Origin: a virus
IMG/VR virus record: IMGVR_UViG_3300020171_000085
Location: 1-34,675 of that record
Length of the DNA stretch: 34,675 nt
Direction: 5' to 3' (one strand)
Shown here: positions 1-34,675 of the stretch, piece by piece
Layout of the letters: every line of letters begins with the position of its first letter
How positions within the stretch are numbered: position 1 is the first letter of the stretch
Program-made: the position numbers and the translations under genes
Notes under the pieces: generated by a model
Seen by the model: the letters and a program-made list of their open reading frames with translations, nothing else
Database searches by the model: none
What the model was told of the DNA's origin: nothing

Positions 1-172
1 TAGATCTAAACAATGACCACGATGGATTATTGTCTTTTCTAAACGGAGATGTCATAGGTCTGTTTATTTTTACAGAATAACCTAGATAATGTGAGTAGAT
101 ATGGTATTCATCTACTAACTTTAATATTTTATCTAGTGTGATGTCATCTGTAACAGTTAATGTATTGTACAT
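1..172 (-). CDS. DNA primase, N-terminal part (cut by window edge)
   Basis: Partial gene: ATG at 172, reading leftward off the window. The visible 57 residues contain SPFRKDNNPSWSLF. This matches the conserved loop near the CHC2 zinc-finger/N-terminal region of phage and DnaG-type primases (pattern PFRxDxxPSF). A primase would make RNA primers for the phage replisome. The context agrees: helicase, SSB, annealing ATPase and polymerase genes lie just upstream in the same direction. The catalytic TOPRIM part is outside the window, so the assignment rests on one motif and on the neighbourhood. The gap between this start and the upstream SSB gene is occupied by a tRNA-like element. Confidence 0.6.
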   Translation of the reverse strand, partial: MYNTLTVTDDITLDKILKLVDEYHIYSHYLGYSVKINRPMTSPFRKDNNPSWSLFRS

Positions 173-187
173 AAGTAAAAAATAAAA

Positions 188-271
188 GGATACATTCTGT
201 CCGATTCGAACGGACGTGCTTTCGCTCAACCTAAGTTGACAAGTTTGACCACTCCTTGCAAGAGTGTATCC
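188..271 (-). tRNA. tRNA-like element, isotype unresolved
   Basis: Ten bases after the SSB gene stop. Read on the minus strand: acceptor stem ACACTCT/AGAATGT (261-267 with 192-198, 6 of 7 pairs), D-arm CAAG/CTTG with a GGTCAAA-containing loop, and a perfect T-arm GTCCG-TTCGAAT-CGGAC. The acceptor stem is extended outward by GGAT/ATCC, giving about 11 pairs. The anticodon region is abnormal: the best pairing is TCAAC-TTAG-GTTGA with a four-base loop. A seven-base loop would give anticodon TAG (Leu), but with only about three of five stem pairs. No CCA is encoded. It could be a degenerate tRNA or a tRNA-like processing signal. Confidence 0.55.
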
Positions 272-281
272 TTAATATATA

Positions 282-884
282 TTAGAATGGTAATTTATTT
301 TCATCACTAACCTGTGGTCCATCTCCTGCAAGTTCATCCACTTTTGTTTCAAAGGGGTTCTTTTGTACAGTTGGTTCCACATCAGCTTTTTCTTTTGTCA
401 TTTTATCAATGGATAAGATCTCAAGCTTGGATTGATCTTTAGGAATTTCCATTTTTTCAATAAAAGGTACATAATTTGGTAAGGATGTGTAGTTATTAAA
501 AGAATATACTACTTTAACCCTAACAAATTTACCTACATAAGTATTACCTAAAAGTTTAATAGTGTTTTCACAAAAGGATTTAAAATCATTTGCTATGAAA
601 ACATACTGGTCTTCGGGTATAAACTTAGTAACTATATGTTTTACTCTTTTTATTTGGTTGTTGGTTTTATTTTCAAGTTTTTCAGGATCTTGATCTTTTG
701 GTTTCCATTCTGTATGAGAAAGGTTTTTCCCATCTCTTTCAAAATGAAATACCATAAATTCATTACCTGCGTCCGGACTCACCTTATATTCGACTCCTGT
801 AAGTTCTACACTTTCATGTATTCCTACATCAAGGAAATTAGCTGATCTTGATTCCGAATCTATTTTAGTATTTACGTTATACAT
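282..884 (-). CDS. Single-stranded DNA-binding protein (phage type)
   Basis: 200 residues. The start at 884 is supported by a clear AGGAG six bases upstream, one of the few Shine-Dalgarno sites here. The N-terminal ~150 residues look like a beta-rich, lysine-rich OB-fold-like domain. The last ~40 residues are a low-complexity acidic tail ending DENKLPF, which resembles the acidic protein-docking tip of bacterial SSB (DDDIPF-like). It lies directly downstream of the Sak4-like ATPase and upstream of the primase, as ssDNA-binding proteins do in phage recombination/replication blocks. The fold is inferred from the tail and context, not from a family signature I can see. A role coating ssDNA for annealing and synthesis is likely. 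Confidence 0.6.
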   Translation of the reverse strand: MYNVNTKIDSESRSANFLDVGIHESVELTGVEYKVSPDAGNEFMVFHFERDGKNLSHTEWKPKDQDPEKLENKTNNQIKRVKHIVTKFIPEDQYVFIANDFKSFCENTIKLLGNTYVGKFVRVKVVYSFNNYTSLPNYVPFIEKMEIPKDQSKLEILSIDKMTKEKADVEPTVQKNPFETKVDELAGDGPQVSDENKLPF

Positions 885-898
885 TTGTACTCCTGTTA

Positions 899-1549
899 TT
901 ACTTATTTAACTTATCATTTACTCTCACAATAAAAAGATCATAATCGTTCGTAATCTTTTCCTCTCCTTCATTTAGAAACATCGGTGGTGTTTTTGCTGA
1001 GGATTTACCATCACCATTTAAAGTAATACTATATTCTCTCTTCCCTTCTTTAACTACCATGTCGGCGTAGTGTACTATGGTATAATCTTTTTCAAGCATA
1101 CCTTTCCATTCTCTGCCTTTGATAGCCATTCTTTTTTCTACTGCACCTTCTTCGGTTTCCACCCATTCATAGTGACCTGTCACTACTAGGTGTTTTGGAT
1201 ACTTTTTGATAAGATATTGAAGTTTACCAATCTCTTCGTTGTAGTAATTCCAAATGTCAAACCCTTTTTTTGTGTCTCTGGCAGTCTTTAATAGACTGTC
1301 TACGTATGCCGAAAAACTATCAAGTATAATCACTTCGATTGTACTATCCTTCGCATATTCGATAAGTTTCTGATAACATTCTTGCCAATTGTTGGGAGTA
1401 CTATAGTGCTTAAACTTGTTAATGAACGGCAACGGCTTACTTTCCATGTTGATAAAACCAGTGGTCTCAGAATTCATGTTTCTGAAAGCCATTGTTTTTC
1501 CTCTACCTGGCATACCAATTAATAAAAATTGATAAGGCGTTTTACTCAT
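899..1549 (-). CDS. Sak4-like RecA-fold ATPase (single-strand annealing protein)
   Basis: 216 residues. Walker A is GMPGRGKT at residues 12-19 and Walker B is VIILDSF near residues 73-79. The short RecA-like core, the FINMESKPLPF segment after Walker A and the VTGHYEW stretch are typical of the AAA_24/Sak4 family of phage recombinases. Known family members promote ssDNA annealing or strand exchange together with a cognate SSB, usually encoded next door, as here. It lies 14 bases upstream of the SSB gene. The start at 1549 has no obvious Shine-Dalgarno, as in most genes of this window. A terminator-like hairpin at 1590-1620 separates it from the upstream gene. Confidence 0.8.
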   Translation of the reverse strand: MSKTPYQFLLIGMPGRGKTMAFRNMNSETTGFINMESKPLPFINKFKHYSTPNNWQECYQKLIEYAKDSTIEVIILDSFSAYVDSLLKTARDTKKGFDIWNYYNEEIGKLQYLIKKYPKHLVVTGHYEWVETEEGAVEKRMAIKGREWKGMLEKDYTIVHYADMVVKEGKREYSITLNGDGKSSAKTPPMFLNEGEEKITNDYDLFIVRVNDKLNK

Positions 1550-1589
1550 TGTATAAGTTTATTTGTTATAGTTCAATTTTATAATTAAA

Positions 1590-1620
1590 GGAGGGTGTCT
1601 AAATTAATAGACACCTCTCC
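1590..1620 (-). terminator. Rho-independent-like terminator
   Basis: On the minus strand GGAG-(A)-GGTGTCT pairs with AGACACC-CTCC around an eight-base AT loop, followed by TTTAATTAT. It lies between the stop of the 242-residue gene (1632) and the start of the Sak4-like gene (1549). It would end or attenuate transcription before the recombination genes. Confidence 0.65.
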
Positions 1621-1631
1621 TGGGATATCTA

Positions 1632-2360
1632 CTAAACTGCTAAGTAACGACGACCGAAACGATCAGTCTCTACAAACAATTTCTGTCCATCTTCAAGGGC
1701 AATGAATTCATTACCTGAAAGATCAACAAAGATATCATATGAGTTGTAACCTATTTTCACCCAATATGCGTGAACGGTTATTTTCTCAACATTTATATCT
1801 GGTTTTGAATAAACATTCACCAGAGTTTTTGTCAATGGTCTTGTTAAAAACCTTTTTGTTGTTAATAGTGGGCAAGCTTCAGCTTGTTGTTTTATACGTG
1901 ATGCCCAATTTAATTTGGGTGCTCTAACCACGCGACATTCAAGTGCATAGTCATCATCACGATAAGCCACTTTACGTTTAATACCATTGCCTCTGCAATA
2001 AGTAGACAAACGTCTTACAATTTTTGAATAGTCTTCGACTAAGTCATAGACTTTTACATTTCTTCCCACAAGGGGATGTAGCATTAAATATTCCATATCA
2101 ATACGATAATCAAAGTTAGGATTGTCACCAAAGACAATCAGGTTAGTTGTTTCAATTTCATGAAACAACCGTTCTCCATCTGCTGATACGAGGTTTTTGT
2201 ACTTAGCAATCTCTTTCTCGAGATTTTTAATATACAAACCTCTATCATTGTCCGTGTTAACTATAACGAACGGACTCTTCTTCTCTTTTGCTCCCTTTGG
2301 TAATAATACTACATTTGAGATAACGTTTGATAATGGTAAAAAAGCAAATTGATTCTTCAT
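1632..2360 (-). CDS. Unknown protein in the replication block
   Basis: 242 residues; I do not recognise the family. The sequence is mixed alpha/beta with no membrane segment and no obvious nucleotide-binding motif. Residues ~80-115 are acidic and ~125-185 are strongly basic, which could fit nucleic-acid contact (inference). Its ATG (2358-2360) directly abuts the stop of the DnaB-like helicase gene, so the two are probably translationally coupled. It is followed by a terminator-like hairpin. Its place between the helicase and the Sak4/SSB pair suggests an accessory replication role such as a helicase loader, but nothing in the sequence proves this. Confidence 0.5.
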   Translation of the reverse strand: MKNQFAFLPLSNVISNVVLLPKGAKEKKSPFVIVNTDNDRGLYIKNLEKEIAKYKNLVSADGERLFHEIETTNLIVFGDNPNFDYRIDMEYLMLHPLVGRNVKVYDLVEDYSKIVRRLSTYCRGNGIKRKVAYRDDDYALECRVVRAPKLNWASRIKQQAEACPLLTTKRFLTRPLTKTLVNVYSKPDINVEKITVHAYWVKIGYNSYDIFVDLSGNEFIALEDGQKLFVETDRFGRRYLAV

Positions 2361-3335
2361 TTATTGTTTATCTTGTTTTAGATTAAACGGATTAGCTTCG
2401 TCTATTGAATTATATTTAAGATTATTAACGAAACTAAGGATTTTAGGTTCACCTTCCCGCACTTTTAGGAAGTGCATGTAAATCATATTTTCGACAGGTA
2501 GTTTGCTTGGTCCATATGCTGTCAAGCCGATTATTTCAGGTCGGTGAATTACTATAACATAGTCAGAAGCTTGAAATACTGAATCTCCACCAAATACATC
2601 TCTTCTCATAGGATAATGCATCGTGTGATTTATTAACCTCTCATTTCCTTCAATTTCCCTGTTCATTTGGCTAAGCTGAAGAATAGTTGTTTGACCAATT
2701 TTCTTCGCTTGCATAAATACTTTCTCTAATTCATATAATGTTTCACGCTCTTTCTCTCCGGTTTTACCCTTCGTCAGCAAGGTGTGATCTAAAATGACTA
2801 TTAACCATTTATCTGAGTATGTTTGTTGAAAGTATTGAATTGTGAGATCTATTTCATCAGTATTTCCAGGGCGATCTATATAATAGATAGGGAATTTACT
2901 GATTTGTTCTGCTTGTTTAACGGCTACATTGTAATCATCATCTGATAATCCTACTTTGGTCTCTTCTAAGTTTCCACTATAAAGATCATTTGTAGTTTTT
3001 CGCATTTTGTATGAGAGTTTACGCCCCACTTGACGGGAGGCTAACATCTCAAAGTTAAAATTTAGTACTATAAAATCTCTATTACGATTTAACTCAAACA
3101 GATCTGTTTCTAGACTATTTATGAATGATGATTTTCCACTACCACTTACACCTGCAATTGTATATATTGTATTGGGTTCTATTCCACCCATACAAGACCT
3201 ATTAAATTTACTCCACCGAGTCTTTAAAGATTTGTTAACTCCTTTACGTCTGTTATCAATATACCGAAGTATCTCGCGTGTTGGCTCATTAATATGCCTA
3301 TAATTAAGCCTCTTACTATTCAATGTTGCTTCCAT
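2361..3335 (-). CDS. DnaB-like replicative helicase
   Basis: Start chosen at the ATG at 3335 (324 residues, 20-base overlap with the upstream gene). An ATG at 3392 would add 19 residues and enlarge the overlap. Walker A is GVSGSGKS at residues 62-69. Downstream are a Walker B-like VILDHT, a QLSQMNRE segment matching DnaB motif H3/Q, and PMRRDVFGGDSVFQASDYV, close to the DnaB/T7 gp4 C-terminal motif region with its arginine-finger neighbourhood. It lacks the DnaB N-terminal primase-binding domain, so it is a core RecA-type hexameric helicase. It would unwind the phage fork ahead of the family B polymerase, with the primase encoded further down the same block. Confidence 0.8.
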   Translation of the reverse strand: MEATLNSKRLNYRHINEPTREILRYIDNRRKGVNKSLKTRWSKFNRSCMGGIEPNTIYTIAGVSGSGKSSFINSLETDLFELNRNRDFIVLNFNFEMLASRQVGRKLSYKMRKTTNDLYSGNLEETKVGLSDDDYNVAVKQAEQISKFPIYYIDRPGNTDEIDLTIQYFQQTYSDKWLIVILDHTLLTKGKTGEKERETLYELEKVFMQAKKIGQTTILQLSQMNREIEGNERLINHTMHYPMRRDVFGGDSVFQASDYVIVIHRPEIIGLTAYGPSKLPVENMIYMHFLKVREGEPKILSFVNNLKYNSIDEANPFNLKQDKQ

Positions 3336-3918
3336 ATGCCTTACGTTTTTCTCCCTGAGTAGTATTCCCACTGTCTTCAGTGTGATCTTCATAAGTTTTC
3401 CAAGATTCGGAAGTTAGCCAAGCAGGCATACGTTTAATATAAGTCATTTGTCCTTTCAGACTCCTGTCTTCTATTTCAGACCGCAAACATCTCACGATAT
3501 GTTCGTGTAGAGAGGGGTTTGTTCTTACAATATTGTGGTATAATTTACGACATTTATTCTGGTCTACTCTTAAGTAATCGTACATCCCATCTGGTCTTAA
3601 TGCCTTAATAGGAAATGAGGCATAGAATTCATCAAATGGATCGCTGGTAAAGGTTGATGCTTTAATGAATTTTGAGGATATCTCTATTGTTTCTAAGTTT
3701 ATGAAATTTCCAGAATTAAATGAAGCTGCTAAAAATCCAGCAACTTTAAGCTGACTTAAGTCTTTATGCAAATCATTTAACGTATTTGTGTACGCTATAT
3801 ATTGCTTAAGTAAAGTAATCTTATTATCGCTGATTAGTTTGGCAATTATGTATTGGTGTGCTGTAATTTTGTTGTCAAGTAAAAAATTTGTATCTATTTC
3901 TAATATCATTTTTACCAT
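3316..3918 (-). CDS. Unknown protein upstream of helicase (possible loader/initiator)
   Basis: 200 residues, not recognised. The N-terminal half is helical. The C-terminal half has a basic region (LRPDGMYDYLRVDQ, then a run of Arg/Lys around residues 130-175) and an acidic, Gly/Thr-rich tail. Two ATGs at the start (3918 and 3909) are both usable. Its 3' end overlaps the helicase start, which suggests translational coupling and a shared function such as a helicase loader or replication initiator. That role is an inference from position only. Confidence 0.5.
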   Translation of the reverse strand: MVKMILEIDTNFLLDNKITAHQYIIAKLISDNKITLLKQYIAYTNTLNDLHKDLSQLKVAGFLAASFNSGNFINLETIEISSKFIKASTFTSDPFDEFYASFPIKALRPDGMYDYLRVDQNKCRKLYHNIVRTNPSLHEHIVRCLRSEIEDRSLKGQMTYIKRMPAWLTSESWKTYEDHTEDSGNTTQGEKRKAYGSNIE

Positions 3919-3965
3919 TGTTATGGCTTAAAAAGAATTAGTGTTAGATAAATGTGACAAGTAAG

Positions 3966-4226
3966 CTAAGGTTTTTTTCTTCTAACCCGCATTGTTGTTA
4001 TTTGTTGCTGTCCATTAGCTTGCGTTTTAACACCCGAGATAACTCTCTTAAAAAGAATTTGTTTGAAAGGTGCTATTCTTTCAATTTTATCAATTTGAAT
4101 GTCAAATGCGAATATTTCCTTTACAAGAATTGCTTTCGAATATCTATCCGCAGTCTTATATAAAGGATAAAAGAATTCAACTAGGTCTAATGCTAGTCTT
4201 ATTTCTCCTGTTGTTGGTTTATTCAT
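3966..4226 (-). CDS. Small basic protein of unknown function
   Basis: 86 residues, not recognised. An amphipathic N-terminal half (EIRLALDLVEFFYPLY) is followed by a strongly basic C-terminus ending MRVRRKKP, consistent with a small nucleic-acid-binding or adaptor protein. The start ATG (4224-4226) overlaps the end of the HAD-type gene by eight bases, so it belongs to the same operon. Confidence 0.5.
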   Translation of the reverse strand: MNKPTTGEIRLALDLVEFFYPLYKTADRYSKAILVKEIFAFDIQIDKIERIAPFKQILFKRVISGVKTQANGQQQITTMRVRRKKP

Positions 4227-4620
4227 TTGGTATATTTAATAATTCATTACATTTGTAAATCCAATCACTATTTAAAGAATTTATGGCCTTTGTTTTAGTG
4301 TTTCTGTTTATTAACAAACACTCATGAAAACAATCATCCAAATGCCATATAAAATCTTTATCTATAAAAAATGAATCTTTATTTGTAAAATTAGTAAAGT
4401 GTATTCTATCATTTGGTATATTTAATTCTTTTGCTACTTTATATAAATTAGCGTGCCCATTTGGCCACACTACAGGAAGATAACTTTTAAGATTTTCATA
4501 CCTACTTGTAACTATATGAATTTCAATATCTTGGTTCTTTATATTCATTAATGATTTAGCATATAATTGTACACTTTCAAATTCTAAAGTGTCATCAAAA
4601 TCAAAACTTATTTTTCTCAT
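4219..4620 (-). CDS. HAD-superfamily hydrolase (nucleotidase/phosphatase-like)
   Basis: 133 residues. HAD motif I is FDFDDTL at residues 6-12, with the nucleophile and acid Asp pair. Motif II is IVTSR near residues 36-40. Motif IV is HLDDC near residue 93, with a lysine-bearing segment (TNKDSFF) before it. Small phage HAD proteins of this type act on phosphate esters such as deoxynucleotides, 5'/3' nucleotide ends or pyrimidine nucleotides. The substrate cannot be read from the sequence. It sits two bases downstream of the zinc-ribbon gene in the polymerase operon, which points to nucleotide or DNA-end metabolism. Confidence 0.7.
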   Translation of the reverse strand: MRKISFDFDDTLEFESVQLYAKSLMNIKNQDIEIHIVTSRYENLKSYLPVVWPNGHANLYKVAKELNIPNDRIHFTNFTNKDSFFIDKDFIWHLDDCFHECLLINRNTKTKAINSLNSDWIYKCNELLNIPNE

Positions 4621-4622
4621 AG

Positions 4623-4991
4623 TTAGTCAAATTCTAAGATTGTCATTTTTCTATTTTCCATACCACATTTTATAGCAGTTAATACATCACAATGATATAT
4701 AATAAGTTGATTATCTCTCATTTGACATGTTATACTGGTTAAAGCATTATGAAATTCTTCTTTATTAAAATATGGAAATTCAGATATTATTTCTTTTATT
4801 TCAGTTGATGTAAAGCCAATATTATATTTGGTTTTATATTCATATACTAATTTGTATAGGCAATTATTGCAATATACTAATCCTGTTTTTCCTTTAAATT
4901 CATCTTTTGTAAGATTGGATTTTATTATAACAGAACACTTATTACATAATATTGCTCCATCACCATTGTTAAATTTGATAATTGGTTTCAT
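4623..4991 (-). CDS. Zinc-ribbon protein
   Basis: 122 residues. Two CxxC knuckles are visible: CNKC near residues 16-19 and CNNC near 41-44, separated by a Lys-rich loop. This is a typical zinc ribbon, used for DNA, RNA or protein contact. The C-terminal half has the segment STEIKEIISEFPYFNKEEF, a helical region followed by a short beta pattern. Start and upstream stop overlap as TAATG with the polymerase gene (shared base at 4991), implying coupled translation with PolB. The family is seen in phages but I cannot name it. A replication accessory role is inferred. Confidence 0.6.
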   Translation of the reverse strand: MKPIIKFNNGDGAILCNKCSVIIKSNLTKDEFKGKTGLVYCNNCLYKLVYEYKTKYNIGFTSTEIKEIISEFPYFNKEEFHNALTSITCQMRDNQLIIYHCDVLTAIKCGMENRKMTILEFD

Positions 4992-6841
4992 TAGAATAAT
5001 GTTAATTGGGGGTTGATAATTTCGTTAATTATTTTTTGAGTATTGTTAATATAGTAACCATAATCAATATTGTAGTCTCCTTCAAAATAATCATTAAAAA
5101 CAGTAATTTTTTTGTTAACTTCATAGTTTTCAATTTTATTTGTTTCATAATCTTTTTTTAGAAGTACTCCACCATTTGTAGATACATAATATCTTACTGA
5201 TTTTTGTAGTATATCCTTTTTGTATTCACCATTTTTAAAATAGTGATATTCATTTGTAAATTTTTTGTCAATTTTTTTTGCTATACAAAAATCATATATG
5301 TCTTTATGTTCCCTTATAGTTTTCTCAACAGACACTTCATTAATAAAGAATTCATATAAAGCAATTGATATAATAGGTTTGTCAACACCTTTATTAAATG
5401 GATCGGTGTTGTTACTAAAAAATTTAGGAATAGTTTTAGTAAATATACCCTTTTCTTTTATCTCTCCATTTTGTTTTATTGCTAAGTAGTTATTAACATC
5501 TCTACGTATATATTTAGTATAATATATATATTCTAGTTCATATTGGGTATAATTTTCCCATTTCTTGCATATTTCATAATATAGTGTTTCTTTATCTTTA
5601 TCAACCATTGTTGTAATACCATCAGTATTTGCTGATATTACTTTGAAGCCATTAAGAACTAATTGTTCTATTAACATCAATATATATAGTTGTCCATTAA
5701 TAGTAACTTTTAAATTAACCAAGGGATCGTATAACCATAAATATTTATTTAAGGTTTTTCCTATAGTAGCATTAAGTACTATTTTTAAACATTCATCTTC
5801 TGTTTTACGACCTTCTCGTTTTGCTTTAATTCGTTTATCTCGCAATTCTCGAAAGCTTTTCATAAACTTACTACCTAAATGTTCTGGTGTGATACTATGA
5901 TTTATTGCTGTTGCTGGATACATACTAACTATATCTGCATCTATAATAAGAGTAGTATTTGTTTCTTCAAATATTTCTCCACTATCTACGGAGTGTATCC
6001 CACCCACTCCTAATTTATAGGTAATACCATCAAACACTACCTTCTTTTTAAAAAAAGGTTGATCTTTATAGTAAGTGTGGCTTCTTACTTCCTCTAATAA
6101 ATTCATTAGAGTTTCTGTTTGAAAATCTATTTCTGGGAGTATAACCCATTCAAATTTAATAAATTTTCGTTCTGTTCTTAGGTCTTTAAAATATTTCTTA
6201 TCAAGACCTGTAGCTTCAGAGTATACTTTTTCAAGTATTCTATTAGCTATTCCACTATCTGGTTCTGTATATACATTAATATTATACAGTTCAGATATTT
6301 CAGCTCGTAACTTTAAGGCATTTAATAAATGATAATATAATTGTTCTGTTATTAAAACATCATTTAAATTATATTTTCTTATGGTTAAGACATCTTCACA
6401 TTTGATAATACTTCCAAAAGATATTGGTAAATTTTGTATCTTAGGCCATTTCATACTAATACCTAATAGTTTTAATGACTTCTGGTAACCACCTACTTTC
6501 ATTAAATCAATTCCATTAAAGGGGAGATTATACATATAATCTCTGAATTGACTATGTATGATAGTATTTGATAACGTATTAATTTGCATGGTTATTTCAT
6601 TGGTGTCAGTCATTGAGAAATCAAAGTACTTAGTGTGTATATACTTAAGTAATTGATTATCATAACTGAAAGAATTATAACCAACAAACCACTTGTTATG
6701 GTCAGTTATAAAATCATATAGGGCTGATAGATCATTTTTTTCTTCAAAAATAATAAACTCTCTTAGTTCTTTAGTATTTACATTCTTGAATATTACTGAG
6801 AAGTAATTAATAAAAGTTTCACAATCATAAATCCAAATCAT
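4991..6841 (-). CDS. Family B DNA polymerase with 3'-5' exonuclease domain
   Basis: 616 residues. Exonuclease motifs: Exo I YDCETF at residues 5-10, Exo II WFVGYNSFSYDN near 50-63, Exo III YNLNDVLITEQ. Polymerase motif A is DADIVSMYP, motif B is KIVLNATIGK (the Kx3N helix), and motif C is NTDGI in place of the usual DTDS, keeping the second Asp but not the first. It is short compared with cellular PolB (about 750-900). This agrees with the compact polymerases of large Bacteroidota phages, although I see no clear TPR insertions of the protein-primed type. It should be the main replicative enzyme. Its upstream gap carries a 190-base closed RNA domain (6857-7046). Confidence 0.9.
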   Translation of the reverse strand: MIWIYDCETFINYFSVIFKNVNTKELREFIIFEEKNDLSALYDFITDHNKWFVGYNSFSYDNQLLKYIHTKYFDFSMTDTNEITMQINTLSNTIIHSQFRDYMYNLPFNGIDLMKVGGYQKSLKLLGISMKWPKIQNLPISFGSIIKCEDVLTIRKYNLNDVLITEQLYYHLLNALKLRAEISELYNINVYTEPDSGIANRILEKVYSEATGLDKKYFKDLRTERKFIKFEWVILPEIDFQTETLMNLLEEVRSHTYYKDQPFFKKKVVFDGITYKLGVGGIHSVDSGEIFEETNTTLIIDADIVSMYPATAINHSITPEHLGSKFMKSFRELRDKRIKAKREGRKTEDECLKIVLNATIGKTLNKYLWLYDPLVNLKVTINGQLYILMLIEQLVLNGFKVISANTDGITTMVDKDKETLYYEICKKWENYTQYELEYIYYTKYIRRDVNNYLAIKQNGEIKEKGIFTKTIPKFFSNNTDPFNKGVDKPIISIALYEFFINEVSVEKTIREHKDIYDFCIAKKIDKKFTNEYHYFKNGEYKKDILQKSVRYYVSTNGGVLLKKDYETNKIENYEVNKKITVFNDYFEGDYNIDYGYYINNTQKIINEIINPQLTLF

Positions 6842-6856
6842 AATATTAAAATAAAA

Positions 6857-7046
6857 ATTGTACTGTTACGCAGGGTTTCTGTGAAAATATTCCCCATTCC
6901 TTATTAAAAAAGACTAATACAAACCCTTGTTTATCCTTTTCTAGGAATCATCAGGAAATACTTCTTTAACAGCTGAACTTTGGTACCGCTTTAAGCAGAA
7001 GCACGCTGAGGTATTTATCCAGTATCGAGTTTTGTAACAGTACAAT
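6857..7046 (-). ncRNA. Closed multi-helix intergenic RNA domain
   Basis: A perfect 13-base inverted repeat, ATTGTACTGTTAC (6857-6869) with GTAACAGTACAAT (7034-7046), closes a 190-base gene-free segment between the 510-residue gene and PolB. On the minus strand the 3' arm is followed by TTTTTATTTT, so the element could end transcription. A second nested helix pairs AAGGGTTT with AAACCCT, and there is an inner hairpin around AGCGTGCTTCTGCTT. This is far larger than an ordinary terminator. It could be a small RNA with its own terminator, or a leader controlling the polymerase. Confidence 0.6.
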
Positions 7047-7053
7047 TTTGTTA

Positions 7054-8586
7054 TTACTTAACCAATTTACGTCTAGCAAAGTTAAATACTTTGCCAAAAC
7101 TATCTCGTTTTGTAACAAAATAGGTTTCATATATTGATTCTATTTTAAATTCATTATAGAGTTTCTTCCATAATGGTTCTTCACTTCTTTTTGTTGTACC
7201 AAGTTGTTTAGACAATGTCTTAACAATTGATAATAATGGTTTACTATCTTTTGGTTTTGGGGGTCCAGCTTCCATTACTGCTTTTAAATTCTGCATTTTT
7301 TTGGAAGGTATTTGCAGAACCTTTATTGTTTTTCTTTTTACAGGAACATCCCTGGTAATAGTAATCCATTCCTCTACATTTTCGATGAATTTCTTACGTT
7401 TAATAGGTTTATCATCCTTATCAAGGAAAGGTACTGTTTCAATAACAATTCCATCTTGCTTTATTTCCCAAACAATAGGTATGTATTCATAATGTGGTAT
7501 TAATTTTTTGACTTTAAAAGTCTCTTGTGCTATAAGAGATGAATCTTTTTCATCAATAGTTTCTGTAACTATTGTTTGAAGTCTATTGTAAGGACTATTA
7601 GGATTACCACGTATTTTAGTTCCCCTTCTTTCTTGACGTTTTTTGTCCTTGTGTTTTAGTAATTGTTCTTCATAATTACCTTCGGACATATCTTTACGTT
7701 TTTCAAATTTCTGTTTCTGTTGTACTTTGTATTCTTCTTTCGGTACAAAAGTCCAACCATTTTTAATAAATTTACCAGTATAGTATTGAGCAACACGTAT
7801 GATGTTCCCATTCTTTGGGTCTTTAATACAAACCATTTTTTGTTGGTCGGGTGCATTATTAGTTCTTGGTGTACTAATTGGACGTAAATCTTTTCTTTTT
7901 CTTATACGTTTTTTAACGAATTTTGTTTCATTAAAGGGTGGTAAAGAATCTATCCCAAATTCCTTAGAATAGAGGACATCTCCTTTTTTTAGATCTTCTA
8001 TATTTCCAGTATAAACACCCTCATAGTATTTATAAAGATCATTAGTAGCTTCAGTGTTATTATCTAAATCTAATAAATATCTCCAATCAGATTTAGGTAA
8101 ACTAAAATTAAATTTTTCATTGAACCATTGTTGATATTCATAATTACCGGGTGTTAAATTATATTGATTAGTATACAAATGTCGTGAGTCACTCCACTTA
8201 ATATAAACTTCATGTTGATCATTAGGAGATTTTGGTAAAACAACCACTTTTCTTTTATTTTCAAATACAAATTGTAATGGTACCTCCTTAAGTTGTTCTT
8301 TTAATTCACTGGTTTTCATTTCTTTTCTAGCTCGTATTTCATTTCTTTGCATGTGTTCTTTTATGATTGTTAAATTCATATGGGGTTCTAATGGACTGTT
8401 GACTGTTGCTTTCCTCCATTGCTGATGAGTTATACAATAACCACCATTTTTTAGTGGATTGCGAATTGAAAACTGCACGTATTCGTATGCAAAACCAGGT
8501 GTTGTTAGCATTTCCAATGAAGGATTGATAAACCTATTATAGTCTATGATACGTGCCATTCTCAATAAACCATATCTTTCAAGCAT
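7054..8586 (-). CDS. Large basic protein of unknown function
   Basis: 510 residues, not recognised. It is unusually rich in Lys/Arg, notably around residues 225-245 (KKRIRKRKDLR) and 295-330. Proline-rich stretches (residues ~445-460) and several short beta-rich segments are visible. No nucleotidase, helicase or membrane motif is seen. The start at 8586 is the first ATG; a second in-frame ATG nine codons later (MARIIDYNRF) is equally possible. It lies upstream of the polymerase, separated from it only by the closed RNA domain at 6857-7046. The charge suggests a nucleic-acid-binding role, which is inference. Confidence 0.5.
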   Translation of the reverse strand: MLERYGLLRMARIIDYNRFINPSLEMLTTPGFAYEYVQFSIRNPLKNGGYCITHQQWRKATVNSPLEPHMNLTIIKEHMQRNEIRARKEMKTSELKEQLKEVPLQFVFENKRKVVVLPKSPNDQHEVYIKWSDSRHLYTNQYNLTPGNYEYQQWFNEKFNFSLPKSDWRYLLDLDNNTEATNDLYKYYEGVYTGNIEDLKKGDVLYSKEFGIDSLPPFNETKFVKKRIRKRKDLRPISTPRTNNAPDQQKMVCIKDPKNGNIIRVAQYYTGKFIKNGWTFVPKEEYKVQQKQKFEKRKDMSEGNYEEQLLKHKDKKRQERRGTKIRGNPNSPYNRLQTIVTETIDEKDSSLIAQETFKVKKLIPHYEYIPIVWEIKQDGIVIETVPFLDKDDKPIKRKKFIENVEEWITITRDVPVKRKTIKVLQIPSKKMQNLKAVMEAGPPKPKDSKPLLSIVKTLSKQLGTTKRSEEPLWKKLYNEFKIESIYETYFVTKRDSFGKVFNFARRKLVK

Positions 8587-8587
8587 G

Positions 8588-8818
8588 TTATGATCGTATT
8601 ACAAGATATTGTTCTGTAGGAGCATCTTTTGTCCATCCAATTTTTGAATGTGTTAAAATAGCTTCAAGTTCTTCAACTCTACGTGAAAGTTTTGTTTTTC
8701 TTGTATAATAGAAACCTCCGTCCATATGAGTAAAACCCCTTTCAAGTTCTTTAAGTATTGCGCTAGTTTCAATCAATTCTATTATTACTTTTGTTATTGC
8801 ATTTTCTAAATTGTTCAT
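8588..8818 (-). CDS. Small helical protein of unknown function
   Basis: The ATG at 8818 is preferred (76 residues); the frame opens at a TTG at 8848, which is less likely. The sequence is helical, beginning MNNLENAITKVIIELIE, then a short Gly/aromatic turn (MDGGFYYTRK) and a second helix. No known motif. Its stop lies one base from the ATG of the 510-residue gene, so the pair is co-translated. Confidence 0.5.
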   Translation of the reverse strand: MNNLENAITKVIIELIETSAILKELERGFTHMDGGFYYTRKTKLSRRVEELEAILTHSKIGWTKDAPTEQYLVIRS

Positions 8819-8841
8819 TTTATTGATTTTAATTGTTGATA

Positions 8842-9834
8842 TTACCAATCAGTTAATATGATTGGGTTATTTAAGGTAAAACCTTTCTTTTTGTCCAATA
8901 ACTGGAACTGCATCTTAGGCACATCTGGTTCAAAACCATAAGCTCTAGCATACGAATTGTAGCCAATAACAGAGCCATTTACACGTACTTTGTTTAATAC
9001 AATATATTGATGCCAATGTGCAATCCATGACATATCTGTTTTAACAACAACATTTTCTCTTAATATCCACTTTTTAAGCGGTACTTCAAGTCCACCTATT
9101 CCACCTTGATAGTTGAAATGGTCACCATGAGAAAACTTATTCATATAACCAAATAATGGTAAATATATAAATTCAGACTCTGATATAATGAATTTAACAT
9201 TTTCATATCCTCCTATATTATCGAATATTTGTTTCATGTTATTATACATTAACCATTCATATGAATTTTTATATCCAGTAGAATGTCTTTTTCTTTTTGT
9301 AGTTCTACCATGATTACCTGGAACACATGGTATTATTATTTGTTTAAGGTCACCATATTCTGATAAAAATCTAATTCCAGAAATAAGTAATTCCTGTATT
9401 ACTAAACTAGCTTCTGTTGGAGTTAATTGATTTATTTCTTCAAGTTCTTCATGTATGTAACCTGAAATAAAATCTCCAAGTAAGCCTACTACTAAAACGT
9501 CTACATTATAGCCAGCTTTACGAGATTGATTAATCATATAGATTAATCGTCTAAAATAACGAGTAACTCTTTCTGCTGCAATAGTTAAATTATATTCATT
9601 TAAATTACTTACAACCGATTTAATCACTGGCTCTTCTATATGAACATCACTTATTATTGATATTGCAATAGCCTCATTTTTATGTTTATAGTTAGGAGTT
9701 ATTTTGAATTTGTCTAATGAATCAAGATTTTCAATATTGATACCAGTTAGGAAATCCTGTCTTGTTTTTAATTCTTCGTTTGATTTACGAAGTATAGTGT
9801 TTTGTCTTTTTAATTCCTTTTGATTATTTTTCAT
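8842..9834 (-). CDS. Metallophosphoesterase (calcineurin-like)
   Basis: 330 residues. A Lys/Glu-rich coiled N-terminus (1-30) is followed by a metallophosphoesterase core: SDVHIE (D63, H65), GLLGDF (metal-bridging Asp), PGNHGR (Asn/His), HGDHFNY, and AHWHQY in place of GHTH. All metal-ligand positions are present, so the enzyme should be active. Known relatives include SbcD/Mre11-type nucleases and phage DNA phosphodiesterases. The absence of a helicase or SbcC-like partner leaves nuclease versus phosphatase open. It overlaps the upstream gene by four bases (ATGA-type) and sits among replication genes, suggesting DNA processing or nucleotide turnover. Confidence 0.8.
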   Translation of the reverse strand: MKNNQKELKRQNTILRKSNEELKTRQDFLTGINIENLDSLDKFKITPNYKHKNEAIAISIISDVHIEEPVIKSVVSNLNEYNLTIAAERVTRYFRRLIYMINQSRKAGYNVDVLVVGLLGDFISGYIHEELEEINQLTPTEASLVIQELLISGIRFLSEYGDLKQIIIPCVPGNHGRTTKRKRHSTGYKNSYEWLMYNNMKQIFDNIGGYENVKFIISESEFIYLPLFGYMNKFSHGDHFNYQGGIGGLEVPLKKWILRENVVVKTDMSWIAHWHQYIVLNKVRVNGSVIGYNSYARAYGFEPDVPKMQFQLLDKKKGFTLNNPIILTDW

Positions 9835-10289
9835 TCATTTCTTAATTTAATTTCATCTTTAAATGCTTGGAGATAATCACCACGAATAGCCATTTCACCA
9901 TTTCCCACATCACGTATAATTGCTTTAATGTGGTTAGTAGTCATATCTTTAATAAGAATTCTCTCTACTTCAGGTAATGGATTCATATTTTCGTCGTAAT
10001 GTCTACTCCATAACATAAATTCTCTAAATGGTATGCCTTGATCTTCTAGTATATCATTTTCTTCATCGTTCCAAATTCTTAGTGAATTTGAGATACATCC
10101 GATGTTGATTAACATTTGACCAAAACGTAAATCTGGATCTTCTTTCCAATAATAAATTATTTTAGGTCTGAGAGTTCCTTTCATATTTAGAATTTTATTA
10201 AATAATTTTACATCAATATTCCAACGTTCTGCTAATGTTTTCCAATTAACTTTACTTAAAAATATTGGTATTCTTTCTTTAGGTCTCAT
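9831..10289 (-). CDS. Conserved phage protein of unknown function
   Basis: 152 residues. Contains LRFGQMLINIGC followed by a Trp/Glu-rich segment and IPFREFMLWSRHYDEN, MNPLPEVERILIKDM and a DHI-like TTNHIKAIIRD. I recall this pattern from uncharacterised phage proteins but know no function. The start at 10289 is supported by a strong GGAGG located six to ten bases upstream, overlapping the end of the preceding gene. Four-base overlap with the phosphoesterase gene. Likely cytoplasmic; no membrane segment. Confidence 0.6.
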   Translation of the reverse strand: MRPKERIPIFLSKVNWKTLAERWNIDVKLFNKILNMKGTLRPKIIYYWKEDPDLRFGQMLINIGCISNSLRIWNDEENDILEDQGIPFREFMLWSRHYDENMNPLPEVERILIKDMTTNHIKAIIRDVGNGEMAIRGDYLQAFKDEIKLRNE

Positions 10290-10929
10290 TTTTGGCCTCC
10301 TTTTCTAAACTTTCATTTGATTTCCAACTGGAATCTGTTTCATTTATTAAGTTTTCTTTTTTAGCACATTCTAAACATCTAGTATAAATCCAACCTCGTG
10401 TATGTCCTACATTTTTCATAGAACCACATATTTCACATACTTGATGTGACAATGATTCTACAAAGTGTATAACAGCATATTGGTTTTCAGATGCACTTTC
10501 TACGTAAAAACACAATCCACCAAATTTCTCTTTAACCTGGCTAGCTACAATTTGAGGATATCTGTTAGATTCAATGTAGATAAAATTTAGTTCGCTTCTC
10601 CATTTACTAATATTACTTCTTAAATAACTTCTAATATTACCTAATAAGTTAAAGGATTTTTTTTCAAAATCGTATCTTCCAGGAATCTTATCAATTATTT
10701 TTGATATAAATGGAATGAAATATCGCAACTTTTTGTTTTCAATAACGTAATCTTTGTTGTTGTGGTCTATATCCCATTGTAAATTACTACATAATTTATC
10801 TACAATAGTATACCAACCTTCAGAAATATCAAATCCCCAATACATACAAGTAGTTCTCATATCTCCAAATCTATTTGCAAATATCTTAGGATATTTTGCA
10901 CATAGTTTTTTATCAAGTTCTTCTGTCAT
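10279..10929 (-). CDS. Conserved phage protein with C-terminal zinc ribbon
   Basis: 216 residues. The N-terminus (KYPKIFANRFGDM, GFDISEGWYTIVDKL) and the C-terminus (VKEKFGGLCFYV, then CEICG and a later CLEC) match a widespread uncharacterised phage protein family. Its members begin with KYPKIF, contain GWY, and end with KEKFGGLRFY plus a zinc ribbon. The copy here is longer than usual, with an extra basic helical region around residues 70-120. The zinc ribbon (two CxxC pairs) suggests nucleic-acid or protein binding. One-base to eleven-base overlaps link it to its neighbours. Confidence 0.65.
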   Translation of the reverse strand: MTEELDKKLCAKYPKIFANRFGDMRTTCMYWGFDISEGWYTIVDKLCSNLQWDIDHNNKDYVIENKKLRYFIPFISKIIDKIPGRYDFEKKSFNLLGNIRSYLRSNISKWRSELNFIYIESNRYPQIVASQVKEKFGGLCFYVESASENQYAVIHFVESLSHQVCEICGSMKNVGHTRGWIYTRCLECAKKENLINETDSSWKSNESLEKEAKNET

Positions 10930-11330
10930 TATTGTTTTTTTAATTTGTAAATAGGTTTTTTTCTTTTAATACCAAAAAACCATGTTGTTTTTCTTTCTAT
11001 GGTGTATAAGCTTTTTGGTATATTCATTTCATACAACATAGTAGGTATATCCATAAAATACCAATCAGATAAATGACCTGGTTTTGAAATTATTATTTTA
11101 AATGGTAATAATTCCATAGCTATTAAAACTTGTGGTAATGTTAGATGCATATTATTACCCCATGTTTTTTTTATGGCCTTAGTGTTTTCTCGTATATTAG
11201 ATACTATAGATCTTACTGACGTAAAATTATGACCTATACCCCAAATTTGGGTAATTAGTTTCCACCAACTAACATACTTAAAAAATAAATTAATTTCTAA
11301 TTCTTTTTTACTTTTGTAAAGTTTAAACAT
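10929..11330 (-). CDS. Unknown basic protein
   Basis: The ATG at 11330 is chosen (133 residues). The frame extends to a TTG at 11372, which lies inside the closing helix of an RNA domain and is less likely. The protein is aromatic- and Lys-rich, with a segment WGIGHNFTSVRSI and a basic tail (GIKRKKPIYKLKKQ). Not recognised. Its stop overlaps the ATG of the downstream zinc-ribbon gene. Confidence 0.5.
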   Translation of the reverse strand: MFKLYKSKKELEINLFFKYVSWWKLITQIWGIGHNFTSVRSIVSNIRENTKAIKKTWGNNMHLTLPQVLIAMELLPFKIIISKPGHLSDWYFMDIPTMLYEMNIPKSLYTIERKTTWFFGIKRKKPIYKLKKQ

Positions 11331-11364
11331 TTTGATTAGTTTATAGTTAATAATTAAATAAATA

Positions 11365-11438
11365 AAACCCAAGTAGTATGGTTAATTTACCTGTATGGCA
11401 AAGCCAAGGTATTTTCTCAGAGCCTCCTACTTAGGTTT
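11365..11438 (-). terminator. Closed RNA domain with terminator-like 3' end
   Basis: AAACCCAAGTAG (11365-11376) pairs with CTACTTAGGTTT (11427-11438) over 12 positions with one G-U. The inner part contains ACCT/AGGT and GGC/GCC pairings. On the minus strand the 3' arm runs into TTTTATTTATTT. It lies between the tRNA-like element downstream of the RNR gene and the next gene, so it probably ends the RNR transcript. Confidence 0.6.
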
Positions 11439-11471
11439 TTGCTCTTCACGAATATCACGATGAGCAGTAGC

Positions 11472-11552
11472 GGTGTGGGTGAGGCTCGAACTCACTCTCT
11501 CCCGAGCGTTCCGACAAAATGCTTCTGCATTCGTCATTCAATCATCCACACC
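11472..11552 (-). tRNA. tRNA, possibly tRNA-Asp(GTC), atypical
   Basis: Begins five bases after the RNR stop codon. The acceptor GGTGTGG/CCACACC has seven perfect pairs and the T-arm GTGAG-TTCGAGC-CTCAC is perfect. The best anticodon arm is GCATT-TTGTCGG-AACGC (four of five pairs), anticodon GTC. The D-arm is weak (ATT/AAT, no GG in its loop), and about nine bases more than a class I tRNA are present. A competing hairpin AATGC-AGAA-GCATT overlaps the D/anticodon region. No CCA is encoded. The isotype is tentative. Confidence 0.6.
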
Positions 11553-11557
11553 ATGTA

Positions 11558-13540
11558 TTATGTTATTTCACATGTATCATTACTGCAATACATTTCAGGT
11601 TTAGAATCTTCACTTATACCATTGAATTTTAGTTCTTTTATTCGTTTTGCTAATTTTTTGTATTCATCCTTTGTTATTTCTTCATATGGCATTTGTGGAT
11701 ATGTAGCCTTTTCAAGTTTAGGTAAGAAACTAATTCCTTTTAATTTGTATTGGAAATAATCTAATACATGTTTTATTTGTTCACGTTCTTTTTTATTAAA
11801 TGTAATAGTACAAGATACTTGATTATCAGCCCAATGTTCTTGTAAAAATGAAGCTAGAGATATTTGTTCCCACATACTAACCTCATTATTAGTACGTACT
11901 CCTTCTATGGCTACTGGTATTTCAACTACTGATGTATTTTCTATATCATTTACATCTGGTTCAATTATATAACCAGCTTCTTCCAAATAAGGAAGTAGAT
12001 CTGAATTAGATGATACTCTTATTCTTCTAATATAGTAATTACTTTCAGGATAATGCATACCTGGTGTTACACCTGGTAATAACGATATTGTACCAGAAGG
12101 TTTGATACTTGTTGTTTTAATACTTTTGGGTACTGCAAACCATTCACTATATATATTATCATAGTATTGTATAATTTGGTAGCCTTCTTCAAGCCATTGT
12201 CTAAATGTTTCTATTCCTTTAGTATCAATAAATTGTGCTATACCACTTATTGATGTACCTATACGTCTGTTTCTTAACTGTACTCTATTAGTTTCAACCC
12301 AATCAGTTGTACCTAATGTAACAGTCTTAGCATACATATATGCAAACTTCAATGTTCTTAAGAAATCTTCTTTATCTATATGTCTTGTGGGAAAACATTC
12401 TACTAGACAACACATTTCATATGATTCAAGACTTTGTTCAAGACAAGGATTACCTCCTGTTACTCTAAAATCTTTATTATTTATACTATCTTTAAGACGT
12501 CCATAAGCTTTCATATTAGATAACCAAGCATATCCTGGTTCTCCATTCATTGCTGTTTGTTCAGCAATTTTAGTATAGTCTTGTCCTATTTCAGCAAACA
12601 CACTATTATTTGAAGTCCATCCATGAGGTGCCCTTCTTGTGTTAGAACCATTAAATTTGTATTCTATTGGATCCCAATGATAGTCTTTTAATTTAAGAAA
12701 TTCATCACTATTAGGATTACCAAATACAATTTGTGCAGATCGTCTTACATTACCTGCAACTACACAAACTCCTATTAAATTCATTATGTCAACTATATCT
12801 GTTTCAGTGATGAGTTGACCAATATGTTTAGAGAGTATTTCTTCAATTTTAATATGTAGTTTCATCAGTGGTTCAGGACCTGCAGATTTGCCCCCAAAGG
12901 TCTTAATTAAGGTCCCGGCAGGTCTAATTAATGAGTAGTCAAACTTAGGGACTGAAAAACCCTTCAGAAAGGCATTTAGAGCGTGTTTAAGCGACTCTGT
13001 CCATCCTTCCCTAGTGTCTGGTATCTGGAAGAAAAAATTATCCTCTAAGGGTTTTAAAATAGTTAATTTATTAGCTCCTTTAGTATCGAATCCAATTCCT
13101 ACTCCTAACATGGACATATCCATCATGAATTCAAATGGTTTACTAAAGTCTTTGTCTAGTGTTTCAGTAGATACAAAAGCACAATTATTGAGTGCCGCAA
13201 ATAAACCACGCTCATTTATTACTGATGTACCCATAGCCCATAAACCCCTACCTGGTGGTAGAAATTTCATATTAAACATACGGTCATACATTTCTTCAGC
13301 AGAGATGTGTGCTTGTTCTTCATCCCAACCTAGACCGTTTTTTGTAATGTGATTTTTTTGTACTGAATATGTTCCTTCAACAACTCTTCTAATAGTTTCA
13401 AACCATCTTTCATTAGTACCATCTTCTTTAATTCTAGAATAAGTTCTTAAGTACACAATGTTACCTAAACCATTAAAACCAAAATCAGGTTTAATAGTAC
13501 TATATTTTTCAATAAATTTATCTTTTAATGTAAACTCCAT
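11558..13540 (-). CDS. nrdJ: Class II (adenosylcobalamin-dependent) ribonucleoside-triphosphate reductase
   Basis: 660 residues from the ATG at 13540 (MEFTLKDKF). An upstream ATG at 13567 lies within a hairpin and adds an unlikely hydrophobic leader. Family landmarks: LGNIVYLRTYSRIKEDG at the N-terminus, NNCAFVS with the first redox Cys, GGNPCLEQ with the radical-site Cys and catalytic Glu, the WADNQVSCTITF segment near the C-terminus, and a terminal CSNDTCE redox pair. This is the monomeric B12-dependent form that reduces NTPs to dNTPs, aerobically or anaerobically. It needs host cobalamin. Length is slightly below the ~700-740 usual for the family. A tRNA gene follows five bases downstream. 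Confidence 0.9.
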   Translation of the reverse strand: MEFTLKDKFIEKYSTIKPDFGFNGLGNIVYLRTYSRIKEDGTNERWFETIRRVVEGTYSVQKNHITKNGLGWDEEQAHISAEEMYDRMFNMKFLPPGRGLWAMGTSVINERGLFAALNNCAFVSTETLDKDFSKPFEFMMDMSMLGVGIGFDTKGANKLTILKPLEDNFFFQIPDTREGWTESLKHALNAFLKGFSVPKFDYSLIRPAGTLIKTFGGKSAGPEPLMKLHIKIEEILSKHIGQLITETDIVDIMNLIGVCVVAGNVRRSAQIVFGNPNSDEFLKLKDYHWDPIEYKFNGSNTRRAPHGWTSNNSVFAEIGQDYTKIAEQTAMNGEPGYAWLSNMKAYGRLKDSINNKDFRVTGGNPCLEQSLESYEMCCLVECFPTRHIDKEDFLRTLKFAYMYAKTVTLGTTDWVETNRVQLRNRRIGTSISGIAQFIDTKGIETFRQWLEEGYQIIQYYDNIYSEWFAVPKSIKTTSIKPSGTISLLPGVTPGMHYPESNYYIRRIRVSSNSDLLPYLEEAGYIIEPDVNDIENTSVVEIPVAIEGVRTNNEVSMWEQISLASFLQEHWADNQVSCTITFNKKEREQIKHVLDYFQYKLKGISFLPKLEKATYPQMPYEEITKDEYKKLAKRIKELKFNGISEDSKPEMYCSNDTCEIT

Positions 13541-13556
13541 GTATATATATATAAAA

Positions 13557-13613
13557 GGGAGTCTCATAAGACTTCTCGTACGCTATGCGACCGACTATTC
13601 AAATAAGACTCCC
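13557..13613 (-). terminator. Hairpin domain between coiled-coil gene and RNR gene
   Basis: GGGAGTCT (13557-13564) pairs with AGACTCCC (13606-13613), extendable by AT pairs. On the minus strand it is followed by TTTTATATATATA and then the RNR start at 13540. The sequence ATAAGACT occurs in both arms. The loop is about 40 bases with a GC-rich inner part. It may end the upstream transcript or act as a leader element for the reductase. Confidence 0.55.
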
Positions 13614-13623
13614 GATTAATTAA

Positions 13624-14079
13624 TTATAGTAGATTCAGATCTTCATCTAAATATACTGTTACTTTCTTTTTGGAGTTAAAAGATGATAGTTTGTTTTCAA
13701 ATTGTTTAATTTCTCCACTGAGTTGATTAAATGCAGATTTTGCATCTTCTTTCTTTATTTGAGCTAGTTCAAGATCTTTAGTCTTACGACCAAATGTTTT
13801 AAGTAACTTGTCATAAAAGAATTTCTTTGTTTTCAGGTTTGATAAAAAATAAATGTTGTGATTATTGGTTTTACCCTCAAACTTACTTTTATTAGCTTCC
13901 TGAATTATTTCTTTGAAGATGATCAATTGAGTTTCAAGTTTACCAACACGATCTAATAAAACATCGGTTTGTTTTTCTGTAAAATTGTATTTAACAATAT
14001 CATCATATGATGATGTAATTGATCTTTCAACATCTGCTTTTAATTTTAATACTGTCTCTAACAGTAATTTTTTCTTCAT
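13624..14079 (-). CDS. Coiled-coil protein of unknown function
   Basis: 151 residues from the ATG at 14079 (the frame opens two codons earlier at a TTG). Almost entirely helical with heptad-like spacing and many Lys/Glu. Predicted coiled coil over residues ~5-60 and ~85-140, with a short Asn/His break between (NNHNIYFLSN). It ends with a beta-like VTVYLDEDLNLL. No enzyme motif. It lies between the exported lysozyme-like gene and the RNR gene. A structural or scaffold-like role is possible but not shown. Confidence 0.55.
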   Translation of the reverse strand: MKKKLLLETVLKLKADVERSITSSYDDIVKYNFTEKQTDVLLDRVGKLETQLIIFKEIIQEANKSKFEGKTNNHNIYFLSNLKTKKFFYDKLLKTFGRKTKDLELAQIKKEDAKSAFNQLSGEIKQFENKLSSFNSKKKVTVYLDEDLNLL

Positions 14080-14147
14080 ATTCAAAATTGATTTTTAGAA
14101 ATTGTTTTAATATTTGTACCAAGCAAATTTCTTATTTCAATAATCAA

Positions 14148-14555
14148 TTAAAGATGTTTCTTAACTTTATTCCAATATAATATTGTCATAGGTCCAGAAC
14201 CATTCCAGTTCTTTGCTATTTTTTCAAAATTATATGGACCTATTAAATCAGCATAATACAGAAATATTTTTTCTGCTATATGATAATTAAACATGTCGTT
14301 AAGTTTGTAATTATTATTTGTTCTTTTATTGTAATCTTTTAACCTAATTGGGCGTATCTGAAAATATCCAGTAGCCTTTTCAATTGAGTTATATGCCAAT
14401 GTATCATGACTAGATTCTATTGTACCCGTTGCATGTATTAATTTAACATAGGGTTTAATTGGTTCAGGTTGCTCTATACGAAAGAATTTTTCTGCAGGAG
14501 CATATGATAAAAGGCTATAAAAAACAAACAAGAACATTAATAATGCTCTTTTCAT
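14148..14555 (-). CDS. Exported lytic-transglycosylase-like protein (SLT fold)
   Basis: 135 residues. An N-terminal signal peptide (hydrophobic residues 4-18, then APA) is followed by a small lysozyme-like domain: HATGTIESSHD with the likely catalytic Glu, ATGYFQIRPIRLKDYN (the GxxQIxP pattern) and a late AKNWNGSGP (the AxxWNxG pattern). These are hallmarks of the SLT/goose-lysozyme group, which cleaves peptidoglycan. In a phage it would act in the periplasm at lysis or, if virion-borne, at entry. It is short for the family, so it may be a minimal catalytic domain. The next gene upstream (15361 to 14774) ends before a tRNA, and a closed RNA domain abuts this start. Confidence 0.75.
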   Translation of the reverse strand: MKRALLMFLFVFYSLLSYAPAEKFFRIEQPEPIKPYVKLIHATGTIESSHDTLAYNSIEKATGYFQIRPIRLKDYNKRTNNNYKLNDMFNYHIAEKIFLYYADLIGPYNFEKIAKNWNGSGPMTILYWNKVKKHL

Positions 14556-14560
14556 AAATT

Positions 14561-14647
14561 AAGATTTGGTTAAACATTGTGAAGAATTTCACTTCACTGC
14601 ATGAGAACGTTATACGTATGTAACCTAAAAAAGTTACACCAAACCTT
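14561..14647 (-). ncRNA. Closed multi-hairpin RNA leader
   Basis: AAGATTTGGT (14561-14570) pairs with ACCAAACCTT (14638-14647), ten positions with one G-U. Inside are GTGAA/TTCAC (near 14580-14593) and GTAAC/GTTAC (near 14620-14636) hairpins. The closing helix ends five bases before the start codon of the lytic-transglycosylase-like gene, so it could control its translation or mark an RNA processing site. Confidence 0.55.
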
Positions 14648-14671
14648 GATTATTTTTGATTATTGGTTAGA

Positions 14672-14742
14672 AGTCTAGCCAGGATTCGAACCTGAGTGTT
14701 CCCATTTAAAAGGTGAAGCTTTAACCACTAAGCTACTAGACT
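14672..14742 (-). tRNA. tRNA, probably Lys(TTT), anticodon ambiguous
   Basis: Acceptor AGTCTAG/CTAGACT, position 8-9 TA, D-arm GCTT-AGTGGTTA-AAGC and T-arm TCAGG-TTCGAAT-CCTGG are all good. Only 71 bases. The anticodon loop can be set as CTTTTAA (anticodon TTT, Lys; stem with two G-U and one mismatch) or as TTTTAAA (anticodon TTA, an ochre-reading tRNA; stem with two mismatches). The Lys reading is favoured because TAA is used as a normal stop throughout. Outside the acceptor stem, TTGGTTAG and CTAACCAA flank the gene and can pair. No CCA encoded. Confidence 0.75.
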
Positions 14743-14773
14743 AACCAATTCTGTACGTTGAATCGTTGTGTTA

Positions 14774-15361
14774 TTATGCATATTGTAGACCTGGTATGTT
14801 TATAATGAAACGTGAAGCTTCATATAACATTTTTGGTCTTCTTAATTGAATTTTTGATATTTTTTCAATTAGTCCGTCAACAGAACCTCTTTTACTCCTT
14901 CTTAGAAGTTTTACAACTCCTGGTATAAAATAAGAACTTATTGGGGAGAACACAGGAAGATATCTGTTAGTTTGATCTTCCAAAATTGCAGATTCCACAT
15001 TAGTAAATAATGTAGGTACTTCCCGATAAAGTACATTGTATTTGTTCCAGATATAGTCTACTATATCTACAGTTTTCTTATAAGCTTTTAATTGCAGTAT
15101 TACATACAAATCATTATTGAACATGCGTGCATAAGTATCTCCATACCCTTTATGTTTACAGTTTTCTGCAAGCCTATTAGGAAGAACGTCTATAAATAGA
15201 TCTGTCACATTTAAAATAGTCTTCTTGAAAGACCACCATTTTGTTTTTAGTATGACCAATCCATGTTTAGTTACGTGTACGTAATTGTATTCAGATAATA
15301 GGTCTTTTACCATTTGTTTTACCCTTCTTTTAAGAAGAGGGGTCACTTTAATAATATTCAT
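14774..15361 (-). CDS. Unknown basic protein
   Basis: 195 residues, not recognised. Starts MNIIKVTPLLKRRVKQMVKD; Lys/Arg-rich, with aromatic clusters, and a central segment NNDLYVILQLKAYKKTVD. A Pro/Tyr-rich patch (FSPISSYFIPGVVKLL) precedes a basic C-terminal region. There is no signal peptide or clear membrane span. It overlaps the upstream membrane-protein gene by four bases, so the two are co-translated and may act together. A tRNA follows its stop by about 30 bases. Confidence 0.5.
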   Translation of the reverse strand: MNIIKVTPLLKRRVKQMVKDLLSEYNYVHVTKHGLVILKTKWWSFKKTILNVTDLFIDVLPNRLAENCKHKGYGDTYARMFNNDLYVILQLKAYKKTVDIVDYIWNKYNVLYREVPTLFTNVESAILEDQTNRYLPVFSPISSYFIPGVVKLLRRSKRGSVDGLIEKISKIQLRRPKMLYEASRFIINIPGLQYA

Positions 15362-15951
15362 CCAGGCGGTGAATTAATAATTGTTTGTATAATATTGTAA
15401 TTTGGACTAGTTAGTATCATCCCCATTGATTTATAAGCTAACCAAAAGAGAGTTAGTACCATCACTGCAGTAATGGTTTTAATATACCATTCTTTTGTAC
15501 TAATCGCTTTTGCGTGATGAGTCATACTTGATAATCCAAACATTACAAAAAGAATATACATTGTAAAAAGAGTGTAAAATATCATATCATATACTCTTTT
15601 CTTATGTATAATTTTATTAATTTCTAAACTGGATAATCCAGTTTGTTGTGTTATGCGATCCATAATGGATACGCACCTCCTTTCTTGCAGCGACAAATTG
15701 CTTTTAATAGCATCTGATACACTTTCTATAGCGTTTGCAAATTTAAGGTTAGTTTCTGCATTTTCTTTAATAACAGAAGATATGATGTCAGTAGTTCTAT
15801 TGTCGTTAACAATAATCTGTGCTGGATCAAACATAACTGTTACTGTACTGCTATCTTTACCATAAACTTCTTTTTGAGTAAAGTCTGGAGTAAACGACAT
15901 TAATGTCGATACTAATAGCGGGGCAATTAATATAACAAATAATCTTGTCAT
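15358..15951 (-). CDS. Membrane protein with signal sequence and C-terminal membrane segments
   Basis: 197 residues. Residues 4-19 form a signal peptide or signal anchor. A soluble, probably periplasmic, Ser/Asn-rich helical region follows (~20-118). Then come hydrophobic segments at ~122-140 (MIFYTLFTMYILFVMF) and ~160-180 (TITAVMVLTLFWLAY). The central domain has heptad-like spacing, consistent with a coiled coil. Family not recognised. Location in the inner envelope and linkage to the exported lysozyme-like protein 0.8 kb downstream suggest an envelope or lysis role (inference). Confidence 0.6.
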   Translation of the reverse strand: MTRLFVILIAPLLVSTLMSFTPDFTQKEVYGKDSSTVTVMFDPAQIIVNDNRTTDIISSVIKENAETNLKFANAIESVSDAIKSNLSLQERRCVSIMDRITQQTGLSSLEINKIIHKKRVYDMIFYTLFTMYILFVMFGLSSMTHHAKAISTKEWYIKTITAVMVLTLFWLAYKSMGMILTSPNYNIIQTIINSPPG

Positions 15952-15952
15952 T

Positions 15953-16075
15953 CTATTTAGTATTAAGCCTATGTTTGTTAGGCATTTTGCTTCTACGAAT
16001 AGCCAAAGACCATTGCTTCCTAGATTTTATAGTACCTTGGGTACCAAATCTCTTTTCAGCTTGGGCTTTAGTCAT
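15953..16075 (-). CDS. Small basic protein (40 residues)
   Basis: ATG at 16075, TAG at 15953. The peptide starts MTKAQAEKRFGTQGTIKSR and is strongly basic with Arg/Lys throughout (about 12 of 40). It fills the gap between the 162- and 197-residue genes exactly, with two bases on each side, so it is probably real. Not recognised. A nucleic-acid-binding role is possible. Confidence 0.5.
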   Translation of the reverse strand: MTKAQAEKRFGTQGTIKSRKQWSLAIRRSKMPNKHRLNTK

Positions 16076-16077
16076 GA

Positions 16078-16566
16078 TTAAAAACGGTCGTTATCAATCT
16101 TATCTTTGAGAAAGATTGTTATTTTAGCTTGTTCTTCTTCTTTTTTCATTGAACGTTCAAGTTCAACTTCAACAATAACACGACAAACTGCTCTTGCTTC
16201 TTCTTGTCTGGTGAAATAGCATTCTTCAAGTTTACTAACCCTACCTTGTTCTTTAGGAATATCAATAGTACCATTGACAGTTATAAAACCTGGTTTTGCT
16301 CTACCACTTAAAGTATCAACAAGAATAGGAAGAATAGCCGGGTATAGTGATGAATCAGGATTAGTTTTACTTTCTTTGTCATTAACTGAATTAAGGACAA
16401 TACCAAATATCTGATCTTCAATAGATAAGTCTTTTGGGTTAACTACTGGGATTTCCAGTGCTATTTCTTGTACTTTAGATGCATTACTTGCAGCTGCCCT
16501 GATTGTTTTGAGGTCTATTTTTGATACCTCGTCACTACTTACTAAAAATTGTTCTTTTTGTTTCAT
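16078..16566 (-). CDS. Unknown protein
   Basis: 162 residues, not recognised. Acidic and alanine/valine-rich N-terminal half, with a segment YPAILPILVDTLSGRAKPGFITVNGTIDIP that looks like a beta-rich core. The C-terminal half contains a Glu/Lys-rich helix (VELERSMKKEEEQAK) and ends with a short beta pattern. A four-base overlap with the 186-residue gene places it in that operon. No signal peptide. Confidence 0.5.
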   Translation of the reverse strand: MKQKEQFLVSSDEVSKIDLKTIRAAASNASKVQEIALEIPVVNPKDLSIEDQIFGIVLNSVNDKESKTNPDSSLYPAILPILVDTLSGRAKPGFITVNGTIDIPKEQGRVSKLEECYFTRQEEARAVCRVIVEVELERSMKKEEEQAKITIFLKDKIDNDRF

Positions 16567-17123
16567 TTTGATTTGTTTTGATTACTTATTAATATAAAAT
16601 TCTCTTTATGCTGACGCAAGAATTTGATTAGAGAATGATCTTCTACTTGAGATTTCATTAAAGGAATTTTCTTCATGATATCCTCGAAGTCGTATTCCAA
16701 TTCAAGCCATATGTTTGTTAAGGGATGATCTTTCTTACCCCATAAACAAAACGGCAATCGTTCTTTTTTTTTAGTCCAATTTTTCTTATACGGTCTTAAA
16801 TAAACAACAGTTTCTTTCTTTTTAAGATTAATCCCAATGCCGCCAAATTTCTTTTTGTGTAATACAAGGGGAATATGTATTTTAAACAAATTAAATAATA
16901 ACCATATAAAAATAGGATAAGATACTCTTTCGTAGACCAATTTTTCCCCACCTACTCTTGCATCACTAAGTATGTGTTTGCCTTTTATTTTAGGCACATC
17001 CTTTTTGATAAGGGTATACACACTTTTTATTTGTGTCATGATACATAGTTTTGGTGAGTAATATAGTATTGAAGCATAGGTCTGATCCTTGAGTGCATAG
17101 TTCTTAATTGAACCGTAAACCAT
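16563..17123 (-). CDS. Unknown basic protein
   Basis: 186 residues, not recognised. Very Lys-rich, with a hydrophobic central stretch (FIWLLFNLFKIHIPLVL near residues 72-88) that could be a membrane-associated helix. A Trp/Lys segment (KNWTKKKERLPFCLWGKK) follows. Start at 17123. It is the first gene after the long structured RNA region (17124-18808), so its mRNA may share a leader with it. Confidence 0.45.
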   Translation of the reverse strand: MVYGSIKNYALKDQTYASILYYSPKLCIMTQIKSVYTLIKKDVPKIKGKHILSDARVGGEKLVYERVSYPIFIWLLFNLFKIHIPLVLHKKKFGGIGINLKKKETVVYLRPYKKNWTKKKERLPFCLWGKKDHPLTNIWLELEYDFEDIMKKIPLMKSQVEDHSLIKFLRQHKENFILISNQNKSK

Positions 17124-18808
17124 TTGGATTGAAAAAATCTGATAAACTCTTAATGCTTTGGTTTATATAGAATAACTCTTGCAACTATTAAGTACACATA
17201 AGATCATCTAAGCCAGGAAGATCAGACCTTGATAGCTTCGTTTTTTTGCGGTTGAATTAGTCCAACCTGCTGAAATAACTTTTATTATATTGTGTTGCAA
17301 CTTTTATCCAGTTGCTTTTGAGGAGATTCCCTCATTCAGTTTTATTACTTGAATAAACTTAAAATACTTTCTATACTTCTCATAATTGTGCTATTTCCAG
17401 GTTTCACACTGGAGTTTACTCCACTTCTCTCATATATGATATGTTTGACATTTCAGATAACTTAGAGAGGGCGGGCATCGAAGGCTAATGAGACCTAGTA
17501 CATCTTTTCAACCTTTCACATCTTTTTATGATAATTATATTCCGTACATAGTATTATAACTCTATACTATTCGAGTTTGTCTATACCTACACCAACACCA
17601 TTTGCATGGTTAGCCCATCAAATGGACTTTATATGATGCATTATAAAATCTGTCATGTTAGTTCTTTGAAGACATCACGGTCTTTAACTATTGCGGGTTT
17701 GATTCATTGTTATTCAATCTCTGTCATATTGAGTGGATCCAACATTCGCTCAATTAAGATTTGAAGTTGGTTCAATAAGGACACATTTATAATAATGTTA
17801 GTAAAGAGCACGTATTATCCCTAATCTACATTTAGATGGTGAGATTCGAACTCACGAAGCCAAATGGCATCCCAATTACGATGGGTCTTCTTTGACCTTC
17901 TCAGTACATACATGCCAATGCTATGTCTGATTCTCTTAGAAGCTACGATCTAATTTTTGCATTATTATAAATTTGGCAAAAATAACAATAATGAATTATT
18001 TCTGTATTTCATGGTTATTCCTGAGGTAAGTTTGTGGCTTACTTACGCCCCAACAAGATGTTTGTTGTTTTACGTCAATTAACGTGGCCAGGGGTTAGGA
18101 TCCCACTTTAACCGATACTTTCCGTAGGTATCAACAGCTTGATTATTTTACTGTACGCTAATCATACGCCACCCCACTTTCATTCTGCTTGTGTTAGCTC
18201 AGTTGCCTGTGCATAGGGGTTCTAGAATTTTCGTTTCCTCACTACTGCATGCCCCATAGACATACACCTCCACATACGATGTCATCCTCTTTCGACGAAT
18301 CTTGACCTCCCACATAGTATTGTAGCACAATTCTAGCATTTCTTCGATGGCCTTAATAGACTAATTATTTATTATCCAGGGAATCCCACCCTTTACGCCA
18401 TTCATTTTGTTATTGTAAAACGACCATTACCTAGTCCTGCGACTTAATGGGTTTTTAGAACACCAATCGGTACGGTGTAACAGGTTTGCATACCAGACAT
18501 GTCCTCTGTTAACATTTTGGAATATGTTGGATCTTTGCATCTGACCTCAGTCTACTGTCTATTGACATTCTAACCTAAAGCGAGTACACTCACACCCTGT
18601 GAGGTAATAAACTTTATTAAAACCTTTATAGTTAAGAGAGAATGAATAACTTTGCGATATAGTCACGGTATCGCGTTTGTCACCATAGCTGAATTTGCCT
18701 ACCAGTTCTCAAAAACAACCATTCCGTGTTTAAGATTAAGGTCAATTTAGATAACCCAAAAGGTTTAGCCTAAAGGCTTAATTGCAATTCCCAGCAATGT
18801 ACAAAACG
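17124..18808 (-). ncRNA. Long gene-free, hairpin-dense region (candidate large structured RNA)
   Basis: About 1.7 kb without a credible open frame on either strand. Hairpins read directly include GGTTG/CAACC (near 17251-17268), GCAAC/GTTGC (17297-17315), TGAGG/CCTCA (17319-17334), ACCAT-TTGC-ATGGT (17597-17610), CATCA/TGATG, AAGAC/GTCTT, ATTGAG/CTCAAT (17728-17754), GTAAG/CTTAC (near 18027-18042), GGTTA/TAACC, GATAC/GTATC, CTCAC-ACCCT-GTGAG (18590-18604), GCGATA/TATCGC, and ATTGC/GCAAT (18781-18798). A tRNA-Tyr lies inside. Base composition is less AT-rich than the coding regions. Large ornate RNAs such as GOLLD and ROOL occur in phages next to tRNAs. I cannot confirm a match to either consensus by eye. 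It could equally be several separate RNAs. Confidence 0.6.
17832..17953 (-). tRNA. tRNA-Tyr(GTA) with a ~37-base insertion near the D-arm
   Basis: T-arm GTGAG-TTCGAAT-CTCAC, long variable arm GCC-ATTT-GGC, and anticodon arm CCCA-TCGTAAT-TGGG with anticodon GTA match bacterial tRNA-Tyr. The D-loop GAAGGTCAAA and following GAAG are also Tyr-like. The 3' acceptor CATCTAA finds its partner (TTAGATC, six of seven pairs) only at 17947-17953. The D-arm 5' half CTTC is likewise displaced, so about 37 extra bases lie between CTTCT and TGAGAAGG. Without the insertion hypothesis the local acceptor pairs at only three positions. It may be interrupted or non-functional. Confidence 0.55.
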
Positions 18809-20356
18809 TCAACTATAAAAATAGCGACAAATCTTATTATCATGTGTTTTCAATAATGGATCATCTAAAATAATTAATCCATCAATATGTTCTCCAATTT
18901 CGGTATTTATTTTATTCAAATAAACTTTCATAAGTTCTTCAAAACGTAAATACCCCAACTTTTTGGTTTCTGCGAAATTTACATCTGGATACACAAGTAA
19001 TGCTAACTTATTGTGTCTCTTAACAAAGAGAACTTCCTCTATATACGGGATTGATTTGATTATCCTTTCTAGTTTATCTAGCTGTATAGGAAGCTTGTAT
19101 TCGTTTTGTATTCTGGCAAGTTTTCTGCCATATACAAATAGAACATTTGAATTGGAATCATCGAAACCAATATCGCCTGTTACATAATTATCCCTAAAAC
19201 GAACTTCACGTGTGTATGATTCATCACCAACATAATTGTTGAATAATGTATCACCAGAAATTTCTAACTCATCTTCTGTTGTGATAAATGATAACCCAGG
19301 CAAGCCAACAGCACCAGGTGATCTTTTTTTAGCAGTAGAGTAGTTATTTATTGCCACCAATTGATTGGTTTCTTGAGAACCGTATGTGGTGTAAATAGGC
19401 AATTTGCCTACCAAAGTCAAAAGCAGTTCATCATTTACAACACTGTTGTATATAATTAAAGCTTCTAATTTTTTACCATAATAACTCTTCATTTTTAGCG
19501 TCGCTATTTTCTTAAAGAGCCATTTCATCCATGAAATAGAAAACAAAAATGACAAGACTCGTTTACTATATAAGTAATTAACGTTCTTTCTCCAAATATC
19601 TTCAATAGAAGTGGTGTCTTCTATGACGATTTCTGCATCTTTATGGTTAGTTATAAATCTACAACCTGTAACAAAAGGTAATAATACTGTTAAGTAATGT
19701 GAATCAGCAAATTCTACTCGAGAAAATACTTTATCAATTGTTCTACCAAACGGTACTACACTCATTGCTCTATTTAGTAAATCTGTAACTGATTCTGTAG
19801 ATGATTCAACCCATTTGGGTTCACCATTTTCAGTACCAGAAGTTGCAGTAATAATTGAACTTTCAATATCAATATCTTCAATTACTGCTTGTAATGATCT
19901 TAAATCAACATTTAAAGTTTCTTCTGAACTAACTATTATTTCAGCTAGTGTTTTAAAATAGGTTTGGTCATTTTTTTCATAGACTACTGATAACAATTCT
20001 ATGTTTATCAGTGTCCTAAGAAATATGTTACTACCTAATTCTTTAGATATTAATTCTTCATCTATGAAGACATGATTAGTGTTGGTTAAGAGTTGAATGT
20101 GAACTGCTTCAAATTTATTTATGTTTGGATGTATAATTAATAATCGTACACCTTTAAGTAAACAAGCCAAGTATATGGCAATCCAATTTTGTGAATTACT
20201 ACCATATAATGCTACAGTTGATTTTTCATCTAACTCAAATACATCAAGCACATTATATATTGTAAGAATTCGTTTAAAGAAATCTTTCATTAAGATGTGC
20301 TCAAATACAGGCAAATACCAACCTTCACTTATAGCCTGCAGAATCCTGTTTCTCAT
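18809..20356 (-). CDS. ANL-superfamily adenylating enzyme, long-chain acyl-CoA synthetase-like
   Basis: 515 residues. ANL core motifs in order: VALYGSNSQNW (48-58); A3 P-loop TSGTENGEPK (172-181, one residue longer than TSGTTGxPKG); a GKKLEALIIYNS stretch (294-305) equivalent to the GGRLRxxxSGGAP segment of acyl-CoA ligases; A5 TTYGSQET (323-330); A7 YVTGD (391-395); A8 hinge GRKLARIQ (410-417, hinge Asp replaced); PYIEEVLFV and LALLVYPD as in long-chain acyl-CoA ligases; and A10 KTHDNKICR with the catalytic Lys at 508. It would activate a carboxylate, probably a fatty acid, with ATP. It is the last gene of a four-gene overlapping operon and is followed by the 1.7 kb RNA region. Substrate and partner are unknown; the altered A3 and A8 leave activity open. 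Confidence 0.8.
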   Translation of the reverse strand: MRNRILQAISEGWYLPVFEHILMKDFFKRILTIYNVLDVFELDEKSTVALYGSNSQNWIAIYLACLLKGVRLLIIHPNINKFEAVHIQLLTNTNHVFIDEELISKELGSNIFLRTLINIELLSVVYEKNDQTYFKTLAEIIVSSEETLNVDLRSLQAVIEDIDIESSIITATSGTENGEPKWVESSTESVTDLLNRAMSVVPFGRTIDKVFSRVEFADSHYLTVLLPFVTGCRFITNHKDAEIVIEDTTSIEDIWRKNVNYLYSKRVLSFLFSISWMKWLFKKIATLKMKSYYGKKLEALIIYNSVVNDELLLTLVGKLPIYTTYGSQETNQLVAINNYSTAKKRSPGAVGLPGLSFITTEDELEISGDTLFNNYVGDESYTREVRFRDNYVTGDIGFDDSNSNVLFVYGRKLARIQNEYKLPIQLDKLERIIKSIPYIEEVLFVKRHNKLALLVYPDVNFAETKKLGYLRFEELMKVYLNKINTEIGEHIDGLIILDDPLLKTHDNKICRYFYS

Positions 20357-20742
20357 AATCTTGAGATATCCCTTTTTAATAAAATACCATCTAATGAATT
20401 TTGATAAACTTCAAATGTGGTATATGTTTCATCAAGAATGATGTGATATATGAGTGGAATCCTATCTGGTAATTCAGTACTGTAATTCTTAAATGTTATG
20501 ACAAGTATTGGATCTTCAAGATCCCTTGTAAACGCATCTAATATTTCAATATTGAATGTACTATAAGGTTGGTTTAATATAAATGTTTGTATAGCATTCA
20601 TATTTTTACGTATAGCTTGTTGTTTACCAAAAACAACATCAGAGCTATCTTTTTCTAATGTCAACATGACATCAAAAAACAAGTGTGCAACTAAAGACAT
20701 TGCTATCTTAGCTACTCTTGGAGTTTCAATTGTACCTTTCAT
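20353..20742 (-). CDS. Unknown protein coupled to the ANL enzyme
   Basis: 129 residues, not recognised. Mixed alpha/beta; a helical N-terminus (RVAKIAMSLVAHLFFDVML) then alternating beta segments. No carrier-protein Ser motif in a convincing context, so I do not call it an acyl carrier. Its stop overlaps the start of the ANL gene as ATGA, suggesting the two products are made in balanced amounts and work together. Confidence 0.5.
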   Translation of the reverse strand: MKGTIETPRVAKIAMSLVAHLFFDVMLTLEKDSSDVVFGKQQAIRKNMNAIQTFILNQPYSTFNIEILDAFTRDLEDPILVITFKNYSTELPDRIPLIYHIILDETYTTFEVYQNSLDGILLKRDISRL

Positions 20743-21014
20743 GATTGTTTATTTTGATTAATAGATTCTAGGTACTCTTTACGAGGTATTAAATTACATA
20801 TATGAACCATATAACAAGAAGCGTTATTGTATTTATGAACACTTTCTTCATCTTTACATAAAGCAAGTCGGTTTTTCATAATACGATGACATATATTACC
20901 AGTGTTTTTAACAGCCTTATCTGGTAATTCTCCTTTAGTAATACTATTTAATACTTTTGTAAATTCTTTCCGTTTAATGTCCCATACAATGGAACCTTTG
21001 CGTATTTTACTCAT
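20739..21014 (-). CDS. Unknown basic protein in ANL operon
   Basis: 91 residues, basic, with three Cys and several His (NICHRIMKN, ASCYMVHIC) but no standard zinc-finger spacing. Not recognised. Overlaps the gene on each side by four to eight bases, so it is part of the same operon. Confidence 0.5.
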   Translation of the reverse strand: MSKIRKGSIVWDIKRKEFTKVLNSITKGELPDKAVKNTGNICHRIMKNRLALCKDEESVHKYNNASCYMVHICNLIPRKEYLESINQNKQS

Positions 21015-21498
21015 CTTTTTTTGATTTTTGTTGAACTTTCTTAAGTTCTACATTCGCATCTAATCTTTCAAGAAAATGATTTACATGTTTCCACAGCTTA
21101 ACTTCTCCCCTTAATATAGTGCTGTTATCAAATGAATCAATGTGATCTTTTAAGAATAACACATGAGTAGCGCCTAATGAGTTTGGAGTTCTAAGTAATA
21201 CATATCCTGAACGAATTTCATCAAGTGTAAACCAATATGTTAAATCCAAAATAATACCGTGTTGAGCAAGAATAGATCTAAGCAATTTTGCTATATCCAT
21301 TTTATACTCCATAATTGAATTATCAAATTCTGTTATAAGATCCATCAATTTATCCTCTGATGGAAATCTTTTGGAACACTTTAACATTTCAGTTTTAAAC
21401 GCTTTTCCTAAGATTAGCGCTTTTTTCATTTGAGCAATTTGTTTAGAACGTGATACACAAACCTCCATTACTGATACTTCTGTTGGTTCTATTATCAT
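21007..21498 (-). CDS. Unknown protein, first gene of ANL operon
   Basis: 163 residues, not recognised. Helical N-terminal half (SRSKQIAQMKKALILGKAFK), then a more beta-like part with a hydrophobic stretch (ILDLTYWFTLDEIRSGYVLL), ending in a Lys-rich coil (VELKKVQQKSKKDE). Its start follows the closed terminator-like RNA domain at 21521-21626, so this is probably the first gene of a separate transcript or processing product. Confidence 0.5.
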   Translation of the reverse strand: MIIEPTEVSVMEVCVSRSKQIAQMKKALILGKAFKTEMLKCSKRFPSEDKLMDLITEFDNSIMEYKMDIAKLLRSILAQHGIILDLTYWFTLDEIRSGYVLLRTPNSLGATHVLFLKDHIDSFDNSTILRGEVKLWKHVNHFLERLDANVELKKVQQKSKKDE

Positions 21499-21520
21499 TT
21501 TTTTTGATTTAAATTATAAA

Positions 21521-21626
21521 AACCCCCTGTTCCTTAAATCGAAGACTTAAGTTATATACACTTTCACCACAGTAATTAGTGGATAAGCTAAAAACTTAGT
21601 GTCAATGAATAATACGACAGGGGGTT
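21521..21626 (-). ncRNA. Closed cloverleaf-like RNA domain with terminator end
   Basis: AACCCCCTGT (21521-21530) and ACAGGGGGTT (21617-21626) form a perfect ten-pair helix around 86 bases. On the minus strand the 3' arm runs into TTTTTATAATTT, a good intrinsic-terminator end. Inside are hairpins AAG/CTT, CCAC/GTGG (21567-21582) and CTTAAG/TTTAAG (21533-21551), so the fold resembles a four-way junction. It lies 11 bases after the stop of the 985-residue gene. It may be a terminator carrying a small stable RNA. Confidence 0.65.
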
Positions 21627-21637
21627 AGATTCAGTTA

Positions 21638-24595
21638 CTAGACTTCTCCAGTCTCAGCTTTATCTAACTTAATTTTGGCATTGTTAATATACTTATGAAT
21701 CTCAGCGTCAGGCATATTGCCTACTTGACGTGCATGAGATCCAGTTGCATTCTTAAGAGTGTCAATTATAAGTTGTCTTGTTTCAGGACTGTCTTGTCTA
21801 TTAGTAAGTACTGCTATTACAGCATTCTTAGTAGATTTCTTGTTTTTTGATTTTTTAAGATCTTGTATGTCCACGGAACCACTGTCTGCTGATAGAACAT
21901 CTCCAACATTCTCTGTTGATTCTGGTCCATTTTGGGTTTCCTGCATAACATCTCCAGCTTGGTCGATGGTAGCAGTATTGTCTTCCCCCAATTTATCAGT
22001 TTTATTTAAGACATTGGTATTAAACCACATAGTGATTTGTTCTGATGACCAGTCTTTAGAATCTTCGATGGATGGCATTACTTCAAGACACATTGATAGT
22101 GCATAATCGAATTTATCTGCTTCCATGTATTCAAGAGCCATGTTATGTACCTCATTTAAAGTTTTGAAATCCTTTATTAATTTCCATAAACCAGGATCAA
22201 CTGTTTCAATATGTATTTTTTCAAATACATGATGTTCAGTTTCTTCTGTTTTAGGAGCTTCAACAAACCCTTGCACAGGCTTATCTATAAACTTTAATTC
22301 AGGAATGTCTTTATTTTTTTGTTTTCTAGCTTCGATGCGATTTTTGCGTTCGGCAAACATAGTTGGATTGCTTATTTCAATTATCTCATCAATTGCTTCA
22401 ATAGCAAGTTTTGGAGTACATATTTCTTCTTCTATGAGAATGTCGTTTTTAACGTACATATCGTGAAGTAGTCTTGTGAGTTGAATAAAGGTGGCATTAT
22501 TGCCCTTTGATAATTCTGCTATGTATGCATCAATTTCTTCTGCTTCTAAATCAGTTCTTGTTGTAATATCTACAACCTCAACTGTTCCTTTTTCAGATTT
22601 TGGTAGTAATTCACCAAAGATATTCTTTGCAAAATTAGCAATAGCATCAGGAGATTTAAATTCTTTGCCGTCCTTTTGTTCTTTCATCTTACGATTGAGT
22701 AAGTTTTTGTTTAACCACTCAATAAATTTTTCGTAAGTAGTTCCAATAGTAAGTAATTTTTTACCTTGTTCGGTGAGTTCTTTAAAGGAATCCACTTTAC
22801 TATCAGTGTTAACACTAGTATTCAATTTTTCTTGGATTGTATAAACTTCAGAAATCCACTTTTCAAAATCTTTTTGAGAAGTAAGCATGATTGTAGTTTT
22901 ATTTCCTTTGTTATCGGATTTGATCAGGTTTTTCCATTTACCATCTTTAGATAAAACTAAATCTTTTTGTTCTTCAATAAATTTCTGTTGTGTTATACCT
23001 TCTTTACAAGCTCTTTCTACAAGAGTTAACATACTGTCTAATGAAAATGTAGGTAAATCTTTACGTTCATCAACTGCTTTTTCAATGTCAACAGCCTTAA
23101 CTTTCCCTAATTTTGCATTTATCTCATTAAAGATAGTTTCAATCCAAGGAAATAACGTAGTTTCATTACCAAATTTCAATGCCGGTGATTTTTCAGTTGT
23201 TATAATCTCTTTATTTAAGAGAGCTAAAATTTCAGGATGAATTTTAACATCATCCAGTATACCTGCATTCCCTATTATTGTAGAGATAAGTAATTTGATT
23301 TCTTCTATAGCAATTTTGTTTTTACCAATAGATAATGGTTCAGCTACAACTGCTCTAGTTGCATATTTACTATACATACGATTGACCAAGTCCTTAGTAT
23401 GTAGTTTTGTGTACATTAGAGTTGAAGAATCTTTACCAATGATCTCCTTATAAAGAATCCCTTCTTCAAGATCTTTGAGGATGTCTATTTCTGTTTTACC
23501 AGCAATGACTTCTTCTTCAATTCTTTTTTCAATTGCTTCGTATGAAATACCAGACTTTGGTAGTTTTAAAGGATCTATGTCCTTATTAACTTTCAAATAC
23601 TTGAAATTAGATACTCCTTTGTCTTTTCTAATAGCATCTCTCCAAGTTATTATTGATTCTTTTGTATAACCACGATGTTTAAAGAATGCTGTACAGAAAT
23701 CATCAATACTTGCTAAATTATCAATTAATTCTTTTGTCTTTGTATCATCATTCGATGTAACAAGAGTGTGTATTTTGGAACCAATAGTCCATAACATTTC
23801 ATCTTCAATATTTAATGTATTACCTATAGTTAACCATGTAGCTAATACATTCCTTAATGCTTTATAATCTGCATTAGTACCAGGAATAGATTTTGGAGAT
23901 ATAATCTTAAGTGATTTAAGATTAGCGACTTCATCCAAAGTTAAACCTTTTGCAGCAACATCTTCATTACCCTTAACAGGTTCAATTATTACTGTAGTTT
24001 CTTTTGAGACATCACGTTTTTCTTCAAGAAGATTGTTGTTGATATCTTTTATCCAACTTGCTATTTTAGCCTCTTCCCATTTAATAGGTGCTTGTTTATC
24101 TTTTTTAGGGATATAATTACCCACCGATAAGTACTGAGTTGCTAGTAACATAGCTGAATCGAAGCTGTTTTTTCTCAATAACTGTTTAACAGCTATTGAT
24201 AGATCAGACAATTTTGGTGTTTCTACTATTTCATCTCCACTGAAAATAGATACAACTTTTGCATCTTTTTTATCATCTTTGATTACTTCTTTTATAGAAG
24301 TATCCGGAGTAAAACCAACTGTATCAATATAAGCAGAAGCTTGAACTTCAAGAATATCTTGAGTGAGATCCATCATGCGTAGCATGGTTGCCTCAGCTCT
24401 AGCTATTTCAAGATTACATAATTCTGCTAATTCTTTAGTTGCACCAACAGATTTTCTTTTCCAATAATCAGCATAAAGTATAAGCTTTTCTGGTGTATTG
24501 ATAAGAGAATTGTTAATGGTTTCAACACTTAGTGTTTTTTTGATAGCATTGATAACTTCTTCGTTTTGAAATTTCCTTACGGTATTTTCACTCAT
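21638..24595 (-). CDS. Large helical protein with internal repeats, unknown function
   Basis: 985 residues, the largest protein in the window. Predicted almost wholly helical and acidic/lysine-rich; no signal peptide, membrane span or enzyme motif seen. Similar segments recur: WIKDINNNLLEE, EWLNKNLLNRK, MWFNTNVLNK, and matching helices FDSAMLLATQYLSV and FDYALSMCLEVMPS before two of them. These suggest a repeated helical unit spread along the chain. The C-terminal ~150 residues are Ser/Thr/Asp-rich and end in a Lys-rich helix. It could be a structural, internal virion or scaffold-type protein. No Shine-Dalgarno. It forms its own unit, ended by the domain at 21521-21626. Confidence 0.6.
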   Translation of the reverse strand: MSENTVRKFQNEEVINAIKKTLSVETINNSLINTPEKLILYADYWKRKSVGATKELAELCNLEIARAEATMLRMMDLTQDILEVQASAYIDTVGFTPDTSIKEVIKDDKKDAKVVSIFSGDEIVETPKLSDLSIAVKQLLRKNSFDSAMLLATQYLSVGNYIPKKDKQAPIKWEEAKIASWIKDINNNLLEEKRDVSKETTVIIEPVKGNEDVAAKGLTLDEVANLKSLKIISPKSIPGTNADYKALRNVLATWLTIGNTLNIEDEMLWTIGSKIHTLVTSNDDTKTKELIDNLASIDDFCTAFFKHRGYTKESIITWRDAIRKDKGVSNFKYLKVNKDIDPLKLPKSGISYEAIEKRIEEEVIAGKTEIDILKDLEEGILYKEIIGKDSSTLMYTKLHTKDLVNRMYSKYATRAVVAEPLSIGKNKIAIEEIKLLISTIIGNAGILDDVKIHPEILALLNKEIITTEKSPALKFGNETTLFPWIETIFNEINAKLGKVKAVDIEKAVDERKDLPTFSLDSMLTLVERACKEGITQQKFIEEQKDLVLSKDGKWKNLIKSDNKGNKTTIMLTSQKDFEKWISEVYTIQEKLNTSVNTDSKVDSFKELTEQGKKLLTIGTTYEKFIEWLNKNLLNRKMKEQKDGKEFKSPDAIANFAKNIFGELLPKSEKGTVEVVDITTRTDLEAEEIDAYIAELSKGNNATFIQLTRLLHDMYVKNDILIEEEICTPKLAIEAIDEIIEISNPTMFAERKNRIEARKQKNKDIPELKFIDKPVQGFVEAPKTEETEHHVFEKIHIETVDPGLWKLIKDFKTLNEVHNMALEYMEADKFDYALSMCLEVMPSIEDSKDWSSEQITMWFNTNVLNKTDKLGEDNTATIDQAGDVMQETQNGPESTENVGDVLSADSGSVDIQDLKKSKNKKSTKNAVIAVLTNRQDSPETRQLIIDTLKNATGSHARQVGNMPDAEIHKYINNAKIKLDKAETGEV

Positions 24596-24653
24596 TTGAT
24601 TAAAATATTGATTAATAATTAAAAGATCAACAACACAACGATTCTTTGTACAG

Positions 24654-25058
24654 TTATCTTATTATGGTATGTTCTTTTAATATCTCCATTAAAATGTCAA
24701 GTTCCATTATACTTTCTTCGAAGAGTTCGTCTTCATTAGATTCAGCATAAAGTTCACTGGCATTTTCCAATATTTCTTTACGCATTAAGTATATTGCATG
24801 TAAGCGTGTGAATTTCTTGGTTTTTTCAGGTTCAACAGAAACTATATCACATAAATGACGCAATGCATTTATAATATCAGGATTAACTAATTCTTTTTTT
24901 TTGATGTAGATTTTGTTAATTATTTCTGTTATATTTTCTTTTGTTACTAATAATTGGTGTATAGGTGCTATTTTGTCCATTTTTTGATTTTTAGAATTAA
25001 GCATTGCACATATAGTTGTTGTATTATCTACAACATTTAAAAAATCTGTTATATCCAT
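24654..25058 (-). CDS. Unknown helical protein
   Basis: 134 residues, helical and acidic towards the C-terminus (SNEDELFEESIMELDILMEILK). No known motif. It lies 58 bases upstream of the 985-residue gene and may be co-expressed with it. Confidence 0.5.
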   Translation of the reverse strand: MDITDFLNVVDNTTTICAMLNSKNQKMDKIAPIHQLLVTKENITEIINKIYIKKKELVNPDIINALRHLCDIVSVEPEKTKKFTRLHAIYLMRKEILENASELYAESNEDELFEESIMELDILMEILKEHTIIR

Positions 25059-25087
25059 TTTGATTTAGTTTAAATATTTTTTTCATT

Positions 25088-25585
25088 TTAATTCTTTTTT
25101 TTTATTTCCAAATTAAATTTATCTAGGATTCTTAAAAAGCCTAAACCACCACGTTGTTTGTGTATGGTTTTAACATATGTATAATGTTCTTTTGTTGTTT
25201 GTGTTAATTGTGCATACATTCTGTTAGTTACACGATAATCCACTATTTGTTTATCCTTATAGATATATCTGTAATTATTGGGGGACAATAATATAAATCT
25301 ACCACCTAAATGTTTATGATATATTACATATTGCCTTAATAATAGTACATTGTATCTTTTTCTATAACCCCTATATAAGTACACATCTACAAGTTCTGGT
25401 TTTTTTGATATCCAGTTTGGTATTATCATTCTAATTTCACCTAAACCATCAGGGGTAATAACAGTAGTTCCTATATGTATATTGATAGGACTTACTGATA
25501 TTATTCTACCTCGATGTTGTATTGTATTAGATCTTCTTTTTGGTTCCATTATAGATACCAAAAATTGAGTTAGTGTCTGTTTCAT
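25088..25585 (-). CDS. Unknown basic protein
   Basis: 165 residues, not recognised. A beta-rich N-terminal half (GRIISVSPINIHIGTTVITPDGLGEIRMII) resembles a small barrel. It is followed by a Tyr/Arg-rich region and a basic C-terminus. The ATG at 25585 overlaps the upstream stop as ATGA. A later ATG (MEPKRR, residue 13) is an alternative start. Confidence 0.5.
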   Translation of the reverse strand: MKQTLTQFLVSIMEPKRRSNTIQHRGRIISVSPINIHIGTTVITPDGLGEIRMIIPNWISKKPELVDVYLYRGYRKRYNVLLLRQYVIYHKHLGGRFILLSPNNYRYIYKDKQIVDYRVTNRMYAQLTQTTKEHYTYVKTIHKQRGGLGFLRILDKFNLEIKKKN

Positions 25586-25752
25586 TTCTTTTTTGGGGTT
25601 TTTAAAGCAGAATATATAGTGTTTTGTTCATTAGTGTTTTCAATAAATACATACTTGTGATGTTTTGAACAATAAAAACAAATACCTTTTCTGTTTTTAA
25701 TAGCGGTATCGACCGCTCCTATTTGTACCATTACTCTGATATTTGCTGCCAT
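25582..25752 (-). CDS. Small protein with CxxC (56 residues)
   Basis: ATG at 25752, TGA at 25582. It contains GICFYCSKHHKYVFI, a CxxC followed by two His, suggesting a small metal-binding knuckle. The tail is Lys-rich. ATGA overlap with the following 165-residue gene and a 22-base overlap with the preceding frame support it as real. Function unknown. Confidence 0.5.
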   Translation of the reverse strand: MAANIRVMVQIGAVDTAIKNRKGICFYCSKHHKYVFIENTNEQNTIYSALKTPKKK

Positions 25753-25875
25753 GATCTTAATCTTTTAAGTTGTTTGATTGTATAACCTAAACGTTCTAAA
25801 GTGTTACTAATGAAGTCACCTTCAATGATGGTAATAGTACCATCTTTCCAAAGCAATTTGAATTTGTTATTCATT
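25731..25875 (-). pseudogene. Small frame with apparent start-proximal frameshift
   Basis: The minus frame ending at 25731 reads WKDGTITIIEGDFISNTLERLG and so on, a plausible small beta-hairpin protein of about 42 residues. It has no in-frame ATG: an in-phase TGA precedes it. The ATG at 25875 (MNNKF) is in the neighbouring frame and would join it only if one base near 25860 were removed. Either a non-ATG start (TTG near 25855) is used or a one-base error or mutation is present. Confidence 0.35.
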
Positions 25876-26100
25876 TTTAATTGCCCTCCTTGCAGTAGCA
25901 TATTCGTACACCTTTTTACACCATCTACTTTTATGAGCTCTTCTTTTAGCTAAACCTTCTTCCGTTTCTATAAAAATTTTACGAGGTTTTGGTTTAGCAA
26001 TTGGAACAACACGAAGTCTTTTTTCTTCTTTTTCTGCAGCTTTCAATTTATCCTTTTGAGCTTTTAAACTCTGTTTTTTACTATTTTTCATGTTGTTCAT
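25867..26100 (-). CDS. Small highly basic protein
   Basis: 77 residues from the ATG at 26100, chosen because it gives an ATGA overlap with the upstream stop (an ATG at 26115 is also open). Lys/Arg make up over a third of the residues, with long helical KAAEKEEKRLRV-type stretches. Likely nucleic-acid-binding or ribosome-associated, which is inference. Confidence 0.5.
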   Translation of the reverse strand: MNNMKNSKKQSLKAQKDKLKAAEKEEKRLRVVPIAKPKPRKIFIETEEGLAKRRAHKSRWCKKVYEYATARRAIKNE

Positions 26101-26288
26101 TTTAATAGTTTCCATAAGTTTATACCACTAAATATAATAAGTGCTACAATTGCAAATATACCTATTATATACATAATAATGTATATAACATTTGGGTAAA
26201 GTTCAACAAATTTAGTAATTAATGCTAAAACAATAATTAATAATGTTAATATCAGTACCCCCTTGAGCCAATTCCAATACCATTTCAT
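26097..26288 (-). CDS. Small two-span membrane protein (holin-like)
   Basis: 63 residues with hydrophobic spans at ~9-27 and ~33-56, separated by a short polar turn (FVELYPN), and a basic end (LWKLLK). Size and topology fit a small holin or other phage membrane protein. No family motif seen, and a host-membrane-active role is inferred. ATGA overlaps on both sides. Confidence 0.55.
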   Translation of the reverse strand: MKWYWNWLKGVLILTLLIIVLALITKFVELYPNVIYIIMYIIGIFAIVALIIFSGINLWKLLK

Positions 26289-26566
26289 GATGATATGGGT
26301 GAATGGTTTAATATCTTTTTGGGGTTTAACCCTAATTCACGTAACGCAGCATTGTGCATTTTACGTTTATTGGCTACTATTATCTTTTCTTTATCCGTTT
26401 TCTTAAAGACAGTTTTATCAATATGTACAAGAGCTATAGACCCCTCACGTATCATTAAGCCAATTAAATTTGATTTTTTTCTGGTATCACTAACTGAAGG
26501 TTTTAGTAAATCAAGAGCGTGTAATGCCATGCCAGATTGTTGTACTTTTTTTCTTAAATTTGCCAT
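26285..26566 (-). CDS. Small basic protein of unknown function
   Basis: 93 residues, basic, N-terminal MANLRKKVQQSG. Contains VSDTRKKSNLIGLMIREGSIALVHID, a beta-rich core, and KRKMHNAALRELGL. Not recognised. It is first in the overlapping set that continues to 25088. Confidence 0.45.
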   Translation of the reverse strand: MANLRKKVQQSGMALHALDLLKPSVSDTRKKSNLIGLMIREGSIALVHIDKTVFKKTDKEKIIVANKRKMHNAALRELGLNPKKILNHSPISS

Positions 26567-26638
26567 TTTGATTGCAATGATAATTAAAACTAATTTGTAG
26601 TCATCATATCCCTATGAACTACCCATTTCAGGTACGTG

Positions 26639-26746
26639 TTATGCAGCAAGAGCTGCAAATACTGCAATAATTGCGATAATCACAAATAATGCTATTAAGC
26701 AGCCATTTTTTGTACTGTTGTCAGTAGTGAATTGCCAGTTTGTCAT
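26639..26746 (-). CDS. Tiny single-span membrane peptide (35 residues)
   Basis: ATG at 26746, TAA at 26639. A polar N-terminus MTNWQFTTDNSTKNG is followed by a hydrophobic Ala/Ile-rich span to the end. Its ATG overlaps the stop of the 28-residue frame upstream as ATGA, so the two tiny membrane peptides appear co-translated. Possibly lysis or membrane-related. Confidence 0.45.
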   Translation of the reverse strand: MTNWQFTTDNSTKNGCLIALFVIIAIIAVFAALAA

Positions 26747-26829
26747 AATTTTGTGTCTCTGTATATAGAATGCCATAATATATAACCTAGTATACATAAA
26801 AACACTATTATTATTATATCTATTATCAT
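26743..26829 (-). CDS. Tiny single-span membrane peptide (28 residues)
   Basis: ATG at 26829, TGA at 26743. N-terminal Ile-rich hydrophobic span (MIIDIIIIVFLCILGYIL) followed by a short polar tail WHSIYRDTKL. The ATGA overlap with the 35-residue peptide is the main support. Very short, so low confidence. Confidence 0.35.
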   Translation of the reverse strand: MIIDIIIIVFLCILGYILWHSIYRDTKL

Positions 26830-26841
26830 ATTATTTAAAAG

Positions 26842-27213
26842 TTATAGTTCCATACATCTCAAAGAAATTTCCGTCTCCTCTTTAAAATGACCACAATTAA
26901 CACTTGTACAATTTACTGATCTTTTCCAAGGAGCAGAACAACCATTTACATTACCTTCTGTGTTTTCATAGTGTTTACAATTTTTCCTATTTCTACGTTT
27001 GAGTTTAATTGTTTCAGATTTAACTATTTCAATTAATTCTTCAGTTGATTTAGGAATAGGCTGACCATTTTGTAATGGACAATCAATAGGAAATTTAAAA
27101 AGATTATTACATTCAATTGAGTTTTTTAAACATAATTTAACTCTTCTGAATCCTGTTGATGTGCTATAATTTGGATGATGACCACATTCATACGGAGTTG
27201 ATATTAGTTTCAT
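26842..27213 (-). CDS. Cysteine-rich protein
   Basis: 123 residues with 11 Cys. Spacings such as CLKNSIEC, CKHYENTEGNVNGC and NCTSVNCGHF suggest zinc-binding or iron-sulfur clusters. Basic central helix (IVKSETIKLKRRNRKNC). Not recognised. It resembles in style the other Cys-rich small genes at 28328 and 30830. Two bases separate it from the upstream gene. Confidence 0.5.
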   Translation of the reverse strand: MKLISTPYECGHHPNYSTSTGFRRVKLCLKNSIECNNLFKFPIDCPLQNGQPIPKSTEELIEIVKSETIKLKRRNRKNCKHYENTEGNVNGCSAPWKRSVNCTSVNCGHFKEETEISLRCMEL

Positions 27214-27215
27214 AA

Positions 27216-27554
27216 TTATATAAGTTTTAATGCTTCAAGTAATCCTTGTTCAAGAGCTTCTTCATAAGTATCTTTATCAGGACTCCACCATGTATTAATA
27301 GAATCTTTTGTTATAGTTTCTAAAAAACATTTCCATTTTTCATATATCATTTTTTTAGTTACTAAATTAAGATTATGTTTTTCTCTCAACCATTTTTGAA
27401 GTAATGATTGAGTAGGAGCAAAATAATCAATAAGAGGATAAATATTGCTTTGACTTTTATAACCATCGTTGCAATAACCATTTTTAGTTATTTCTCTAAA
27501 TCCCTTTTCTTTAGCTAAAACAGCTGTTTTAAATAAGATTAATTGATCTGTCAT
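27216..27554 (-). CDS. Conserved small phage protein
   Basis: 112 residues. Contains PTQSLLQKWLREKHNL and ends YEEALEQGLLEALKLI. This pattern recurs in many uncharacterised proteins of Bacteroidota phages and mobile elements; no function is known to me. Tightly spaced (two bases) with both neighbours. Its presence supports the host inference. Confidence 0.65.
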   Translation of the reverse strand: MTDQLILFKTAVLAKEKGFREITKNGYCNDGYKSQSNIYPLIDYFAPTQSLLQKWLREKHNLNLVTKKMIYEKWKCFLETITKDSINTWWSPDKDTYEEALEQGLLEALKLI

Positions 27555-27556
27555 AG

Positions 27557-27763
27557 TTAAAGTGTTTTAGTGCCAATAAAATTTAGGTTTTTAAAGTATC
27601 TTAAACTATCACTTATACAGTTTGTATGTACTTGAATAGCTTGCATATTATTACCTTTTTCAGTTTCTGCTATGCCTATAAGCATTATTTCTCTATCAGC
27701 ATTTGTATTGCATAAAGGACATTTTTCCCCTTCTGCAAAATTAGGATGTGCAAATGTTCTCAT
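27557..27763 (-). CDS. Small zinc-finger protein
   Basis: 68 residues. CPLC near residues 15-18 and a later HTNC give a plausible four-ligand zinc site. Rest short alpha/beta. Function unknown; perhaps a host-interaction or DNA-binding early protein. ATGA overlap with the upstream gene. Confidence 0.5.
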   Translation of the reverse strand: MRTFAHPNFAEGEKCPLCNTNADREIMLIGIAETEKGNNMQAIQVHTNCISDSLRYFKNLNFIGTKTL

Positions 27764-28020
27764 AATTTTTCAATTTTAAATTCTGAAAAAGAACCTTCAA
27801 AATAATTATAATCAATAATACGCTTTATAGTTTTACATATTATTGTTTCCTTGATAGTAATAGATGGAGCATTAGAATATTTAGCATTTTTAAGTACTAA
27901 CATATTACCTGTTGTTAATTCAGTCCAAGAATCAAGTTCTCCTTCGACACTTTCTCCAATTTCAAATGAAGTAGGTGCTTTAGGATAGAATTTTTTTGTT
28001 TTTGTTATTCTTACTTTCAT
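27760..28020 (-). CDS. Small beta-rich protein (paralogue of next upstream gene)
   Basis: 86 residues, mostly short beta strands. It begins KVRITKTKKF and ends FSEFKIEKL, matching IKIRITKIKEL at the start and VYKIELL at the end of the upstream neighbour, with similar spacing of FEIGESVEGEL-type motifs. This suggests a tandem duplication. Function unknown. Overlaps both neighbours by four bases. Confidence 0.5.
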   Translation of the reverse strand: MKVRITKTKKFYPKAPTSFEIGESVEGELDSWTELTTGNMLVLKNAKYSNAPSITIKETIICKTIKRIIDYNYFEGSFSEFKIEKL

Positions 28021-28331
28021 AATAATTCAATTTTATAAACTGAATTAAGAGTTTTAAATGTACGAGAATTAATAATTTCAGTAACCATGGATGTCATAAA
28101 CCAATATCCTGCATGTATTGATAAATCATTTTTTTCAATTATTGATTCTAAATTATATTGTGTACCTATTTTAGGTATTAATAGATTTTTTCTAACATAA
28201 CCAACATGTGTTTCACCTACTGGTTTGTTATTAGGGTATTCAGCATCTTCTAATTCTTTTATTTTAGTTATCCTAATTTTAATTGAATCAGGGACAAATA
28301 CTTTTGCTAAAGTATCATTTGTTATATTCAT
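28017..28331 (-). CDS. Small beta-rich protein (paralogue of next downstream gene)
   Basis: 104 residues. The shared start (KIRITKIKE) and end (TLNSVYKIELL) with the 86-residue neighbour suggest common ancestry, but the middle has diverged. No known domain. Overlaps its neighbours by four bases. Confidence 0.5.
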   Translation of the reverse strand: MNITNDTLAKVFVPDSIKIRITKIKELEDAEYPNNKPVGETHVGYVRKNLLIPKIGTQYNLESIIEKNDLSIHAGYWFMTSMVTEIINSRTFKTLNSVYKIELL

Positions 28332-28564
28332 AATAATAGTATTATAAGTATTGTAATGCCAATTTGAATAGCTGGTTCAAGACAGCCTTGTGATAATCTA
28401 ATATCATTTGTATCGTGATGTTTACAATTTTCACAAGCTTTTGTTTGAGTCATACTTGATGTATTAATATAGATACATTCAAGATTTGATTGGTATGGAC
28501 ATTTCATTTGATTATTATTTACGTGTGTAGTGAATGAAAATAGCGAAGCTAAAAAAAAGAACAT
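28328..28564 (-). CDS. Small Cys-rich protein with hydrophobic ends
   Basis: 78 residues. A hydrophobic start (MFFFLASLFSFTTHV, possible signal peptide), a Cys-rich middle (CPYQSNLEC, CENCKHH, GC) and a hydrophobic C-terminal span (IGITILIILLL). Likely an exported or membrane-anchored metal-binding or disulfide protein. First gene of the overlapping operon running to 26842. Confidence 0.5.
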   Translation of the reverse strand: MFFFLASLFSFTTHVNNNQMKCPYQSNLECIYINTSSMTQTKACENCKHHDTNDIRLSQGCLEPAIQIGITILIILLL

Positions 28565-28578
28565 GTTGTTAGTATAAT

Positions 28579-28614
28579 AAAGTCCTTGCAGTTCTTATGG
28601 GATACAAGGACTTT
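28579..28614 (-). terminator. Intrinsic-terminator-like hairpin
   Basis: AAAGTCCTTG (28579-28588) pairs perfectly with CAAGGACTTT (28605-28614) around a 16-base loop. It is followed on the minus strand by ATTATAC. It lies between the stop of the 275-residue gene (28643) and the operon starting at 28564. Confidence 0.65.
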
Positions 28615-28642
28615 ACCTTCATTCTAGCAAAATGAATTTTTT

Positions 28643-29470
28643 TTAATTAATTGCTGGTTCTTCGTCTTTTTCAGATTCAGCTGTTTCTATGTTGTCAGTA
28701 TCTGGTTCGTCTGATGATAATTCAGCTTCTTTTACTTCGACTCTTTTGTTGCCAAAGCTGTCTTCAATGATTAGGGTTTTCTTGTCTTTAACCCAGGGTC
28801 TTACTCTTTTGTCAACGATTTTTGCAGCGGCTTCTTCAAGTAGATCAAGGTCATCGTCATCTGCAAAGAATTTGATTGAACCTGATACAACTTCTTTATG
28901 GCCGTATCTACCTGTGAGTGGGTCAAGTGTAGTTGGTGCTAAAGCATGTGGTTTTCCGTCGGCTCCCATATTATGTGGGGTATATTCAGGTACATTCATG
29001 GCAATAATTTTACCAAATAGTTTTCTTTTGAGGAGTATTTGAGGACGTTTCCAAACTTTGCCTGTTTTGGGGTCTGTTATTTGTACGATACCATTTTCAA
29101 TGTAACCCTTGTCTTTACCTTCGTCAATTGCCCTTTTAAGGAAATTGAATAGGTCTGGTTGTGCTGTTTGGAAGACTACACCTATTTGTGCTTTTTTTGG
29201 TCCTGAGAATGTTTCTTCTCCTGATTGTTCATCAATTTTGATTGAACCTACTGGTTTGAAACTAGTATGGATGTAATCTGAGGGTTTTACACCTGCTGCA
29301 ATTGCTTCTGCACTGGGTTTAGAAGTTTGTACAAAGTTAGTTGTTTGTACTTTTGTTTCAGGGTTTGTTGTTCTAATACCTACGACGTAAATGTCATGTA
29401 GAATACTAGGCTGTCTGAAGTTAAACAGTGTAGGATTCATTGTTTGTAGAATTGATTTAGTTGTACTCAT
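28643..29470 (-). CDS. Unknown 275-residue protein (full-length paralogue)
   Basis: 275 residues; beta-rich and soluble, with an acidic C-terminal tail (SSDEPDTDNIETAESEKDEE). A shorter paralogue lies at 31463-31840. The two share the N-terminal LQTMNPTLFN pattern and a C-terminal block (MNVPEYTPH, APTTLDPLTGRYG, KFFADDDDLDLLEEAA, RPWVKDK). Less AT-rich than its neighbours, which may mean stronger expression (estimate by eye). Family not recognised; the acidic tail is reminiscent of ssDNA-binding proteins, but no OB-fold signature is evident. It is the first gene after the second long RNA region. Confidence 0.6.
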   Translation of the reverse strand: MSTTKSILQTMNPTLFNFRQPSILHDIYVVGIRTTNPETKVQTTNFVQTSKPSAEAIAAGVKPSDYIHTSFKPVGSIKIDEQSGEETFSGPKKAQIGVVFQTAQPDLFNFLKRAIDEGKDKGYIENGIVQITDPKTGKVWKRPQILLKRKLFGKIIAMNVPEYTPHNMGADGKPHALAPTTLDPLTGRYGHKEVVSGSIKFFADDDDLDLLEEAAAKIVDKRVRPWVKDKKTLIIEDSFGNKRVEVKEAELSSDEPDTDNIETAESEKDEEPAIN

Positions 29471-29674
29471 TTCTTTCTTTTTTTGTGTGTATTATTAAAT
29501 TAGTCAATTTTAAATATCTGTGCAAAGATAATTAGTGGAGTAGGTCGGTTACGGATCGCCATATTTATCCAGTGATCTATCAGATCAGTAAAGATAATGC
29601 ATTTACAAAATTATGCTACACTCCTAGCCAAATATTCACTTCTTTTCATATAATATGGATTTAGGTGAATTTTA

Positions 29675-29751
29675 TGGCACGGGGGGAGAGACTCGAACTC
29701 CCGACTTTTGGTTTTGGAAACCAATGCTCTAGCCAACTGAGCTACACCCGT
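29675..29751 (-). tRNA. tRNA-Trp(CCA)
   Basis: Canonical and complete. Acceptor ACGGGTG/CCCCCGT (six of seven pairs), D-arm GCTC-AGTTGGCTA-GAGC, anticodon arm TTGGT-TTCCAAA-ACCAA with anticodon CCA, T-arm GGGAG-TTCGAGT-CTCTC, discriminator G and an encoded 3' CCA. 77 bases. Preceded on the minus strand by a strong closed hairpin (29758-29850). Confidence 0.92.
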
Positions 29752-29757
29752 ATTTTA

Positions 29758-29850
29758 AAAGACTCTTGATACGTTATGAATGTTACATGCATCAAAATTA
29801 TGAAATTCCCAAATTAGTGATTATACAAAGAACGCGTATCAAGAGTCTTT
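29758..29850 (-). ncRNA. Closed RNA domain with 16-pair helix upstream of tRNA-Trp
   Basis: AAAGACTCTTGATACG (29758-29773) and CGTATCAAGAGTCTTT (29835-29850) are perfect complements. On the minus strand the 3' arm ends in TTTT seven bases before tRNA-Trp. It could be a terminator or a processing signal that frees the tRNA. Confidence 0.6.
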
Positions 29851-29858
29851 ATTGGAAA

Positions 29859-29951
29859 GAAACTCTCTTCTCATCTTTTTCACATCCATTGAAGGAAATG
29901 AATGGTTCAATTAGCAATAGCCAGTGGACCAAAGCTGGGTAAGAGAGTTTC
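29859..29951 (-). ncRNA. Closed RNA domain 2 of tandem set
   Basis: GAAACTCTCTT (29859-29869) pairs perfectly with AAGAGAGTTTC (29941-29951). An inner CCATT/AATGG hairpin is visible. Length 93 bases, tRNA-sized, but no T-loop (TTCGA) sequence, so it is not a normal tRNA. Confidence 0.5.
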
Positions 29952-29958
29952 AGTGGGG

Positions 29959-30022
29959 TACAATGCCAAGTGGCCTTTCCTATTTCGCAAGTCCGGATAT
30001 AGGCTTAGGCATAGGCATTGTA
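29959..30022 (-). ncRNA. Closed RNA domain 3 of tandem set
   Basis: TACAATGCC (29959-29967) pairs perfectly with GGCATTGTA (30014-30022) around a GC-richer loop with a CCTA/TAGG inner pairing. Confidence 0.45.
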
Positions 30023-30027
30023 TGGGG

Positions 30028-30096
30028 TAACCCTAACATTGACAGTGTTGGTACGTATACTCGTGGCATATGTAGTCTAACTGTGTGATAGGGTTA
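30028..30096 (-). ncRNA. Closed RNA domain 4 of tandem set
   Basis: TAACCCTA (30028-30035) pairs perfectly with TAGGGTTA (30089-30096), with an inner AACA/TGTT hairpin. It lies two bases from the tRNA-Arg 3' end. Confidence 0.45.
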
Positions 30097-30097
30097 T

Positions 30098-30180
30098 TGG
30101 TAAGGATAGTGGATTCGAACCACTGACCTACAGCTTAGAAGGCTGTTGCTCCAGTCCTTTATATTCTGAGCTAATCCTTA
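30098..30180 (-). tRNA. tRNA-Arg(TCT)
   Basis: Acceptor TAAGGAT/ATCCTTA (seven pairs), D-stem GCTC/GAGC with an unusually long 16-base D-loop, anticodon arm ACAGC-CTTCTAA-GCTGT with anticodon TCT, T-arm AGTGG-TTCGAAT-CCACT. CCA directly follows the seven-pair acceptor stem, leaving no separate discriminator base unless the outer pair opens. TCT reads AGA/AGG, common in AT-rich phage genes and rarer in many hosts. Confidence 0.88.
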
Positions 30181-30829
30181 CTTTTAAAATCATTCATTAT
30201 ATCTCCGGTCTTTGCCATGGTGTTACACATTACACCAAAACCTGTTTATAATAGATTGTGTGACTATTTTATCAGGGGCATATCTTGTGTTGTCCCAAGA
30301 TGTGTTTACTGCGTTATAGTAGTTGCAGTTTACTGTCATGTATGTATCGCCCATTGACTGGCGAATAGGTTATAAGCCTATGCTGTTGTATTTAAGAGAT
30401 TATTATGAATGATATTTTATTTATTATCACTCGTATCAATAGAGTGATTGCACAATTAGTTATAATCCGGATCCAGTTCAGAGTGGGCTATTATGCTGTC
30501 CATTATGGGCGCTTCTCATTCTGGTTATTGATAACTATACGACAACATGTTTCTATGTTGAAGGCTAAATAGCATTATTCTGCTAATGCAAACTGATATT
30601 TAGCTGCCTATGTTATTCGCCGCCCTGATGTCCTTTGATAGAGGATTAGCTGTTTGTTCTGCAGTGCGAATACATAATATCATCACCGAATTCGCTTAAA
30701 GCTAGTAGAGGTGTGAGTATTAAAACATTCACTTATAATAGTTATTATTGATATACATTACTGTAACTTTTAGCATATTAGTAAGTGGTAATCAACTGCC
30801 TGTTATATAAGGGAATGTTGGAGTATAGG

Positions 30830-31282
30830 TTAAGAAAACCTATGGTATTTTGAAATCATGTAACTCCACATTTCATTTAAGTTATTCCACATATGGTATT
30901 TTGTGTGTGGCCAAGGAAATGCTTTGCATATCCAGTAATTTGGGTCGTATTTAGCAAATATGCATTTTGGTGTAGATTCCCATCTGCTGGATTTAACATT
31001 TTTGTACCATGTTTCAAGTTCATCATTGTCATATAAGAACTTTCTGAATTTACGTATCATTAGTTCTTTTTCATTTGGTTTTTTATGGAGTTTAACAATT
31101 TTAAAGTGGACATATTCTCCTTCATTTCTATCAATTACACAATCTCTAATTTTGAATTGTTTAGCTTTTGTTGCATCACATCTGTTATTAAAAATTTTTG
31201 ATTCTAAATAACAGTCGCGACATCGTCCTTTTGGAATAGCTTCAATAGTTATTCTTTTGTAAGTGTATCTTTCTTTTTTCAT
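30830..31282 (-). CDS. Cysteine-rich basic protein
   Basis: 150 residues. CRDC (residues ~21-24), then two further Cys (NNRC, RDC) within ~30 residues give a likely zinc site. The C-terminal half is rich in Trp, Tyr and His (FPWPHTKYHMWNNLNEMWSYM). Not recognised. ATGA overlap with the lipoprotein gene upstream. Last gene of the operon that starts near 33147, reading into the structured RNA region. Confidence 0.5.
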   Translation of the reverse strand: MKKERYTYKRITIEAIPKGRCRDCYLESKIFNNRCDATKAKQFKIRDCVIDRNEGEYVHFKIVKLHKKPNEKELMIRKFRKFLYDNDELETWYKNVKSSRWESTPKCIFAKYDPNYWICKAFPWPHTKYHMWNNLNEMWSYMISKYHRFS

Positions 31283-31470
31283 AGCTTCACATGATTAGTA
31301 TTGTTATGAATATGATATAGGGCTAGTGGTTCTACTCCTGGTTGAAGTTCTATTGTTGGAAGTATATCTGGTTCTTCACAACTTATGAGTGTTACCATAA
31401 GTATAATAAACAGTAATAACAGTGTGATTGTTATTATGTTCGACCTGCGTTTCTTTGATAGTTCAGTCAT
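31279..31470 (-). CDS. Small phage lipoprotein
   Basis: 63 residues. Charged N-terminus (MTELSKKRRSN), hydrophobic span, then a lipobox LISC with the modified Cys near residue 30, followed by acidic EEPD. Signal peptidase II processing would leave a ~33-residue envelope-anchored peptide. Short phage lipoproteins are known to block superinfection or act as o-spanins. Which applies here cannot be told, and there is no obvious i-spanin next door. Confidence 0.7.
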   Translation of the reverse strand: MTELSKKRRSNIITITLLLLFIILMVTLISCEEPDILPTIELQPGVEPLALYHIHNNTNHVKL

Positions 31471-31840
31471 TGTATTTAACTATGAACGGTTTAATGTTTT
31501 TTTCGTATTTTCTGGTACATACCTCTAATAGGTTATCCAAGTCGTCTTCTTGTACAAAGAATTTGTATGTATTCACCACTATTATTTTCTTTTTATATCC
31601 GCCAGTGTGTGGGTCAAATGTTATTGGAGTTAATGGTTCTAATTTACCATCTTTTGTGCAAATGTGAGGATGGTATTCAGGCGTATTCATGGTTATTATT
31701 CTACCATTAGTTTCTACCCGAGAATTCAACTTTACATTTTTCCTTAACATTGTTATTGTGTGTAGGGTTGCCTTTAATCTCTCATTAAATAATGAAGGAT
31801 TTAAGATTTGTAGTGTTTTTTTATCTGTAAGTGTTTTCAT
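31463..31840 (-). CDS. Shortened paralogue of the 275-residue protein
   Basis: 125 residues. N-terminal LQILNPSLFN and the C-terminal block (ITMNTPEYHPH, TPITFDPHTGGYKKK, YKFFVQEDDLDNLLE, IKPFIVK) line up with the protein at 28643-29470. About 110 central residues and the acidic tail are missing. It retains the two conserved ends as if the middle were deleted cleanly in frame. Eight-base overlap with the lipoprotein gene. Confidence 0.65.
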   Translation of the reverse strand: MKTLTDKKTLQILNPSLFNERLKATLHTITMLRKNVKLNSRVETNGRIITMNTPEYHPHICTKDGKLEPLTPITFDPHTGGYKKKIIVVNTYKFFVQEDDLDNLLEVCTRKYEKNIKPFIVKYND

Positions 31841-31866
31841 TTTGCTAATTATTTAATGTTATTTAT

Positions 31867-32076
31867 TTATTGATAATAAACTCGTAGTGTTACTAAACCT
31901 GCTTCATTAGTGAAGATGTGATAATATTCACCTTCATTGGCCTGAAAGCCAGTGTGTGTACAGTTGTGTAATTTTAGTATTGACATTGCATCAATATAAT
32001 CACTAATGCACTTGAATTGTATATCCCTTATGCCATCTGTTAATGTTGTAATTCTAATGTTTAGGTGTGGACTCAT
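31867..32076 (-). CDS. Small protein of unknown function
   Basis: 69 residues, alpha/beta, with beta-like ends (LNIRITTLTDG; AGLVTLRVYYQ) and a His/Cys patch (LHNCTHTGF). Not recognised. ATGA overlap with the upstream gene. Confidence 0.45.
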   Translation of the reverse strand: MSPHLNIRITTLTDGIRDIQFKCISDYIDAMSILKLHNCTHTGFQANEGEYYHIFTNEAGLVTLRVYYQ

Positions 32077-32363
32077 AGCTTGGATATGATTTTATTGTAT
32101 TGTTTGAGTATTGAGTAAAAGGAAGTGTGTTTAATTGTTCTTTCTCTTTTACATGTATATACGCCAGTTTTTATGAAGTATGTTATGGTGTATAATAATA
32201 TTCCACATTTAGGTTTCATTATTTCAGCATGTTCTTTTTTTGATGTAAAAGAACTTGTGTATAATAGGGCATCAAGTCTTATTGAACCTTTTTTATTACA
32301 CTCAGAGAATAGTGTGACCATTCTCTCTGTGCTATTTAAAGTGTTAGTTGTAATTTGATTCAT
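32073..32363 (-). CDS. Small protein of unknown function
   Basis: 96 residues, Thr/Lys-rich, moderately basic, with three Cys without a clear metal pattern. Start 3 bases after the zinc-binding gene stop and a 4-base overlap downstream, so it is operon-encoded. Not recognised. Confidence 0.45.
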   Translation of the reverse strand: MNQITTNTLNSTERMVTLFSECNKKGSIRLDALLYTSSFTSKKEHAEIMKPKCGILLYTITYFIKTGVYTCKRERTIKHTSFYSILKQYNKIISKL

Positions 32364-32366
32364 TTG

Positions 32367-32711
32367 CTAGTTATTTAAATATTGTGGATATGTTAACCTT
32401 AAGTGTTTAGCTCTTGTTTTATAAGCATTGAATAGTTTAAGAGGTGTGTTTGCTGATTGTATCCTATCGTATGATAGTTCGTTGGGATGTTCGCGACAAC
32501 CCATGGGGTATGGGTAAATACAGTTGTAACATTTTGTCCGGTCTGATGCTTGTGCTATGCATAATGTACAAGTATTGCCATTACCGAATCCGGTTAGTCT
32601 GGTTGCTGCATTATATCCAGGTAACCATTTATCCTTTATCTCCTGTAAGGTAATTGTTTCATATCTTTTAACAAGAGCTTTGAATTCTTTGATATTGATT
32701 GGTTTGTTCAT
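32367..32711 (-). CDS. Zinc-binding small protein
   Basis: 114 residues. Central cluster CTLC, then CYNC and a later GC (five Cys over ~28 residues, plus His) suggests a zinc site. It is flanked by helical ends. Similar single-domain Cys-rich proteins are frequent in phage early regions, but I know no function for this one. Confidence 0.5.
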   Translation of the reverse strand: MNKPINIKEFKALVKRYETITLQEIKDKWLPGYNAATRLTGFGNGNTCTLCIAQASDRTKCYNCIYPYPMGCREHPNELSYDRIQSANTPLKLFNAYKTRAKHLRLTYPQYLNN

Positions 32712-32716
32712 TGTAG

Positions 32717-32896
32717 TTAGTATAAGGTTAATTTAAAGTATTTACGTTTAGTTCTCCCGTTATACCAGAGTATGAGTTCATCATCTATACCTGATTTGTA
32801 TATGTAATCGAGTCTTGGTCTCCATAATATTTCAATTAGGTAGGCAAGTAGTACTATTGCTAGGACTATTACTATTGTTAGGTTGATTGTTGTCAT
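32717..32896 (-). CDS. Small single-span membrane protein
   Basis: 59 residues from the ATG at 32896, chosen for its ATGA overlap with the upstream stop (an ATG at 32926 is also open). One hydrophobic span at residues 5-23, then a charged cytoplasmic or periplasmic tail with RTKRKY. Not recognised. Confidence 0.5.
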   Translation of the reverse strand: MTTINLTIVIVLAIVLLAYLIEILWRPRLDYIYKSGIDDELILWYNGRTKRKYFKLTLY

Positions 32897-33147
32897 GATA
32901 GTAATTTGATTTGTTGTTTCAACCATTTAATCCTTGGTGGTTTATTACCAATTGGCCATGAGTATATTTTACCTTTGTTTGGCCTGTGTTTAGTAATGTA
33001 ACGATCGAGTTTATCACATTCTCTGTCATTGATTAGGTTATATTTTTGCATTTCAGTTATTAAATGGCATAAGCCAGTATAATAGGTTGATTCATTGAGT
33101 GTTGCTAACGTAATAGTTAATAACACTTTGTTAGTTCTTATTGGCAT
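32893..33147 (-). CDS. Small basic protein, first gene of operon
   Basis: 84 residues, basic, beta-rich start (VLLTITLATLNESTYYTGL) and a Lys/Pro-rich end (HRPNKGKIYSWPIGNKPPRIKW). Not recognised. It opens the overlapping set running to 30830 and lies ~30 bases after a terminator-like hairpin (33179-33232). Confidence 0.45.
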   Translation of the reverse strand: MPIRTNKVLLTITLATLNESTYYTGLCHLITEMQKYNLINDRECDKLDRYITKHRPNKGKIYSWPIGNKPPRIKWLKQQIKLLS

Positions 33148-33178
33148 ATTTTTGATTGTTATTGGTTACAATGTAAAA

Positions 33179-33232
33179 GAATGAGCTGTACTATCAGTTA
33201 CCCAATCAAAGGTTTCAAGCCTTGGCTCATTC
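33179..33232 (-). terminator. Terminator-like closed hairpin
   Basis: GAATGAGC (33179-33186) and GCTCATTC (33225-33232) pair perfectly; an inner AAGG/CCTT hairpin is visible. On the minus strand it ends in TTTTACATTG. It would close the short unit coding the 55-residue protein. Confidence 0.55.
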
Positions 33233-33303
33233 AATTGTGTAGTCAGTCCTTCCGGTTACTTGCATCTGGACTACTTACTTAGTGTAAGTAATCTATGTCT
33301 TTG

Positions 33304-33471
33304 TTAGTTTTCAGGAAACCATTCATTAATGGTTGTATCATTTAAGTATTGTGAATGATTTATTGCTTCTGCATATCTGATAAATGGTTGATTATCAGAT
33401 GTTACGAATAATGAAGTACATTGTTGTCCTAAGTCTGATTGAAAGACTTTATTTATTTCATCTTGTGTCAT
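33304..33471 (-). CDS. Small protein (55 residues)
   Basis: ATG at 33471, TAA at 33304. The peptide starts MTQDEINKVFQSDL, contains FIRYAEAINHS and ends TTINEWFPEN, with sensible composition for a folded helical protein. The IRYAEA and EWFPE pattern is one I associate with small uncharacterised phage proteins. It is flanked by closed RNA domains on both sides, so it seems to be a one-gene unit. Confidence 0.55.
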   Translation of the reverse strand: MTQDEINKVFQSDLGQQCTSLFVTSDNQPFIRYAEAINHSQYLNDTTINEWFPEN

Positions 33472-33498
33472 GATAGTGTATGTATTAGTATTGATTAT

Positions 33499-33594
33499 AA
33501 TATAACCAATGGTGTAAAATCAAGTTTCAACTCATATGTGTCAATAATGTGCGACTGATGCAGTTCTTGAAGTGTTGCTTACATTGGTTATATT
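33499..33594 (-). ncRNA. Closed RNA domain
   Basis: AATATAACCAATG (33499-33511) and CATTGGTTATATT (33582-33594) are perfect 13-base complements enclosing 70 bases. It lies upstream of the 55-residue gene and downstream of the strong terminator at 33662. Its role is unknown; compare the similar closed domains elsewhere in the window. Confidence 0.55.
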
Positions 33595-33661
33595 AGTTAT
33601 GTAGCATCCAAATAGTATAAACGCTATATTGGTAGGTATGTAGCTTTATTGTATCATTAAA

Positions 33662-33681
33662 CAAAAACGGGGTTTCCCCCG
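33662..33681 (-). terminator. Strong intrinsic terminator
   Basis: Minus strand CGGGG-GAAA-CCCCG followed by TTTTTGTTT: five G-C pairs capped by a GNRA tetraloop and a U-run. It lies just after the 73-residue gene and would stop its transcript efficiently. Confidence 0.88.
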
Positions 33682-33687
33682 CCTGTG

Positions 33688-33909
33688 CTAGATTGTCATC
33701 ATTTCCCCTACCTTCACCTTGTTCCAACAGGTTTTTGTGGCACACTCACCTATGTAACTTTTCTTCCTGAAGTCCCAGCCACCTGTCACCGGATCTGGAT
33801 CAACCTTAGAGAATACCATGTGTCGAACGATACCATCCGCACACTCCTTTGAGGACTTGCCTGTGATAGTCACAGTCTTTGCAGTTGCCTGTTTTTTTAC
33901 GTTTGCCAT
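33688..33909 (-). CDS. Isolated 73-residue protein, more GC-rich than surroundings
   Basis: 73 residues, starting MANVKKQATAKTVTITG; contains three Cys (KECAD, GECATKTCWNK) and a DPDPVTGGWDF turn. Probably a small beta-rich domain. The gene is visibly more GC-rich (about half GC by eye) than the rest of the window. It is not part of an overlapping operon and has its own strong terminator, which looks like a moron or a strongly expressed early gene. It is the first leftward gene next to the divergent promoter region. A GC-rich hairpin (CCGGC-TAT-GCCGG, near 33950) precedes its start. Function unknown; a host-takeover role would be a guess. Confidence 0.6.
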   Translation of the reverse strand: MANVKKQATAKTVTITGKSSKECADGIVRHMVFSKVDPDPVTGGWDFRKKSYIGECATKTCWNKVKVGEMMTI

Positions 33910-34133
33910 TTGCTAGAATTATTCGTTTACGGCATGGGCTATACCCTTCCCGGCTATGCCGGTAGGGGGTGGTTTGACTGGGGTGGTATACGCATTCTAA
34001 CATATAATATGCCAAAAAAAATATAAAATTTATTTTTTCAGTAATGTGTATTGGAGACCAAATAATAGGTAAAATGTAACTTTTTACGTTTTTATACGTA
34101 TAATAGGTACAACTAATTGATAAATCAATAAGT
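33910..34133. promoter_or_regulatory. Divergent intergenic control region
   Basis: Gap between the leftward 73-residue gene and the rightward genes. It contains TATAAT at 34099-34104 on the plus strand, 30 bases before the 97-residue gene start, with no convincing -35. It also has a GC-rich hairpin CCGGC/GCCGG near 33950 on the leftward side and an AT-rich tract at ~34010-34040. It should hold promoters for both directions, but only the TATAAT is a recognisable element. Confidence 0.5.
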
Positions 34134-34427
34134 ATGAAAAGACATATAGAAAATACAGTTATATTTGGTAAGGAAAATACCTGGCGTGTAATGTTGGAAG
34201 TAGAATGTGGTAAAAGGGGTGATAAGTTATCTGAATTACAGATGACATTAACTGAAGAAGAATTAGATGTAGAGTTTGATATATCATTTGGATTAAAGGA
34301 AGGTAAGCCATTCACAGCATGGAGTAAAGACTGGGTTTATTTCCCAGTACAGTATGATGGTTCAGAATGGGTAACATCAGTACCTAGGAACCCATGTGAA
34401 TATAAAACTGAACACGTGGGGGCTTAG
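34134..34427 (+). CDS. Unknown 97-residue protein, first rightward gene
   Basis: 97 residues, alpha/beta, acidic (MTLTEEELDVEFDISFG); aromatic-rich C-terminal half (FTAWSKDWVYFPVQY). Not recognised. First gene of the rightward transcript, 30 bases after the TATAAT at 34099. Confidence 0.6.
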   Translation: MKRHIENTVIFGKENTWRVMLEVECGKRGDKLSELQMTLTEEELDVEFDISFGLKEGKPFTAWSKDWVYFPVQYDGSEWVTSVPRNPCEYKTEHVGA

Positions 34428-34459
34428 GGTACAACAATAATAGATTCTAGTAAATAAGT

Positions 34460-34675
34460 ATGGGAAAGAGAAGATATGATAGTTGGGTAAATGGTCAAGT
34501 ATTCAAGATAATTAATGATAAATACACAGACCATATTGGTTTGTGGCAACTTAATAAATTAAGGACAATGAAAACAATAAATGAAATTAATACAGACCTT
34601 ACAGAAGGTAAATTACTAATAGCAGCCCTTTCAATATTATCAACTACACCAGAATTTAGTGGTAAAACACACGAT
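34460..34675 (+). CDS. Unknown protein, N-terminal part (cut by window edge)
   Basis: ATG at 34460; 72 residues visible before the window end. Basic start MGKRRYDSWVNGQVFK, then a helical KLRTMKTINEINTDL stretch ending in LLIAALSILSTTPEF. Not recognised; it follows the 97-residue gene by 32 bases. Confidence 0.5.
   Translation, partial: MGKRRYDSWVNGQVFKIINDKYTDHIGLWQLNKLRTMKTINEINTDLTEGKLLIAALSILSTTPEFSGKTHD

Follow-up and report, generated by a model that had tools for sequence, protein, structure and literature searches.

Putative intrinsic terminators with RNA inserts in their loops between the genes of a viral genome record

The window, the whole stretch of DNA analyzed here, is a 34,675-base virus record whose genes lie almost all on the minus strand. 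The best matches of its DNA polymerase are in uncultured crAss-like phages, at about 30–34% identity, and other genes encode a DnaB-like helicase, an exonuclease, a ribonucleotide reductase and an AAA_24 protein, which we call Sak4-like after the annotation of the same Pfam family in phi14:2. Named phages contain no DNA match to the window (24,999 bases searched). For comparison we drew related loci from IMG/VR (3 polymerase, 80 reductase, 80 polymerase-alignment and 76 Sak4-like loci); one relative, G002, is 101 kb long and carries phage terminase and portal genes. Genes were called with a codon-usage script and left uncurated, and same-strand gaps were scanned in the window and six relatives.

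A first-pass annotation had pointed to six gaps in which segments are closed by long helices, and on recomputation all six are present on the gene (minus) strand. D1 (6854–7049) has a 16-pair closing stem around a 164-nt insert, followed by a U-tract and then by the DNA polymerase start at 6841. D2 (11364–11439), downstream of a ribonucleotide reductase gene, combines a 13-pair stem, a 50-nt insert in which the motifs GGCTCT and AACCAYAC are conserved, and a U-tract. D3 (13557–13613), upstream of a ribonucleotide reductase gene, has an 11-pair stem, a 35-nt insert and a U-tract; the same slot holds loops of 5–10 nt in L009, L010 and L012. In D4 (14561–14647) a 10-pair stem encloses three hairpins and stops 5 nt short of the start codon, without a U-tract. 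D5 (21521–21626) consists of a 10-pair closing stem, a three-way junction with a UUAUCC apical loop, and a U-tract. D6 (33498–33595), for which no relative was found, has a 14-pair stem and a 70-nt insert and lacks a U-tract.

The minus strand holds further structures, the first two of which were absent from that annotation. One, at 186–273 in the gap after gene 282–884, has a 9-pair closing stem, a U-tract and a 70-nt insert that holds a T-arm-like hairpin, GTCCGTTCGAATCGGAC; its stem alone has p = 0.20, and p = 0.015 with the U-tract. Tandem closed elements (29758–29850, 29859–29951, 29959–30022 and 30028–30096) lie between two tRNA genes within the long gap 29471–30829; of the four, only 29758–29850 looks by eye like one in a relative (G002, 4279–4381). 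A 9-pair helix at 14662–14749 encloses tRNA-Lys (14670–14742; p = 0.13 in its own gap), and a plain terminator-like hairpin with a 6-nt loop (1589–1621) lies upstream of the Sak4-like gene. Three segments score above the gathering threshold of the tRNA covariance model (14671–14742, 29678–29751 and 30100–30180), and two, 186–273 and 11470–11552, score below it. The latter is a tRNA according to ARAGORN, though without covariance-model support.

The closing stems of D1–D6 are runs of 10–16 perfect pairs. The counts first given for them (13, 12, 8, 10, 10 and 13) are right for D4 and D5 and too low for the other four (16, 13, 11, 10, 10 and 14 on remeasurement). When we asked how often 400 dinucleotide shuffles yield an equally good helix anywhere in the same gap, the fraction was 0 for D1, D3 and D6, 0.0025 for D2 and 0.0075 for D5. 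The D4 stem alone is not significant by this measure (0.10 against 400 shuffles of its own gap); two relatives, however, have the stem in the corresponding position, with both bases of one pair exchanged. Folded as whole domains, D1 to D6 have z-scores of −3.1, −3.0, −6.0, −3.9, −5.3 and −3.2. The U-runs noticed at some of the ends are present in D1, D2, D3 and D5 and missing from D4 and D6. Inner hairpins, described earlier as two or three in several domains, are predicted for D5 (two arms), D4 (three hairpins) and D1 (several), and D2, D3 and D6 are each predicted to contain mainly one interrupted inner stem. None of the six domains matches Rfam 15 at E ≤ 5 in a scan of the window, and at the gathering threshold only tRNAs are found in the window and seven relatives.

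The combination of stem and U-tract is strongly enriched in this family. Across seven records we counted 35 such structures with loops of 26–130 nt, against about 3.2 in shuffled sequences, along with 24 against 0.7 for loops of 3–25 nt and 4 against 2.3 for loops of 131–250 nt. The corresponding counts for 26–130-nt loops in control phages (shuffled values in brackets) are 1 (0.3) for phi14:2, 1 (0.65) for cr131_1, 0 (0.35) for T4 and 4 (0.75) for phage K. Long-loop terminators are thus not unique to this family, because Staphylococcus phage K has four stems with 26–60-nt loops against 0.45 expected. When the U-tract is not demanded, the 8 nt after the stem contain on average 5.08 T for 50 long-loop stems and 4.53 for short-loop stems, against a background of 2.58 in helix-free leaders; 37 of the 50 long-loop stems are followed by at least 5 T and 7 by fewer than 4. 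In a test free of stem selection, the beginning of each gap was paired with its own end and the result set against swapped ends; 25 of 81 gaps of 70–260 nt reached the 99th percentile. In the Sak4-upstream slot 29 of 41 gaps reach the 95th percentile, and reductase-downstream gaps show little such pairing (4 of 27 reductase loci at the 95th percentile).

The recurring frame consists of an upstream stop codon, the closing stem, the U-tract and the next start codon, with median distances in 66 domains of 12 nt from stop codon to stem and 23 nt from stem to start codon. Equivalent intergenic slots in related contigs hold either ordinary short-loop terminators or stems around inserts of 30–176 nt. 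Upstream of the reductase, near relatives have a stem in 10 of 11 distinct gaps, with loops of 5, 6, 10, 39, 41, 44, 45, 48, 57 and 79 nt. The polymerase-upstream slot likewise has a stem in 10 of 11 gaps; its loops span 9–164 nt, the window holding the 164-nt insert and its relatives 9–50 nt. Loops upstream of the DNA primase range from 4 to 176 nt. In the Sak4-upstream slot, where 41 of 44 gaps have a stem, the loops measure either 6–27 nt (10 cases) or 48–117 nt (31 cases), and none falls between these two ranges; the window has its plain 6-nt-loop hairpin here, and many relatives have a domain of ∼100 nt.

Within this framework, stem and insert vary independently. We compared arm identity with insert similarity (z) for 27 domains of the Sak4 slot, which form 351 pairs. 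Similar inserts (z of at least 4) are combined with an arm identity below 0.6 in 28 of the 351 pairs, and an arm identity of at least 0.75 is combined with unrelated inserts (z < 2) in 26. The latter include all 15 pairs among L220, L221, L223, L235, L242 and L243, whose arms are 0.75–0.96 identical; among the 11 other pairs some have short arms and may reflect chance. Conversely, the Sak4-upstream class keeps its core while the stem is replaced. An insert can also be found in a different slot: the D1 insert aligns over its full length with L205:2772–2946 (115 of 179 columns identical; local score 92, where none of 500 shuffles exceeded 50). There it precedes a primase gene, and its 11-pair stem, followed by a U-tract, is unrelated to that of D1. 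D1/L205 is the only change of slot that stands out in a BLAST comparison of 66 inserts with the relatives examined, and a search of IMG/VR with the most conserved stretch of D1 found only the L205 contig. In a collection of bacterial and archaeal genomes, a D1 key gave two matches, both of which we take as chance: against a D1 + L205 profile one is weak, over 23 nt, and the other scores nothing. A host origin of the Sak4 class was likewise rejected, with no match in that collection, and among named phages neither D1 nor the Sak4 class has a DNA match.

Several inserts belong to conserved, structured classes. The Sak4-upstream class has a core common to sixteen aligned slot domains, with ten consensus pairs that are kept in 98.1% of cells and show 30 double changes. 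None of 500 shuffles is as high in pair retention and double changes, and slid registers fall far below; how many pairs carry a double change, and how many pair types occur, does not go beyond the shuffles (81/500 and 154/500). A covariance model of this class (R1), searched against 107 sources, placed all 23 of its hits in the class's own slot, most of them being training domains or lying on the same contigs. All four phages of the D2 class have GGCTCT and three of them AACCAYAC, and 7 of 14 stem pairs show a double change, a level that 4 of 500 shuffles reach. The D5 class shares the three-way junction with its UUAUCC loop, and four members align. Double changes affect 4 of their 13 pairs, which 12 of 500 shuffles equal; seven D5-like sequences aligned poorly, and these four were used instead. 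Five more D5-like domains were recognized by eye. The D5-class model (R2) recovered its four training sequences and, weakly, the further D5-like L109 (E = 3.4); L014, L128, L116 and L120 are placed with D5 provisionally, by eye and without confirmation from R2. For D4, conservation reaches as far as the start codon in L006 and L007 and is partial in L008 and L009. We conclude that the inserts include conserved structured RNAs of the Sak4-upstream, D5, D2 and D4 classes, the others being tRNA-like or without a detectable relative. Folded alone, the inserts are only modestly more stable than shuffles (mean z of −0.86 over 66 inserts, 12 of them below −2), so many of them may be fast-evolving spacer.

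These results bear on the proposal that one kind of RNA module is used repeatedly as transcript punctuation. The punctuation part fits, in that the domains recur between genes on the gene strand, most of them with a U-tract. The idea of a common module does not hold: no 7-mer is common to the 66 family domains beyond the shuffled maximum, the Sak4-class model is limited to its own slot, and window inserts from different slots lack mutual similarity. Nor did R1 or R2 find a second strong copy in any record, and a single RNA module in all gaps was rejected. The folds inside the stems are unrelated, and the domains have in common only how they are closed, their U-tract and their position.

The best interpretation of these results is that the elements are probably intrinsic terminators or attenuators that carry RNA inserts in their loops. 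The stems, their covariation, the U-tracts, the equivalence with short-loop slots and the independent variation of stem and insert can be read directly from the sequences. They point to hairpins of the intrinsic-terminator type between co-directional genes, in which stem and U-tract would be the conserved frame and the loops would house inserts of about 30–176 nt. Such an element would most likely end or thin transcription past the upstream gene, and a locally folded insert may draw both arms together, allowing the stem to form despite the long loop. Because the stem as a rule ends only about 12–40 nt before the next start codon, leaving little room for a promoter, the downstream gene would be reached by partial read-through, with transcription thinned rather than ended. 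Promoters inside the inserts were considered and rejected, since the Bacteroidota −7 motif is present a single time in the 66 domains, compared with 3.0 times in shuffled sequences; this lack of excess also makes read-through the probable route to the downstream genes. The conserved inserts may regulate the adjoining genes or be stable RNAs themselves.

The main rival is that the closing helices are processing stems for RNase III or an enzyme like it, comparable to the intergenic sites of phage T7; cleavage would free the inserts as small RNAs and give each mRNA defined ends. Such sites could well lie where the stems do, between stop and start codons (medians of 12 and 23 nt), and could account for the helix around tRNA-Lys and for tandem closed elements without U-tracts, at 29959–30096 and in L234; it is for closed elements of this kind that the reading is most plausible. 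However, the U-tract after the stem is equally strong for long and short loops, and the slots of relatives hold a classic short-loop hairpin with a U-tract, neither of which a processing site requires. We consider processing unlikely as the general explanation.

Two other readings concern the inserts. If they were sensors through which a ligand or protein decides the fate of the enclosing terminator, as in the HMP-PP riboswitch, the architecture would resemble the terminator-embedded aptamer described in the available text of PMC6478431, and the Sak4-upstream class, whose core is retained in the 16 domains aligned and whose place is always ahead of the Sak4-like gene, would be a candidate. Regulation at these slots is evidently not essential, however, as a plain hairpin occupies the slot in many relatives; moreover, the D1 insert precedes a different gene in each of its two slots, no Rfam riboswitch matches, and the alternative fold of an attenuator is only hypothetical. 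A riboswitch-like role for the elements is thus quite improbable. The opposite view, that terminator loops in a compact genome simply tolerate insertions and that the inserts are idle, would explain why inserts vary freely in six phages with a kept stem and why many fold no better than shuffles. Against it stand the Sak4, D2 and D5 classes, whose conserved cores carry compensatory changes, and we give it little credence.

Returning to terminators with inserts, a tentative extension, which we regard as possible but somewhat doubtful, is that their loops serve as docking sites for portable RNA modules, so that one class may appear in different docks under different stems and one dock may hold unrelated modules. 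If so, these phages would have a set of exchangeable structured RNAs, among them several new classes, produced as the 3′ parts of terminated transcripts. If the elements do terminate, an intrinsic terminator can carry a structured RNA of 100–170 nt in its loop, and such loops would be places of gain, loss and exchange of RNA modules in phages. The conserved inserts are candidate new classes of phage RNA beside polymerase, primase, reductase and Sak4-like genes. The frame is of a known kind; as far as the searches reach, the novelty lies in inserts being exchanged between terminator loops and in insert classes without an Rfam match. A literature search, covering mostly papers outside subscription, found nothing directly relevant to the same phenomenon in phages.

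The elements share with intrinsic terminators a perfect stem, a U-tract on the gene strand and an intergenic position, and relatives have short-loop versions in the same slots. A stem followed directly by a U-tract is found in D1, D2, D3, D5 and 186–273 and in 37 of 50 cases across the family, D4 and D6 having no U-tract. The difference lies in the loops, which here measure 26–176 nt (35–164 nt in the window elements) and have structure of their own; a standard terminator scan for loops of 3–8 nt reported none of the elements within window positions 1–20000. The RNase III signals of phage T7 are irregular hairpins between a stop codon and the next gene, repeated operon-wide. They resemble the present elements as intergenic hairpins repeated along an operon, but are not known to include a U-tract or to swap with short-loop terminators. 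Palindromic candidate RNAs from the human microbiome are likewise structured and intergenic, with many predicted terminators and some near phage genes, and differ in that the available portion of that report describes no slot-wise exchange of inserts (PMC8040213). The closest described architecture of an RNA within a terminator is that of the HMP-PP (thiS motif) riboswitch, a class in which we do not claim membership for these elements. According to the available text, its conserved aptamer lies within the terminator loop and stem, the construct with the full terminator stem is 66 nt long, and the aptamer competes with the terminator (PMC6478431). Compared with that description, the inserts here are larger, fall into several unrelated classes and are compatible with a closed stem.

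A gap of 1.7 kb without genes (17124-18808) adjoins the AMP-binding-domain gene of the window, and four relatives carry a gene-free gap of 1.6-2.0 kb at the same place beside this gene. The gap at 17124-18808 is a candidate for a large noncoding RNA.

Pieces resembling tRNAs, each with a T-arm, paired ends and an unusual middle, are found in the window at 186-273, 11470-11552 and 17832-17953, and in two relatives, at 15411-15546 of L235 and 2888-3034 of L220. Both 186-273 and 11470-11552 were checked against Rfam, and neither scored as a tRNA. In the relative L238, the gap after the c1-like gene holds a plain hairpin followed by a tRNA-like sequence that is interrupted by a long insertion. Four or more closed elements stand in tandem in the window region 29471-30829, which also contains a tRNA-Trp and a second tRNA. 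ARAGORN calls the second tRNA Cys, whereas its anticodon looks by eye like TCT (Arg).

Staphylococcus phage K carries four stems that resemble terminators and have loops of 26-60 nt; the expected number is 0.45. The crAss-like phage cr131_1 has a 2-kb stretch without annotated genes (38379-40417), which might be the counterpart of the window's long gap.

Follow-up and report, generated by a model that had tools for sequence, protein, structure and literature searches.

The window analysed here, the whole stretch of DNA under study, is a virus record of 34,675 bases whose DNA polymerase is closest to those of Crassvirales, for example cr6_1 and cr118_1. Through this polymerase we found the relatives G001, G019 and G021, with polymerases 62–78% identical to that of the window (75% in G001 and 62% in G021), and the large terminase of all three is of the Crassvirales type. 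Judged by the polymerase similarity and by the terminase type of the relatives found with it, the window belongs to a crAss-like phage genome, of which it is a fragment. These phages, which infect Bacteroidota, are very abundant, and apart from tRNAs we know of no conserved structured RNA that has been described for them. The genes of the window lie on the minus strand, as do the structured RNAs of the region 29471–30829, within which that strand holds no open reading frame of at least 60 aa. The gene on the 3′ side of this region has homologues in G001 (43% identical), G013, G015, G019 and G021, and structured noncoding DNA lies 5′ of the homologue in G001, G019 and G021. Elsewhere in the window, a phage gene at 18809–20356 (minus strand) matches AMP-binding enzymes (PF00501, E 7e-11), which is unusual in a phage. 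The features of the region are as follows, with z-scores obtained by folding against shuffles on the minus strand.

28643–29470, minus strand: gene of unknown function, 275 aa, 3′ of the array
29530–29632, minus strand: s0, segment before tRNA-Trp, z −1.05
29675–29751, minus strand: tRNA-Trp(CCA), RF00005 62.8 bits, also found by ARAGORN
29758–29850, minus strand: s1, 93 nt, helix of 16 bp (29758–29773/29835–29850), GCGUUCUUU loop at 29827–29835, z −5.08
29859–29951, minus strand: s2, 93 nt, closing helix of 11 bp (29859–29869/29941–29951), z −4.37
29959–30022, minus strand: s3, 64 nt, closing helix of 9 bp (29959–29967/30014–30022), z −3.97
30028–30096, minus strand: s4, 69 nt, closing helix of 8 bp (30028–30035/30089–30096), z −3.24
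30099–30180, minus strand: tRNA-Arg(UCU), RF00005 58.2 bits, labelled Cys(aca) by ARAGORN
30186–30416, minus strand: module B, 231 nt, multi-hairpin, closed by the inverted repeat AUCAUUCAU/AUGAAUGAU, z −4.53
30241–30276, minus strand: core hairpin of module B, CCUGAUAAA-helix-AUAAACAGG (CUGAUAA-helix-AAACAG in seven phages)
30420–30724, minus strand: module A, about 305 nt, with P1 (ACACC/GGUG), P2, P2a, P3 (GCUAA/UUAGC), P4 (GAAA-type loop), P5 (UAGUU/AACUA) and P6
30426–30461, minus strand: AACUAAUUGUGC followed by the P6 hairpin AUCACUC-UAUUGAUAC-GAGUGAU, whose stem varies and pairs in all members
30631–30645, minus strand: P2a hairpin UCCU-CUAUCAA-AGGA, with a loop complementary to that of P6 (UUGAUA)
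30724–30819, minus strand: s5, closed domain of 96 nt, an inverted repeat with 14-nt arms that are 93% complementary, z −2.05

The two tRNAs that frame s1–s4 are real by their Rfam scores, as the first-pass annotation had it. The one at 30099–30180 is, at 82 nt, longer than usual, and we read it as tRNA-Arg because its anticodon loop, CUUCUAA, gives UCU. Nothing else in the region was recognised as a tRNA by covariance model or by ARAGORN; elsewhere in the window, at 11470–11552 (minus strand), ARAGORN also places a tRNA-Asp(gtc), which Rfam does not confirm. The four closed segments reported between the two tRNAs were recovered exactly in size, helix length and spacing, all four closing helices being perfectly Watson–Crick paired and the spacers measuring 8, 7 and 5 nt. 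Non-overlapping long helices in this 347-nt stretch total 36 bp, a sum from which the 8-bp helix is left out, compared with a mean of 1.2 bp in dinucleotide shuffles, none of which reached 36 bp in 1000; the earlier view that such a succession of helices is unlikely by chance is thus borne out. For comparison with the z-scores listed above, the two tRNAs scored −1.7 and −2.7. The fifth, cloverleaf-like segment proposed before tRNA-Trp (s0) folds no better than chance, and s5 lies directly 5′ of module A. Compared with one another, s0–s5 are not copies of each other, and a search of 1.5 Mb of viral DNA found no relatives of s0, s2, s3, s4 or s5. In G019, additional closed domains (L091:3740–3850 and 4430–4800; for example AAAGGGCTCA...TGAGCCCTTT and GAGAGGTGATT...AATCACCTCTC) precede a 296-aa gene.

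Segment s1 recurs in G001 (L005) and G021 (L093/L094, near-identical contigs such as L094 being counted once), in the noncoding DNA 5′ of the homologue of the downstream gene. In all three phages the GCGUUCUUU loop and the outer AAAG/CUUU pairing persist, and the central part of the helix has been exchanged on both sides (GACUCUUGAUAC/GUAUCAAGAGUC; GGGAUU/AAUCCC; CCUUGUUAUG/UAUAACAAGG). When the arms of the three phages were swapped, cognate arms paired at 100% compared with 63% for swapped ones, in a test that is biased towards pairing since the arms had been picked for it. Another match to the s1 pattern, L008, lies inside a coding frame and was set aside as chance. In the window s1 is followed by CUUUUAAAAU, and CUUUUAA, which resembles a terminator tail, follows s1 and its relatives; no CCA comes after s1 in the window or in the relatives. 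By its covariation, s1 is an RNA element, absent from Rfam, whose structure is conserved across phages. The suggestion of a new family of stable small RNAs is supported for s1, the helix of which has been replaced yet kept in G001 and G021, and may also apply to s2–s4, for which the search gave no relatives; two stronger families 5′ of tRNA-Arg, modules A and B, extend it.

The 650 nt 5′ of tRNA-Arg (30181–30829) contain the best-conserved RNAs of the region. Module B, sited between module A and tRNA-Arg, has collinear blocks in common with G001, and its core hairpin, CUGAUAA-helix-(A)(U)AAACAG, is carried by the window, G001, L036, L012, L039, G021 and L125, the inner helix being different each time and paired each time. 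Swapping the arms of this inner helix among the seven phages reduced pairing from 100% to 54%, with the same bias towards pairing as for s1. Most of the 43 matches to the module B pattern were rejected as chance, being in coding frames and having no hairpin. A Crassvirales terminase is present in L036 and in the record of L039, and L012 resembles the group of Flavobacterium phage Fpv1; the noncoding stretch around the core hairpin of L012 also contains tandem closed domains of 9–13 bp, an architecture that it shares with the window. On this comparative evidence module B, of about 230 nt, is an RNA element absent from Rfam.

Module A was exposed by comparing the window with G019 and G021, which revealed AACTAATTGTGC followed by a hairpin with the loop UAUUGAUAC. 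Members were found by pattern search and then filtered on hairpins and coding frames; most of the 57 matches proved to be chance, in coding frames and lacking the hairpin. The module is present in noncoding DNA of ten phages, namely the window, eight others including G019 and G021, and L135, in which the hairpin is slightly altered. Its length among members is about 248–367 nt, and its order is ACACC-P1-GGUGAUAAUAU, P2, GGCAGCUAA-P3-UUAGCCUU, P4 with its GAAA-type loop, GUAUAGUU-P5-AACUAAUUGUGC and P6. Because MAFFT alignments of the whole module were poor, we traced the helices outward from sequence anchors and based the statistics on the better-aligned 3′ part and on arm swapping. The stem of the P6-type hairpin differs in every member and is paired in every one, with two-sided changes at 7 of 7 positions. 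Such changes occur at nearly all positions of P2, P4 and P6, and in P3 and P5 the outer pairs are invariant and the inner pairs covary. Cognate arms paired at 100% in both P2 and P6 compared with 58% and 55% after swapping, figures that carry the bias of arms chosen for pairing. For the 20 pairs of P4–P6 in a structure-free alignment, 88% of cells were paired, compared with 24–40% when the partners were slid, and two-sided changes numbered 40 compared with 16.3 in shuffles (0 of 500 reached this). An outer helix closing the module (UUAAUAU/AUAUUAA), plausible by eye, was discarded, cognate and swapped arms giving 6.7 and 6.1 bp. The thermodynamic stability of the module is not unusual (z +0.3).

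The covariance model R1, trained on nine members, recovers all nine, the window scoring 135 bits, and finds the held-out member L135 at E 3.7e-15. Neither R1 nor the pattern found module A in 14 named phage records, mostly Crassvirales (13 plus Fpv1), and blastn of the L125 and L152 regions against named phages gave nothing convincing. In 84,980 bacterial and archaeal species genomes the DNA pattern had 43 matches, all chance, the hairpin and the other elements never occurring together. By its covariation, module A is a structured RNA absent from Rfam, with five covarying helices, P2–P6. Relatives with broken helices, the outcome that the first-pass annotation said would refute it, were looked for in s1, A and B, and none was found. 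Directly 3′ of module A, L131 (210–470 nt after the motif) and L173 (60–340 nt after it) encode related proteins of 86–93 aa.

Most members of module A have a small hairpin, P2a, inside P2, with the loop (U)AUCAA. UAUCAA is the commonest shared hexamer there, found inside P2 in six of the nine members compared with a mean of 0.3 in shuffles, none of 5000 shuffles reaching six. The other three are L173, which keeps AUCAA, and L091 (P2 only tentatively placed) and L157, which have neither. UAUCAA and the UUGAUA of P6 form a predicted kissing loop, which may link parts of a single molecule or two molecules; the two loops hardly vary, so that their complementarity is not accompanied by covariation.

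Rfam has no counterpart for modules A, B or s1. The closest known kind are the large phage RNAs GOLLD and ROOL, alike in setting and complexity and unmatched by covariance model: their Rfam models gave no hit, with E limits of 10 for the window and G001 and of 5 for four further members. GOLLD is phage-encoded, several hundred nucleotides long and elaborate, is often near tRNA genes, has loop–loop contacts and is of unknown function; ROOL, also of unknown function, is a phage RNA near tRNA islands with kissing loops in its structure (PMC12286853). Like GOLLD, the array of the window is phage-encoded and surrounds two tRNAs, whereas the arrays of relatives have none; unlike GOLLD, the modules are smaller, separable and seen only in crAss-like phages, and, unlike ROOL, they are separable and variable in order. 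With regard to the RNA-only homo-oligomers of GOLLD/ROOL-type RNAs, what is seen here is a candidate kissing loop. The put RNA of HK022 is a short two-hairpin antitermination RNA that acts in cis in early phage transcripts. It resembles the modules as a structured RNA of early phage transcripts, if these are indeed expressed early, and differs in that module A has 250–370 nt and at least five conserved helices. In the literature on crAss-like phages, searched without most subscription papers, we found no description of such RNAs.

The arrangement of the modules is not constant. In the window the order is s5-A-B-tRNA-Arg-s4-s3-s2-s1-tRNA-Trp-gene; in L125 it is A-B-genes, without s-domains; in G021 it is A-genes-s1-B-gene, with about 1.8 kb of genes between A and s1 plus B; in G001 it is B-...-s1-gene, without A; and in G019 A is followed by genes, other closed domains and the gene. 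No tRNA lies inside the array in the relatives scanned, and the genes downstream of the modules differ between phages. Most carriers have a Crassvirales-type terminase, and in the phages in which module and terminase gene could both be placed, 5–11 kb separate A or B from that gene, which is on the other strand; in crAss-like genomes this side is generally the replication arm and probably early. Because their order varies and they sometimes lie apart, the modules behave as separate units and are probably separate RNAs, not one. The first-pass annotation had also considered modules of one large RNA, and a 1.36-kb noncoding stretch beside tRNAs could be a single ornate molecule of a new GOLLD- or ROOL-like type with embedded tRNAs, all the more as the linker of some GOLLD RNAs contains tRNAs (PMC12286853) and conserved loop–loop complementarity exists within A. 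We consider this improbable, as genes separate A from s1 and B in G021, G001 has no A, L125 has only A and B, the arrays of relatives contain no tRNA, and the Rfam models of GOLLD and ROOL do not match.

The comparison shows the conserved secondary structures of these elements, the strand on which they lie, their occurrence across phages and the shuffling of their order. Structure and loops are kept across phages with different neighbouring genes and with DNA polymerases that are strongly diverged or unrelated, which shows that selection acts on the RNA. The evidence points to at least three elements (A, B and s1) being previously undescribed viral RNAs with real functions, and from the sequences we infer that they exist as discrete RNAs. 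Our preferred reading, to which we would give a probability of roughly 55%, is an array of separate structured RNAs on the minus strand that are processed and act in trans as stable RNAs early in infection. The array would be transcribed together with the two tRNAs and the neighbouring crAss-like phage genes, each module would fold independently and be excised from the polycistronic transcript like the adjoining tRNAs, and the products would act as stable RNAs or RNA–protein particles. The conserved loops and junctions may be sites of binding or tertiary contact, and the variable, always-paired helices may be scaffolding. Action in trans by stable RNAs from the early arm, as is thought of GOLLD and ROOL, is the most likely function.

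The main rival, which we hold to be appreciably less probable, makes the modules cis-acting leaders or intergenic elements of early operons, serving for example antitermination, as the put RNAs of HK022 do, protection of mRNA ends or translation control of the next gene. It would explain why all members are co-directional between genes of one arm, often less than 100 nt 5′ of a start codon, and an operon can carry several modules in succession, which is the case in the window; gene orientation is, however, uniform in the arm, which makes it weak evidence. A polymerase that recognises the RNA would fit the strong conservation of the loops and junctions. Module A is far bigger and more elaborate than put-type RNAs as generally known. 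The downstream genes of L131 and L173 are related, whereas the others differ, and in the window what comes after the modules is tRNAs and more RNA domains instead of a start codon. Autonomous RNAs fit better than a regulator of one gene because downstream genes and order differ. Processed RNAs that act in trans are also the better fit to modules that stand apart, have no one gene always downstream of them and, in the window, are interspersed with tRNAs. That s1–s4 are decayed tRNAs, as suggested earlier, or otherwise unusual tRNAs or tRNA-like molecules is very unlikely. The segments are tRNA-sized and sited between two tRNAs, and CCA, as at tRNA 3′ ends, occurs in the spacers after s4, s3 and s2 (CCCCA, CCCCACT and TTTCCAAT; 29952–30098), but s1–s4 match neither the tRNA covariance model nor ARAGORN, their closing helices have 8–16 bp and not 7, s1, A and B have no adjoining tRNAs in relatives, and in G001 and G021 no CCA follows the s1 helix. 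Hardly any weight can be given to the idea that the long helices terminate transcription or are inverted repeats that arose by chance in AT-rich DNA: the CUUUUAA after s1 and its relatives has no parallel in a U run after s2, s3 or s4, loops of 46–71 nt are not terminator-like, the s1 loop is kept across phages whose helices differ, and the shuffles (0 of 1000) had already refuted chance. Self-cleaving ribozymes were looked for by eye, and no known consensus was seen.

A more specific version of the preferred reading, which we put forward tentatively, is that A, B and s1 form an early RNA system specific to crAss-like phages, in which A would fold through the P2a–P6 kissing loop into a particle that acts on host or phage gene expression, comparable to the cages of GOLLD and ROOL and unrelated to them. 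For GOLLD and ROOL the structures are known and the function is not. An independent set of phage RNAs that combines clear covariation with a definite place in the genome and a kissing loop open to testing would offer a second system for finding out what such RNAs do.

Finally, structured small RNAs near tRNAs recall YrlA, the Y RNA-like partner of Ro/TROVE proteins, but its model gave 15.3 bits only (cut-off 69). In L039, a gene at 3767–5083, some 1.6 kb away from the module B core hairpin, has a product that matches PHROG 850 ('RNA-binding protein') and that we took as possibly Ro/TROVE-like; a protein of this type is absent from the records of G001, L012, L036 and Fpv1, and the Ro/TROVE link was dropped. 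In Fpv1 (NC_031914.1), a gap between annotated genes that has no feature in the deposited record (L053:3045–3459) contains a phage-encoded tmRNA (RF00023, 58.2 bits, cut-off 47), which ARAGORN missed.
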